A stretch of DNA of 64,000 nt from Spirogloea muscicola. Lineage: Eukaryota; Streptophyta; Zygnematophyceae; Spirogloeales; Spirogloeaceae. The position numbers were made by a program, and so were the translations under genes. Location of the stretch: assembly GCA_009602725.1 (NCBI GenBank), contig WELB01000025.1, positions 477,530 to 541,529 of the forward strand, in the 5' to 3' direction. Below the pieces are notes generated by a model that saw only the letters and a list, made by a program, of their open reading frames with translations, searched no databases and had not been told where the DNA came from. Shown here piece after piece: positions 1 to 64,000 of this stretch (positions are counted from its first letter, which is position 1; the number at the start of each line of letters is the position of its first letter).

Positions 1-2
1 CC

Positions 3-961
3 TTCATATTCTATACTAAGTGGCGCCAAGCCCTTCTTGTCAGCCTCGCCCTCTTCTTGCCATGCTTCGCTTATGTGGTGGTGAGGGACGTTCATTATGG
101 AGAAGGCTGGTCTCATATTCCCTTGTCAGGGGTATCGGGAGCCGTTGGATGGCTGAGCATCAACCTGATCACTGCCACGTACTCTGCTGGCTTGATAGCC
201 ACTGTCCTTTCAAAGCCCCTCCCTAAGTGGCTCATCAGTTGGCTGGAGATCCGGAAGCAGCTTGGCCTGCTGGCTTTCTTCTTTGCTGCCTGGCATGCTG
301 CCGGCGCCACGCTCATCTTGAGGGATGGCTACAAGCACACGGCAGCTCTATTCGATGGTGGTGAGTTTCTTCTCATGGCCGCTCTTTTCGCAAGGAAAGC
401 CCTCAGTGGTCCTCGCTAGTCGGCATAGCTTGGGCTCGGCTGAACTCGTGGTGCCTTGTTCCAGAGAGCAAGATGCTTACAGAATTCCTCTGTTGACCTG
501 CCTACAGCTGGGCGATTGACGGCCTTGGGGGAGAGTTCCCTTCTTGTCGGCCTGCTCGGCCTGGCGTGTCTGGCCATTCTGAGCATTACTAGCCTCCCCA
601 GCGTTGTGGCCTCTCTCTCCTGGCGAGAATGGGACTTTGTACACAAGAAGCTCGGATGGCTGTCGGTCATCCTTTCCCTCGGCCACATTGTTATCTTTGC
701 GACGCCACTTGACTGGCCACACAGTGGAAGATGGCAGAGGTATTGTGCCACGTTCTCCACCCATGGCCTTTGTGAGCTGCACAGCATCTCAGAGGAAGTA
801 GTCAAGTTGCCAGCGGCACTTTCAACCCCTCCTTGTCGTTGCTCTTGAAGCTTGGGCTCAAGGTCGGACTCTTAATAGTGCTCATCACTGTGGCACTGTC
901 TGCTGCAGGTCTTTGCCACCTGCGACCATCTTCATATTGGCTCCCATCTCAGCTCTGGTAG
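3..961 (+). CDS. STEAP-like six-transmembrane haem metalloreductase, 3' part (5' end off the window)
   Basis: Membrane reductase of the ferric-reductase-like transmembrane superfamily; known STEAP proteins pass electrons through membrane haem to Fe(III) or Cu(II). Exons read 3-360, 508-739 and 814-961 with matching phases; the stop is TAG at 959-961. The translation holds the STEAP block 'WLEIRKQLGLLAFFFAAWH' and then 'ITSLPSVVASLSWREW' followed by 'KKLGWLSVILSLGH'. The two histidines (FFFAAWH and LSLGH) match the axial haem ligands of STEAP transmembrane helices 3 and 5. A last hydrophobic helix (LLIVLITVALSAAG) precedes a short polar tail. The N-terminal part, where animal STEAPs carry an F420H2/NADPH oxidoreductase domain, lies outside the window, so its presence is unknown. 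Third-exon boundary less certain than the rest. Classification as STEAP rather than NOX/FRO rests on the RKQLGLL and TSLPSV blocks. Confidence 0.85.
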
Positions 962-1880
962 TTTGCAAATTGCTATTGATATTGTCCAAGTACTTATCTG
1001 CCATGCTTAGGAGGATGCGGAGGTATCGCACAGTCAGCACTGAAGTGCCAGTCTGAGGTGATTGAAGGGGGTGTGTGATGTGTACTGTGGTGGTTGTGTC
1101 GGGGCTTGCGTTGAGCTCATGTAGAGTAAATAAAAGGAGGTCTTTCTTAGCTCCTGACTGTGCAGCAACTCGCTGGCATATCGTGAAGACTGCTGTTAGC
1201 CTCAGCCTTGTTGCCTCACATGAGGCCCTTGGCCCAGGTTTAGACCAATAATGGGCTGTGCTGAGCAGAAATTGTACATACTCAAGAAGGGCATCGTCAT
1301 TGTCATCGATGCCCTCATTTTTGTCTACAGATAAGACCTCAGCTCACCACAACTACATGCTCCAATGAGGACCACTTTCCGGATTTGCTGCTCGTTCAGC
1401 AAGCAAGAAAAGCAGGTAGAACGCAAGAGCCTACGGCAACTGTCATCACAATGTTGCCTGGCCGAAGCAGTGTACTAAACAACAGCGCCATTGAATCCAC
1501 CGAAGGGAGGGGATCAATATGTTCAGAGAGGATGCCGGAAAGGAATGCCAGCCGTGGCGACTGTCAGTGCTGGTAGATGTCATAATGCTTGTCAGAGAAG
1601 CATTGTGTTCACCTCCAGCTACAATGCTGCATACCAAATGTCCGGCAGTAGTGTAGGTTGCAGTCATGGCAAGGATTGCAGTGTGCTATGGCTTGCGGGA
1701 CGGCTGTTGACCTTTATTGACTTCATTAACATAAGCTTGTATATTGCTAATTTCAATCGTCCTGAATCCGAGCTAGTATCTGTGCTAGCTCCCTCCACTG
1801 TCTTCATCCGGGTGTCATTTGTTTGATAGAACGTGCTCCGTCTGCTTACCGTATGTTGTACTCCCTTGCTAAGCCATCTC
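962..1880. other. Intergenic, no gene seen
   Basis: Downstream flank of the STEAP-like gene. Only short open frames without recognisable domains or coding character are present. A polyadenylation region for the upstream gene is expected here but I cannot place it with confidence. Confidence 0.4.
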
Positions 1881-1881
1881 A

Positions 1882-1914
1882 GTTTAGGGTTTAGAGCTTA
1901 GGTTAGGGCTAGAA
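1882..1914 (+). repeat. Degenerate telomere-like repeat
   Basis: The stretch contains TTTAGGGTTTAG followed by GGTTAGGG, resembling the plant-type TTTAGGG telomere unit but only about three imperfect units. It sits at the boundary between AT-richer DNA and a very GC-rich block (1915-2280). Confidence 0.35.
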
Positions 1915-2285
1915 TGCCCGCCCCGCGGCCCCTCCCCTGGCTCCCGCGCGGCCCGGGACACGTGCCGCGGCCGGCCGCTGCCTGCAGGCCAGCTGGCGCA
2001 CGCGCTGGGGCTGTGCGTCACCACACGGCGGCCCGTCCGCACACCACGCCGCGCGGTCGGGGGGAGCGTGCCCACGTGGGCTGCCGTGGCCGCGCCCTAC
2101 GTACGGCAGCCGGTCCCGCCGGCTCCGGGCGAGGCCGACGTCACCGGCGGTACCAGCAGGGCGCTGTCGCGACGCACCTGGGCCAGCCCGGATGGCCGAC
2201 ACAGGCGCCGCGCCGCCCGCCGCTGTCTTCGCTGCCCGAGGGCCCGACGGAGGGACGGCCGGCGTGCGGGGCCGGCTGTGAAGAG
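1915..2285. other. GC-rich block, no gene supported
   Basis: Strongly GC-rich stretch with overlapping open frames on both strands (for example 1914-2444 plus and 1909-2319 minus). Such frames are expected by chance at this composition and none shows a recognisable motif. Confidence 0.4.
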
Positions 2286-2610
2286 GAAGTGCGCGCCCAT
2301 AGAAAAGAGGGGCTGGCAAAGCCAGCCCAAGAAAGGATGGACAATGTCCAAAGCCAAAGAAAGAGGAGCCGGAAGAAGGACTACACTACAAAACACTGCA
2401 GAACACAGAGACGATGCAGAGGGAAGCTCAGTACCCACGAGTGAGCAACATCAGGTCTGAGTAGCTCGCTGCAGGGAAAGAGGCACTCCGCCGAGACCCA
2501 GAGGCGGCGGCCATAGCACGGCCTGCTCGCGTGTGGACGGCGTGGGCAAGAGAGCGTTAAAGCGATACGGCCAGGCGCATGCGGAAGACTTGTGCGAGCG
2601 AACCGGCGGC
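2286..2610 (-). mobile_element. Retroelement 3' end: decayed ORF C-terminus plus hairpin tail
   Basis: On the minus strand a frame reads a peptide of the form 'VFRMRLAVSL', then a stop, then 'AHAVHTRAGRAMAAASG' and ends 'SDLMLLTRGY' with a TGA at 2428-2430. The same C-terminus recurs at 12.2, 49.6, 50.8 and 52.2 kb. Downstream of the stop (toward 2290) lies a roughly 100-nt tail ending in a stem-loop, GGGCTGGC-TTT-GCCAGCCCC when read on the minus strand. The tail matches 12,660-12,790 (plus) closely. The internal stop shows this copy is dead. Assignment to a LINE-like element rests on the larger fragments elsewhere in the window. Confidence 0.6.
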
Positions 2611-2759
2611 GTTGAAGCCGGGCATCGCCCTGTGAAGGACTGGCCCACTGCTTGGGCAGTGGACGCTTTTCTGGAAGAGCTGCTCCCACTCTCCCCCTTC
2701 TGCTGCTCAACCGTAGGTACTACCGTCATACTGTTACCTTAGCTTTTCACAGACCTCGC

Positions 2760-3480
2760 CCCCTTTGGATGAGCTAACATTTTTCGGGCTGGCCTTCACA
2801 GCAGAAGAAGGTGAAGAAGGACGCTTCCAGAAAGGACGCAGCTTTTCACAGTACTCCCCCACTTCAGCCCTCGCTCCCTTCTGATGAGCTTACTTTGTCA
2901 TCTTTTCGGGCTATCGGGCTTTTTCTTTTCCTTTTCTTTCGTTTCGGGCTGGCTGTTCACAGCCCTTAGCCCCCTTTGGAAGAAGCCACAATCTACAGGA
3001 CCGGTCTTACTTAGCCATCGCCCTCTAATCTGGCCGCGCTTGCTTCCTCTAATGGAGAAGTCTTGTTTCTTGAAGACAAGCACAAAATATAGAAAGGAAG
3101 CACAAAAAAAGGAGAAGAGGTATATTGCAGGAGAAGAGCTCTTGCAAATGAAGAGAAGGATGGGGCGATGACTGTGAATGAATAGACAAGGTCCGATAAG
3201 TGCAACACGCAGCTATGGCTACCATGAAAGGTTGCTCAACGACCCCAGCACCAGCCGCAAGTGGGATGAAGAGCCGAAGTCAAACAGCTCTATCATGGTA
3301 AGGCGATAGCAGAAAGAGAAGCCCAAAAGGAATGGCCAAAAAGCAGTGGCCAGGCTTGTGCCATAAACCATTTGCAAGTACAAGTGGCTACAAGAGGAAG
3401 AGCGGAGTAGAGTAGAGGCAGAGATTCTTGCTTGAAGTATCTAAGCGGGCCGATTTCATTCCAATGACGCAATGAGGTAG
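2760..3480 (+). repeat. Cluster of hairpin-tail repeat fragments
   Basis: Contains at least two plus-strand copies of the GGGCTGG...TTCACAGC(CC) stem-loop near 2786 and 2945, each followed by CCCT(T)-rich sequence and 'GGAAGA(A/G)', the arrangement seen in the other repeat clusters. No coding region is supported. Confidence 0.5.
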
Positions 3481-4890
3481 TGAAGGACGCTTCTCACTTG
3501 ATGGCGGGCAGTGAAAGCAAGGTGGTGCGTGTCAGACTTACAAACACTTACCAATCTTCAGAAAACAATCTTCCGTAAGTATCATCAGCTCTTCTACTCT
3601 GTGAAACGGAAGACCTTTCTTGTGTCTCATTATCACAAATCAGCTGCCAGATGGAACGAGCGGTTAGACAGAAGTCAATCCGCTCCTCAGAGAGGGCGGC
3701 GGCAGAATGGTTGGCCGAGAGAGGTGCCAGCCCGAAAAGGGAATCCGATGCACATACTCATTCCGACCTGCGGATGTTACTTGGGGTTCCTGAATAGCTG
3801 TTTGCATAAGCTACTTCCTGTGCCTGGTGCGATGTGCTTCATGTGCTTCCCCCAGAATTTCTTCATCCTGTTTGTGCTGGCCGTGCGCAGTGCCACTCTC
3901 TCTGGGATAGATGTTCTGCCAAAGAAATGCGGCTGGGCGAGCAGCCAGCAGGCGGGGCTTGTCAATTGAAGAGCACTTTCTCAATGGAGGTGGTGCCAGA
4001 GCAAGTGGGAGAAGGGAGGCAAAAGCGTGTAGTGAGCAATGGAGGGCCAATACGGCCAAGTCCAAAAAGCACACCTGAAGAATAAAATATACCTGCTGCT
4101 ATGCATTCAACCCCTTTGTCACCAAATAGAGCTCCCCCACCTGTCTGGTGTGGAAAGCATGAGCCTGAGCTCGCTGCAGGCAATGTCCAGCCTCCTTGCG
4201 AAAGCCGCACTCACGTTGTTGGACCTGATCAAACACATGGGGAAGACCCAAAATGACTTGAGCCTCCGAGGCCTTGGGGCTAATTTTGAGAGCATAGGAT
4301 ATGAGCGTGCGTAGATGTCAATACGGCAGTAGCTGATTTTGTGTGTAGATCCTTCTTGTGGGTCTGAAGATCCAACTACGCCATGATAGCCGGCGTCAAT
4401 TGTTCCGGAGCATCCATATAAGCTATGCTATGCCGCTGCACGGCTGGACCTCCGCTTCGAAGCCTGATGGCACAGCCATGGCAAAGCTCCTCGCACTCAA
4501 CAGCGCGCCCCTGGCTGTAGCATGACTGCAAAAGTGAACAAACGATCCTACTGAGAAAGAGGCAGAGCGGGGGGACCCATTCCTGGAGTGGCGATGGAGG
4601 TAAGATCCACTAGGTTCTACGGGGACCCTCGCCCTCCAGCATCTTTCACAATGTCCTGCATTGTCGTCTTCTCCTGCTGCCGCAAGCCTGGCCTGTGCCC
4701 CCGCTCGAGCAAGAAGGAGAAAGGGATGAGGAGGGGTTGTAGAGAGAGAGTATGCAGCGATCTCTCGAGTTGCGTGTGCTGATGGCGTAAAAAGCAAGTG
4801 ACTATTCGCTAAGACGGCAGCAAGGGGCGCTCAATAACCTCTAGTCAGGAGATGCAAGTCGGAGCTAGCAAGCTAGCAAGTAAGACTTTT
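3481..4890 (-). repeat. Repeat-derived region with a retroelement ORF fragment
   Basis: No gene recognised. The part at about 4,130-4,300 resembles 22,560-22,680: both carry 'AAGCCGCACTCAC', then a TNATCAA(A/G)CA block, then a GGCCT(T/C)GG(G/A)GCT block in the same order. At 22.5 kb this sequence encodes (minus strand) the Cys-containing part of the retroelement ORF, so 4.1-4.3 kb is probably an older copy. The rest of the interval has only short, unremarkable frames. Confidence 0.35.
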
Positions 4891-5506
4891 CCAGCTCGAC
4901 ATTTCCAGCGAATGGAGTATGCTTTGAGTGACGGAGGGCCTGAGTGGCCAAGTACCATGGCAAGCACAGTGACAGATGTACATCACCTGCTGCTAAGCTG
5001 ACCCGCTCAGTAACCACGAGTCAGCAGTAGAGGTCACTAACTGATGCCCGAATACCGGACGAAATTGCCAAGCCCTTGTGCCACCAGCTAAAGCTCGTCC
5101 AGCTTTCTGGTGCAAAGGGGCGAAGGGCTGGGTAAAGCGAGCCCACAAAAGGGTGAAGAACAAGGTTGAAACTAGCCGGATAGAAATGAAGTATACAGAC
5201 TCTTCCTGGGGCGATGGCTGTGATTGGCCAGCCCAAAAAGAAAAAGAATGAACACAGAAGAAACGACCCAAGAAAGCGCGGCCAAGTCAAGTGGTGGCTA
5301 GGAGAGGCCAGCCCAAAGAAATGGAGCCAAGAACGACCGGACATGGCCAGCGGGTTGGGTGCTTGCCGGCGTCAGCTGCAAGTTTCCACGGGAGGGGAGG
5401 GGAGGGAGAAGCAAGCGCGGCCAGATCGTCTGGTGGCTGGGAGAGGCCAGCCCAAAGGAATGGACAAGGTCTGAAAGAGCCAGAGTGCTAAGGACAGGAG
5501 GGAGCG
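4890..5506 (-). mobile_element. Retroelement 3' fragment and hairpin modules
   Basis: 4,910-5,120 matches 33,180-33,420 (opposite strand) and 21,905-22,030: all three contain the CCGCTCAGTAACCACG(A/G)GTCA block, i.e. the element's stop region read from the other strand, followed by a conserved 'AGCTTTCTGGTGCAAAG' sequence. 5,215-5,500 holds three copies of the GGCTG(G)...GGCCAGCCC hairpin. The last (about 5,405-5,506) is a diverged copy of the 87-bp module found at 13,092, 44,607 and 45,102. The cluster ends about 90 bp before the RFC1 reading frame. Confidence 0.6.
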
Positions 5507-5594
5507 CTCGTTTGGACGGCGCAACGGCGGCGCTCCCGCCCGTCGTCCCGTCGGCGACTCGTCGCCCGCGCTCCCGCCCTAGCTGCAAATTCGG

Positions 5595-8500
5595 ATGGGG
5601 GGGCCCCTCCCCACCCAAGGAGCTCCTGCGGCGACGCCGGGCCGACGTCCGCCGTCGGGAGGGCCGAGCTCGCCCCGGCGCGAGCTCCGCCGAGGCGAGC
5701 GCCGCCTCCCGCGCCGCCCGACGCNGCTCCAGCTCGTCTCGCCCTTCTTCGCGCAGCAGCGGCGGCGGCGAGAGGCTGGCGATGCTGACGGCGGCGGCGG
5801 CGGCGTCGGCGGCTGCGGAGGCAAGCGCAAGCCTGCCGTGCCACAGGGTACCGCCGTTGACGGCGAGGACATTGACGACGACGACGCCTTCCATGACAAC
5901 GCGGTGAGCCGCCGGGAGCAGGTGCAGCGGGCGCAGCCACGGCAGGCCATCTGGCCATCTGCTGCCATGACGGCTGAGGGCAGTCTTGCAACCCAATTAG
6001 GTGCTCCCGCTAGTGCCACCTGGGTGCCACTCTCAGCATTGACATCAGGTCGACAGCCCAATGTCGCTATCGTCCTGAGAGCTGCATGTTGCTCTGCTTG
6101 CAGCAATCGCCGCCAAAGAAGCCGAGGCCCGGCGGGAGCCAGCTCGCAGTGCAGCCGACATTTGCCGTCAAGCAGGCGCTGCCCCTCCACAGCAGCCCGA
6201 CGCAGCCCCGGGCGCCAGCCCAGCTCGGCAGCGACAAGCGCTCGCCGGTCCTGCAGGCACCCACTCCGCCCACCAGGGACGCGCCTCGCCGGCTGGATCT
6301 CAAAGCCACGGGGATTGCCACGCTGCAGCCGCCGCCGGCGGCAACCAAAGAGAAGCTCGTCGCAACTTCCGCACAGCCAGGAAGGCCAGTGCTCGCTCCT
6401 GTAGCAGCCCCTGCGTTCAACGCCGAGGAGCCCGCAACTCAGCTGCTGGGCTCGAAGCTGGAGGAACCCAGTGAATCTGCACCAGTACCCCTTCAGGACG
6501 CACAGGTCAAAGGGGCTGCACCACCGGGCAGGGATCCAGACGTGCAGCAGTGCAGCAAAAGTGGCAATGTCTCACATGAAACGCCGAAGTGGACGGAGCC
6601 TTCGTCGTCATGGACACCTAATGGTTGTACCATCACCAAGCCATCATCTAATTCCTGCGGCAAGCAACCCGCACGTGGCCCGCCGTCTCCTGTTCCGCAA
6701 GCAGAACTGTGGACAGCCAAGCACCGCCCGCATGTAGTTGCAGACCTTATCGGCAACTCCTCACAGGTGTGATCTTGTCATCCTTTGTAATCGTTAACCA
6801 CTGTTGTTAGGGTTCCTCGCTGTGCACATTGCAAAGCAAGGCTGCCTCTTGTCAATTGGAGCGACTACAGATTATGTAGTCCATCAGGGTAATTCAGCGG
6901 ACAAGCGTGTGCGACGCTCCTATACTTGGGCTGTGATTTCCACCTCTTTGCAGATCCAACGCCTTCGGCAATGGCTGCTAGATTGGGACAAGCACCATGG
7001 CCATGGCAGTCACAAGCAGAACTGTCAGAAGGGTGCTGGCAGAGGAGGTGTAGGCAGGAGCAAGGCCGGTGACAATGACAAGAAGGCTGTGCTCCTGTAT
7101 GGCTCTCCGGGCCTAGGCAAGACCAGCGCGGCAATTCTTGTGTGCCGAGAGCTTGGCTACAGCTGCATAGAGGTTCACATCCTGCTTCACTCGACCTCCC
7201 TCCATCTAATGGGCACTGCGCGCCTTCTCCTCCTGAACTTGGTGCTTGCAACCATATCGTCTGCTTGCAGCAACAACGTGATGTCCTGCTACGTGGCATT
7301 GGCTTCAACCACCTTGTTGCCACCAACTAGTCGTTGTGCCGAAAGTAAAATCTATTCTGCCCTAGAAGCATTTTCACAACGTCACCATGACCTCAGAACA
7401 CTCTGGCCTGCAGGTCAATGCTAGCGACTCTCGAGGAAAGGCCGACAGAGATATCAAACAGGGTGTGAACGGGAAAGGAGTCAACACCTTTAAGGAGCTG
7501 ATCTCCAACCAGACAATTAGTTTTGCCAAGGCGGGTCAGTCTTTGGGTCTAAGCTTGATGTGGGCAACCTTTGCTCGACTCCAGGAGCTGGAGCACACCT
7601 GCAAGCGTAGTTATTGTGCTTTATACGAGAAGAGACCGGTGCTGATATGCAGACACCTTGACCAACGACGATATTGTATTGCAGGGCGACAGAAGGTCGC
7701 TCTCATCATGGATGAGGTGGACGGGATGTCAGGAGGTGATAAGGGCGGTGTGCAGGAGCTCATACAGTCTATCCAGACCACCAAGATACCTATCATCTGC
7801 ATCTGCAATGATAAGTACAGCCCAAAAGTCAAGTCCCTTGTCAACTCCTGCTTGGAACTTAGCTTCCAGAAGCCTATCAAAGGGCAGGTGAGCATACGAG
7901 AGTGTTGCAGTGCTGACACAATATCTCGTCGATGTAATGCAGCCATGATGCATAGTGCGGAAAGGTTGACAACTGCTTAGTCTTTGTAGTATCTCACTGT
8001 CTGACTGTGTCTGGGCTTGCTGCTTCCCTCCCATTCAGGTCATGCAGAGGCTGCTGCAGATTGTGAGAAAAGAGGGCGTTCAGACGGACGAGGTCGGCCT
8101 GGTTACGCACAATTGTCACTGACACAGCCCTAGATGCCGCGTTTCACAGTTGGTGCAGAATAGTCGTTGGGCAATGCAAGGCAGTGACAGACAGTGCCAT
8201 GACATGACCAACCTCCACTCTGCAATTACTGTACATCACAACATGATCATGTTTTGCATGTTGCAGGGGGCTTTGGATGTCCTTTTGGAGAATGTGCAAG
8301 GCGACATCAGACTTGCTATCAATCACTTGCAGGTAAGTGTGGCAGACGTTCAGAGTTTCTCGCCTCTGGTAGTATACCTTAGTCTGCGGGTTTTCAATGT
8401 TGCTTGCAATTCTCCTGACCTTCACCCTGCTAGTTCCTGCACAAGAAGTGGATAGAGCTGCACAGAAATGCATGTTCATGATGCAAGTGTTAGACGTGGT

Positions 8501-11090
8501 TAAAGTAGAGGAAGAGCAGGAGCTTTGAGAAATTCACCGACACCGTGGAGACTTTCTTGCAGTTCTTCAGGAGCACCTCCAACAGCTTCAGAAGTCAAGA
8601 TGTCAACATACAAGCTGGAGTGACTTATAAGAACCAGGAGCTAAGCCCATTCATCGCAGCTGACAGGTAGCTGCATTTGAACATGGCATTGTGCCTCTGA
8701 GAGCCTGCGCTGCACGTGTCAAGTGTCTGGAAGTCCATTGGAGATGTAAAAGCACAGATGGCCGGAGTGACTGGAAGACCTCTGAGCAACCCCTCTTCAT
8801 GGCTGGCTGATGCAGGTTGCTTGGCATGGGCAAGAACTTGACAATGAATGACAGGGTTGACCTCGTCTTTCAGGATGCCGACCTCGTTCCTCTCCTTATT
8901 CAGGTCTTATTCTTGTCATTAAGATCACGGCTTGGTCGTATTTGCTTTTTGCAGTCATTCCTTGTACACATCCATCTACTGCTTGTCCTGTGTTGTGCGA
9001 GCTGTCTGTGCTCTTGCTACAATACTGATGCGAGCTGATCACATGTGGCTTGCCAGGAGAACTACCTGAATTACAAGCCCGCTTCTTGTAGATCCGACCA
9101 TCAGCGACTGGAATGTGTAGCCAGAGCAGCTGACTGTATCGCCATTGGCGACATAGTCAACAGTCGAGTCCGACAACAGCAACGCTGGGACCTCATGCCG
9201 TTTGGAGCTATTGCCTCTTCTACAGCATCGTGCGTCCCTGAAAAAGCTTGAGACTTGATTCATAGTGTGTTTCTCGGTCTTCTGTGTTTGAAAAGCTTTG
9301 CATGCAGATGACAATATATTTTTGCAGTTTTCATGGTCAATCATACCATTGCTCATCAGATGGAGCTAAATACACTCTGAAAACTTTGCATTGGAGCTGA
9401 ATAGCAGTCCATGGCAGGTAGCAGGAGTAGTGGACTCAAAGCCTCACACCTCACATACATTCTCGGTCTGTGATTGGGTTGTAGTGCTTTTCACATGTGC
9501 GGTGTACGGGAGCCATTTGCTCAGGTCCAACCTGGCACCAAAGAGTAGATGGCCCTCTTCTGTGTGAATACTTTATCGCAGTATCGCAGCGCCCTTGTTT
9601 CTTGTAGACAGGGGTCAACTTGAAGCCAAAGAGGCATAGCTGTGGTGTATCTGTAGTACATGCATTGGACTGACTGATGTAGTTGCTTTGCAATGAAGGG
9701 CGAACGCAACTTCAATCGCTTTTCCGCTTGGCTTGGCAAAAACTCGAGCACAAGCAAGAGCTGGAGACAACTAGCCGAACTTCAACTGCATCTGCTGGTC
9801 TCCGGCAACTGTTCAGCGAGCAAGTGGGCTTCACACCGATGGCTACCAACGCGTCATTCTGTTGCAGGGCAAGAAATTGCTTGCAAAGGCTAGACTGAAG
9901 TGTACCTCAGCCCCAAGTCCAAAACAAGAATCCAGTCAAGCTACACAAATGCATCTCATGCACAAATACATCTCATGCATCAGGTATTGCACACATAGAC
10001 TGGGAATTTACTACACTGCTTGGACTTGCTAACAGCAGATGATTGTAATTGCATATGCAGGGATGCAACCAGACAGGACTACATGAGAAGTTTATGCACT
10101 TCGCTAACAGAACCCCTGCTAATGCATGACAAGGTGAGATAGGTAGACTCTGGCTTTAGCTCAAGAACCCTGATAAGAGGAGGTACATTCAGTTGCTGAA
10201 TTAGACTCCAGTCATTTCTTGGCGGCAATCTCCTCTGCTGAAGCGCTCAATGAGATCTACTTGCTGGTTCATGCATTGACGCTTGCTACTTTGACGGCAT
10301 CCTTTGACAGGAGGGAATTAGAGAGGTTCTCGATACAATGTATGAGTACTGCATCACAAGAGAGGATCGTGACATCATTGTAGAGCTAGTACACTTGCAG
10401 GTAAGATGCACTGGACAAGGCATTCTGAAAATGTCTGCATCGTTGACGTTCATCATTACAGTTCTCTATGCTCGCCCCATTGCATGACCTTGTACCATGT
10501 GGAGGTTTTGCATGATAACAGAATAATGTGATACTGCTGTGAGCTCAACGAATAAGCCGGCAGAACTGACAAGCATCCTCACCTGGTTTGTCAGGGCATG
10601 CCTGACCCTTCTGCAAAGATAACAACGCACGTGAAAAGTGCATTCACGCGTGTATATAATCAAGAAGCAGCAGGAGTATCAGTCAAGTCAAGCTGCCTTC
10701 TTCCCAACGCCAAAGGCAAGCACAAAGTCAGCATGGCTGCAAGAGAGGTCCAGATGGTCGATGCTGACACGGGTACAGGTAAGCAGCTTCACTGTCTGCT
10801 GGTACAACTGTGTGCTGCCAAGAGGCCTTGTGAGCGCAATTCAGTAGTGAAGGACAAAAAGGACAAAGAAGACAAAAACTGTCTAATTACTGCAGAGCAA
10901 TCTGTCTTCTTGCTCTTCACATGCCTCTTGCAAGACTTGCTTAACAAGTGGCCATTGTGACCCTTGTACAGCCTCAGTTGAGGAGGACCTGGAGATGGAG
11001 GAAGATGCGAGTCGAGGAGTGTTGCAGCCAATACCAGGTGTGAAGAAGAGTAAGGAAGTAACTGCTAAGCGCAAGGGAGGTATTCGTTGA
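5595..11090 (+). CDS. RFC1: Replication factor C large subunit (RFC1), multi-exon
   Basis: Large AAA+ subunit of the clamp loader that opens PCNA at primer-template junctions in the nucleus. Recognised exons: 5595-5903, 6104-6766, 6954-7172, 7414-7534, 7685-7887, 8039-8092, 8267-8332, 8816-8903, 9057-9229, about 9691-9880, 10061-10133, 10311-10400, 10595-10778 and 10972-11090 (stop TGA 11088-11090). Visible landmarks: 'LWTAKHRPHVVADLIGN' (RFC box), Walker A 'GSPGLGKTSAA', 'VNASDSRGKAD', Walker B region 'ALIMDEVDGMSGG', sensor 'CICNDKYSPKVKSL', then the RFC1-specific C-terminal domain ('NYLNYKP', 'GERNFNRFSAWLGKNS') and a basic tail 'TAKRKGGIR'. Exons between 8333-8815 and 9230-9690 are not fully resolved. 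The first exon contains one ambiguous base (5725). The start is the first ATG of that frame but a CCCTAG acceptor just upstream (5580) leaves room for further 5' exons; the BRCT domain usual in RFC1 is not seen. Confidence 0.92.
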
Positions 11091-11640
11091 GGATTTGTTG
11101 CATCACAACATGGTGACCAGTCTTTAACACCGATCTCCAATTTAGACATTCATTTAGAAGGACAGGAGCAGTCTTGACTGCTCTGCCGTGCATTGGAGAT
11201 TGTTACAGGCCTAGTTCTGCAAATCCCTGCAGGGATATGCAGAACACTTCTCTGTTCAAGTAAGAAGCAATGACCATGCTACGAGCTAGCTGAGCATGCT
11301 TGCCTCAACGCTCTCCCAGTCCGTGTCAGGAGCTCTTGACTGCTCTACAGATGCACATATGCAGGCCCTGCAGACCTCGTTGTGTGAGTTCCTGCTTAAT
11401 ACTCACTTTGTGATTAAGGTCGTGAGCACAGTAATGCTAAGAGCGAAATTGTCCATCTGCCACCTCAGCATCTTTGATACCCTCAACAAGAGCTTCAAGC
11501 AGCAGCTTGCATCGTGTACTATTGTAGGTCACGCTTGTCTTGTGGGCCCTGGCTTACTTGGAAGAGCATGGACAGTCCACTCTGATGCCAATGTTCAACT
11601 AAAGTACGTCACGAAGTGGGTCTGAAGTAGCACAACAAGA
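11091..11640. other. Intergenic, no gene seen
   Basis: 3' flank of RFC1. A 109-residue open frame at 11,296-11,625 (plus) shows no recognisable motif and is not supported as a gene. Confidence 0.35.
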
Positions 11641-12470
11641 CTACGTGCTCCCACAAAAGGGCGATGGCTGTGCAAGAAGCAGCTCATCCGAAGGGGGCGA
11701 GGGCTGGGAACAGCCAGCTCACAAACGAATGAACAAGGGCTGTGAAGTAAGCTCTTCCAGAGGAGGCGAGGGCTGTGACACTGAGAAAGCAGCTCTTCCA
11801 ATCCACGGCAATGGCTTTGAAAAGTAAAGAGAAAAGCGCGCTGCCAAAATTGACAGCAGTGGCTTTGAGGGGCCAGCCCAAGGGAAAGGACGAGGTCTGG
11901 ACGGGCCGGATGGTGCAAAAAGCATGACACTGACTCCGGCCGGTGTATCGGGGTGGGCGTCCGTGCGGGTTGCGGTCAGCCTGATTGGTCAGCCTGACTT
12001 CAACGCAGCAGGCTCTCGAGCTGCAGCCTCTGGGCTGGCCTCTCACAGCCATTGCCGTAAGTTGGAAGAGCTTTACTCTCGCTCAGGTGTATTGCATGCG
12101 CATGTCAGTCTCGCTGCAGCGGTCATTGGCAGGCGCGTTGCATCTGCGTGCGGTCGCGCATTGGCTGCAGCCTCCGGCCTCCGGTCGGGGGACCTGCTAC
12201 ATGGAGACTAGTTCCTCTGACCTGCGGCTGCTCAACAGGGGTTACTGAGTGCCTCGTGGCCACTTGATTCACTGTGTGCTTCACAGGGAATCAAGTCTCA
12301 GTGCGTTCTCTGGCCCCTCCGAAGTTTCGTAAATCTATTTCTGGGCTGGCTCTCACAGCCATCGCCCTCTACTGGAAGCGTCTTTCTCCCGATTGGTCAG
12401 GAAAAAGTAGCTCTTTGTCAAGTAGTTCCTCTGACCTGCCGTTGCTTAATCCTGAGCACCCAGTGACGAC
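11641..12470 (+). mobile_element. Hairpin modules and a plus-strand retroelement ORF end
   Basis: Starts with three G-rich hairpin modules in reverse orientation (11,660-11,810). A plus-strand ORF remnant at about 12,035-12,247 reads 'VYCMRMSVSLQRSLAGALH' and ends 'SSDLRLLNRGY' before TGA (12,245-12,247), clearly the same C-terminus as at 49.6 and 50.8 kb. Hairpin modules GGGCTGGC(C)TCTCACAGCCAT at about 12,037 and 12,343 are in the plus orientation. This is a patchwork of short copies, not one intact element. Confidence 0.6.
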
Positions 12471-12519
12471 TTGATTCGCTGTGTGCTTTAGCGCCTTCTT
12501 GGCCCCTTCAAACTTTGTC

Positions 12520-13360
12520 CATACTGCTGGCCGATCACAGCCACCGCCCTCACTGGAAGAAAGTTCCTTCGAAGGGTTTCATCCGAAGGGCATTCATTTC
12601 GAAAAGCGGCTGCAAGACACATTTCCCTGCAGCGAGCTACTCAGACTTGATGTTGCTCACTCGCGGGTACTGAGCTTCCCACTGCATCGTCTTGTGTTTG
12701 TAGTGTAGTCATTTTCCGGCTCCTCTTTCTTTGGCTTTGGACATTGTCCATTCTTTTTGGGCTGGCTTTGCCAGCCCCTCTTTCTATGGGCGAGCACTTT
12801 CTTCTTTCTAGACATAAGAAGCAAGGCCAGCCAAAATGAAACAGCCCAAACAGAAAGAACATGCCCAAAAGGAACGCAAACGAGAAAAGAATGTACATGA
12901 GAGACTCTTCCAGTAGAGAAGGGCTCGCCCATTGAGGATAGGGGCTGGGAACAGCCAGAGAAAGCGCGGCCAAAATGACTGGAAGAAAAGAAGAGGCACT
13001 CCCCATGGGGGCAAGGGCTGTGAAAAGCCAGCCCGAAAAAGAGTTGACAAAGGTTCGAAGGGGCCAAAATGATGGAGGGGCCCTAAAAGGGTCCTTAGCA
13101 CTCCGACTCCTTCAGACCTTGTCCATTCTTTTGGGCTGGCCTCTCCCAGCCACCAGTTAATCTGGCCGCGCTTGCTCTCAAAAAGCAGCTACCGAGGGGC
13201 CTGAAGATGCTATGTCAGAACAGAAGAAAAGAAGAAGTGGCTCTCCCAATGGGGGCAAGGGCTGTGAGAAGCCAGCCCGAGAAGAAAAGGGATGTAAAAA
13301 TTACGAGGGCGACGGCTGTGATTGGCCAGCCCAGCAAAGAATATTCAACAAGGATTGCGG
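12520..13360 (+). mobile_element. Retroelement 3' terminus with tail, hairpin array and an 87-bp module
   Basis: 12,600-12,670 carries the end of the ORF ('LTRGY'-type codons, ACTCGCGGGTACTGA) and 12,670-12,790 the tail that closes with GGGCTGGCTTTGCCAGCCCC; this matches 2,286-2,440 in reverse. 12,930-13,360 holds further hairpins in both orientations. 13,092-13,178 is an 87-bp module identical base for base to the reverse complement of 45,102-45,188 and one base different from 44,607-44,693, indicating recent spread. Confidence 0.65.
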
Positions 13361-13480
13361 GGGCTCGGTGCCCCGTAGTCTGTAACCGGTGGGGGCAGCG
13401 TCGGGCGAGGGCGCCGCTCCAGGCCGGTTAACCGATCGGCCAGCCTGGCCCGCCCAGTTGCGCAACCTGCAGCTCCCCGG

Positions 13481-13514
13481 CCCCCCCCCCCCCCCNTCCC
13501 CCCCCCCCCCCCCC
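13481..13514 (+). repeat. Poly-C tract with an ambiguous base
   Basis: A run of C interrupted by one undetermined base at 13,496. Such homopolymers are prone to sequencing error, so the true length is unknown. Confidence 0.8.
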
Positions 13515-13539
13515 AAAGCTCTCACCTCACGAGCTCACT

Positions 13540-15505
13540 CCTTACCTCCACAGCCGGCGCCCTCTAAGATACCCACTTTCTTGTCTCCGGCAGTCCCCTC
13601 TCGCCTACTTCCAGCCCGTGGGCATGCTCCCGCGCCTGCAGCTGGGAAGCTAACGCCCGCACCTCCATCCCGCCGTGCCGCGCCCCCGTGCTCTCTTCTC
13701 TTGACGACGGGGAGTTGCTCGCTGTACGAGTGGGCCGGCGACTGCTTCTGTACCACACCATGTTGCAGCGTGAAGGTCAGAAGCGCGACTAGCTCTAGCT
13801 GCTGGCTCGACAAGGCATCATGCTGCTCCAGACTAGGCGGCCCTACCAATACAGCGTCTTGTTGCTGCGTTCACAGTCATGCACAGCAGTCACCGGCTGC
13901 TGTGCATCTCCACTATGTCACTTGTCACGAGGTTAGGTGTTTACTGTGCTTGTGCTGAGCTTACTTTCATTCTTTAAAGCAGAAGTGATGATGCACTGTA
14001 GCACCTTGACTGATCCCCAGGATCCAGTTGAGGCTTTGGGAGCTCACAAGCTGCACGTGCAGGCTTTGGATAGTCATATAGTACAATCTAGCGATGAGGT
14101 GGAGCATTCTTGTTGTGCTCCTACTTGCAGTATTTGCAAGTCGATTTGCTCATCCTGCAGAAGCAACTGGTATGGTTCGCAGCTGGTAACCTACCCTCTA
14201 TACAGTCTTGCTTTGGGACAGCTCTTGCATGTGAGGTCTCGCTGGATCTGGGTGACGTATCTAGTTCGCTGCTATGCACAGACTAGAAATAAGGCGAGCT
14301 GTACATCCAAAGATACGTACGTCACGTGGCCACATAGCTATACAGGCCGAATAATCCATCGTCCCAATTGGTGCACATGCGTATGTACTAACCATGAGCA
14401 AGACAAGGATGCCTACCCCCGTTTCATGCCTCATAACTTACTACATGGTTGTCCAAAATGCTCCCCACCAGGCAATGAGCCTGCCACTGTGGCAGCAGCT
14501 GTAGGTACCAGCAGAGTGGTCGAGGTCCCCGGACATTACGGGGGTTTGGCTTGCGAAGGGCTGAACATGACTGCTTGGTCGCCACTGGAAATCGCTGCTG
14601 CGTGTGCATACATGCGTAACCTCAAGAACATCACTGGGACAAGCCTGCGGCAGGCAGCGCCAACCTTTGGTGAGTGCGAGTGAGCAGCTCCTGACAGTCG
14701 AATCTTGGCGAGCCTTATCTTATGCGTAAGCAAGTGTGCTCCGCTGCAGATCTTGTCACTTCGATAGCCAACTTGTATGTGTTTGTGCATCATTAAGGCG
14801 CAGTATGTATAAACAGGGCTTGCGCCAGCAAATGGTGTTATCGAGGACCAGCTGTCACTGCATTGTTGCAGGCTGCACAACCAGTATGATACAAGTCATA
14901 CAGAAGACAGACAATCCGCCTATATTCTACCAAGATCCCATGTGGTGTCCAGGTCAATACTGCTGGTTGGCAACTTATCAGGTCTATTACATTTATATTG
15001 TTAACCACTGCTGGACTGCCAAGGCCAGGGTCATTTATTTAACATCCCAATATTTCCAGAACTTCTGGCCTTGGCAACCGCAACATGATGGACTTCACTC
15101 AATCGGTGGTAGCAAGCACCACTTCCGCTTCCAAATCGTGAGTGCCAGGACCATGCCCTTGAGCAATTAACGAGATGGAGTTTGATACCCTACTTGACCT
15201 GTACTTCGATTGCTGCTACTACCTGCACCAATGATATCACTTGGTCATACCTGCACTAGCAATCTACTCCGTAGACTAGTGCAAAAAGTTAGGAGTATAA
15301 GATGATGCTGCCATTGCTGATATGGAAACTGTATAGTCTGCAGCCAGGTAAAGGGCATGCGTTGCTGATAGGTCAAGAGTGGGTGGTCCGATATGCTACC
15401 AACTTTGGTCAAATTGCACGTGCTCCGTTTGACGGCTTCCCCTACGCCATTTGGCCTTCCAGTGTGGTATGGGCAGAGCAAGAGGACGGCGATGTAAGTC
15501 CCTGA
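13540..15505 (+). CDS. Unresolved multi-exon gene candidate
   Basis: I do not recognise this gene. Signs of coding: a frame ending at 13,775 reads 'LDDGELLAVRVGRRLLLYH' and meets a GT donor. An exon from 13,983 (after a pyrimidine-rich AG) reads 'TDPQDPVEALGAHKLHVQA' in matching phase. A segment at 14,131-14,169 reads 'YLQVDLLILQKQL' between AG and GT. Further AG-flanked segments occur at about 14,871-14,950, 15,058-15,139 and 15,382-15,492, the last two ending at good GTGAGT/GTAAGT donors. No domain is identifiable and the frames cannot be joined confidently, so boundaries are approximate. The neighbouring PPD6 gene is convergent. The whole may equally be a decayed gene. Confidence 0.25.
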
Positions 15506-16072
15506 TCTGCGCTTGCTGCCAATCCGCTCAAGCATGTCCAAATTGACTGCATACTGCTGAGAGTGACTTCAAGTATTCTCACAACCTGGCAAGTGATGGG
15601 ATTATCTTGCAGATCTTATTGTCTGACACTGGTATTCCTCGTCTACAGGCTTCATGACACTGGACTTGCTATTTGGCGCTTGGTGTATACAAGAAAATCT
15701 GGAATGTTTGAGTAGTGGGTTGCTTCAAAGCTAAGAGTTCAGCTTCACTCTACCACAACAACCTAAAGTGGGCAAGAGATACGCTATCATTTGGCAAGTC
15801 TTATGGAAACATCACAAAGATCACAAAGTGACACCACATGGCACCACATATATCTATGCTTATCATCATATCAGGTATGAGCCTGCACGATTCGAGGAGA
15901 AGGACCAGATAACAATGATGGAGTACCCACAATTCTTCAAGCATAGTTCCTCAGAAATACATGGCTCGTACCAGTCTTGCAGCCACAACTTGCAAACAAT
16001 GTGTAGCAGGGCCAGGAAGGCGGCCTTACGCTTAAGCTCAACTTGGAAGTCCTGAGATTTGGGAGAGATTCA

Positions 16073-17610
16073 TCAGACTGAAAAGGACTCAACAAGTTTG
16101 CGAAGCATCGCCTTGTTGGCAGACCACTGTGAGTCTGAGGCGCTGACCACCAGCAGAAGCACAACATTGCCCTTGGCAGTTGCTGCTGCCAGATTATGTG
16201 CACCAGATCTCGCATAAGGAGTCTCCAATGCATATGTGTAGTACTGCACAAAAGCGATACGCTACAACTCAGTCTGAGCAGATTAAAGAACTGACTTGAA
16301 GTATTGCAAGCAATTTGGCAGTCTAGGCCAGCAGGCTTTAATCCAGAGACGAGTATGACTGAGGCAGTTCTAGCTGTCAGGTACCTTGTAATCTAATAAG
16401 AGAGTGTCGAGCACTTACTGTTTGACCGTTGTTCTGCCGTATATTGGTCTCTACAACCTCCTCTGAGTCATAACTGTCACCGGTAACAAACGGACCCAGA
16501 GCAGAGATTATCTTCTCTGGGTCACCAATCTCCTCAATTGTTGAATTTGGCTTGTTCGTAAGTCGAACCATAGGAGAAGCTATCACCTGCAAAATATCTG
16601 TCCCATCGATGTGAGTGCGATAATATCCTCCATTGCATGTCAACTGGCCTATACAAGGACTACAATCGTGGTGTACAAGTGGGATGGCTAAGAACTGAGA
16701 GAGACAAGGACCGAATTTGGTGCACAGAGCTTCCTATGACATGCATAACCGGCTGGACTACAGAAGATTGAGGTGCAAGAGCACCACCTGCAGCATCCCT
16801 TGACTTGGGTCCTCAAACTTGACCTCTGTCCACGGCTCAGCACACTTGGGCTGGCAGTAGTTGCCAGACATGATGTTGGCAATGCGAGCTTCCTTCCAGG
16901 TCGGAGGCAGGTAGAATGTATAGGGAGACACATTGCCTGTGAGCGGTGGAATGGAAGCCTTGAAAAGACAGGTCAGGGGGATTGCAGCACCAGGACAGTC
17001 TGAATTCAAACAAAGAACAAACGAACGAAGGAGCGTCCTCCAGAAGCCCACAACGAAGACCCAAATCAGCTCTGACTGCTGCAGGAGCATTTGTGATTGC
17101 TTCAGAACGGCACGGACTGGTGAACTGACAAGCCAGGACTGCGAGTCCCCTGCAACGAGCAAGCGGGCTGTCCTGGATCAGCGCACCGGCTCTGAGGGCT
17201 GGCGTTGCCGTGGAAGCAGGCGTGAAGACGACGAAGCCGTCGTCGGAGGCCTTGGGCAAGTACTTGCCGACCTCCACAACTGCGGCAGATGCTTCGCCCC
17301 GACTGCCGACGCCGGAGGTCGCAGCGGCCAGGCATGCGCCCGCAGCAGCCAAGAAGGCTTGCCTCCGGGAGAGCTCCAGGCGGCCGCCCGCTTCAGCTTC
17401 ACTTGGCGACGTCCCGGCGGAGCCCCGGGGAGCGTCGGCAGCCAGGCACGCCAGTCGTGGCGAGCTGGGCTGCCCGGCGCCGTCCTGGCGGTGGCCGCCG
17501 GTCAGGCAGCTCGCCGGCGGCGGCGCGGCCGCGAGGCGCGGCGCCATGGTCTCCGTGAGCGACGAGCGGGCCGAGAGCGCGCAGCAGGCGCCGCTGGCCA
17601 GCGCCGCCAT
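16073..17610 (-). CDS. PPD6: Thylakoid-lumen PsbP-domain protein, PPD6 type
   Basis: Lumenal PsbP-fold protein of the PPD family; PPD6 is known as a disulfide-containing redox-linked lumen protein. Four exons with fully consistent phases: 17610-17187, 16936-16788, 16586-16419, 16243-16073, giving 303 residues and TGA at 16073-16075. The first about 75 residues are Ala/Ser/Arg-rich (chloroplast transit). 'LELSRRQAFLAAAGACLAA' then 'GEASA' is a twin-arginine lumen-targeting signal with an Ala-X-Ala cleavage site. The mature part holds 'LPPTWKEARIANIMSGNYC', the family Cys pair 'CQPKC', 'MVRLTNKPNSTIEEIGDPE', 'ALGPFVTGDSYDSEE' and the C-terminal 'YYTYALETPYA...SGAHNLAAATAKG' and 'QWSANKAMLRKLVESFSV'. 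Length is normal for the family. The start is the first ATG in a frame with a typical transit sequence. Confidence 0.95.
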
Positions 17611-17699
17611 GGCGGCAGCCGGGCGCGGGGCGCGGAGCCGAGGCGGGTGGCAGGGGACGTCTGCCTCGACGTGAGGACCAGCCGGGTTTGTCTGACGCC

Positions 17700-18500
17700 T
17701 CAGATGGCCAGCTTCTGGGCTTCACAGCCGTTGCCTTACGTTGGAAGAAAGTGGCTCTCCCAAATGGGGGCAAAGGATGTGAGCAGCTTTGGCAAAGCTT
17801 TTCCCGGATTGAAGCGTGCTAGCAACCCACCAGCAAGAGCTACGTGGCGCCACAGGCCACGGACTATGTCCGCAGGCCCACCTTCACGGAGGTGGCTGTC
17901 GGCTCGACGGACGCTTCACGGTGAGGTCAAGTTCTGGTTCTGTCTTGCCCTTACCGCCAGGGCGTGCCCGCCACAGAATCTCTTTTGGACCTCGTCATAC
18001 TTTCGTGGGCTGGCCCTTGCTCGCCCCTTAGATAGGAAGACTCTTCCAGTCAACTTAAAGTCCGAAGGGGCTGGACAGTGCTAATAAGTGAAGTAGCTTC
18101 GTCGAAGGGCCGAGGGCTGCAAAGGACTAGCTCACGAATGAAAGACAAGGCACAGAAGCAATAAAAAGGGACAGCCCTAATTTAGCTTGTCGCAGTAACA
18201 TGTGCACACTCGTAGGAACCGAAGTCCACCTTCAGCTGTGCTTTCGCCCTGTTAAATAAAGCGCCATCATATGAGGCTTCGCTATGTGTAGCCCAATCTT
18301 TGCACTACATTTTGCCTGAACAATATATTGGCTCTTGGCCTCGCCTCCTTTCACCTCCTTCTCCGCACTAACTTTTGCCTTAACAGTATACTGGCTTGAT
18401 GCGGCCTGCCTTCCATTTTGTGCGCACCGTGTGCCTTCTTCGTTTCCCTAAGTAGTTGTCCCTTCCTTTTGGGCTGGCCTTCCACAGCCACCGGCCCCCC
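17700..18500. repeat. Hairpin-module repeat cluster
   Basis: Includes modules at about 17,713 (CTGGGCTTCACAGCCGTTGCC then TTGGAAGAA), 18,009 (GGGCTGGCCCTTGCTCGCCCC) and 18,471 (GGGCTGGCCTTCCACAGCCACCG), all in the plus orientation. 18,230-18,450 contains two loosely repeated segments (compare CAATATATTGGCTC... and CAGTATACTGGCTT...). No gene supported. Confidence 0.5.
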
Positions 18501-19041
18501 TATAAGCCTGCTGCCTTCCTCTGCTTGGCCATTCTCTTGTCTGGGCGCCTAGCACAGCCCGTCCGTCTGAATGTCACTCCAGCTATTCGCTGGCGTTTTC
18601 TGGCTTTCATCTACTTCAACAAGGGAACCCCTTGGCTGCACTTCCTTCAACCTGAACTGGTCTCTGTAAGTTGGCCGCTTCCAGCTACTACGTTGCTCAT
18701 CCATCTCTCCTAAACACCGCCCCTGACATAGGCGACACATCGTCTTTCGATATGCTTCATGCACATAAGCTTGTGTGCTGGATTGCTAACATCCTCCAAG
18801 CTCGCCTCTTTCATTGCAAGCTTGCACAGACCTGCTGCCAAGGGTCGAAACGGCCAAGGCCACTGACCAATAAAGTGCGCAAGCCTTCTCGTTAGGCTAC
18901 AGCGTGCTTTGAGCAGCTTGCGTGCTCTTTGGCCCAATCTGTGTTCAGAGTTCTCATCAGACGTATGTTCCAAGACTTAATGTGGGTGCCTGTACTCGAT
19001 GGCAGTCCTTTAGGCAAGTCTTCAGGACATTCTATTGGCAC
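18501..19041. other. Intergenic, no gene seen
   Basis: Short frames only, no recognisable motif; lies 3' of the otubain gene. Confidence 0.35.
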
Positions 19042-21348
19042 TTAGCTTTCTCTTGGATACAGGATGTCATAGTGGCCTGGCCGATAAAGCAAGTGGACCA
19101 GTGGTTGCGAGCTTGTCGAGCAGCTTTGTCCTTCCTTCAGTAATGGAAGAAAATCGTGATGGTTGGTATCGGCCAAGTTCATACTTGTTCCTGTCGAGCT
19201 CCTGTCAAGATACTCAACCCGAACAGGGACCCCCAGAGCATCTGTAAGAGCAGTAATCTGCACGTGATCACTTTCTTCGCCCATGGGCTCAACCGAGCCT
19301 CGGCAGAACTGCACCAGAGTAAGTAACCATCCAGGATGCATGTAATAAGCACATCTGCAGGAGGATGCAAGATGGGTGAAACTGCAGGAGTACTACACTC
19401 CTGAGTCGGATTTTCATCTGAGATCAAGATAAATCGTATGACTTCATTGCTACTGGGAAAAGCCCCATCCAACACAAGGATGTTACATCAACTTTGTATA
19501 ACTCCATTCCACAAGAGTTTACTGACCTTCAGAACATCCATTCCAGTCAGGCCAAGGATGAAAGGCTCAAAAAATTCAGCTCGAGCCTGTATCTCACAGG
19601 ATGTCACAAAGCGTAGAAATATTACAACTGCCACGCCATATATTCACGTCAGACTACGTTGTGAGAGCTCATAAAGTTTGCCTGCCATGGCACAGACTTG
19701 ACATGCATGCCTGATGTAGAGAAAAACCACGGTAAAGTTCATAGAGCAGAGCCGGTAGTCCTGAAGAAGAAGAGTGATTCTTGGTAGCTTGGCTGAGACA
19801 TGGCATACACGTATGTAGAACTCATGGACTAGACCAATTACCGTAATTTGATATGGTCGGGTCCCGGCAGCGCTGCACCAGGTCATCAATGCTTGAAATG
19901 AAAGAAGAACACACCGTCAGTTGTTTGAGGCATCAGCGAGCTGTAAGAGATACACGGGCTATCCATCTCTTCAGAGGGACAAGCGGATAGCCTATGATAT
20001 CAGCAGTAACATTCGCGTGTATCGATCACCTTATGCTTGCCTCATCACCAGGAACAACTGCTTCAAGCTGCTCAACAAAAGTCTGCACGCGTGCAAATCA
20101 TTTGATCAGTGAAGCCAACCGGTCAAGCCATAGTTCATATGACCGTAAGCAGATAGAATCACTTCGAAATCTGAGCAGCCTAGTATCACCATACTGGCAT
20201 TCATCTCACTGCGAGGAAGTCTTCCCAAGTCAGCTCAGGATAGCCAGCCTTGACAAGAGAGTGCTTGCATTGCTCGAGAGCGTTGAGCATTCGGTCAACC
20301 TCCTCCTTGTCTTCTCGAATCAGAAGCTGCTCCTGCTTAGACAAAGAGTAGCGAAATTGCCTCAGCTGCTCCTCATAGCCAAGTAGTTTGCTGCATGAAG
20401 AGATTGTGGCCTGGATCATATGCACAACTGACTTTCCAGGAACCAATAGCCGCGAGAAGATACCAGGTATGAAAACATGAAACTTCTGAAAAAACAGTTG
20501 CCATCTCCACGAGCTCGTCGGAATGCACCATAAGACTTGCTCAAGCTCTGCACAAGTGATGTAAACAACATCTAGGATGTGAACAGTTGGACAACTGCGT
20601 AGCAACACACAGACTGATCCTCAGTTACGATGGCTGATTGCATTGCAGTCTGAGGATGGCGAAGGAAGCCTGCCAGAAGTGCTTCTACAGCCAGGTCTAC
20701 CACATATGGCAGACGAGCGAGAAATGCCAAGAGATGCTAGGGACTAACTTATGAATGACGTGGTTCAAGCACAGCCTCAAGCCAACAGGGAGATGCTTCA
20801 CCTCAATCTTGGTTCTGAAGATGGTTGTGCCAATTGCATACTCAGCCGCAAGAGCAGCAATGCCCTCCTGGGCAAGGCAGGAGTTTGAAGAACAATCTAA
20901 ACACACAACTGCTGCATGTGCTGGCATTCATAGCAGTTGAAGTCCACTGCATGGCTCCTTCTACTGAAAGAAGATATCTACGATGACCTGGCAAGCCAGG
21001 TCCAGCAAATGTAGAGCTTGTCACCTTGTCACCGACAAGCTCCGATTTTTGTGATACTGCTGCCTCTATGGCATTCTCTTGTGCTATAATGGAATCATCG
21101 GATGGCCGGCAATCTCCAGCTGAATCTATACAGGGGGTGCTGCAGCTGTCAACTTTGTGAGAGCACTCATCAATCGACAAGTTACGATCATAGATTCCCA
21201 TTAAGTGCTCCAACCTGCGTAACAAGAACACCAACGTAGACGCTGTCAGAATGTCATCCCTATGCTCAGGCGATCTGTGATCAAACAAATCTATCCTGCT
21301 GCTGAGATTGTGAGTTTCCAAGTCAGCCATGACCAAGCGTGAGTGCAC
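19042..21348 (-). CDS. OTUB1: Otubain (OTU-family deubiquitinase), multi-exon
   Basis: Cysteine protease of the C65 family that removes ubiquitin, with preference for Lys48 chains in characterised members. Exons on the minus strand: about 21348-21025, 20867-20802, 20547-20464, 20410-20210, 20082-20030, 19891-19842, 19627-19527, 19308-19042, with stop TAA at 19042-19044. Key blocks: 'GIAALAAEYAIGTTIFRTK', catalytic-Cys motif 'RARGDGNCFFRSFMFSYL', 'QCKHSLVKAGYPELTWEDF', 'FVEQLEAVVPGDEASI', 'VIFLRFVTSCEIQARAEFF', 'SVEPMGEESDHVQITAL', 'LGVPVRVEYLDRS' and catalytic-His motif 'LLYRPGHYDILY'. Cys and His of the triad are present. Phases agree for the internal exons. The N-terminal exon (two possible ATGs, 21348 and 21330) reads an unfamiliar sequence and its donor at about 21,025 is a weaker call. 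It may contain another intron near 21,215, where a TTACGCAG acceptor-like site occurs. Confidence 0.92.
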
Positions 21349-21900
21349 TACTTCGACTACATACGAGAGTCAGCTCAAGAAAGACGAGTCTGCCTGCTCA
21401 AGACAGCCATTTGCCGACCCCAACCATATCTTGCAAACAAGAGTCTCTATTCTGAAGTGAGCCAGCTTGGAATTGACACTGACGAGCGCGGTAAGTGAGC
21501 CTCCTGCTGGTCGGTGGTTTGCTGGCGCCCGCTCCTCAGTTGTCTTCAAGGCCAGCTGGCGTCGCTGGCCCAGGCAGGCTGGCTTGCTCGAGCGAGGGCT
21601 CCCTCAAAGCCGATTTCCGCTGCCGCAGCCCCGGCAGACTCCGCGCAGACTGGACGCAGGACCGCCCCGTGCCGGCGCTGGCGGCGCGCGTGGAGGCCGG
21701 CAGGCAGGCAGGCCAGCGTCTGGGGGGCCAGGAGCAGTTGGGGAATGTCGGACAGGAAAGAAGACTCGAAGAAGTGAGATCTTCCGAAGAAAAAAGTGCT
21801 TGACCCGAGAGAAGGAAGGATTCCGTGTATTTGAAACAAACGAAGGCCAAATGGGCAAGTACAAAGGCAAGCACATCTTGAGACCTACCTAACCTACAGA
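21349..21900. other. Intergenic, GC-rich patch, no gene supported
   Basis: The otubain 5' flank passes into a GC-rich patch (21,490-21,730) with overlapping frames on both strands and no recognisable motif. AT-richer repeat-like sequence follows. Confidence 0.3.
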
Positions 21901-21902
21901 AG

Positions 21903-22700
21903 TTGACCCGCTCAGTAACCACGGGTCAAAACCGAAAGGTCGCTAATCGATGCCTGAATACTAGATGGCAGATACGAAGCCCTTCTGCCACCAACTAGAG
22001 CTCGCCCAGCTTTCTGGTGCAAAGCATTAGCCTGAGCAAGCTGCAGATAGGCCGAAAGTCGTCGTCGCAAGAACGACAAATATGCAGCTGGCAAGCCCAC
22101 CTCAGCCGGGAACACATCTGCATGTCGTGTGTAGCATAGATTGGCTATTTATAAAAGGAGAGTAAGGAAACGAGAACCTAAGCAGCCAAAGATGTCGACT
22201 GCCGCTGGCAGGAGCTGATCACATAGGGGGTAAACGTAGTAAATCTGCAGCTTCCTTTGTTCAGCACTGCCCACTGCGTGGCCAGCGTGTCGATGCTGGA
22301 CCTTTACAGGCCTCCGTACTCACAACATCGACCAAGGCCCGTCGACCTCCACCAGGTTGCACGCCCACAATGTCAAGTGTGCGGCGATGATGACGTCCCT
22401 GGGCATTCGCGGTGATAGGCATGATATTGTGCACTTCCACGACCACACGGTACCCGGCGTCGCGCATCAAACCCGCCAGGGCATCACGGAGGAGGTTGTG
22501 CATGCCCACAACTTCTGGTCCAGTGGGGCGTCGCAGCATGTGAGTGGCGAGCTCAGCACCCTCTGCACGGAAGCCGCACTCACACTGGCGCACCCTAATC
22601 AAGCAGTTAGGTGGGAGGCCGAGGAAGAGTTGAAGCAACGTCCGAAAGGCCTCGGAGCTGATGCTGAAGGCGTTGGCTACAGCCAACGCCTTCAGCATTG
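21903..22700 (-). mobile_element. Retroelement ORF C-terminal fragment (Cys motif plus nuclease-like region)
   Basis: The minus frame 22698-22261 (145 codons) reads 'RVRQCECGFRAEGAELATH', then 'HNLLRDALAGLMRDAGY' and 'RRTLDIVGVQPGGGRRALV-DVV'. A Cys/His segment, an 'HN-lRDaLa' segment and an 'r-tLDiv...alvDVv' segment in this order are typical of the region downstream of the reverse transcriptase in some non-LTR elements, where a PD-(D/E)XK-like nuclease fold is suspected; no reverse transcriptase is seen here. The frame breaks at 22,261. 21,903-22,030 matches the stop region of the copies at 4.9 and 33.2 kb. 22,661-22,698 forms a near-perfect hairpin (18-bp arms, 2-base loop) at the frame's first codons. 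Confidence 0.55.
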
Positions 22701-22899
22701 TTGTGAGGTGATCCAGTCTGTGGCTCTAGGTGTGGCGAGGGAAGTAAGTCTTGCCAGGCTCCTTGGATTGTTGTGAATCTCTGGCAGCCTCCTCAACCTT
22801 CTGCGGCGCTCATCTTCCGCTCACCTTCCACTGCCGTAACCAGTGTGGATTGTGCCCCTCTATCAGAAGCTTGGGCGAGGGCGGAGAATGGCCTGAGGA

Positions 22900-23930
22900 G
22901 GGGTTGTATAGAGGAAAAAGAGCCGATTGCCGAGCAAGCCAGCCCAAAAAAGAACAATGTCCATAACCAAAGAAAAAGGTGCCGAAAGAGGACTACACTA
23001 CAAAACACGAGATGAGGTTCCGAAGGGAAAGTGGCTCTCCCGAAGTGGGCGGGGGCTCTAAAAAGCCAGCCCGAAGAGTATAGAGAGAAGGCGCGCGGAG
23101 CGCCGAAATAGGAAGAGGGGAGCAGTTGTCAAGTGTGCGGCGCCGCTCAAGGGGCCGAGCGGCGGCAGGAATAGCCAACCACTGGTAGGTGCTGACAACG
23201 CTACCCGTGCGCTTGCAAGGAAAGAGAGGCCAATCCGAGACTTGACAAAGTCCTGGAAGAGAGAAAGAAGGAATGAGTGTGTACTGAGAAGCCTCGTCCC
23301 CTTTAGAAGAGCTGATTCACATCGACTTCCAAAGTAAGTCGATGGCTGTGAGAGGCCAGCCCAAAAGGAATGAATTAGGTCCGACATGGCCGGAAGGTGC
23401 AATCATACGAAACTACTCTCAGTGAAGGTCGCAGTGTCGAAGACGGGAGGCGGCAGCCAACGCGCACTAGTTTGGGCAACACATTTTAGCGAAGCCCTGG
23501 AGGAGCTAAGGAAGCAGGTGGAAGAAAGATAGAAACAACTGGTCCAATGTAATGGAAAGCACGCCTGGAAGGGGCGTTTCAGTATCCACGAGTGAGCGCA
23601 TCACCTTAAGAAAACGGAAATAGCGCGCGTGCATGTCGGACAGGCTGACTTGGGGAGCAGAGCGGAAGCACCGCGGAAGCCGGTGCGCCAGCATGCTGAA
23701 GGAAGAAATTGCCAGCCCATAGAAAATAGGGGCAGGGAAAGGCCAGCCCAAAAGGAATGGACAAGACCCAAAGACCCAAAAGGTGCTGATAACAAAACCC
23801 AAACTGCTGGACACGAGACGACGCAGATGGAAGCTTTAGTACCGACGAGTGAGCAGCAGCAAGTCCGAGTAACTCGCAGGAGGGCCTGGGCATGCGAGCG
23901 CTACAGGCTCAGCAAGAACCGCAGTTTGTA
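22900..23930 (-). repeat. Retroelement tails and hairpin modules
   Basis: 22,905-23,010 and 23,690-23,860 repeat the element's 3' tail in reverse (AGCCCA(A)AA(A/G)GAA...GGACAA...CCAAAG...). The second runs into ACGAGTGAGCAGCAGC, the reverse of the ORF end. Hairpin modules lie at about 23,050 and 23,343. The 23,400-23,600 part shows nothing recognisable. 23,915-24,010 contains a direct repeat of GCAGTTTGTAGCACGCAACT / ACAGTTTGTAACACGCAACT, about 50 bases apart. Confidence 0.5.
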
Positions 23931-24237
23931 GCACGCAACTAACGCCTTCGGTAAGCTTGTATGCCCCAACCACAGTTTGTAACACGCAACTCACGCCTGC
24001 GGTAAGCTGGTGTTTCCCCTAGCTGCCTCCGCCGACTTTGGAGGCAAAACTAAGGGACGAGGTCCAAAAGGGCCGGAGAAAGCAAACCAAGGGCTCTCCC
24101 GTGACGAGGCGGGGCGAGCGCCAGGGTTTAGGCTTACCTAGTAGTGCCTCCTGTGAACCACTCCGCCCCCATTTCCACGCCGCCGGCCGCCACTACCGCC
24201 GCCGCCCTCGCCGCCGGCGGGCTTACCTTCTCACGCG

Positions 24238-27200
24238 ATGGAGTTCTGGGGTAAGGCTGCTCGCCCGCGCGGCTCGCGACGCCGCGGCCGCATCAGGCGA
24301 CGGCCTCTCGCCATCGGCGGCCTGCCCTGAGTGCCGTTTTCATGGAGTCACTGCTCGTGCCACACTCGGCAGGCGTGGAGGTCAAGCCGGGGAAGGGCTT
24401 GGAGCTGGAGCCAGAAACCTACGTCCACATCTCTCAGGTAAGACCCCTGGTTCCCATTGCGACTCCTCTGCTTGCTTCCCTCCTCTTTGCTGGCCGCCCA
24501 TCACTTGAGAATGGCCTATCTGTTCATTACAATGAGCCTAGTTCACAAAGCCTTTCTCAATGGAGTGTGTGAACTGGCGGTGTTCTGGGTATGGTCAAGT
24601 CTATGCGGCTGGGCCCTCATTGACCCTCGCATGGCAGCAGGGTTATCTGTCAAAACATCGTCTCGCCACTGCGTTGTCCAAGATGCAGTATGCTGCATGA
24701 AGCCAGCTAACCCTGCCATTGGTGACAGAGCCTGCCTCAAAGCTCTGGCTAGGCTCCAGCAGTGCGTAGTGTACTGCACAGCAGTCCTGAGTCCAGAAAG
24801 AGGCGTTTTTCGTGTACAACTGAGCCACACGGTGGTTCTGCCCAGGCAGTTCCTTTCGCATGTCGGAGTAATCAGGCACTCACAAAGATTCACATGTACT
24901 TGTTCATTGGATCCTCAGGCTGCTCTGGGTGCCAACCCAACAGATGGAGAAAGGGTGGTTCTCCAAGTGGCCAATGAGGGTGGAGACCCAATAGTGCTGG
25001 GGACCCTATCCAAGGGCAAGTGTGACCAGATACACCTCGATCTGGTCTTCGACCGCGACTTCCGACTCTTTCACACTGGGACGTCGAGCGTGTACTTCGT
25101 CGGATACACAACACCTGGGACACTATATCCTCTTCTTTACTGCTGTAATCATGGACGCTTGTTTCATGGTCATGATGGGCAATAAGAATGCCATGACCCG
25201 CAGTCAACATCCACTCTGCTGAGGCAGAGATATTTGTTGGCAGCACTGCAATTGAGATTGGTTAAGGCCCTTGATTCTGGCTTACCGAAGATGACTTTGA
25301 CGAAGATGATCTTGAGGACGAGGATGAAGAGCTTGAAGAAGACGAGGAGGATGATGAAGACGAGGCAGATGCTGGTGAAGGAGGTGCTGTCCACTTTCAT
25401 TCCTTGCAGCCACTGATAAGCCGCCGAAGCCTTGCACGCTGATCTTCCCTTTTTGTTTTGCAACTACCAACTCTGGTGATCACAACCTACTTTGTCCAAC
25501 TTTTCTATCAGCTGCAGGCATAGAAGCTGCTGTCAAGGAGAATGGCCGAGCGGCAGGTAGTTGCTTGGTCACTTCACCTTTCTTTCAAGCTTGCATACTT
25601 CCATCTTGCCATGTTCCAACAAGATTCTGAATTGCAGAAAATGTTGGGACAATCAGGAAAACTCATCAAGTCTACGCAAAAAGCAGCGAAGGCAGCAATT
25701 GCTTCAAGGGCAGCAGGCGAGGTAAATTGCTGTCATCATATTATATTGTCATTCCAGATTGTGGAGTGTACAACCTGCTGCTCTTACCGCATAAGGCATA
25801 TATACTGCCTCTCTTACAGCCTTCATATATTTGCTAAGCCTTTTTACTTATTTTTTGTCAATGTGCTAAAATATATGGGTATAGGATGATGATGACGATG
25901 ACAAGGACGAGGACGAGGACGACAAAGAATTCCTGAAAACAGCCAACACCTTTGACATGGACGATGACGATGACGATGAATCTGACGACGAAGATTTCAA
26001 TAATGCCGATCTTGCTGACCAGGTGCAGAGACATAGAGTGCTTCATAGCTATCTTTACCCTTCATGATAGAGCACTTAACCTATGTCCATTGTGTGACGA
26101 CTGAAGGCCATGCAATCCTTCGCATTGACAGAATGATGGATTCAACTAAAACTCAATATCTCACTCATGGTGCTGTTTACATAAAGGAAAGGCCAAAGTA
26201 GAGTCAGTATTAGACCATTGCTCTAATGTCATTCCACATGTATGACTGATTGGCAGTCTCAGTAGCTTGTCGGAATGGTCAATGGCCATCAGGCTTACTT
26301 GTGAGAGTCTTGCAGGAGGACGATGATGAGGACGACGATGATGATGAGTTTGATGATGACATGGACGATGACGATGATGAGGAGGATGAAGAAGACGAGG
26401 AATTGGACGTCCAGGGAGCCACTAAAGCAGTAGGCATTACTCACTCTGCCTATGGCATCAAGCATTTGTGGTCGTCGGTACAGAAGAAAGACACTGCCTG
26501 ACAATCTCACTAGAAGCTCTAGGACTTCACTCCCAACTAGGATCTTTCGAGTACAGATCTTGGGTAGAATCATCGTCAGAATTACCAAGTAATTATTCAT
26601 TGCAGGACATCCTTAATGAGGACAATATGCCCATGTGTGCATCACAAGTGTAATTACCAGGGGTCTTGACTGCATCGCAAGCAACATCAGAGTTGCTGGC
26701 TGCTTCCAAGATACGCCAGTCGGCCCTCTTCACTGTCTACTCTGAGCTGTTGTCTTATCTGGCACCACACAGGCTGGGAGCAAGAGAGCAGCTGCTGGCC
26801 CTATGCCTGTATCTGCAAAGAAATTGAAGGCTGAGACGCCTGGCAAGAAGCAAGGTGAGAGTAGCTGGCAGTACAAGAAGGAGAGAGTATTATTGTGCTT
26901 GATTCCGAAGCACTGGCTTTAGTACGCTCGGTGGTCAGCTGACCACTGAGTGTAACGAGCCATCTTAGGCTGGTGTGCTTCCCTGGACATCTGCATGGCT
27001 GGAGTCTACGAGTCATTGTTCACAATTCAAAAGTCCGCTTCGTCACTTTCATTGTAGTTACTCCAGCCACCAAGGGAGCCCCTGCAACTGCCAAGGCGAC
27101 CCCAAGTCCTGGCAAGACACTAACACCTGCAGCAAAATCAAGTCAGGTACAGATTTTCAATGTATAGTGCAAAGGACAAGTAGTAGGTGTTTGGTATGCA

Positions 27201-28048
27201 ATGGCATGTTATTCACTACCAGCCTTGAGAGTTATTCAAGGTTAGCAATCTGACATAGGTGACATTTGTAGCTGCATGATAGTGCAATCTTTTGGCTGCA
27301 TCAGATGTTCCCATCCTGATTCATATACTTTGTACTGTCTACATTTGTACAGAAGCCTGCCAAAAGCGCATCACCAGGAACGCCGGGAACACCAGGCTCA
27401 GGCAAGAAACCGGGACTGGGCGAGTACACCTGCACGCCATGCAACAGGTAATGTGAATCTCGCTGACGGGGCTATGGTTGGACATGCTGTCAAACAGCTT
27501 TGCAGAGGCTAAGTCTGGTATCTGGCTTCATACGACTATACTGGTTCGCTTGTTGGGGCTGTCCATAGCCTGTCTTTTGTCCATACCATCTGAGAAGATG
27601 TGGCTACAGAGGGATGTAAGTGGCTGTGAATGGGTGCTAGTAAGCTGCCATTGATGCCATGATGATATGCATCTCGTTAACCTGAATAGGTTGAAGCCTC
27701 AAGTAGACAACCATCCATTTCCTACCTGAGCATTCAATGGCATATTAGTTGTCAATTCAGAGCCATCTTGTGATGTGTGTTTTGTGGAAGATGCTCGTCA
27801 GACATCTGACAATCTCAGCATAGGCCGCTGCCCTGTCTTGCTGCTGCATTTATCCTTTCATCAGACGTGTGGGTAACACTGTTAGCTTTGGCTGTGGCAA
27901 GCAGAGCTCTATATAGTAGGAGGTGCTTGACAAGAGAGTCGTGCCAGACCTTCAGCAATGTCTCTGACAAAGTTTCGATGGTTGCGGCAGGAAATTTGGC
28001 ACAGAGCTGGCTTTGAACCAACACAGCAAGTCCAAGCATGGGTCTTAA
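24238..28048 (+). CDS. HDT: HD2-type histone deacetylase with C-terminal C2H2 zinc finger
   Basis: Plant-type HD2 protein, a nucleolar nucleoplasmin-fold histone deacetylase or chaperone. Exons: 24238-24250 (13 nt), 24373-24437, 24919-about 25144, 25291-25383, 25518-25556, 25624-25721, 25885-26022, 26316-26429, 26773-26854, 27058-27146, 27353-27447, 27991-28048 (TAA). Joining exons 1 and 2 gives the signature N-terminus 'MEFWGVEVKPGKGLELEP', then 'YVHISQAALGANPTDGE', 'VLGTLSKGKCDQIHLDLVF' and 'SSVYFVGYTTPG'. Four exons (25291, 25885, 26316 and part of 25518-25721) code long Asp/Glu runs. Pro/Lys/Ala-rich linkers follow. The finger is split by the last intron: 'YTCTPCNR' plus 'KFGTELALNQHSKSKHGS', i.e. 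C-x2-C-x12-H-x4-H. All phases agree except that the end of exon 3 is uncertain (weak GTAATC donor). The ATG is fixed by the MEFWG motif. Confidence 0.93.
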
Positions 28049-29106
28049 GATAGGCCTCAGCAGCACTGCTGGCATCCATCTCGTCTCTCATGCTGCAAGC
28101 ATGCACAAGATGTTGCTGGAGGGTTGTTCTGCTGGAAGTAGCATGCAAGGTGGAGGGTAACTATGCTCTTACAGGTGTTAGGCCCTTGGCCCCTGGTGGG
28201 CGAAGAAGGGCCCTGTAATCATCAGTAGGTGCAATGCTTGCGTTACTTAGACCCATCCTCCCGGAAGATTGGGAAGGGATGTTTTGTTGAGCACCTCATA
28301 GCACTTGGTTTGGCAGGATTTCCTAGACTTGAGTCTGGGTGCCCTGCAGGTGTATTTTTGCTCGCTAATGCATAGTCATGCATCCTAGAATCTCTCATTG
28401 AGCAGAAAAGCTTCAAATTCACATGGGTTTCTTTCAGTTGGAACCAGCTTAAACCCTATAATTTTCAAGGGCAGTGAGGGATGAGTGACATCATCGTTGT
28501 GTAATTGAAGTAACAGTGGGTTTTGCTGTCAGGTTAAGGGAGGTAGCAAGGTAGCTTCATGGGTGAAGAGGAGACTGGAGCAATGGGAAGGGTTGTCATA
28601 TTATAGCAAGTGGATCACCAAGCAATTTAAGTTGTACTGACAAGGTTCTCAATCTATCAGCAGCCGCTCAAGCTAGACTTCATTCAACCTTTTCCCCTGT
28701 GGATCTCAGCCAGACATAGTACATGCAGGGCATATCTACAGAAAAATTTGACGGCAGCTATTTCTATTCCTTGTGAGTGTGTGCAAATAGGTAATTTTGC
28801 TGGTGGCTATTTCTTGTTTCTTGTGAGAGTGTAAGGATTGGTGCGAAGCATTGAAAGCAAGCTGTCATCAGATCTGGCTTGGAGAGGTCTTGGCACCTCT
28901 CCTTATTGATCGCCAAGTAGAGGAAGCCATTCGAATGAGCAGATGGGCAGCCCCACGTTGGAACAATGAATGCAATGTATGCTCCTGCTGTTTACTAAGC
29001 TGCCAATACCTTGGTGGAGCACGTTGAGAAACTGAAAAGGATTGAGCAGCTGGACCGGAGTGGCCTGATCCTAGAGTAGAGGAACTTTTGCTGGACTAAG
29101 ACTTGG
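28049..29106. other. Intergenic between convergent HD2 and UBE2C genes, no gene seen
   Basis: About 1.05 kb of unique-looking sequence without sustained open frames on either strand. It must hold the 3' ends of both genes. Confidence 0.5.
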
Positions 29107-30130
29107 TTAGCTAGTTGGTAGTCCACATTCAGTGTACTTCTTCAAGAGGACATCTCGATACTCTGTAAGAGACAAGCAGCATCAAAGTGAAAAGGAAGGC
29201 AGTACTGAGGTATCTCACAGCTTGCCTCGTATTTAGAGCAGATTGTCTCATGGAACTGATTTGACGCTAACATCACTTCAGTACCACAGCTTGTCTGCAA
29301 AATTGTGGACTAACCGTTCTGGTTGGACCACAGGCTGGCTGCAAAAGCGTTGAGTGGGCTATCGTTATTGGGCTCTGGAAAATCACAACCAGTAGTCAAC
29401 AGAGTTCCAGATTCAGTCCATGACTACTTTTTGTTGTCCAACGTTGCAGGCTTTTTTGAGCTGACACTCATGTAGACTTCAACATATTCAACATATAATA
29501 CTGGTGACAAGCTTGGAGGTTACTCTTTTAGCAACTGCAAGAGGAAGACTTGGCAGTCATCAGACTCAATGAGACAAGCTGACTCACGAACCTCCCAGGA
29601 GGCTTTGTATTGAGAGGAGGATTGAGCGGATGTCGTAGGCTGACGACCATTTCTCCTGCAATGGCGTTGGATCAGATTGCATTTAGCCAACAGGTGTCAT
29701 GCATGAGCACCGAGGAGCTTGCGAGCAAGCCAGCTACCGTCCCATTGTGACATGGTAATATTGCAAAGCTTGGGGTGGCCTGAGCGAGGACGGGTGGTCA
29801 GATGCAGCACACACCTTCAGAATGTCCAGGCAGATGTTGCCGTACTGGTCGACGTTGGGGTGGAAGCAGTAGGTGTCGAACTTCACCGCTGGTGCCTTGA
29901 AGGGATACTCACCAGGAAACCGGAGGCTCAGCTTGTAGGTGAGCCCCTCATAGACGGTGCCGGCGCTCCCCTTGATGGTGCCTGCCCACTGGAAGATGTT
30001 GTCCCCTTCTGGGAACGCGGAGATGCCGGGGTCTCCACAAGTCTGTCCAGCTCCACAGACAAGGATTCAGCAGTCTACGGCCAGCTCGAGCTGCCGTCGA
30101 GGCCTGCTGTGCCCATCTCCCGCCTTGCTA
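29107..30130 (-). CDS. UBE2C: Ubiquitin-conjugating enzyme E2, UBE2C/UBC19-UBC20 type
   Basis: E2 of the class that serves the anaphase-promoting complex in mitotic ubiquitination. Minus-strand exons with agreeing phases: 30042-29815, 29655-29592, 29374-29315, 29162-29107 (TAA 29107-29109). They read '[19 protein letters not shown]', '[19 protein letters not shown]', '[18 protein letters not shown]' (HPN motif and catalytic Cys), '[19 protein letters not shown]', '[16 protein letters not shown]' and '[18 protein letters not shown]'. The '[11 protein letters not shown]' block and the EPNNDSPLN loop identify the UBE2C group. The N-terminal helix is not fully resolved: an upstream frame at about 30,050-30,130 reads 'RRQLELA', resembling the family's 'kRLqqEL', but it would be joined by an intron of only about 36 nt, and the start codon is not identified. 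Confidence 0.92.
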
Positions 30131-30738
30131 ACTGGCCGTCCTGCTAGGCTCGAGCCAGCAGCTAAATCCAACCAAAAATTAACGAACGCTCAAGTACAAG
30201 CGGAGCGCATCTCTTGACTTTCGTGCTGCGAAGGTGAGCAATGCAGGTGGCAGCAGTCTGCGAGCAATCGTCCCAACAAGGCCCACACTGGGTGTGCACG
30301 CTGACACCTTACCATGAGCCCCATGAGCTCCGACTGGAGCCTGCCACAGGTACAAAATGGAGCGTGGAGTCAGCTCTGGCAACGCGTAGTTGGCGCTGCG
30401 CAGAGACGTGGGCGTCCAGCTGGGAGCGGGCGGAGGTGGCCCACCTGCGGGCGACGGAGTGGCCGTCGGCCGAGGGGCAGCCGGGCTGGCTGTGCTTGCC
30501 CGCCGCCGGCGCCGGGAGCCCGCCGTGCTGTAGATTCATGGCGGCGGCGGCGGCGGCGCCGGCGCCGGCGCGAGTTGCGGCGGCTAAGGCGGCGCTTTGG
30601 GCGGGGGGGCACTGTGTATGTGGGGGTGGATTTGTGGGGGCCACTGATTCTTTTGGGGGGGGTTGGCAGCAGCCCGGATTTTGGACGGGCTCGGGGAACG
30701 GCTAGAAAGGGGCCCTGACGGGACGGAACGGGCTGCCG
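30131..30738. other. 5' flank of the UBE2C gene, GC-rich, no separate gene supported
   Basis: GC rises from 30,350 onward with a (GGC)n stretch at about 30,540-30,570. The missing 5' exon of the E2 gene should be here; a minus-strand ATG at about 30,534 (frame beginning MNLQHGGLPAPAAG) is one candidate but unproven. Confidence 0.3.
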
Positions 30739-30739
30739 N

Positions 30740-30833
<94 letters not shown>
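30739..30833 (+). repeat. (CT)n microsatellite, about 95 bp
   Basis: Pure CT dinucleotide run preceded by an ambiguous base at 30,739, between the divergent E2 and GYPP genes. The length is probably not reliable in the assembly. Confidence 0.9.
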
Positions 30834-30835
<2 letters not shown>

Positions 30836-31241
30836 GCTCGCGCGCTCTATCCCACTCTCGCAGCCCGTCGGAGGATGGAAGCTCGCTCTTCTCTTCCATA
30901 GGTGCCGCTGCTGAGGGTGGCCAGCCCTTCACCAAGTGTCTCTCTTTCTTTCCATCCTTAGCCAGCCGCCTTTCAGGACCCGGCACCACCCGCCTAGAGT
31001 ACCTGCTCTGCCGCTCTTTCCGCCACCAGCAGCCTGCCTCCCACCAGTCAGCGTCGGTTGCGCGACACCTTGTCGGGTCTGCTTTGCTAGCAGCTGGCAG
31101 CTAACAGTCACTGGTGACGGCTGCCCTCTCCGTGTGCACGCTGATGGCCTCAGGTGTGTGCTTCTCCTCTCAAACGGCCCTTCGCACGCGTGATTGCAGG
31201 CTCATAGAGTTCTGGGCCAGCACTGCCAACGTTGTACTCAA

Positions 31242-32272
31242 ATGGGGGGCGAGGGCAAGGTGCTTGCTGGCCAACATGCTCATCCTCGCCTCGCAAAATG
31301 CAATTGTGGGTGCCCGCATGCAGAGCCGCCGCAACCGCCGCCCTCCTCCTCCGCCTATCCTACGCTGGCCGATGAGGCCGCTGAGCAACCTCCAGCGGGC
31401 TACCCAGGCGTGATCGGCTCTGCTGCAGACCATCAGCCAGCCACGGCTTATGCGGGCTTGGCCGCATCCGCCCCGGAGCCGCTGCCACCTGGCTACCCAG
31501 AAGCCGTCAGCGAAAGCGAGGCCAGCGACAACGGCTTGCCCTCTGAGAAACTTGGCGACAAGGGCCTGCCAGACGACATTGTGAACAGGGGCCACCATGG
31601 CCATCATCATGGACACGGCGCCTATGGCTACCCTCCGCCGCTGTATGGACCACCAGCACCAGCCTACGGTTACCCCCCACCAGGAGCATATCCTCCCGCC
31701 TATCCACCGCCACCTGGTTACGGTCCTGGTGAGTCATTGACATCACGGAGCAAAAGCAAGATGGAATGTGCAGGAAATCTCCCCGCCCCATGGTCTTAAG
31801 CGTGCTGCTCTCTTGCTGATCGACTAATGGTGGGACGGGACCCTTGTTTTTGCTGTCACTAGTTCCGTGCTAAGCTTCTTACCCAGCAACTGGTGGTAAC
31901 CCTCATCCATTTTGGCCAGTAGTGTGTCAGCATCTCTTTGGCCACCTGGCAGTGTCCTCTTTGGGCGCGGTTGCTTGCGAGTGCACTTGCTGCATAAGCC
32001 CTTTAGGTGTAGGCACGGCGGCGGCGGCCGTTGGTTGGTCGCTCATGACACCGAGCTTGTTTTGTGGTGGCACAGTGCCTGGAGCATACCCGGCACCATA
32101 CCCGGGGCACTACCCGCACGCAGGGTATGAGCAGCACGGTCACCACCACTACAAGCACGGCAAGCACAAGTACAAGAAGCACAAGCCTTTTGGGAAAATC
32201 AAGCGCAGTTGGAAGCACTTCAAGCACGGTATCAAGAAGCCCTTTCACCACCTCAAGCTCAAGAAGTGGTAG
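31242..32272 (+). CDS. GYPP-repeat / His-Lys-rich protein, copy 1
   Basis: Two exons, 31242-31728 and 32076-32272, joined in phase (G|TG), give 227 residues ending TAG. The protein begins 'MGGEGKVLA', runs through a Pro/Tyr/Gly region with 'YGYPPP', 'PAYGYPPPGAYPPAYPPP' and 'YGPG', and after the intron 'VPGAYPAPYPGHYPHAGYE' into a His/Lys-rich tail ('HGHHHYKHGKHKYKKHKP', ending 'HHLKLKKW'). The layout matches plant proteins annotated as glycine-rich protein A3 or XYPPX-repeat proteins, whose biochemical role is not established. The His-Lys tail could bind metal or acidic partners, which is inference. No signal peptide or membrane segment is seen. A tandem paralogue lies 1.7 kb downstream. An earlier in-frame ATG (31,194) exists; 31,242 is preferred because MGG starts this family. 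Confidence 0.75.
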
Positions 32273-32519
32273 GGGAGCTGGAGCTTTCTACTGCAGAGTG
32301 ATAGATGTTGAACCTTTGATACTTCAGCTTCTAGAGGAGCTCTAGCAAGCTGCACTTCTAAGCAAAGGCATGACAATAAAAGGAGACGTGAAACTCCTCA
32401 TCACTCGTGCACGTGGCAAGCTCGGCAGGAGTAGCAGCTGACTGCAATATCTGTATTCCGCTAACTTTCTGTACAGACATTTCTGCTGAAAGCCCGTCAG
32501 ACACGCTTGCGATCACTTC
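32273..32519. other. 3' flank of GYPP copy 1
   Basis: Non-coding sequence between the GYPP gene and a repeat patch; nothing recognisable. Confidence 0.4.
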
Positions 32520-33425
32520 CAGGCTGGCATTCACAGCCATTGCCTTGCTGCATTTAAGAAGGGGTTCACTGGGAGTCGCCGACACTGGGAGAAATTTCTC
32601 CGCAATTGAAGACATCGTCTTGCTAATCTCAACATGTAGCCAACGTTTGCATATGGGGAAGCCAATTCGGGACTGTCTTGTAACAGAGTCCCACCGGCCA
32701 GGTACAAGAACAGCAACTTCATAGCAGTGAAGCACCACTTCTGCCCTTGCTCAACAGAGGCCAAAGGCGTCCATCAAGGCAGCCGCTTGCCTTCCAGGTC
32801 TGCAGTCCTCCTGGCTGGCCCTTGCTGCTTGTCCAACTCTCAGTCCTGTCAATTGTGGTGATGTGTTGAACGAACAAATTGGTCTGAGGATCCAATCTAT
32901 CAATGCGGTAACATGGTTGATCAGTCATTCGGCTGGGGGCCATCCTGTCAAATGTGATAGTGTGATGAACCAGCGCATAGGCTGGGAATCATCCGACTCA
33001 GGCTACTGGGCCATCGGAGCCCTTCCTGTGAGAAGGGGTTCCCTGGCACATTGGACTTGTTCGGATCTCAGGCAACCGCGCTGCTCCGGTGCACCCTACC
33101 TATGGCTGCAACCCTAACCAGATGAGCATGCCGGCAGCCACTTGTCATTGTGCGATGGTGTGTGTCAGCCTGCTTGCAGCGAGCTCAGGCTCACGCTTTG
33201 CGAAAGAAAGCTGGTCGAGCCTGAGCTGGTGGCACAAGAGCTTGTCAATGGCTGTCCGGGTTTCGGGCATCGACTAGCAACCTCTATGTGCTGACCCGTG
33301 GTTACTGAACGGGTCAGCTCAGCAGCAGGTGATGTACACCTGCCAATGTGCTAGCCTTTGTACTTGGCCACACAGGCCCTCCATCGCTCAATGCATACTC
33401 CAGTTCTCCTACCTGCAACCCCACC
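32520..33425 (+). mobile_element. Retroelement fragments between the tandem GYPP genes
   Basis: Begins with a hairpin module (AGGCTGGCATTCACAGCCATTGCC at 32,520) followed by GGGGTTC. 33,170-33,420 carries, in the plus orientation, the block ending CTGACCCGTGGTTACTGAACGG (the element's 'LTRGY'-type stop region) and the downstream sequence shared with 4,910-5,030. Upstream (33,190-33,280) is the 'AAAGAAAGCTGG' and 'GAGCTGGTGGCAC' block shared with 5,080-5,110 and 21,985-22,020. Confidence 0.55.
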
Positions 33426-33987
33426 CTAGGTGCGGGCGGAGCCTGCGCTAGTCTGGTATGTACCTGCCGCCAAGAGCGCCTCTGAGTCTGTACCGCCAAG
33501 TGGAGGGCGGGCTGCTGGTTGTGAGCGACGGGCGAAGTTCCAGCTGAGGACAGGGAGGTAGAAAGTCAACGAAGGTCGTCGAGCACCACCGGCCTTTCTC
33601 GCCGTTCGAAGGCGGCTGGTCAACGGGGGCAGCTTGGAGAGCGCGGAAGCTTCCGAGCCCCCGACGCGGCGGCGACGCCCGTCGGGCCCGACGGCTGCCC
33701 GATGGGGGCCAGGGGCAGGCCGGAGTGCCCACCAACATCGCCGTGCTTGCCCGCGCACTCCTTGGCCGCTGGGGCCCTCCGCCACTCGGTACGCACCTGG
33801 GTGGCCCACAGCTTCTCCTGTAACATCAGCAGCCGCATTGATATTCGGGCACTCGGTGCTCGCCGTCTGCCGTCTCCCCCACGACCTGCGGCGGCTCCGG
33901 CGAGGCAGCCGGCCGCTCATCTCGTGGCGAGGCTGAGAGCCCACGCAGCGCAGACGAGGCGGCGGGCGCTGTTCCGACGTCCGAGCC
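33426..33987. other. GC-rich 5' flank of GYPP copy 2
   Basis: Overlapping open frames on both strands (for example 33,426-33,989 minus, 187 codons) reflect high GC; none has recognisable motifs. Confidence 0.35.
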
Positions 33988-34900
33988 ATGGCGTCCGGTG
34001 AGGGCGGCGGCCCAAGCGACGAACCTCGCGGCGGCGCGCGGCTTTCGCAGCCGCCGTCCTGACGCTGGCGCCGCCATGGCGCAGGCCCTCCGCCTCCGGG
34101 CTATCCTGGGGGGCAGGCCCCTCCGGCGGGCTACCCGACTGTCACCGGCGCGCCCGGCGAGGGGCACGCCGACGACGGTGAACGTGGCCTCGGTAGCGGC
34201 GGCGGTCATGGTGGGTACCCACCTCATGGCTACTATCCTCCAGCCGGTTTTGGGTTCCCCCCCGCGTACCCGCCGCCGCCGCCGCAGTACGCCTCGGCGC
34301 CAGCTTATGGCTACCCTCCCACTGGGTACCCGCCATATCCAGGTGAGCATCCGGCACAGTCGTCGTCGCACCCCCAGCCAGTGTCGAAGCAGTCCTTGTT
34401 GTAGGTCCCGCTCGACTGCCAGGCCCCTCTGGCTGCAGAGGGGCCGCCTCTTGACATGAAGTGCTGCTCGAGACTGGAACCTTACGTAGGACCTTCATGT
34501 GTCGCATGAGATGCAATGCGGCCAGTTGGCGGCTTGCATTGTACAGTAAGAGCTGGTCCTGTTGTTCCATGTGGGTGGCTGTCGCCACTGTTTGCGGTTG
34601 CGCCAGACCCTCTCCACTTGTGAGCTGTGTTATGTCGCAGTTCCTGGAGGCTATCCGGGGCCTCCGCAGTATGAACAGGGCGGCCACGGCGGCCACGGCG
34701 AATACGGCGGCCACGGCGGCCACGGCGGCAAGGACAAGCACAAGGAGCACGGGGGGCACGAGGGCTGGAGCGCGCATGGGCATGGTTATCCCCCGCATGG
34801 CTTCCAACCTGGGTACCACGAGCAGCACGGGCATGCAAAGCACAAGGAGCACAAGCACAAGCACAAGCATTGGAAGAAGGTATGCTCATTATCATCTTAG
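33988..34900 (+). CDS. GYPP-repeat / His-Lys-rich protein, copy 2
   Basis: Exons 33988-33997 (10 nt), 34085-34342 and 34641-34879 join in phase: 'MASG' + 'PPPPGYPGGQAPPAGYP...' + 'VPGGYPGPPQYEQGGHGG'. The middle has 'GGYPPHGYYPPAGFGFPP' and 'PAYGYPPTGYPPYPG'. The last exon holds a Gly-His repeat (GGHGGHG), 'GHGYPPHGFQPGYHEQHG' and a Lys-His tail ('KHKEHKHKHKHWKK'), close to copy 1 in plan. Translation ends either by read-through to TAG at 34898-34900 (175 residues) or by splicing at GTATGC to an exon starting with a stop (169 residues). Without removing the 85-nt first intron the frame stops after 24 codons, which supports the splice. Its second intron sits at the same codon (G|VPG) as the intron of copy 1. 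Confidence 0.75.
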
Positions 34901-35753
34901 CAGTACTCATGCTCTCTGTGACCATGTAGTCAGATGTCACCTCACTGTTTGTGACCAGGTAGTAAGAGGTCTCTCACATAACTCACGTTGTTTTTCTGGC
35001 AAAGCACGCCGAAGTCACCATGATCTGCAACGTAAATGCTTAGGCTGTTGAGCCCACTTGATAAGCTGAGGGCTCCTCTTTCTTCGAATTTGACCACTAT
35101 GTGCAGTGAACAATAGATTGAAGATGCAGCTGTTCCAAAAGGGGAGCGAGGGCTGCGGAAATCCAGCCCACCAAAGAAAGAACAAGGATAGACCGCTTAG
35201 AGGAGTGCTGCCACTACCGGTGGATGAATGACGCTGGAGAAAAAGCAATGAGCTGAGCAGCCTTCCTGTTGCTCGCTCCAGCTGAGACTGTGATTTGATT
35301 TGTATATTCTTCAGCTATTCTACAGCTTTTTATCACGGCATTCAATGATCGAACCCTGTGTTTCCTGTTAAACAGTCGGCAGCTACTACATAAAATCTAG
35401 CAAATATAAGTATTGCAAGCTCTTGGTGCAGTCTTCGTTTCATTATCATTATTCAAATGCTTGTCGGTTGCTGAAAAGTGAAAGGACAGAGAGTACGTCT
35501 TGCAATTTGGGATTGCCAATCAGGATCTTTAGCTGCATGCTGTCCAGATCGAAAATTGCTGTATGCAACGTAAACACCCGCGGACCTGCAAAAGCATGAT
35601 ATATGTACTGCATCATGACACAACATTAAAGCCGAACAAAGTACAAGCGAAAGTTACAGGACGTGCCATCAAAACATGCTGCACCAAATGTAGTCCAAGT
35701 AACACATGCAGGAAAAGTGGACACTTGCAAAAGAAAGGGCTAATCTCCCCCTG
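34901..35753. other. Intergenic with one hairpin module
   Basis: Lies between the 3' ends of GYPP copy 2 and the C45 hydrolase gene. A reverse-oriented module with (GAGCGAGGGCTGCGGAAATCCAGCCC) is at about 35,142-35,168. The rest is AT-richer non-coding sequence. Confidence 0.45.
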
Positions 35754-38058
35754 TCAATGTTGGTGACTGTTGCTATCTACTAGAAGCATGGGTTCTGGAT
35801 TACCTGCTGTCTCGAAAACGATGCCGCCCATATACATCGGAAACTCCTTATCTGCAGTATCTCCTAGAATCGCTGAGATGGAAACCTCATTGCAGCCAGG
35901 AGGCAGCTCTTCAGCTCGCCTTTGCCTGTGGAGGGAGCTTGGCTGCTGCCTCTGCATCATTTGCCAACTTAAACATCAGTCAGAGCAATAATAATGTTTG
36001 CTGATGAACAGAGAACGCTACTTGATATACCAACAAGCCTTTGCATAAGCCACCTTCTAGCACTTAAGAACGGCTCCATCTGAGTAACCAATTGCACGCC
36101 CAGCCTTGCCATGGCTGTCAACTGACAAACATCTGAAAAACGTCTGCACGTGCTGTGAACGGTGACACCTGTGCAGGGTATGTTTTCCAGGAAGATCCGA
36201 GCAACGTACCTGCTTGACCAGAAGCCGCCTGTACATGTTAGCATGGAAATAGGGTGTTTCACCTATCTCCAGCAAAGAGTGGCGATCTCTTGATGTTGTC
36301 TCAACAGTCACTATGTGGCGATTCCCAATGTCCATGATGTTGTAATTGTGTCCTACTGCAAGATTTGGTAGTACGACTCGCTGCAGGACTAGATTAGGGC
36401 AATTTGGGCAATGCAATGCTCCAACACCACACGGCACAATCCATCAGAATACATGATAACACAGAGTGGCACATGCAGTCAACAGCATGTCATTGATAGG
36501 AGGTGCTACCATCTGCAAGCAAGGCAACCTTAGTGCTCAATAACCAAGGAGTGGATGTGGTCGCCCATGTCATTATGGCTATCTTAGGTACAAAGTGTGG
36601 CTTGGCACATTCTTGACTATGTCCCCACTTACTCTGATGGCGTCCTGATAATCAGCAGCTTCCAGGAGATCACGAGAGACAAAGTTGCGAGCTACTCCAC
36701 CAGCCACCACTTCAGATGGGCAAGGTGGTACAGCATTCAGCGTGAAGGCCTGAGACCACACGGTCTGAGACCTTGATGAGAAAGGACAACGTCTTGATGA
36801 ACACCCTCATGCTGTGACATGGCCACACCGTCATACATGCAGCAGGTCTTGACAAAAACCCAAGGGGGGCAAGCAAAGCAGCTGTAGCTGCTCTGAGGAC
36901 CACAGTAGTAGGTCTGTTATTATTGACAGGAAAGTTCGGCTCAGTACAAAGCTCTACCAAGAGACCTCACCACACCATTGCTGTTGTAACCAAATGCACA
37001 ACTTGGCAACTCGCCAGCATATGTGTAAGCTGGAAATTTAACTCCAGTCTCTAATTTGGCATGCACCAGGTACCTGTCACGAAGGTGGTACTATGTAAGG
37101 CTCACGAACAGGATTCCCATATCTGAGAGTGGCCATTGAAGGAGTGAGGAGCCAAGGAGGTACATTTAAAGGTCAGATTTGTAAATAGAAGGGCCAATTG
37201 GGATGGAGCTACGAGCATGAATGCAGGTTCCCCACCAGCAAGCCTACTGGTGCTTACACGTGGCCTCTCAGAGCTTCGTCGGCATCCTCGTTATGGCCAA
37301 CAAGTGCAGCAGCTTTGCTGCACACGAGCACGTCCGAGCACTGATCGGCCTGCGAGCCTGCCTCCCGCGCTTGGGCGTCAGGCAGAAACGGAGCCAGCTC
37401 CTTTCGAAGGTTAATAAGCAATATCTGCATCGCAGAAGGCCGAGAAGAATTTGTCACCTCGTAATCAGCCAAATGCAGGGCGCTGAGAGGCCCATGCAGG
37501 CTGAAGCTCAGTCTCTATGCTCCGGGCCATGTAGGCTGGTATCGAGACGCGATCCCCACCTCAAGGAAGGGCTGGTCACTGCCTGCAGCGACTCCCTGCA
37601 GCTCCGACCAGTACCTAGGGAACAGAGACCTGCAGAGCTGACGCAGAGCGCCATGCCCCGCTAGTAACCGCGATCAAGTAGTGGACACCCTGACGGAATT
37701 TGAGCGTCAGAAGCAGGGATGATCATCAGCTTGTGCAGATCGACTGAGGAGCCGACGATGGCTTCGTCATCACGTCACTACCAATGTCTCCTCGTTAGCA
37801 TCGCAACAAAGGGACCAAGCTGTGTCACTTGTTGGTCTCGGACAGCGCTTCCACCAGCTCGGCGCCCCGGGGGCTCGCCGCGAACGGCAGCAGCGCCGTC
37901 CGCAGGTTCCGGTCGCCCGCCAGCCTGCCGGCGATGAGCTCCGCGAACGCGCGGCCGATGGCGAGGCCCATCTGGTAGGGGCTGCCGGCGACGGCCAGCG
38001 ACGGGAGGCGGCGTTCGGCGGCGGCCGCCGCGGCCGGAGCGGCGGCGAGGCCCGCCAT
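35754..38058 (-). CDS. C45-family Ntn hydrolase, acyl-CoA:6-APA acyltransferase-like
   Basis: Member of the C45 (penicillin acyltransferase-like) Ntn-hydrolase family; members self-cleave before a Cys that becomes the nucleophile. Substrates of the eukaryotic non-fungal members are mostly unknown, so none is assigned. Minus-strand blocks in order: start 'MAGLAAAPAA' (38058), 'SLAVAGSPYQMGLAIGRAF'; 37.6 kb 'LFPRYWSELQGVAAGSDQ'; 37.25-37.43 kb 'ILLINLRKELAPF', then 'QADQCSDVLVCSKAAALVG' and 'HNEDADEALRGHV' (likely nucleophile Cys and the HNED motif); 36.97-37.07 kb 'YTYAGELPSCAFGYNSNGV'; 36.6-36.75 kb 'AFTLNAVPPCPSEVVAGGV' and 'ARNFVSRDLLEAADYQDA'; 36.25-36.4 kb 'GHNYNIMDIGNRHIVTVE' and 'SLLEIGETPYFHANMY'; last exon 'HRQRRAEELPPGCNEV' and 'AILGDTADKEFPMYM' to TGA (35754-35756). 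Exon edges are not all fixed. An in-frame ATG upstream at 38,127 is possible. Confidence 0.85.
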
Positions 38059-38194
38059 GCGGCCAGGCTTGGGTGCACACTGACTTCCCTCGTTCAGTAT
38101 TTCCGTCTTCTCCCAATAGATCCCCATTATTGTCTCCCATCTATCGCCGTCGCACCACCGACGGCGCCTGGCCCTGCCAATGTCCGCCGGCCCT

Positions 38195-38229
<35 letters not shown>

Positions 38230-38240
38230 GCATTGCCTCC
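38059..38240. promoter_or_regulatory. Short divergent intergenic region, probable bidirectional promoter
   Basis: Only 182 bp separate the start codons of the C45 hydrolase (minus) and the F-box gene (plus). The plus-strand half contains a (CCG)n run (about 38,197-38,230) that probably lies in the F-box 5' UTR. No TATA-like element is evident. Shared regulation is inference from spacing only. Confidence 0.5.
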
Positions 38241-41200
38241 ATGGATGCCTCGCCGCTGCCGCAGGAGCTGCTGTGGAAGGTGCTGGCCTGCCTCGAGGAC
38301 GCGCCGGACCTGGGGCTGGCCATGTGCGCCTGCCGCGCCTTCCGGGAGGCCGCCCGCCGCGCGCGCCGCCTCCGCTTCCGCTTCTCGCACAAGGCCCGCG
38401 CGCCCGGCCTGCTGTCCGTCGACCAGGCGGCCCTCTGGACCGGCGAGCACGCAGGCCAGTGGCCTGGCTTCGGCTCGTCCACGATGGGCTCGTTCACAAT
38501 GGGCTGCCCATTAGTTATGTCCTGACCACTCTGGAAAGGGCGGAGCTCCTCGGCTAACGTGGGTTTCGCGTGGCTTGGCAGATGCCCTCCTCACCAGCAT
38601 CATCTTCAACCTTCAGCGCAGCCACCTGCAGGTCCTCGAGATCGGGTGGAACGACAAGCCCGTGATAGCGCAGAGCTTCACTGGCTACTCTCCTGGGGCG
38701 GTGGCCGCGTGGCTCATGTGCCTGAAGTCCAGTCTCAAGGGTGAGAGTACCACCGTAAAGCTCATGGCTGCCCTTTGCTCGACTTTGAGTACGAGCTGGG
38801 CACGAGCTGGGAAAGTGTTAGTAGTGGCATTCATAAGACCGTGCTCATTTGACCTTCGGCTTCATGCTTCTGCATCCTGCAGAATTCCGCTTGGAGAACA
38901 GGCGGGTGGTTCACGAAGACTATATCGAAAATGACAGTCGGAAGAGGTGCCATACTTGTGAATGGAGCATGCTGTCCCCTGACTGAAGCCATAGACATAC
39001 AGACTGATGCATGCATCTTCCAACAGTACAATCATATGGATACGCTTTGTGCCGTTTGTGGAAGCTTTGAAGATGGGTTTTGCAGCATACATGTTATCTG
39101 ACGGTGGTTGATCTGTCTTTCAACAGCCCTGTACTGAGCCATCAAGTGTTCACTCATCTCCACAAGAGCGGCATCTGCGTGCTGGAACTCACTGATATCC
39201 AGCTGCCAAGCCAGCTGCATATGCTTCGACTACCCAGCCTGGTCAAACTTCACCTCAGCCACATCTCACTTGCACCAACTAGAAGTGTCATTGATGACAT
39301 TTTGACTGGTGAATACATGCTGTCTCTTAACCTACTCTAAGCAGTCTCTGGGGATGTTTCTGGTGAAGCTTTTGCTTTGCTACATTTGAAGTGGACTATT
39401 GAGGCGTGCTATGTCAATTTGCTCGCGTCTGTGCACAATCAAGAGCTGCTTCACTTACACAATCACCAACTGACAGGAGACTGTGTTGTCTCTCACTGGA
39501 AGCTTCCTTTGGTGGTCCACTCACGCCATCGCTGTGTCCAAGCCAGGTTGCCCTGTTCTTGAAGATTTCACCCTTGAAAAAGTAGGTATGCATCATGGAG
39601 ACCCTCTGGCGTATATGTGGAGATCTGCAAGCCTGAAGAGGCTGCAAATTCGACAAGTTGGAGTTGTGGATGACCTCTGCTTGCACATGCCCTCCTTGAA
39701 GGTCTTACAATCAGCTCAAGTCCATCAATATACTTGCACGCATTAGTAGCAGGAATTTACAGAATGTCCCTTGGAGAGAGCAGAGCACAAGCTTGCTACA
39801 TTGTTAACGGAGCTGAGCAATTGATTGTCGCGCTTGTGCTGCAGGATTTGCACTTGGACCATGTAACCCCTCTTACAACCTTGAGAGTACAAGCAGCATC
39901 AGCGCTCACCAGCTTACGGCTTATCCATGCTGGCACACCTTTTTCAAGTACGGAACTCTCTTTCCAGTAAATCTTCTTCCAACTGCCTGACTGTCAGTGC
40001 TTGATGTAATGAGGACGAAGGTTTCCCATAGATCACATTGGCTATATATGGTGCACATGATAGAGGTGGCTGATGGTTGTCGTCTTGTTGTACATTGTTG
40101 CTAGGATGCCTTGATCTGGGGCAGGCTGAAATGCTCGAGCAGGCAGACATCTCCATATTTCCAGCGCAGGTGGTCAGAGGACATGCAAGTCCATGTTGCA
40201 GCTATATTAGTCATGCATGCAGAAAGAGGTTCAGGTCGAATGTTGAGTTACGCTTACGTATACCACTGGCATGCAGTGGTCTGATACTGCTGCATATTTG
40301 CTGGGGGCTGCAACCTCACCAATAGAGAGACTCTCCTTTGAAGTACGTCCATGTCCATGTCCATGAAAGGTTCTGTGCAAGTTGCCGATAGTGTCTGCAT
40401 TCTTTCACTCTGACGGGCAGCAATGCAGACTGCTGCTGTGGGCCTTTTGCAGTTGCTAACATGACGTTTTTGAGGAGCCCTGTCTCATTTCGTCAGAGCT
40501 TTTCTTGTGTGCTTGTGCTTGTGTGCTGTGTATCTCATGCAGATATTTGGAGGGAACCGCAGGGCTCTTTCAGCTCCTCCAGAGTTCGTGCCAGCCCATG
40601 CTTGGCCAGAAGCACCTCAGATCATGCTATTGGACCTTGCCAGAGCGGCCCCACATGTGAGGAGACTTGGCATCGGGTCAGGCCTGTGGCACTGCTTGTT
40701 GGAGGCTGAAAAGGACGTGGAAAGAGGTCCACAGCAGTGGTCGTTTTCTTCATTCTATCAGCTCGAGGAGCTCTTCATTGACATGCGGGATGCAACACTT
40801 GATTCACTGCAAGTATGTGAGATAGACAATGTAGGACTGCAACTACAAGGCACTGGATATTGTCACGTTCTGAGGGAGCGCTTTCCTCAGTTGATACTGA
40901 CTAGCCCCGCTCTTTGTACTTGTCAAGAAAAGAGGCTGATCATGTGTGACTGCTCTGTCCCACAATTAGATTCTGTCGCGCCTTTTCAAGGATTGCAAGC
41001 ATCTCACCAGATTAGAGATCAGCTGCTGCGGTGGCCCAAGCATGGAGGGCAGCTTTGAGCCTTTCAGGACATTGCTGGTGGTGGGTTTCTGTACATGGTT
41101 TACAAGAGAGTGCAGATTAGATAGAGCATAATCCAAGAATGAGTTAGTCAGTGCTTCAACAAGCTTGCTTGCAAGCAAGCTTGTTGCAAGCTTGCTTGTT

Positions 41201-41395
41201 ACTTCAAATTGCCAGTGAGTTGTAATGAGTTGCATTGCCCACCTTACTGCAAAGAGTGAGTGCCAGCTCAACTTGGGCGAATTGCAGGGAATGGTGGGTC
41301 GGTTGCACCCAGACTTGGAGCTTCTTGGTCTGCAACATGCAATTGGTGATGAGGACTCGAAGATCTACACTTTGGCTACAGCTAAGGCAACATGA
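38241..41395 (+). CDS. F-box protein with a leucine-rich C-terminal region
   Basis: Probable substrate receptor of an SCF ubiquitin ligase. The first exon from ATG 38241 codes an F-box: 'PLPQELLWKVLACLEDAPD' then 'LAMCACRAFREAARRA'. Later exons: 38582-38740 ('LLTSIIFNLQRSHLQVLEI'), 38883-38946 ('FRLENRRVVHEDYIE'), from about 39,067 ('LTVVDLSFNSPVLSHQVF', 'PSLVKLHLSHISL'), about 39,550-39,700 ('SLKRLQIRQVGVVDDLCL'), about 39,845-39,950 ('ALTSLRLIHAGTP'), about 40,540-40,810 ('LDLARAAPHVRRLGIGSGL', 'YQLEELFIDMRDATLDSL'), about 40,980-41,070 ('KHLTRLEISCCGG'), and 41,286-41,395 ending TGA. Repeated L-x2-L-x-(I/L) segments suggest LRR-like folds, though not canonical plant LRRs. I could not find a phase-matched donor for exon 1, so its end near 38,513 is provisional. 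The substrate is unknown. Confidence 0.75.
41158..41185. repeat. 28-nt perfect palindrome in the last intron of the F-box gene
   Basis: Fourteen-base arms AACAAGCTTGCTTG meet with no spacer, and a partial third arm (GCAAGCTTGCTTGTT) follows at once, so the DNA could form a cruciform or the pre-mRNA a hairpin. Confidence 0.9.
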
Positions 41396-43300
41396 CTGAG
41401 GTTGGACCGTTGAGTACCTGCCACCACCACTTCTGTTGACAAGCTTTGCAGGTAAAGATTGGAGCAGACTCTCAAGCACCATGACATTGCAAGGAACAGG
41501 TCCAGACTGTTCACAAGCAACTTACTTAGTTTAACACCTTCTTGTCTCAATACTCAACAAGAGTAGACTTCTCCAACGTTCTTTCATCCTGCCTAGCACC
41601 TCTGAGATCCTTTTAAAGCAATAGTAATTCTTGTCTTTCAAGCACCTCCCATTTCCACTCTTTCTTTATTGCATAGGGGCGATTGCACAACGTCGTCTTG
41701 CTATGCTGAAAATTTCACTTTGCTGTACTTGTCTCGCGCCTAAGATTGTGAGGCGCCTAGACCAGGACATGTGACTGCAGCTGAGGTGCACCCATGCTTG
41801 ATGAAACAGCCTCAACTGCAGCAGAGCAGCAAGCCCTGTGCCGGGCAGGCGAGCAAGCCAACTTGCGAGGAAATATAAGGTAGGCATATTTACTCTGGCT
41901 CACGTATATGCGTCCGAGCCTGTTGACTGCCTACGAATTTTGTCGGGGGGTCTGCCTACACATCAATAGACCTCGTGGACGCCTCATGCTACAATCGCGG
42001 AATTGTCGACTGACACCACCTGCATTGTCTGGTAAACCAACTTTTCTGTCTTCGTGCAGCATAAGTAGAGCGATGGTCTCGTGCCATGGTGCCCGTGCCA
42101 GCGGCGGTAGAGGTGATCTGACCTGCCCTGCAGCCTGACCAGGGTGCTGGGAAATTTCCAGCTAGTACCCTTGACCTTATTGTCTTCCTCAGCATCAATG
42201 GGTAGAGTGCCAACAAGCCTCCTGCTCACCAGAAGCTTCTGACTTATCAATTACGACTGGCTGTGCTGTTACACTAGGCCTATAAGCGCAGCTCAATACA
42301 ATGAAGTGTCTTCATTGTACACTGCTCATACTGAGACGCACATGCTGCGACTCTTGCATGAAGTCATTGTTCTGCATTTAGTGCTGATTGCACACCCCAG
42401 CTTTCATAGGACCTGTTCTGGCATGCCCTGCGGCTGCTGCAAGCACAAGGACTGGTTGACTGTTACTACGATGCCTACATTTAAAGACGCCCTTCATACA
42501 CATTGGCAAGCATCTGAAGTCATCTTCCAAGCTATGATCCACGTACGTCGTAGTGGCTGACATTCACACAACCTGTGTGAAACAGTGCAGCATGTGATCA
42601 GCCACCAAAGACTCCTACGTCCTTCTGTTGCGGCGCTTTTGGGCGAAGTTTGGCCAAGCGTACTGCCACATCAAGCACTGCCGATACTCATCTCACTCAG
42701 TTGCACGTACGTTTAGCTCATAATGTATGCTTCGACTAGGCCTTGGGGACCAGTTGCGAAATGTTCCGGGAATTCAAAAGGTTCCTGAGCAAGAGTCTTT
42801 ACTGCCAGAGTTCCTAGCGTCATCCTGTATCACATCAGCACTATCAGCTAGTTGGCCTCATGTGGGCCCAAGTTCGTCGGAAAGGTGATTCAAGTTCTGG
42901 CTGGAATCTTGTTTGCACAATCGTCTGGGCTGTACAACTTCCCTGAAGCCCTTGCCTCCAGCTATATTTGCAAGCAGGCAGACTTTTTCTCCCTGAATAC
43001 TGATATCGGTAAAGAGCAAAGAGTGTCAAATCTGCATCACCACCATCCCTAGCTGGAATAGTAGAGCTACTCAATGTGCAAGAAAGATGTGATCGAGGTA
43101 GAAATAAGCTCTGCTCTGACCAGTCCTCGGCAGCTCCTGTTGAAGCCGAAAGTTGGCCTCCAGTTTGCTCATCGATCGACTGGGTATCAACAGCCACGCT
43201 TCACTGGTGTGACACAATGCATGACATGTGGGAGTGGGGATCCTCTACTGGAATAGTCTTCTTTCCGGATCTGGGCTGGCTCGAGGTGGAGCCAGGCCGT
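41396..43300 (-). other. No confident gene; weak minus-strand coding hints
   Basis: The minus strand has two stretches that read like coding sequence but cannot be joined: 42,110-42,220 ('RRLVGTLPIDAEEDNKVKG', then after a TTTCCCAG acceptor-like site 'LVRLQGRSDHLYRRW') and 42,930-43,200 ('QLSASTGAAEDWSEQSLFL'). No domain is recognisable. It may be a small gene, a decayed gene or chance. Confidence 0.2.
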
Positions 43301-43417
43301 GTCACATGACGACGTCGGGGTGACTGCCCGACGCGCGCAACAACAGTGACGGGCACGGCGGCGGGCCTGCAGCCAAGCGCGCCAGCGCGAGAGCCCGCCA
43401 GCGGGCAGGCGGGAGAG

Positions 43418-43500
43418 CGTCGTGGTGGTGGTGGCAGTGGTGGTGGCAGTGGTGGCAGTGGTGGCAGTGGTGGTGGAGGTGATTGTGGTGGTGGTTGTGT
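43418..43500 (+). repeat. GTGGTGGCA-type tandem repeat
   Basis: Imperfect repetition of GTGGTGGCA/GTGGTG units. It produces artificial Gly-rich or Thr-rich frames on the two strands that should not be taken as proteins. Confidence 0.85.
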
Positions 43501-43739
43501 CGTGGGGCGCGCCGCGGGGATTCGCCAGCGGGCTGGCAGCGGCAGCAGGAGCGGATACGGCACTGGCGCAGCGCAGTAGGGGGCCGCAGGAAAACGGGAA
43601 ATTGCGGCTGCTGCCACTGAAGGACGTAGAAGCCAGCAAGCCAGGTGCACACACAGGGGTTTCATGCGACTCTAGCAGGGGAAGGAGCCGCCCTCGTGCT
43701 CCTTCCCGCCGACCTTCTGTCCATTCCTGTTTTCTGTTG

Positions 43740-44600
43740 TGGGCTGGCCTCTCACAGCCTGTCATTGCCTCACATTGGAAGAGCTATTTCTGCCACTAGT
43801 CCTTCCTGTCTGAACCTTCGAAATCCGTGCATTCTGTTTCTGGGCAGGCCAATCACAGCCGTCGCGCTCCACTGGATAGAGTCTCGGGGCTTCTGACAGG
43901 CGCACGACAGGCGAGGTGGTCCTGTCCCCGGCGAGGCGCCGACGTCGGCGGGGCGGTTGGGGTGGGGCGGCGCGGGAAGCGGGGGCCCGGCACTGTTCCC
44001 CGGAGGAGGGCACAGCCGCCAGACGGGCGGCGGCGGCGGGGTGGCGCCACGGGCACACGTTGGCGCGCCGCCGGCTGGAAAAAGTGGCCCGCCGCCGCCG
44101 TCGCCGCGTCCCGCGCGAGCGACGGCGCGCGGTGCGCGGACGCCCTCAGAGTGAGTGGCTCTCCCAGAGGGGGGCGCGGGCTGTGAACAGGCTCAGCCCG
44201 ACGAGTCTGACAAGGTGTGAAGGGGCCGGAGAAGCGCTGAAAGACATGACTACGCAAGTACCATGAGGGATAATCGAGGAGAGAAGGCGCACGTTGCCCT
44301 GAGAAGAACATGCTTCCAGTAGAAAGAAGAGGAATTGCTCGCCCATACAACGAGAGGGGCTAGCAAAGCCAGCCCAGAAAAGAATGGACAACATCCAAAG
44401 GCCGCAAAATGGTGCCGAAAACGAACCACACAATTGGACTCGAAATGATGCAGATTGAAGCTCCGTATCCACGGGTGAGCAACAGCAAATCAGAATAACT
44501 CCAGTAGAGGGCAGTGGCTGTCACTGGCCTGCTTTCCGCCTGCTAGCTAGTCAGATTTGCATCTACTGTCTAGAGGTTACTGAGAGTCCGCTTGCTGCTG
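43740..44600. repeat. Hairpin modules and retroelement tail fragments flanking a GC-rich block
   Basis: Plus-oriented modules occur at 43,741 (GGGCTGGCCTCTCACAGCC, then TTGGAAGAGC) and 43,843. A GC-rich unassigned block runs 43,905-44,150. A reversed module is at 44,166. 44,340-44,480 is a reversed 3' tail that runs into CACGGGTGAGCAACAGC, the reverse of the ORF end at 2.4 and 12.6 kb. Confidence 0.55.
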
Positions 44601-44606
44601 TCTCAG

Positions 44607-45188
44607 TCCTTAGCACTCCGGCTCCTTCAGACCTTGTCCATTCTTTTGGGCTGGCCTCTCCCAGCCACCAGTTAATCTGGCCGCGCTTGCTCTCTGGCCT
44701 GCCCAGGAGAAAGAAGTGGCTCTCCCTATGTGGGCAAGGGGCTGTGAAAAGCCAGCCCGAAAAGCATTGACAAAATTTTCGAAGGGGCCAAATGACGGAG
44801 GGGCCTAAAGCGCTATGGAGAAAGAGAATGAACGATCTTCCCTGAGAGGGAGGCCCAAGCAAAACAAGGCTCTGAAAGTGGCTCTGCCAAAGGGAACGAG
44901 GGCTGTGAAAGCCAGCCCGAGATCAGTTGACAAGGTCTCGAGGGGCCGAAAGTGCTCTTCCAAACTTCAAAGAAGGCCAGGCAAGCCAGCACACTCTCTC
45001 TGCAAGAAGAATCGAAGAGAAGAAGGACGCTTCAAGGAGAGGGCGGTGGGCGTGAGAGGCGCAGCCCAGAACAAAGAATGAACATCTCAGGGGGGCTAAG
45101 AAGAGCAAGCGCGGCCAGATTAACTGGTGGCTGGGAGAGGCCAGCCCAAAAGAATGGACAAGGTCTGAAGGAGTCGGAGTGCTAAGGA
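44607..45188. mobile_element. 582-bp unit bounded by 87-bp inverted repeats
   Basis: 44,607-44,693 and 45,102-45,188 are inverted copies of an 87-bp module differing at one base. Each contains the palindrome GGGCTGGCCTCTCCCAGCC. The inside has three more hairpin modules (about 44,735, 44,895 and 45,045). No open frame codes a recognisable protein and no clear target-site duplication is seen, so it may be a MITE-like unit or two independent insertions. Confidence 0.6.
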
Positions 45189-45295
45189 GACGATAAGCGG
45201 CTCCTCCAAGAGAGAGAGAGAGGGCGAGGGCTGGCCTCTCCCAGCCACCAGTTTATGTGGCCGCGCTTGCTCTTTTTCGAGGGGGTGAGGGCTGT

Positions 45296-45420
45296 NNNNN
45301 NNNNNNNNNNNNNNNNNNNNNNNNNNNNNNNNNNNNNNNNNNNNNNNNNNNNNNNNNNNNNNNNNNNNNNNNNNNNNNNNNNNNNNNNNNNNNNNNNNNN
45401 NNNNNNNNNNNNNNNNNNNN
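45296..45420. other. Assembly gap (125 undetermined bases)
   Basis: A run of N follows directly on a hairpin module (GGGTGAGGGCTGT), suggesting the assembler failed in this repeat. It lies in the 5' flank of the F-box/MYND gene. Confidence 0.99.
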
Positions 45421-45644
45421 CCACTCCTCCCCCCCTCTTAGCATCCCCTCCTCCCCGCCGTCTCCCGAGCAAGCCCACTCCACTCCACTCCCCACCCACC
45501 TCCACGACGAGAGCTCCTCCCCACGGCCAGCCCCTCTGTCCGCGCCGCCTCCATTGCTCCTTGCGAGCCCCTCGTCCTTCCTGCAGCCCGCCGGGTGTTT
45601 GCTGGGCGCCGGCACAGCGCCAAAGCCGGCTCGCCCCGGCTGCC

Positions 45645-47355
45645 ATGGCCAAGAGGCAGGCGCCCGGGGAGAAGAGCTTGCAGGCCAAGAGGGCCCGCAC
45701 GGATGCCTGCGCGCCGGAGCCCGGCTTCGACAGCCTGCCGGTGAGCATGCCGACCCTCGGTGCCACATTCTGATCTCCTCGCGCACGGGGGCCCATGTGG
45801 GTTCATCCAGACTGCAAAAGGCAAGGGATGCAGGCGCCTCGTGTAGCGGCCTCATACAGGGTCCAGCAGGCCCATGCACGCGATGGCGAACTTCATAGCG
45901 GCTCAGTGGGCGCACGGACATCTGGCGTTTGCGCAATATAGAGTTGCCTCCTGCGCCCTCTGTTGCATCGCTTGCCATCTCCTCGACGCTCACGTCCTTC
46001 TGTTTGCTGTTGCTCAGGACGACCTGGCGATGCTGGTGCTCTCCTCCTTGGCCCGCCGCGCGTCGCTGCCCTGCCACCTAGCCAATGCCAGCCTCGTGGG
46101 CCGCCGCTTCCGGCAGTTGGCGGCCGCCGAGCAGGTCTTGGCACAGGTCTCTGCACCCGCGCTGGCTGTCCCGGCCACGCGGTGGCCAGATGCTGAGGCC
46201 TTTGTGAAGAGGTGTGCGGCCGCCGGCAACCTGGAGGCACGCTACTTGCTCGGAATGGCGGCCTTCTACCTGCCCTCGCCAGACGGCATTGAGGCCGCTG
46301 AGCAGCGGCGGGAGGGCGTCGCGCTGCTGGTGACTGCTGCCAAGGCTGGCCACGCGCCGGCGCTGCACTCACTATCCATCATTCACTTTAATGGCTCCGG
46401 CGGCCAGGCCAGCGACCGGAATCTGGCAGTGGGCGTGCTCCTGTGCGCCGGCGCTGCTAGGCGGGGCCACCCTGAGGCACTTCGGGAGCTCGGCCACTGC
46501 CTCCAGGACGGCTATGGCATCCGGCGCAACGTCCTGGAAGGCCGACGGCTGCTGCTCGAGGCCAATCTGCGGGAGGCGGCGCTTGAGTCGGCAGAGGCTG
46601 CGGAGGTGGCTGGTGATGCCCAAGGGTCGCAGCAGGAATCGCTGGCAACGACAGCCATCCGCCGTCTCCAAGAGGTCCTGCGGGCTGCCAAGAAGGCCCG
46701 GGCTGCTCAGCACGAGGCTCTGGACCCCGCCATCAGCACCACAGCTTCGCCAGTGCCTTCATTGCCCTTTCTGGGCGCCGCAGCACCGCTCCAGACGCAG
46801 GAGGGTCGCGACGTCCCTGCCACGGAGCATGGAGTGGCAGCCAAGCTGTCAGACAAGGAGGCCGCCCACGAGGCCACGGTGGCAGCAGAGGCAGACGATG
46901 GGGCCCAGCCGATGCCGCACGCCGACATGTCCTGGCACGTGCGCCAGCTCTGCGAGACGCTCGGGCCGCTGATGAGCGACTTTGGCTGCACGCTCCCGAG
47001 AGGGGCCCCGCACCCTGCCAACCGCCTGCTCTGTGACCACTTTGTGGCGCACCCGCTGTCCGGCGGCCTCAAGCTGTGCTCCAACACGCGGTGCGGGCGG
47101 CCAGAGACGCGGTGCCACGAGTTTCGGTGCTGCGCCGTCTGCTCGGCGCCCAGCTACTGCAGCCGCGCCTGCCAGGCGCTAGACTGGAAGGCTGGCCACG
47201 CATCTACCTGCTCCGAAATTCTGGGCCAGCAACGACAGCGGGAAGCTGAGGAGCATGACGCGCTCGTGCAGCGCCTCCTGCAGGCGCAGCAGCTGCAGCA
47301 GCAGCAGCAGCAGCAGCAGGAAGCAGAACTAGCTGCAATTGGCTCTGGGCTTTGA
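45645..47355 (+). CDS. F-box-like / Sel1-repeat / MYND zinc-finger protein
   Basis: Homologue of the plant proteins typified by Arabidopsis At1g67340 and At5g50450. Exons 45645-45740 and 46018-47355 join in phase 0 to 477 residues. The N-terminus 'MAKRQAPGEKSLQAKRART' looks like a basic nuclear signal. Residues about 33-80 form an F-box-like region ('DLAMLVLSSLARRASLP', 'NASLVGRRFRQLAAAEQVL'). About 100-210 are Sel1/TPR-like helices ('GNLEARYLLGMAAFYLP', 'GHAPALHSLSIIHFNGSGG', 'GHPEALRELGHCLQDGYGI'). A linker follows. The MYND finger is near 395-435 ('CSNTRCGRPETRCHEFRCC', 'CSAPSYCSRACQALDWKAG', 'HASTC'). A (CAG)n-coded run of glutamines (DNA about 47,290-47,320) precedes the stop. A role as an SCF adaptor is inference; the MYND finger suggests protein binding. 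Confidence 0.92.
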
Positions 47356-49000
47356 CCCACTGAGGGTGGAGCAGCAACCTCGATAGTGACCTGCACAAGC
47401 CTCACCAATAAGCATCCGTAATTGCGGATTTTTTCACTGGACAACTTAGCCATGCAGCCAGATACTTTGATGTAGCCTGCATCAGTCAGCATACGGCTTA
47501 AGCAGCTCTGGTCTGATATGCTGCCTGATGCAGACTACGCCTCTGCATACGTAGGACTTGTACTTGCCTCTGTGGCTCTGTAATTTCAGCGCCTCAATAG
47601 ACATGTGCATAATTTTGCCTGGGTCCCAACGTGACCCGGGCCCCTCTTCCAAAGGTCGCTGGCTGCCTGGTCCAGGACATACGACAGACATTGCCATGCT
47701 GCAATGAATAACTTCAGAAGCAGATGACCACTGCAGCTCGACACAGTCATCTCGGAAGAAGGTCCAAATCTCGCAGTCATTGTCAGCTGTGCTTGCTTTT
47801 TTTTGAAAGTGGTCATGCAGATCAAAGATTAAAGCAGCATTGTATCGCTTAGTGCATAATGTTCAGAACCTTGAAAGGAGTTGTCAGCAAAGTACCAAGC
47901 CATAGCCCAGCATTCTGCTGGTCGGTGCCACGTGCATGAGCCGTTGCAAGCACTTGCTCAGCTCCATGCTTGGACTGAGCTTCTATCTCAAATGGTCCGC
48001 TCGGATTGCGCAACAGGCAAAGTCCAATGTAGGGGCCACGTCCTGTTCAGTGTAGAATCCCACAGGTATGCATCTAAATCTCATACAGCCAGGGTGCACG
48101 ACCAAGCAGGGGTCACTTCGGACATGCCAGCCTATGCAGAGCTGGATTGAAGCAGCATTGCTACATACTCCACAGATATGAGCCACTCCACCTTTGACTT
48201 TCAGCAATTTGCAGCCACTTGCACAAGCTTAGACGGCCTGAATTTGGGATCCTTGGAGCGCCACGTAGAGCATGCTTGCGCCCACGTCAACCTGCTTCTA
48301 AGGCCTTAGGCGGCCTGCGAGCATGTCTGCTTGTCACTTATCAAGGACTCGACTGAGCACCCGCCGCGTGTCTGACATGGCAGGCAAGCCCACGCAGCTA
48401 GTCCAGCTAACCACGCCATGGCATGTACATGTTGAAGAGGTATGACGGTGAATCTGCAAAATGGGAAGAGGGCATCTTGACCGACAGTTGAAGCGAGTGC
48501 CACATAATATGGCTTATTACAAAGGCGGGCCACACTGACCATCTGCAGAGTCATAGCTTGTGTGTCAGACCTTCCTAGCAAGTCCAGCCCAGTGCCTCAC
48601 ACCGCAAGTCCGTGTCACACACGGGCAATTTGCACTGCGATGGAGCACCCATACATGCGCAAACAACGGTCGTTCGATCCATGATTCAGCGGCAGGAGTC
48701 GCGTTTGTTGATTATGAAGATGGTGAGTAGAGCATCTTGATCAATAGCAGTTGGCCTTCGATTTGACTTGGCATCAGTGCCAAGGCACAGGAAGCCGTGG
48801 TACACACTCTCACTCGGAGCAAAAAAAGGGCTAAGAGCCTATGGCGATCTCTGCAGTAGGGGAGATCCCCCGTTTTATAAGGAGAGTGAAGCCACAAAGT
48901 GAGGATGCATGAAGGAGCGCAACCCGAGAACAGGACCCAAAACAAGCAGCGATAGCTAGCCTCTTAACGCAGAGTTACGAAGATAATCCTCCGCTAGGAG
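47356..49000. other. Intergenic, no gene seen
   Basis: About 1.6 kb with only short frames on both strands and no recognisable RNA gene or repeat. Confidence 0.45.
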
Positions 49001-49600
49001 AGTGGCGGTCATTCCGCCAGCCCAGAGGAATTTATGAAAGGTGGGGCGAGCAGGTGGGGGCGGCTCCTAAATGCAGAAGGGGAGAATGTTCTCCATTGCC
49101 TTAGAAGCAGTCGATGATCAAAAGAGCTTGAAGAGCAAGGAATTTGTGATTTACGTACCTCCGGGGCCCAAGCTTAAGTGGGCTGGTCCGCTCATCTTCC
49201 CTATTCCAGACTCCACAGCTGCTACAGCTCCTTGGACCTTGTGGACCTTTGCTTTGTGGGCTGGCTTTACACAGCCCTCAGCCCCGTTACAATTGCTGTT
49301 TCTTATGCTACTACGAGTGGGTGCTTATCAACCCCAGCAGCCGCAACTTAGAGTAGCTTGCAGCCGGAAGAGTGTCACCAAAGCGAACCCAGAAGCAGCA
49401 GCACGGCCTGCCCGCAAGTCCAAAAGAAGAAGTAAAATAAGCAGCTCTTCCAAAGGGGGCGAGGGCTGAGAAAAGGGCTCGCCCATTGAGGATAGGGCTG
49501 GAAAAAGCCAGCCCAGAAAAGAATGAACAAAGGACGAGAAGGGGCCAGGGGAAGTACGAAAACAACAAGCACAGAAAAGAAACGAAGCAGCTACGAAGCA
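49001..49600. repeat. Hairpin-module repeat cluster
   Basis: A plus module at 49,258 (GGGCTGGCTTTACACAGCCC) and reversed modules at about 49,455 (GGGGGCGAGGGCTGAGAAAAG) and 49,497, with tail-like AGCCCAGAAAAGAATGAACAA sequence, lead into the reversed element copy that follows. Confidence 0.55.
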
Positions 49601-49601
49601 C

Positions 49602-49970
49602 TCAGTAACCCCTGCTAAGCAGCCTCAGGTCAGAGAGACTGGGTTCCTGGAAGCGGGTCCCCTGGCCAGAGCCAGAGGCAGCAGCGAGGGCTCTGCCTGC
49701 ACGCAGGTGCAGCGCGCGGGCCATAGAACTCTGCAGCGAGACGGCCAAGCGCATGCGGTACACCTGCGCTAGCGACCCTGCTCCATGGGAGTCCATGGGC
49801 TCCCCATGGAAGCGGCGGGCAATGGCGTGACGAGAGAGCTGGTTGAGCAGCTCGAGCCACCGAGCGCCCAGCGCCCCGTGCGTATCGATGGCGAGCGGGA
49901 AGAACTCGTCTTCCCGCGGGTGATCTGCGTTTTGAAAAGCCAGCCCACAAATTGAACCAATAAGTGCCAA
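49602..49970 (-). mobile_element. Retroelement ORF C-terminus, best-preserved minus copy
   Basis: Open frame of 122 codons: 'FFPLAIDTHGALGARWLEL', 'VYRMRLAVSLQSSMARALH', 'LRAGRALAAASGSGQGTRF', ending 'SLSDLRLLSRGY' and TGA. The '(F/Y)-PLA-D-HG-(A/C)-GARW' segment and the Arg/Leu-rich helix resemble the extreme C-terminus of some LINE-like polyproteins. No catalytic domain is included, so this is a 5'-truncated copy, as left by incomplete reverse transcription. Confidence 0.6.
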
Positions 49971-50301
49971 TGGAGCCGGTCAGGAGCCGGATAACGTAGA
50001 GACCAGTAAGGGGCCCTGCTCAGTGACCCCTAGGCAGCAGCCTTAAGTTGAAAAATGTAGCAGCAGGAAAGGAAACAGCTTCTTCACAATTAAGTGATGG
50101 CTGTGAGAGGCCAACCCAAAAGGCAAAACCAAGCAGGATAGGAGTCGCCCCGCCTAGAGCCTGAGGCAGCCAGGCACGACCACCACGACGAATGCAAGGC
50201 TTATCTCAGAGAACGTTGCAGGAACCTGGGAAGCGGCACCAGGGCTGAAATCCATACACCAGAGCCGGAGAGCCCGTGGTACTGAGATCGGCCTGCTCCC
50301 C

Positions 50302-50775
50302 TTGGTGCCGTCGGGGCACGCCTGGGAGGTGGCAAGCGGCTCCTCAGGGACGTCGTCCTCACCGACAGCTTCCGGAGGAAGGGCCCCGTATCTTCTGAGA
50401 CCGGCTATGAAGGTGGCCAAACAGAAGACGTTGCACAAGGACAAGGACCACCCGGCGGGTGATACCGTATACCCCCTGGCCATGGACATCCACGGGTGTT
50501 ACGGGGGTCGTTGGTCCTCGTTCCTCTCGCTGCTGGCATCTCAAGCTGACCAGCGGCGCCGGGAACAGGGTGCAGCACTTCCTGGAGGCTCGGTGCCTTT
50601 GGGTCTTGTGTCCTACTACCGCATGCGAGTGTCCATGTCCCTCCAGCGCTCCCAAGCGCTTGCTTTGCACCACCGCGCCGGTCGCGCCCTTGCAGCAGCC
50701 TCTGGCTTGCGCAGCTGGGTTGCTCTTCCTCCCCTCAGCTCATCTGACTTCCTACTGCTGACCCGGGGGTACTAA
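50302..50775 (+). mobile_element. Retroelement ORF C-terminus, plus copy
   Basis: Open frame of 157 codons whose second half reads 'VYPLAMDIHGCYGGRWSSF', 'YYRMRVSMSLQRSQALALH', 'HRAGRALAAASGLRSWVAL' and ends 'SSDFLLLTRGY' with TAA at 50,773-50,775. Homologous along its length to 49,970-49,602 but clearly diverged, so the two are separate insertions in opposite orientation rather than a recent inversion. Hairpin modules follow downstream at 50,828 and 50,958. Confidence 0.6.
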
Positions 50776-51850
50776 GAGCGCCCTGTCTGCCAAGCCTGTG
50801 GCTCCGTCGAGAACACCTTTATGCATCTGGCTGGCTTTCACAGCCGCTCTTTCACTATCAGCAGCCGCATTGCCTTTCTTTTTTACATTTGGGCTCCCCG
50901 TATGTCCTCCCCGGGATTGACGTCCACGGGTGGGGCTCGGTGGTCAGAACTCTTGCGCTGGGCTGGCCTTTAGTAGCCCTCATCCTTGTGAGAAGAGCTG
51001 CTTATAGTTGCCAACCAGATCGACACGCCTCGTCCGAGGGACCTGTTGCGGAGTTGGACGGGCATCACCCCGCTGCTCTCCAACGCCACAAAGATGTAAG
51101 AGGAACAGTCCTCCCAATATGGAGACCAGTAAGCTCTTAATAAGGGGCGAGGGCTGTGAGAGGCCAGCCCGAGAAGATGGCTGGAAAGCGCTGATACTAC
51201 ACAAGCAAGCAAGTACAACGAGGGGTGGTCACCACTTGTTCTTCCCTGATAAGCAGCCGCAAGAAAGAGTTCTTAGTAAGCTCGTCCAAACGGGGACGAG
51301 GGCTGGGAAAAGCCCGCCCGGAAAAAGTAGCAGCTGAAAGAGGGAGAAAGAGTGGCTCTCCTAAGGGGCGCAAGGGCTGTGAGAAGCCAGCCCGAAAAGA
51401 GTTGACAAAGGTTCGAAGGGGCCAAATGACGGAGGATAGAAAAGAGGGAGGCCAAGCCAAGCGAGAGGGGGCGCGGGCTGTGATAAGCAAGCCCGACTCC
51501 CTGTCTACAGCCAGAGGCTGCGGCTGGCACGCAGATGCAACGCGTGTGCCACAGACCGCGGCAGCGAAAGATATGCTAAAGGGGGCGAGGGCTGTGAGAA
51601 GCTAGCCCGAAAAGGCCAGCCGCCGGAAAGGGTAGGCAAAGGGAAGCCAGTACGCTGTTGTTTCCTTCTGCGATACGTAGGAGAAGGTGGAGGCAGCGAG
51701 GGCGGACGGGCGAGAGAAGGGCTCGCCCATAGAGGGTAGGCGGCTGGAAAAGGCCAGCCCAAAAAAGAATGAACAAAGTGCGAGAAGGGGCCAGGGGAAG
51801 CACTAAGAAAAACAAGCACAGAAAGACACTAAGCAGCTACGAAACTCTCA
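50776..51850. repeat. Dense hairpin-module array
   Basis: At least eight modules in about 1 kb: plus orientation at 50,828 and 50,958, reversed near 51,150, 51,300, 51,370, 51,475, 51,590 and 51,745. The reversed ones share the layout (GCTCTYCN)AAGGGGGCGAGGGCTGTGAGAAGCCAGCCCGAAAA. 51,700-51,850 resembles 49,480-49,620, so tail and module order is itself repeated. Confidence 0.6.
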
Positions 51851-52420
51851 GTCCCTGCTAAGCAGCCTCAAGTAAACTTGGCTCCTGGAAGCGGGTCCCT
51901 TGGCCAGGGCTAGAGGCAGCAGCGAGGGCTCGTCCGGCAGCAGCGAGGGCTCGTCCGGCACGCAGGTGCAGCGCGCGGGCCAAGGACCTCTGCAGCGAGA
52001 CAAGGCGTGCAGCGCATGAAATTAAAAGGGAGGCCAATTCTAGCCTTACACATGTCCTGTTTACGGGGTAATGAGCTGGCAGAGGGGAACACCAATATCC
52101 CCGAGTGAGCACATGCATGTCTGACAAGCTAAGCTGAGGAGCCAAACCACCACCATGGAAGCCATTAGCCTGGGCTGATGCACGCTGGTGTATCGCGAGT
52201 CCCTGCGAGCGCTGTAGACTCAAAGATAGCCGCATTCTATATAGCATGTAACGATGGCTTGCGGGTCGCTAGAATGCCCTAAGCTACCAGCCCGACTACG
52301 TCGGCGGGCATCGACATGCAGTGCCAAAGGTGCTCTGCAGGGAGACGGCTAAGCGCATGCGGTACACCTGCGCTAGCGACCCGGCTCCCACGCCCACGAG
52401 CTAGGCCGACCCGGGCAGGC
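51851..52420 (-). mobile_element. Retroelement C-terminal fragments, minus strand
   Basis: Two overlapping remnants. 52,247-52,090 reads 'YRMRLSLSLQRSQGLAIHQ' and ends 'SLSDMHVLTRGY'; about 52,010-51,870 reads 'VSLQRSLARALHLRAGRAL' and has a short duplication of the GCAGCAGCGAGGGCTCGTCCG unit (51,917 and 51,939). A further piece at about 52,400-52,330 reads 'SRVASAGVPHALSRLPAEH', out of frame relative to the others. Confidence 0.5.
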
Positions 52421-52639
52421 CAAGGGCCCGCCGACAGGGGGCGGTTAGGTGGGGGGTGGCCGGCGGGGCGGGGGGTGCCGGGACCGGCCGCGGCGCCCGG
52501 TCCTGCGCAACCGTGCCCGGTCCGTCCCTTCACCGTTCCGGCTGGTGGGCAGCGTGGCCCAGCCCTAACGGCCTCCCACCCCCTCGCCGCCGTCTCACCT
52601 GCCCGCCCACCCCCCCTTCCCGCTCCGGCGGCGGCCGGG

Positions 52640-52755
52640 CCCTCGCCGTCGACGGCCGGGCCCTCGCCGTCGACGGCGCCGTCGCCATCGCCATCGTCGA
52701 CGTCGTCGTCGTCGCCGTCGCTGTCGTCGTCGCCGTTGGCGGCGTCGTTGGCAGC
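52640..52755 (+). repeat. GTC/GCC-rich imperfect trinucleotide repeat
   Basis: Repeated GTCGTC/GCCGTC units upstream of the RopGAP start, including a direct duplication of the GGCCGGGCCCTCGCCGTCGA segment. Probably 5' flank or UTR of that gene. Confidence 0.6.
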
Positions 52756-52805
52756 GTCCGGGGCTGCGGAGGCCGGCCGCGGCGGCCGATGCGGCGCCGC
52801 CTCCA

Positions 52806-53331
52806 ATGCTGAGGCCGCCGGTGGCCCTGCCGCCGCCGCCCGCCGCCGACGCCGCCGCCAAGGCCGACTCCGAGAACTGCATGGCTTGTAAGCGACCGTC
52901 AGCCCCCCCACTCTCCCGCTCCTCCTTCCGCCGGCCCATTTGGGTCAATTCACAGTGGGTTATGTATGTCATCACATGTGCTTGCCTCTGTACTCGGCCA
53001 CTTTGGTTTTTGATCATTTCCATACGCGAAGGCCCCTTCTGGGTGCCCAGTTGGGGACCCAGCTTGCCCATGCCCGCCTGACGCTGTCGATGGCGGCGCT
53101 GGCGGCAGCGATCCGGAAGTCGCTGTGCGTGTCGGCGGACGCAGATGGCGACGAGGAGGAGGAGGAGGAGTTCGAGTACGACGAGGGGCCGGCGTTCGAG
53201 GTCGGGTGGCCCACCAACGTCAAGCACGTTGCGCACGTCACCTTCGACCGCTTCAAGGGCTTCATGGGCGTGCCCGCCGACATCGAGCGCGACCTCCCCC
53301 GCTCCGCACCCAGCGCCAGGTGTGATGGGCC

Positions 53332-53362
<31 letters not shown>

Positions 53363-56300
53363 TGCTGCCGCCCCTGCGGCCATTGCCACCTCGCCATTGC
53401 TCGTGGGCAGCGCCTCACGCCTGGCAGCGCGGCCGGCTTGCGCAGCCGGAGCGTGTTTGGCGTACACCCCGAGTCGATGCAGTGCCTGCACGACGACCAC
53501 GGCAACATGGTGCCCACGATCCTGATGCTCCTGCAGGCGCGCCTCTACAACCAGGGCGGCCTGAAGGTCCGCTCAGCCGCCCCCTCTCGACCGCTTTCTT
53601 GGCCAAGGTCGGGTTTTTGACTGGCCACGGGGTTTGACTGGCTCGCATGCGCGTCGACTTCTACTCGTGTTTGCTCGCAATGCTGGTCATGATAGTTTCT
53701 CATGCCCTGTGTGTAAAGCTGGGCATCTGTTCAGAAGGAGGGAATTTTCCGGATCACCGCCGGGATTGACCACGAGGAGCAGGTCCGCGCGCAGCTCAAT
53801 GCTGGCGTCGTGCCCAACAATGTCGAGGTTCATGCACTTGCTGGCCTCATCAAGGTACGCGTGACCAGTTCTGCAAACCACTCGGGCAACTTGCAAGAAT
53901 GCATGTCAGTTGCATGTCTGTTGAGTACCTTGTTGCTGCCTACTGGAGGAAGCACCGGGAAAGAATGACTTATATTGGCGAGGAAACGGTGCAGGCGTGG
54001 TTTCGAGAGCTTCCAGAGGGCGTGTTAGACAAGCTGTCGCCGGAGCAGGTGGCAGATTGCCAGGACGAGGCAGAGGTTGCGCAGCTCATCACAACGCTCC
54101 CAGCAACTCAAGCTGCGCTGCTGGACTGGACCATCAACCTCATGACCGATGTCGTGGAACACGAGAAGCAGAACAAGATGAACGCACGCAACATCGCCAT
54201 GGTCTTTGCACCCAACATGACCCTTGTGCGCCCTCGAGCACCCCTTCACCCCCCCACCCCTCAAGGCTTGACCTGTATTACGTGATGTGAGCTGCAAGGT
54301 CGAGCTGATCCGGACACTATGAATCTCTGATGTAGATACGGCAGACAAGGACCAACGTGGTGTTTTGCAGCTTAGCACTTGCTCTTGCTTTAGCCACTGT
54401 CTTTCACACCAGCAAGATCTAAGTGGCAACAACCTTGAATCCAGTTATGGTCTGATCATTTGTTACATACTGGCTGGTGGACAATGCATTGGCTTCAGTA
54501 TATGCTTTTGATTGTGCAGTATAGCTGGTTTCACAGCACTGTCGTAGCAATTGCATCAATCGCGACTGGTGTTGGTGGTGATGCAGGTGGACGACCCGCT
54601 CACGGCTCTCATGCACGCCGTCCAGGTCATGAATTTCCTCAAGACGCTCATCCTGCGCAAGCAGCGACTACGGCGGGAGGCCAAGGGCCTCTCAGTCAAG
54701 GGAAGCCAGCCCTCGTCGGGCGCCTTAGAGCCAGTTGCTGATGCCAATGGTGGCAATGTGCCGCCTTCGATGATGCGTGAGGTCACTTTCTCTGTGCGGC
54801 CCCATCGGGCGCCTCCGCCTCCCCCCGCTGCTGTCACCACGGCTGCTGCTGCCACTGCTGCGGCTCCCAAAGATGCAGCTCCATCTGGCAATGGCAGTGT
54901 CTCCGAAGCGCCGGATGGCAGGAATGTGTCTGAGGGTGGCGTTCCGCATGATTTGGACATGGCTGTGGAAGGGAACGCTTCTGGGCTGCCGGCTGCAGCG
55001 GCAGGGCATGATGAGGAGATGGCTGGGGACGATGGTGTCGACACCGAGACCACGGCAGTCGTCCATGATGGAGAGCTGGAGGGGGTCCTTACCATGAAGC
55101 CAGCTGTGAAGCCTGACACAGGCATGGAGGAGGCAGCCTGGGGCGAGGCTGCATTGCCTCGGGGGCCGAGTGAGGCGCTGTGGGCAGAGGAGGAGGAGGA
55201 GGAGGAGGAGGAGAAGGAGCAGGGAAGAGAGGAGGCCGCAGCCAACGAGAGCAACGAGAGCGCAGCGGTGGCGACTGCGTTGGCGGCGGCGTCGCCGCAG
55301 GTACTTAGGGGGATCTGGACTTCCTGCTGATGCTCCTTAGCGGAACCCTTCCCCCAAGTAAGCCATGGGGAAGGGCCGCTGCGAGTCTCACCTAGCTTAC
55401 TTGTCTAAATTCCTGCGTCCTTCCTGCACATGGGCATGCTCATCTCCCTGTGATTAGCCTGGATTTTGCTGTCATAACCTAGGATTTTCCTTTGATTGGT
55501 CCAAATGCAGACTTCCAACAGCATCAGCTATCAATGACCGCTTGGGAAACTGGCTGCCTGTGCAGGTCCCAAGTCCTACGAGAGCCGCAGGCGAGCAGCA
55601 TGAGGAGGAGGACGAAGCTGTCTCCATCACCGTGGTCGCCATACCTGCTGATGCTGATGGATCACCACAGTCGCCCTCGATTGCGAGCTTCGTGGCCGAT
55701 GAAGAAGCTGTGACTGGTCATGTGGAGAAGGTGGCGCCTCAGGAACCTGACCCACCAGTGGAGCTTGCGCGCTTGTCCAAGTTGGACACTGAGAATGTGA
55801 AAGACACGAGCATGTCTCAGCTGGAGGCTGAGGAGACCGATAATTATGCTGCTGTTCCAGCAGAAGCCGTGCAGCTCGACAGTGAAGTCTTGAGAAGGTC
55901 TCTGGAGGAAGGAAAGGACGTTAGTATGGTCCACGCTGATATCGACCAGGGCACCATGGGGGTCAACTTAGGAGGGACTTCAGCTCAGGACTCAACTTCA
56001 GATCAGGATGGTGGCCAGGAGGTGAAAGCCAGTGCACAGGAGGAGGAGGTTGCCGGAGCCCAAGTTGGCATTCCACATGGGACTGAAGCAGGCCTGGTTG
56101 ATGAGCAGCTGATGGCTGGCCTGACCTCGTCGCCACGATGGTCTTCTTTCTATGGACCCCAGGCAGCGGAGGTGGCGGTCGCCAATGCTGCCTTTCTCGC
56201 GAGCACTCAAGATGATCAAGCAGCGCCAGAGGAGGGGGTTGGCAGCGACGTGCCGGAAGTGGAAACTCCATATGCAGTGCATCCTATGCTGTCGGAGACA

Positions 56301-57044
56301 AGAGACGGAGAGGCTTGGCTGGAGCCAGCTGTTACTGAGGTGCAGGAGGCAGCAGCACCGCCTCAAGTGCTCAAGGAAGACCAGGTGGCTAATCCAGCAC
56401 ACGCGGTTTTGGTTGCTAGTCTGTCACAGGATGCAGACTTGCAGAACTTGCACGAGCCTCATATGCACGAATCCATCCTATATGAAGAGGCCGTCGAGCT
56501 CTTTGGCAGTCCAGCATTCCCGGCGCAAAAGGTGGAGGGTCCCCTGCTGCCTGTTGCTGACGAGGGTGCTGTAGAGGTGGAGGAAAGTAAGAGCGGAAGG
56601 GCGCTGCCAGAGAAAGAGCTTTCGGAAACTGCAGCAGACTACTTGGGTGTCGAGGACAAGGTGGCCGAGGACAGTGGTGAGCAAGTACTTAAAATCAAGG
56701 AGGAGGGCCCAACTGAGGACCTGGCGCTGCCCCAGCCGCAGATTTTGCTTGTGCACGTTGGTGAGGTGCCCATTCCTGAGGAGCAGAAGGCTGAGGTGTT
56801 TCATGCGCATGTTGCTGAAATGCGCGAGGCTAAGGAGGAGAGACTGGGAGCAGACGTGGAACGAGAACAGTCTCAGCATCAGGAAGACGGAGCAGCGGGT
56901 TCCACTCTGCAGGTGTCTGACTCAGAGATCGCAGAAATCCAGAGCCATGACACCGCATACATTCCTGTTGGCAACAACGAGCACAAGGATGCGGTCGACC
57001 GACTCAAGCTCCCCAGTTCAATCGCTGGAGTGGTTGAGTCATAG
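52806..57044 (+). CDS. CRIB-domain Rho GTPase-activating protein (RopGAP type) with long acidic tail
   Basis: Stimulates GTP hydrolysis by plant-type Rho (ROP) GTPases. Exons: 52806-52887 (provisional), about 53109-53321, about 53440-53567, 53735-53854, 53995-54225, 54587-55300, 55566-57044. The CRIB region reads 'VGWPTNVKHVAHVTFDRFKG' and 'SVFGVHPESMQC'. The GAP domain reads 'MVPTILMLLQARLYNQGGL', 'EGIFRITAGIDHEEQVRAQL' (arginine finger in GIFRI), 'VVPNNVEVHALAGLIK', 'AWFRELPEGVLDKLSPEQV', 'ALLDWTINLMTDVVEHEKQ', 'NKMNARNIAMVFAPNMT' and 'DDPLTALMHAVQVMNFLKTL'. Phases agree from the GAP exons on. After the GAP domain come about 700 residues rich in Glu, Ala and Val with no known domain, much longer than the tail of typical RopGAPs. 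The N-terminal junction is uncertain; ATG 53,091 is an alternative start. Confidence 0.92.
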
Positions 57045-57402
57045 CATGCCAGGGCGCAGGCTTGCAGTAGAGATCCTCATGCTGTGCCTTCCCCTGTCAC
57101 AGAGTCGCCCCTCGAACGCCCAGTCTAGGGGTTCCCTTGTTGCTGCGCCCCTTGATGTTGTGCCTGCGCCGCACTTGCTGTTGATAACAATGTTCTTAGG
57201 GGAAAGACTGCGCTCACCTCAAAAGACAGGCTGCTGTGACTTCAAGTGTACTGTCATAACTTGCCCTCGCTAAGTCCTATGACCTATGGCATGGGAGTTT
57301 GCCCACATTTTGAGATTCCCGGTGGGGCAAGCTCTTCATGGGTTCCACCCATGAAATTGCTCACACTGAGGCATGGTATTCGGCTGGCCAACCTGGCTGA
57401 GC
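57045..57402. other. Convergent 3' flanks of RopGAP and Cu-ATPase
   Basis: 358 bp between the two stop codons. Both 3' UTRs must fit or overlap here. Confidence 0.6.
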
Positions 57403-60400
57403 TTAGCCAGGCTGGCCTGCTGGAGGCACTTGCTTTCTGCCAAAATTGCTATGATGACCATGATGGGCTCGGAGCAACAAAGAGTTGACCATCACACCTA
57501 AGGAGCTCACACCCATCAGTGCTGCTGCTATAGACGGGGTCAGCATAACATTGTGCGTTGGCAGAAGAGCTCCTGCAGCTATGGGAATCCCCACCTGTGC
57601 CCATCGCCCAAGCAATGAGTGCATCAGGGAAGCCAACTCTTCTGAAGTGTTGACATTTCTGGCGAGAGGTTGATGATGTTACACAAGCAGCAATTCCGAG
57701 TCTCCATGGTAGTTGGTTCTCCTGATAGTGACTCACCACATTGTACAGGAATGCCCATCCCAAATTTTGCTGTATCTTCCTGAATGTAGCTTTACTAAGA
57801 TCAATCACGTCCAGAACCTGGGTGAGCTTGTCACCCATCAGGACGATGGAGGCCACTTCAGAAGCCGCTCCAACACCACCAGCCATGGTTATGCCCACAT
57901 CAGCCTGTGCCAATGCTGCTGCATCATTGACCCCATCCCCCACCATGGCGACCTTCTTGTTCGACTTCTGCAACTTGTCTATATATTCTGCTTTACCATA
58001 TGGCCTAACGCCAGCATGCACCTGCACGAGAGGAAGAGCCCAGTCTGCCAAATGCATGACCAACAGAAAGGTGCCCAATCTCTTCTCAAAGCAATTTAAT
58101 GTCATATTTGCGTCTGACTCGTGAGAATGTAGGAGTACATGCCGATGCTAAAAGACGAGCATATTTGTAGCAGACTTCGTAGCAGACTGTCACATCGCGA
58201 GGCATGGATGCTTCATAATGCAAGAACTTGGAGTGGATCAGCATGCTGTACGGGCAAGGACACCACAGTTGGACAATACAGACAACACATGGTAATCAAG
58301 GTGGACCTTACCCTGTCGGCTGCAATCCCCACGCGCTTGGCCACAGCTGCAGCTGCAGCTTTCTTGTCACCAGAAAGCATGCTGGTGAACAGTCCCATGG
58401 ACTGCAACCCCTCAACAGTTGTGGCAGCCTCAGGTCGCAGTTCATCCATCATAGCCAATGCCCCCGCAATTCTACCGTCGACTGCAACGTAAACCACCGT
58501 CTGGCCTTGCTCAATGGCATCTTGAAGCAATGGTGGCTCACCGCTGGCTCCATACCTGCTATTGTGCAGCAGCAGCAGATGCATTGACATGACATGGGTA
58601 AGTCAATGCCTCATAGTCTAGCAACCCACGAAAGCCACACTTGACAAATTTCTTCCGCAAAAAAGGAATGCAGGAAGACAAATGTAGGCCTAGATTGCAT
58701 ATCAACTTCAAACAACGAGCACCTTTCTGAATGTTATACTATCAGAGGCAGCATGGACCTGCGGACCCAGTCCATATTGCCGACTGCCACGCAGTGCCCA
58801 TCAACAATAGCTGTGGCACCGCAGCCTGGCTCCTGTTTGAAGCTGCCATCTTCCACCTGCATAAATCAGGGCATGCTACTGCTTGAGGTCTACATGACAA
58901 GTTTGACATTGTGCCCTTTGTTAACCACATAAAGCCTGTCAAGCCGGCCTCCATGATTACGAAAATGGATTCTGATACAGAAGGGACAACCGCCCCTTGA
59001 GGACAAGCTCACAGTGAGAGAAGTGAGTGAAGAGAAGGAGACGTGCTTGTTGTCAAGCCTACAGCAGTCTCTGTGAAAGCTGTGAGTAGAAAGAGGAGGC
59101 GTGATCAAGGGAGTCTGGAAGCGAAGGCATTCAGCGGTTCTCTGTATACCTGCACGGCGCGGCAGCCAGCCTCTGCAGCAGCTCGGATGATGGCTGTAGC
59201 AACAGGGTGTGTTGTTGACCTTTCTACACCAGCCGCCAAAGCTAACAACTCTTGATCCTCCCAGGTGCTCTTCTGGGTTCTGCAACAATATCTCAATGCA
59301 TGCTTGCCCATGTCACCTCTGCACGCTAAGCCATTGAAAAGTCACTGAAGCTTCCAAAAGGCTTCACAAACACCTACATTCAATCAGGCCTTCTGTTGTA
59401 AGCGGGGCTTGCAGATTTCAGTCACACGCTACAGATGACCTTCATGTGATTTTCATGCTAATCCTACATTGTAAGAGGACAGAGGACAGTAGTGATAGTC
59501 TTGGAAGTAATTGTCTCGGATGCCAGTAAGCTATATGCATGCCACCTGGGAAGGATGTGTATACCTTGAACTTTCGCTGCCTGTGACAGCAACCTTGGTC
59601 ACCACAGGGTGACCAAAAGTCAGGGTGCCAGTCTTGTCGAATACCACAGTATCGATGTGTGACACCTTCTCCAAAACATCGCCTCCACGAATGAGAAGCC
59701 CTCGCCTGGCGCCAAGACCTGTCCCTACCTGGTAGAAAGGTGAACCAACAGTAAAAATGAGGCACAAATCATCGCCACATATGTCCAGCCAATTGTATCA
59801 CATATGTGCTACTCGACATAATATAGGTATGAGCCCTTGAGTGCAAGAGAATAACTGTGTGGACAGATAAACAGGCTCATGTTTCAGGTGTGCTTGGCTC
59901 ATAAGCAGTCGTGTAAAATAGTTACCAAGACAGCTGTAGGTGTTGCCAAGCCCAGTGCACAGGGACACGCAATAACCTGGACATGCAATGGCAATCCAGT
60001 GACAATACACGGCTTCAAGGATCTGCATGTGCCTTGTAAGCTCCTATTGCTTTGTCCAACGCGCAGACCCACATGTCTTACAGTACAATGATACTTTTCT
60101 TGGTAGGATTTCAGCTTAGATTAGCCAAGTTAACAAACAATGCCCAGGCTCACCAGCACATTGCAAGCAAGCTGAAGGCCAAGGAGGAGAGGCCCCCCAG
60201 ATGGAACAACTTGTGGCCAAAGCTTTGACCCCACAGTCGCCCAAAACGTGAATGTTGCTGCAGACAAACCCATGACTCCATAACAAAACTTGCCAGCGAT
60301 CTGCAGTATGTATCATAATAATGTCAAGATAACAGGTCAGAACCAAAAAGGAACCTGCCTTCATGGATGCTTGCTGGGGCAGCCAGCATGCTGAGTGTCC

Positions 60401-63400
60401 CCAAGCCATCTTCCACACAAAAGCCAGTACAACTCAGATTGGCGAATCTCCCAATAAGAGGCTAAGTACTAATCAAGTGCATCAAGGCATGTTGCTAATG
60501 TGAACTTCTGAGAACGTCGTTATTCAGCGTACTTGTGAGTGCCACGAATGAATCTTGGCTTACAGTGTGCCATTTCGGTCTTAGATTTACTTTGCAAGTC
60601 CCCAGAAAACAACACTTGACTTCACCTGGTCAGCAAAACGCTGTACAGGGGCAGCTCTTGTCTGAGCATCTTCCACCATTCTCACTATGTCTCCCAGCAC
60701 AGTGTCCCCTCCCGACTTCTTTGCCTCCACAGTCAGTGTGCCATTGTAATTCACAGTACCGGCTGTGACCTCCGACTACAATTCCAAGTGATGTCCAGTG
60801 CAAAGTACTGCATAAGCCCATGCCCAAGAGTCCAGGAAAATGCTGCATCATGCACGCCTCTGAGCAAGACATCTTGAGTACATGACACAGATACAGAAAT
60901 TTCAAAAGGATATGCAGAATGTCATCATGCACCCAACGTGCCTGCCCAACATGCATCCACTAACCACCCAAGATTGATGTCTGCTTTGCTCACCCCAGCC
61001 TCTTTGAGAACTGGCATAGGCTCCCCTGTGATGCTGGACTCATCAACAGTGCTTCGACCCGCTTGCACAGTACCATCAACAGGGAGTCTGTCCTGTATAA
61101 GCAAACGAGTGAGCATGTAAGGTAGATGAGATAGTAAAGATATGTATGACTGCATTCAGTAAAAGGAGGTAACCATATACTGCGCAGAGAGGTGACATAC
61201 TCCTGGAAGCACCACAACTCGATCGCCTTTAACCAGACTGTCTGTCGCCACCATAGATGTCGTTCTTCCATTAGAAGGCTCCCTTGACAACAGGCGAGCC
61301 TGGCTTGGCAGCAACGAGAGCAGCGAAGTCATATCGGAAGTCGCCTGCAGCTTCGCTCGCTCTTCTACGGCACGGCCCAATAGAACAAACGCCAGTAGCA
61401 TCACTGGCTCCTCAAAAAAGGATTGCCATCCCTGCCATCCCATACATGGCTCAGCTGTGAGAAGGCATGCAAAGCTCAAATTGGTATAAGCATAAGCATA
61501 AGGCAAACTCAAACACCACGTGAAAGCGGCGTGAGCACAAGAGTAATATCACTGATGCTGTGACTAACTTCTGCTTTTGAAATTGCTGGAGTTTGGACCA
61601 GGGTGCATCACCAGGACTTTGTGCGCCTTCCTGCTAGAGGACGCAAGCTCTTGCTTGGAGAGAAGCACCTCACCAACTTGGGGAGGAGGGCCGCTGCTGA
61701 GCTGACGCCAAAGGAGGACACGGCCCCGAGGCCAACCAGCGTGTTCATGTTGGGCGAGCCTTTCTGCAGGCTCGTCCAGCCGTCAGCCAGGAGCTTCCGT
61801 CCAGGCCCAACCAATGCCACCACAGAGAGGGCGGCATGGAACGGTGTCGTGTGAAGAAAGTGAAGCCAGGACGGAAAAAGCCGAGGAAAGTAGTGAGCAG
61901 CGTGGCCTGCCAGGCAAGCTGCAGCCAGGCCCCATGCCACTGCTAGCCTCCGTCCTTCACCCAGCAACAGACAATTGTACCCCATATTCATACAGAGGCT
62001 TGACCTACTGCGTGTGTGCAAAATCTCCTAAGTTCTTGAGATGAGTCTATTGAGATATCGAAAAGGGACTTTGGTGCATTTCCAGTCCCAGAAGTACTAG
62101 GGTCAGCTTCAAAGACTCGAATCAGGCTCAAGAGTGCCCAAAAAGTAATTGCACAAATTGCTGGAAATGCAGAGTCTAATGCCAACAGGAGAGCCCTCAT
62201 GTGGAGCTTGTACAGAAGCACGACTCACCGCTGTCTCTCAGGCGTTGCAAGCGTTCCTCCCTTTTGCGTTGTGCGCTCGGCATGAGCTGAGCTCCATCGC
62301 TTGCCTCTGAAGATAGATGGCATGTGTATACATCAACAAACCAATCACAAGAGGCGCGTTCTCCAAAAACGTAGAGAAGCATAAAATCACTGAAGGATGT
62401 CATCAGAGACATAAGTAGCTGAATACCTCTCACAGTAGACGTGTAGCCGCTCTCAGTCAGCCGCTCTGCAAGTACTCTGGCAATCGTGCTTTTCCTCGTG
62501 AGGCCACTTTCAGCGTCTATCTCATCTTCAGCAACTTCGACCAGGGCAGTCTCTGTCGTGAGGTTGACAGAGGCTGATTGCACATATCGCTGTATGCAAG
62601 ATCCACGTTTTTGTTAGCAGATGGTGCATAGTTGACCAGCCAAGCCATTGCAAGTCACAACACATCATCTTACAGTGCTTGCCTAAAAGTACCTACACGG
62701 TGTGAGGAGCAGAAGAGGAGCTCGTGTACTGCTTCAACATTGGAATAGCAACAGCAGCGAAAGAGATTGCCACGAGATGCAAAGCAAATGTGTCTATGAA
62801 GCTCATAATGGCAGGCCACATCTTGTGTCCTTATTTGCTAGCATCTCTTACTCAGTCCCAAGTTGACAGATTGACAGACCTCTTGTTCAAGGATGCGCTT
62901 TACGGAAGAGGCACAGCTGCCACAAGACATGCCCTGCAATGCACTGAGGGCAAATGTTGTGACCGGCTTGACCTGGGGTAGGAGATCTGTGTGTCACCAG
63001 TACCAAGGTGCTAGTTGAGTATCAGACAGATTGCCATGATGACCTAGCATACTTTGAGGCATGATGTGTATGTTGAGCTGGAGTTATGCAGCACTTGAGC
63101 ATTACCCCCACGTCCAGGACGATGGTGCCCTCTGATCTTGCAGTCGTGTACTCCTCCGCGTCCTTCACCACAGCCGCAGGTAGCCCTGGGGAGCTGTGGA
63201 AGCCGTCGCCCCCACCTCCGCCACCCCAGCCTCTCTCGCCGCCAGCGCCCCCAGGGCCGCCACCTCCGTAGGAGTAAAGGGCATTGCTTATGCTCGCTAC
63301 TGGCGGTCTGAAGCCTCCTCCCTGGCAGCGGCAGGCCACGACCATGGCTGCCTTCCACAAGATGGCAGCCCTAGCTCGCCCCCTCAGATCGCCCACTGCC

Positions 63401-63450
63401 GGCCGCATGAACGCCTGAGAGCATCGCCACGAAGCAGAGAGACGACTCAT
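57403..63450 (-). CDS. PAA1: Plastid-type copper(I)-transporting P1B-ATPase (PAA1/PAA2 class)
   Basis: Pumps Cu(I) across chloroplast membranes to supply plastocyanin and Cu/Zn-SOD. Sixteen exons with every phase consistent, 904 residues: 63450-63106, 62933-62880, 62589-62427, 62306-62229, 61954-61674, 61431-61201, 61092-60994, 60775-60626, 60300-60154, 59976-59926, 59728-59565, 59279-59150, 58856-58759, 58558-58312, 58021-57737, 57594-57403. N-terminus: Arg/Ala/Ser-rich transit-like sequence with a Gly-rich run. Metal-binding domain: 'TIVLDVG' + 'GMSCGSCASSVKRILEQE'. Then 'SVNLTTETALVEVAEDE', 'GSPNMNTLVGLGAVSSFG', 'FFEEPVMLLAFVLLGRAVEE', actuator 'DESSITGEPMPV', CPC motif 'VIACPCALGLATPTAVL', phosphorylation motif 'VFDKTGTLTFG', 'STTHPVA' (HP locus), 'MVGDGVNDAAALAQADVG' and a last membrane pair ending 'GQPG'. 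PAA1 (envelope) or PAA2 (thylakoid) cannot be decided by eye. Confidence 0.95.
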
Positions 63451-63543
63451 TTTACCATGTAAGTTGAAGTCGTAACCATCAACCCTAAAGCATTAAACCT
63501 CAAATCCTAAGAGCAGCGGCACGAAGCAGAGAGACGACTCATT
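63428..63543. repeat. Direct repeat of the ATPase start region
   Basis: A 24-base sequence is present at 63,428-63,451 and again at 63,520-63,543, 92 bp apart. The first copy contains the ATPase start codon and next codons (minus strand). The second reads MSRLSAS-CRCS and then a stop, so it would give only an upstream short frame. Between them and beyond (63,480-63,595) are CCCTAAA/CCTAAAACC-like stretches. Confidence 0.8.
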
Positions 63544-63599
63544 CATTCCCATCGAAAACCGTAACCCCTAAAACCTTAGACCCTAGACCTGAAGCCTAA

Positions 63600-64000
63600 A
63601 ACTTTGCGACTTCTAGACCAGCTTTGGGAGCTTTTCCTTGTCAGGTAGGATAATGCGGGGCAGCAAGCCGTGACTCCGGCACAGTGTGCTGGTCAGCTAA
63701 CCACCGTCAAGCGGCGGGCAAGAGGCTGCCGGCTACAGTACAAGCACAAGGGCAGCAGAGGCTTCTCTCGCTTCGACGGGCCCAAAACCACTGTGCTGCT
63801 CCTTCACTCATTTAGGGCGGGCCCTCCAACTGAGCCAGCGTTTCAAATGATGTAGCGGTACTTGAAGCAGCTGCTGAAGCGAGCGAAGCTTGCTGGAAGC
63901 GCGACCGACCTGCGGGCTCGGCGGCAGCTGCGGCCGCCGCAGGCGGGCGGTCGAGCTCGGCCACGCCGTCGGGCTGGCGCCGAGGCCCGCCGCATCTCGC
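63600..64000. other. Right edge, no gene supported
   Basis: A 61-codon frame at 63,670-63,855 (plus) has no recognisable motif. The last 100 bp are GC-rich. Any gene here continues outside the window. Confidence 0.3.

Follow-up and report, generated by a model that had tools for sequence, protein, structure and literature searches.

The window analysed here, a 64,000-nucleotide stretch of the Spirogloea muscicola genome, contains many short stem-loops, some following decayed ends of open reading frames (ORFs) and others standing loose. The question it raises is what these hairpins are and how they became so numerous. The first-pass annotation read them as the 3' tail of one LINE-like element, with the loose copies as short non-autonomous passengers or 5'-truncated remnants, an interpretation that our analysis supports in part. 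We consider it very probable that the modules are the 3' ends of diverse non-LTR retrotransposons encoding a reverse transcriptase (RT), a knuckle and RLE-like motifs, and that the loose modules are tail-only copies, some of them in small nested arrays; the hairpin may serve as a handle.

ORF ends and tail modules in the window

Eleven ORF ends of the form [TSN]RGY-stop were found in the window and none in the reversed-sequence control. Ten are of the family type, with stops at 12248, 12673, 33308, 44583 and 50775 on the plus strand and at 2428, 4831, 5007, 21912 and 49602 on the minus strand; the eleventh, at 23579 on the minus strand, is unlike the family. Six of the seven C-terminus sites reported at first pass are among these ten, and the seventh, at 52.1 kb, has no clean RGY-stop, though tblastn finds a C-terminus there (52244-52095, minus strand). 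The stem-loop described downstream of the stop is exact at 2310-2328 and 12759-12777, the two perfect GGGCTGGC-NNN-GCCAGCCC hairpins of the window; it has one mismatch at 44.4 kb and an imperfect stem at 23.7 kb. Allowing up to three mismatches, this pattern has seven matches against 1.24 expected, a number reached in none of 100 shuffles; some of the five inexact matches (for example 30483 and 43530) lie outside any detected module.

Profiles of eight tail types matched 58 places in the window at E ≤0.1, of which 41 scored at least 20 bits and 31 at least 25 bits. Dinucleotide shuffles of the window (5 x 64 kb) gave six matches with a top score of 12.0 bits. The repeated ORF ends and stem-loops first observed are confirmed. 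The idea of a single element did not hold: at least eight related tail types are present, and type A, which carries GGGCTGGC-nnn-GCCAGCCC, accounts for only four of the 58 matches, the other 54 including 25 of type C and 12 of type E. The same profiles had no match in 20 loci fetched with RVT_1 (L005-L024, about 70 kb), a weak control because both loci inspected (L005 and L017) are interiors of Gypsy-like elements. Rfam returned nothing at gathering score for the window. TTTAGGG-like repeats and one match to a plant TPR model were also seen, no more than a hint of the green lineage.

Copies with ORF sequence or mapped insertion bounds are as follows.

2284..2697 (-): type A copy; C-terminus by tblastn 2697-2431 (79% to L059), stop 2428, 3'UTR, stem-loop 2310-2328, tail
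12006..12389 (+): type D copy; decayed ORF end LNRGY, stop 12246-12248, UTR, stem-loop 12343-12360, tail
12622..12804 (+): type A copy, 5'-truncated; SDLMLLTRGY end, stop 12671-12673, UTR, stem-loop 12759-12777, tail
21813..22698 (-): type G copy; knuckle and RLE remnant 22698-22285, second frame to stop 21912, G-type tail
23703..23764 (-): type A-like tail; stem imperfect, RRY-stop at 23836
33147..33370 (+): type G copy; ORF end, stop 33308, partial tail
44324..44499 (-): type A copy, complete insertion; TCTACTGGA flanks at plus-strand 44315-44323 and 44500-44508, bounds by eye
44533..44693 (+): type E copy, complete insertion; ORF stop 44583, CTGGCCTGC flanks 44524-44532 and 44694-44702, bounds by eye
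44715..44816 (-): type C copy, complete insertion; TCTTTCTCC flanks at plus-strand 44706-44714 and 44817-44825, bounds by eye
49468..49934 (-): type B copy; C-terminus of the ORF with stop at 49602, then UTR, stem-loop and tail
50437..50877 (+): type F copy; C-terminus of the ORF with stop at 50775, then tail
51997..52244 (-): type H copy; tail preceded by a decayed ORF end (52244-52095 by tblastn)

Loose modules, found as profile matches, are as follows.

2938..2989 (+): type C, 35.0 bits
5198..5242 (-): type C, 24.2 bits
5271..5325 (-): type E, 43.1 bits
5409..5472 (-): type E, its UTR reaching about 23 nt upstream of the model start; possible 8-bp duplication, CTCCCTCC
11838..11898 (-): type E
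12915..12958 (-): type B
12988..13055 (-): type C
13114..13178 (+): type E, its UTR reaching about 23 nt upstream of the model start
13230..13286 (-): type C
44876..44936 (-): type C
45102..45166 (-): type E
45228..45274 (+): type E
51346..51413 (-): type C
51713..51779 (-): type B

Family layout and genome-wide abundance

Loci L001-L004 and L025-L084 were chosen as carriers of the LINE family, so that module densities in them are not genome averages. L025 duplicates the window, and the pairs L050/L055 and L056/L070 overlap; totals for the profile search and the 5'-extension analysis include all three redundancies. From 5' to 3', the family layout is RT, CCHC knuckle, RLE-like motifs, (T/S/N)RGY-stop, a 3'UTR of 50-120 nt, the stem-loop and a CTTC-rich end. 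Two outcomes had been named at first pass as contrary to the proposal, full-length elements ending before the stem-loop and modules with termini of their own. Neither occurred: copies that carry ORF sequence continue across the stem-loop and terminate about 30 nt past it, and this terminus, common to 30 compared loci, is also where the loose modules end. Together with the RT in the ORF, this supports a LINE with a 3'-terminal stem-loop. Among 171 distinct ORF ends, 96 could be assigned to one of the tail types and 75 fit none. A hairpin was scored after all 171, but the 5-pair threshold is too low for this to be informative.

Four exact tail patterns gave about 10,100 matches in the 153-Mb genome (1979; 1943+1897; 890+875; 1277+1249) and 0 in every reversed control. 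Searches of IMG/VR for relatives yielded none confirmed among 101 candidate stretches and none for one exact tail pattern. We found no description of this LINE group in a literature search of a limited collection.

The encoded protein

The open frame of locus L059 (695 amino acids, ending in SDLMLLTRGY, with a stem-loop about 100 nt past its stop) matches RVT_1 over residues 26-172 with an E value of 9.3e-10. The published signature of RLE LINEs comprises a D, a second D/E and KX2KY downstream of RT, a knuckle CX2-3CX7-8HX4C and GXW after the fourth strand; the CCHC knuckle is also found in APE LINEs (PMC5678591). The D, D/E and KX2KY residues lie downstream of RT in all nine aligned open frames, which keep H494, E515, D536-x14-D551, K581-x2-K584-Y585 and W609 throughout. 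The knuckle is present with the spacing CX1CX12HX3C, off the published pattern, and the residue preceding the first D is A or V, not the published P. Since GXXW (GSRW, GSGW or GRGW, and GARW in one window copy) takes the place of GXW, we use the label RLE-like and assign no clade. No chain of a solved structure was matched by the RLE region, as a single sequence or as a profile, and NCBIfam gave no match. The window itself holds only a broken RLE fragment.

APE profiles searched against the genome gave no match for PF14529 and ten for PF03372, with uncontrolled sensitivity for LINE APE domains and with the N-terminal half of the ORF outside the reading. The sole APE sign beside a copy is a partial PF03372 match (C20:466271-466636), 4.4 kb upstream of one RLE match. 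That RLE match came from a search in which 150 of 10,821 first-look candidates were scored; in the search behind the type A copy at 12622..12804, the figure was 40 of 2,799.

Conservation and folding of the stem-loop

Across 121 divergent modules, the 5' arm (eight columns) and CAGCC of the 3' arm are at least 90% conserved against a mean column identity of 47%. Part of this contrast comes from the method, the modules having been detected with profiles of the stem. The 3' stem-loop was found in types A-F; in types G and H, different inverted repeats lie close to the corresponding position. Compensatory changes in the stem, proposed at first pass as a test, did not exceed those in shuffles in either of two module sets. 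For the inner stem of the 121 modules, mostly decayed copies, 77.7% of cells were paired against 78.0% in shuffles (434/500), and 101 type A and B modules likewise showed no excess when a possible outer helix (TTGTCCAT with ATGGGCGA) was considered together with the inner stem. In this outer helix 84% of cells are paired, compared with 29-48% when the controls are slid, which says little because the helix was derived from the reference row itself. RNAalifold predicted no consensus structure. Four of nine single sequences folded with unusual stability (z of -3.6 for A, -3.0 for B, -2.2 for D and -2.4 for one H), and five did not (C -1.1, E -0.65, F +0.6, G -0.8 and another H +0.8).

As compensatory change did not rise above shuffles, that the enzyme recognises the hairpin is something we infer. 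The stem might instead be conserved as a palindromic sequence motif or binding site and not as an RNA structure read by RT. Conservation of both arms as sequence, without compensation beyond shuffles, would suit such a motif, as would the ordinary stability of the C, E, F and G examples; the stable A and B folds and the substitute inverted repeats at the same place in G and H argue for structure, and dead copies are poorly suited to a covariation search. We regard the motif explanation as rather unlikely though worth keeping in mind; it touches the handle step and leaves the LINE origin of the modules as it is.

Truncation, target duplications and nesting

The 5' extension of modules is continuous (368 modules of at least 25 bits with at least 300 nt of upstream sequence; two of the 393 modules in this analysis were without an outside reference). 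Target duplications were assessed at 328 junctions, with L025 excluded and duplicates removed for both tests. Duplications of at least 9 bp starting at or after the model end flank 17 of 328, compared with 0.18% of permuted pairs; when starts inside the CTTC tail were also allowed, the count was 30 of 328 against a fraction of 0.0066. Even in this looser test, 289 of the 328 junctions have no duplication of 8 bp or more. Three window duplications, with flanks TCTACTGGA, CTGGCCTGC and TCTTTCTCC, were read by eye. The flanks of the type A insertion at 44324..44499 resemble an older D-type tail.

Insertion sites appear diverse. A preference for CTTC targets seemed likely from the looser search, which had let duplications begin inside the CTTC tail. 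Once starts are confined to positions after the model end, CTT starts do not exceed the controls for duplications of 6-8 bp, and at 9 bp the figure (5 of 17 against 8.8%) is no more than suggestive, so we drop the claim. Adjacency was assessed with 428 modules after removal of L025 and of the L050/L055 and L056/L070 overlaps. On the same strand, 27 modules start no more than 10 nt from the end of another tail, against 10.2 expected (sd 3.1; 0 of 1000), and on the opposite strand 8 against 4.5 (99 of 1000). With L025 left out, the same-strand excess also spans the first 200 nt past tail ends, so terminal nesting is a peak upon a broad excess.

Could the loose modules be SINEs, that is, non-autonomous elements with a 5' body of their own and a borrowed LINE tail, mobilised by the LINE protein? 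Very short copies are indeed abundant, and types C, E and H cluster within 10 nt of the model start. Yet in the 84 loci and the window, L025 left out, the 158 short copies have no in-register upstream body except LINE sequence or overlapping loci (seven groups of two to five members), their 5' ends form a continuum with no fixed point, and ARAGORN finds no tRNA gene in the window. A SINE origin is thus very unlikely. Continuous truncation, flanking duplications and the lack of a shared SINE body lead us to regard the loose modules as 5'-truncated copies; of the two origins offered at first pass, this one stands, and that of SINE-like passengers found no support among the 158 very short copies.

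That the hairpins are host elements such as terminators or RNA-processing signals, captured by the LINE and still serving the host as loose copies, seems to us scarcely credible. The hairpin is the most conserved part of the module and copies run into the thousands, as might be expected of a host signal; target duplications, continuous truncation, uncompensated stem decay and mutual nesting fit insertions and not host signals.

A proposed route of insertion

For a LINE origin of the modules, we propose that the LINE protein would bind the hairpin as a handle and that copying would begin at the 3' terminus by target-primed reverse transcription. It would frequently halt within 60-500 nt, leaving only the tail, and insertion onto existing tails would give small head-to-tail arrays.

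More tentatively, this may be an RLE-type LINE that has moved past strict site specificity, with its own and sister 3' termini as favoured targets. Each insertion would then provide a new target, and short tail-only copies would accumulate in oriented arrays across genic DNA; we offer this as a possibility short of an even chance. If it is true, subfamilies with different hairpins at the same place would be the RLE counterpart of a stringent-type tail combined with Zepp-like nesting. Template and target choice by RLE LINEs such as R2 is a live question, and transgenes are being inserted with R2 proteins. A lineage with thousands of insertions that arose naturally, many of 60-100 nt, would offer a large data set on the shortest copied template, tail recognition and relaxed targeting. 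Such insertions also account for short interspersed hairpin repeats that annotation could misread as SINEs or regulatory elements.

Comparison with known LINE systems

Stringent-type LINEs with a 3' stem-loop include UnaL2 of eel. In zebrafish ZfL2, a member of the L2 clade, a stem-loop closes the 3'UTR a short distance from the terminus, and recognition was shown by assay (PMC4176376). The stem-loop near the 3' terminus is a likeness to ZfL2; recognition is here a proposal, and no SINE partner was found in the 84 loci and the window.

Dualen (RandI), an RLE-bearing LINE of green algae, encodes both APE and RLE (PMC8226300, PMC4640811). This LINE group resembles it in its RLE-like motifs; for an APE, the sole sign beside a copy is the partial PF03372 match described above. 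The order of RT, knuckle and the set of H, D/E, D-x14-D and KX2KY is like that of the RLE LINEs R2, R4, NeSL, HERO and CRE, and the knuckle spacing, GXXW and the A/V before the first D depart from the published RLE pattern (PMC5678591). Most RLE LINEs are described as target-specific, with HERO largely non-specific; unlike most of them, this LINE group has diverse-looking insertion sites (PMC4640811).

Unlike Zepp of Coccomyxa, which forms one cluster per chromosome, the tails are scattered along contigs C1-C5, among the first 100 matches listed for each pattern. Zepp has an APE endonuclease and a poly-A tail, whereas the tail of this LINE group is CTTC-rich. Zepp is placed in the L1 group, and Zepp and Zepp-like LINEs of green algae form tandem arrays, mostly of 3' ends, by nested insertion with 5' truncation (PMC8226300). 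It is this behaviour that the present LINE group shares with Zepp as described there: insertion into existing copies and arrays of 5'-truncated 3' ends (PMC8226300).

Hairpin tails and ORF ends in the window

The window (C25:477530-541529, in a genome of 153,112,186 bases and 471 contigs) contains the GGGCTGGC-NNN-GCCAGCCC hairpin twice in exact form and five times as a near match, against 1.24 expected. Of its eleven [TSN]RGY-stop ends, ten are of the family type and one is unrelated; the reversed sequence has none. Profiles of eight tail types (A-H, where A is the hairpin type just given) yielded 58 matches at E <=0.1, 41 of these at 20 bits or more; the top score in five shuffled controls was 12.0 bits. 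Pattern search, profiles and ORF-end search thus recover the stem-loops and ORF ends described in the first-pass annotation. Six of its seven ORF-end sites are among the ten family-type ends; at the seventh, 52.1 kb, the C-terminus can still be identified but its end has decayed.

Instead of the single element proposed there, ORF-end assignment and window profile matches reveal at least eight tail types and many tails. Simple rules assigned 96 of the 171 distinct ORF ends in the sequence examined; the other 75 fitted no type. Types A-F have a common GGCTG/CAGCC core, and G and H carry other inverted repeats near the same place. The commonest types among the 58 profile matches in the window are C (25) and E (12).

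Tail types: ORF ends (rule-based assignment, 96 ends) and exact-pattern matches genome-wide
Type A: 60 ends; 1979 matches
Type B: 10 ends; 2526 matches
Types C and D: 7 ends and 1 end; 3840 matches together
Type E: 5 ends; 1765 matches
Types F, G and H: 3, 5 and 5 ends

Loose modules are truncated copies

Nearly all modules scoring at least 25 bits (391/393) match another ORF-bearing end, and in the 368 modules with at least 300 nt upstream the end points of these matches run continuously from the hairpin to more than 400 nt. Both results bear out the proposal that modules without an attached ORF end are 5'-truncated LINE copies. In types C, E and H the end points pile up near the model start; therefore, very early arrest is common there. 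The alternative, that loose modules are non-autonomous, SINE-like passengers, found no support. Where 120 nt upstream could be compared (158 short copies), in-register sequence was common to the members of seven small groups only, all of them overlapping loci or stretches of the LINE; nothing like a SINE body stood upstream of these copies, and ARAGORN found no tRNA gene in the window.

Target duplications and nesting

Target duplications, whose mapping the first-pass annotation had suggested, are enriched. Among 328 de-duplicated junctions, repeats of at least 9 bp stood at the right places in 30, versus a fraction of 0.0066 of permuted pairs, and in 17 versus 0.0018 under a stricter rule (3' copy starting no earlier than the model end). 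Repeats of at least 8 bp occur in every length class (11/122 below 100 nt, 15/104 at 100-200 nt, 13/102 at 200 nt or more). The absence of an 8-bp repeat at 289 of the 328 junctions is attributed to decay and to ends that are no longer sharp. CTTC, considered as an insertion target, failed the stricter duplication test and was dropped. Three duplication cases lie close together:

Window 44.3-44.8 kb: TCTACTGGA (within an apparent older D-type tail), CTGGCCTGC and TCTTTCTCC

In 27 cases a truncated copy began no more than 10 nt from the 3' end of another tail on its strand, versus 10.2 (sd 3.1, maximum 21; 0/1000) when modules were jittered by up to 150 nt (n=1000); therefore, same-orientation landing on existing tails exceeds what local density explains. 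The same-strand excess peaks at the terminus within a broader rise that spans the first 200 nt. On the opposite strand the count was 8 versus 4.5 (99/1000). Head-to-head, nearly palindromic pairs, one tail subfamily each, occur at two other loci, as if a copy had inserted in reverse beside another or had been inverted during insertion:

L076, ~1000-1400
L084, ~2270-2530

Conservation of the hairpin

Across 121 divergent modules (types A-E) the sequence of both stem arms is conserved, a result partly built in, since profiles of the arms served to find the modules. Compensatory change, for which the first-pass annotation had proposed a test, did not go beyond shuffles, either in paired cells and double changes of the stem (121 modules) or in the stem and outer helix (101 type A and B modules), a comparison that is weak either way because dead copies decay without selection; RNAalifold returned no pair for the hairpin modules. 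Of nine single sequences folded, four were unusually stable, namely A and B (both with the outer helix), D and one of two H sequences; the second H and those of C, E, F and G were not. The second helix possible in types A and B, which covariation did not confirm, encloses the hairpin, for example:

L031:1621-1689, TTGTCCAT with ATGGGCGA

Coding region and endonuclease

Thirty loci fetched with the window's tail end alike: after the hairpin come about 30 nt and CTTC-rich sequence, beyond which the flanks are unrelated. Upstream of this common 3' terminus they encode a protein's C-terminus. At one locus, L059, a 695-aa open frame with an incomplete N-terminus contains a reverse transcriptase domain (RVT_1, E 9.3e-10) and ends in SDLMLLTRGY, with the hairpin about 100 nt further on. 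Nine aligned open frames carry CxC-x12-H-x3-C 3' of the RT, followed by invariant H494, E515, D536, D551, K581, K584, Y585 and W609; of these residues, the first K and the Y persist in a divergent window copy of type G. Judged by these residues, the region is a restriction-like endonuclease (RLE)-like one, not placed in any clade.

A domain of the other LINE endonuclease type, APE, is not evident, since PF14529 had no match genome-wide and PF03372 ten, with profile sensitivity uncontrolled and the ORF read over its C-terminal half. One of the ten, 4.4 kb 5' of an RLE match, may be fortuitous or a remnant left by a Dualen-like relative:

C20:466271-466636 (+), partial Exo_endo_phos (APE-type) match

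Some copies are probably young: at least 12 RLE matches have the identical score of 374.1 bits (scores cover 150 of 10,821 first-look candidates), and in five of the 12 the frame is open for 1,393-1,433 aa.

Other sequence features

The ten best RVT_1 matches (L005-L014, e.g. on C33, C235 and C267) score the same or almost the same, their open frames measure 1,172-1,237 aa, and L005 appears to encode a Gypsy-like polyprotein; LTR elements with recent activity are therefore likely. In the window itself, further features are:

1880-1915: TTTAGGG-like repeats, contig-internal, similar to plant-type telomere repeats
30740-30833: perfect (TC)47 run
6798-7421: AAA ATPase (host gene piece, profile match, as are the next three)
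53770-54282: RhoGAP
57452-58147: HAD-like hydrolase
45847-47352: plant TPR repeats

Comparison with known elements

The elements in the window belong to a LINE group made up of several subfamilies, with hairpin tails and an RLE-like endonuclease, in which 5' truncation is extreme and nesting is oriented. From the first-pass interpretation the truncated copies stand; the passengers and the one element do not. The hairpin is conserved in sequence, and by comparison with stringent-type LINEs (PMC4176376), it would act as RNA. Same-orientation landing on tails is reminiscent of Zepp, a member of the L1 group for which PMC8226300 describes nested insertion. The catalytic set of the nine frames matches the RLE pattern given in PMC5678591, whereas the knuckle (CCHC) spacing differs (CxC-x12-H-x3-C here), the P before the first D is replaced by A (V in one row), and GXW is GXXW.
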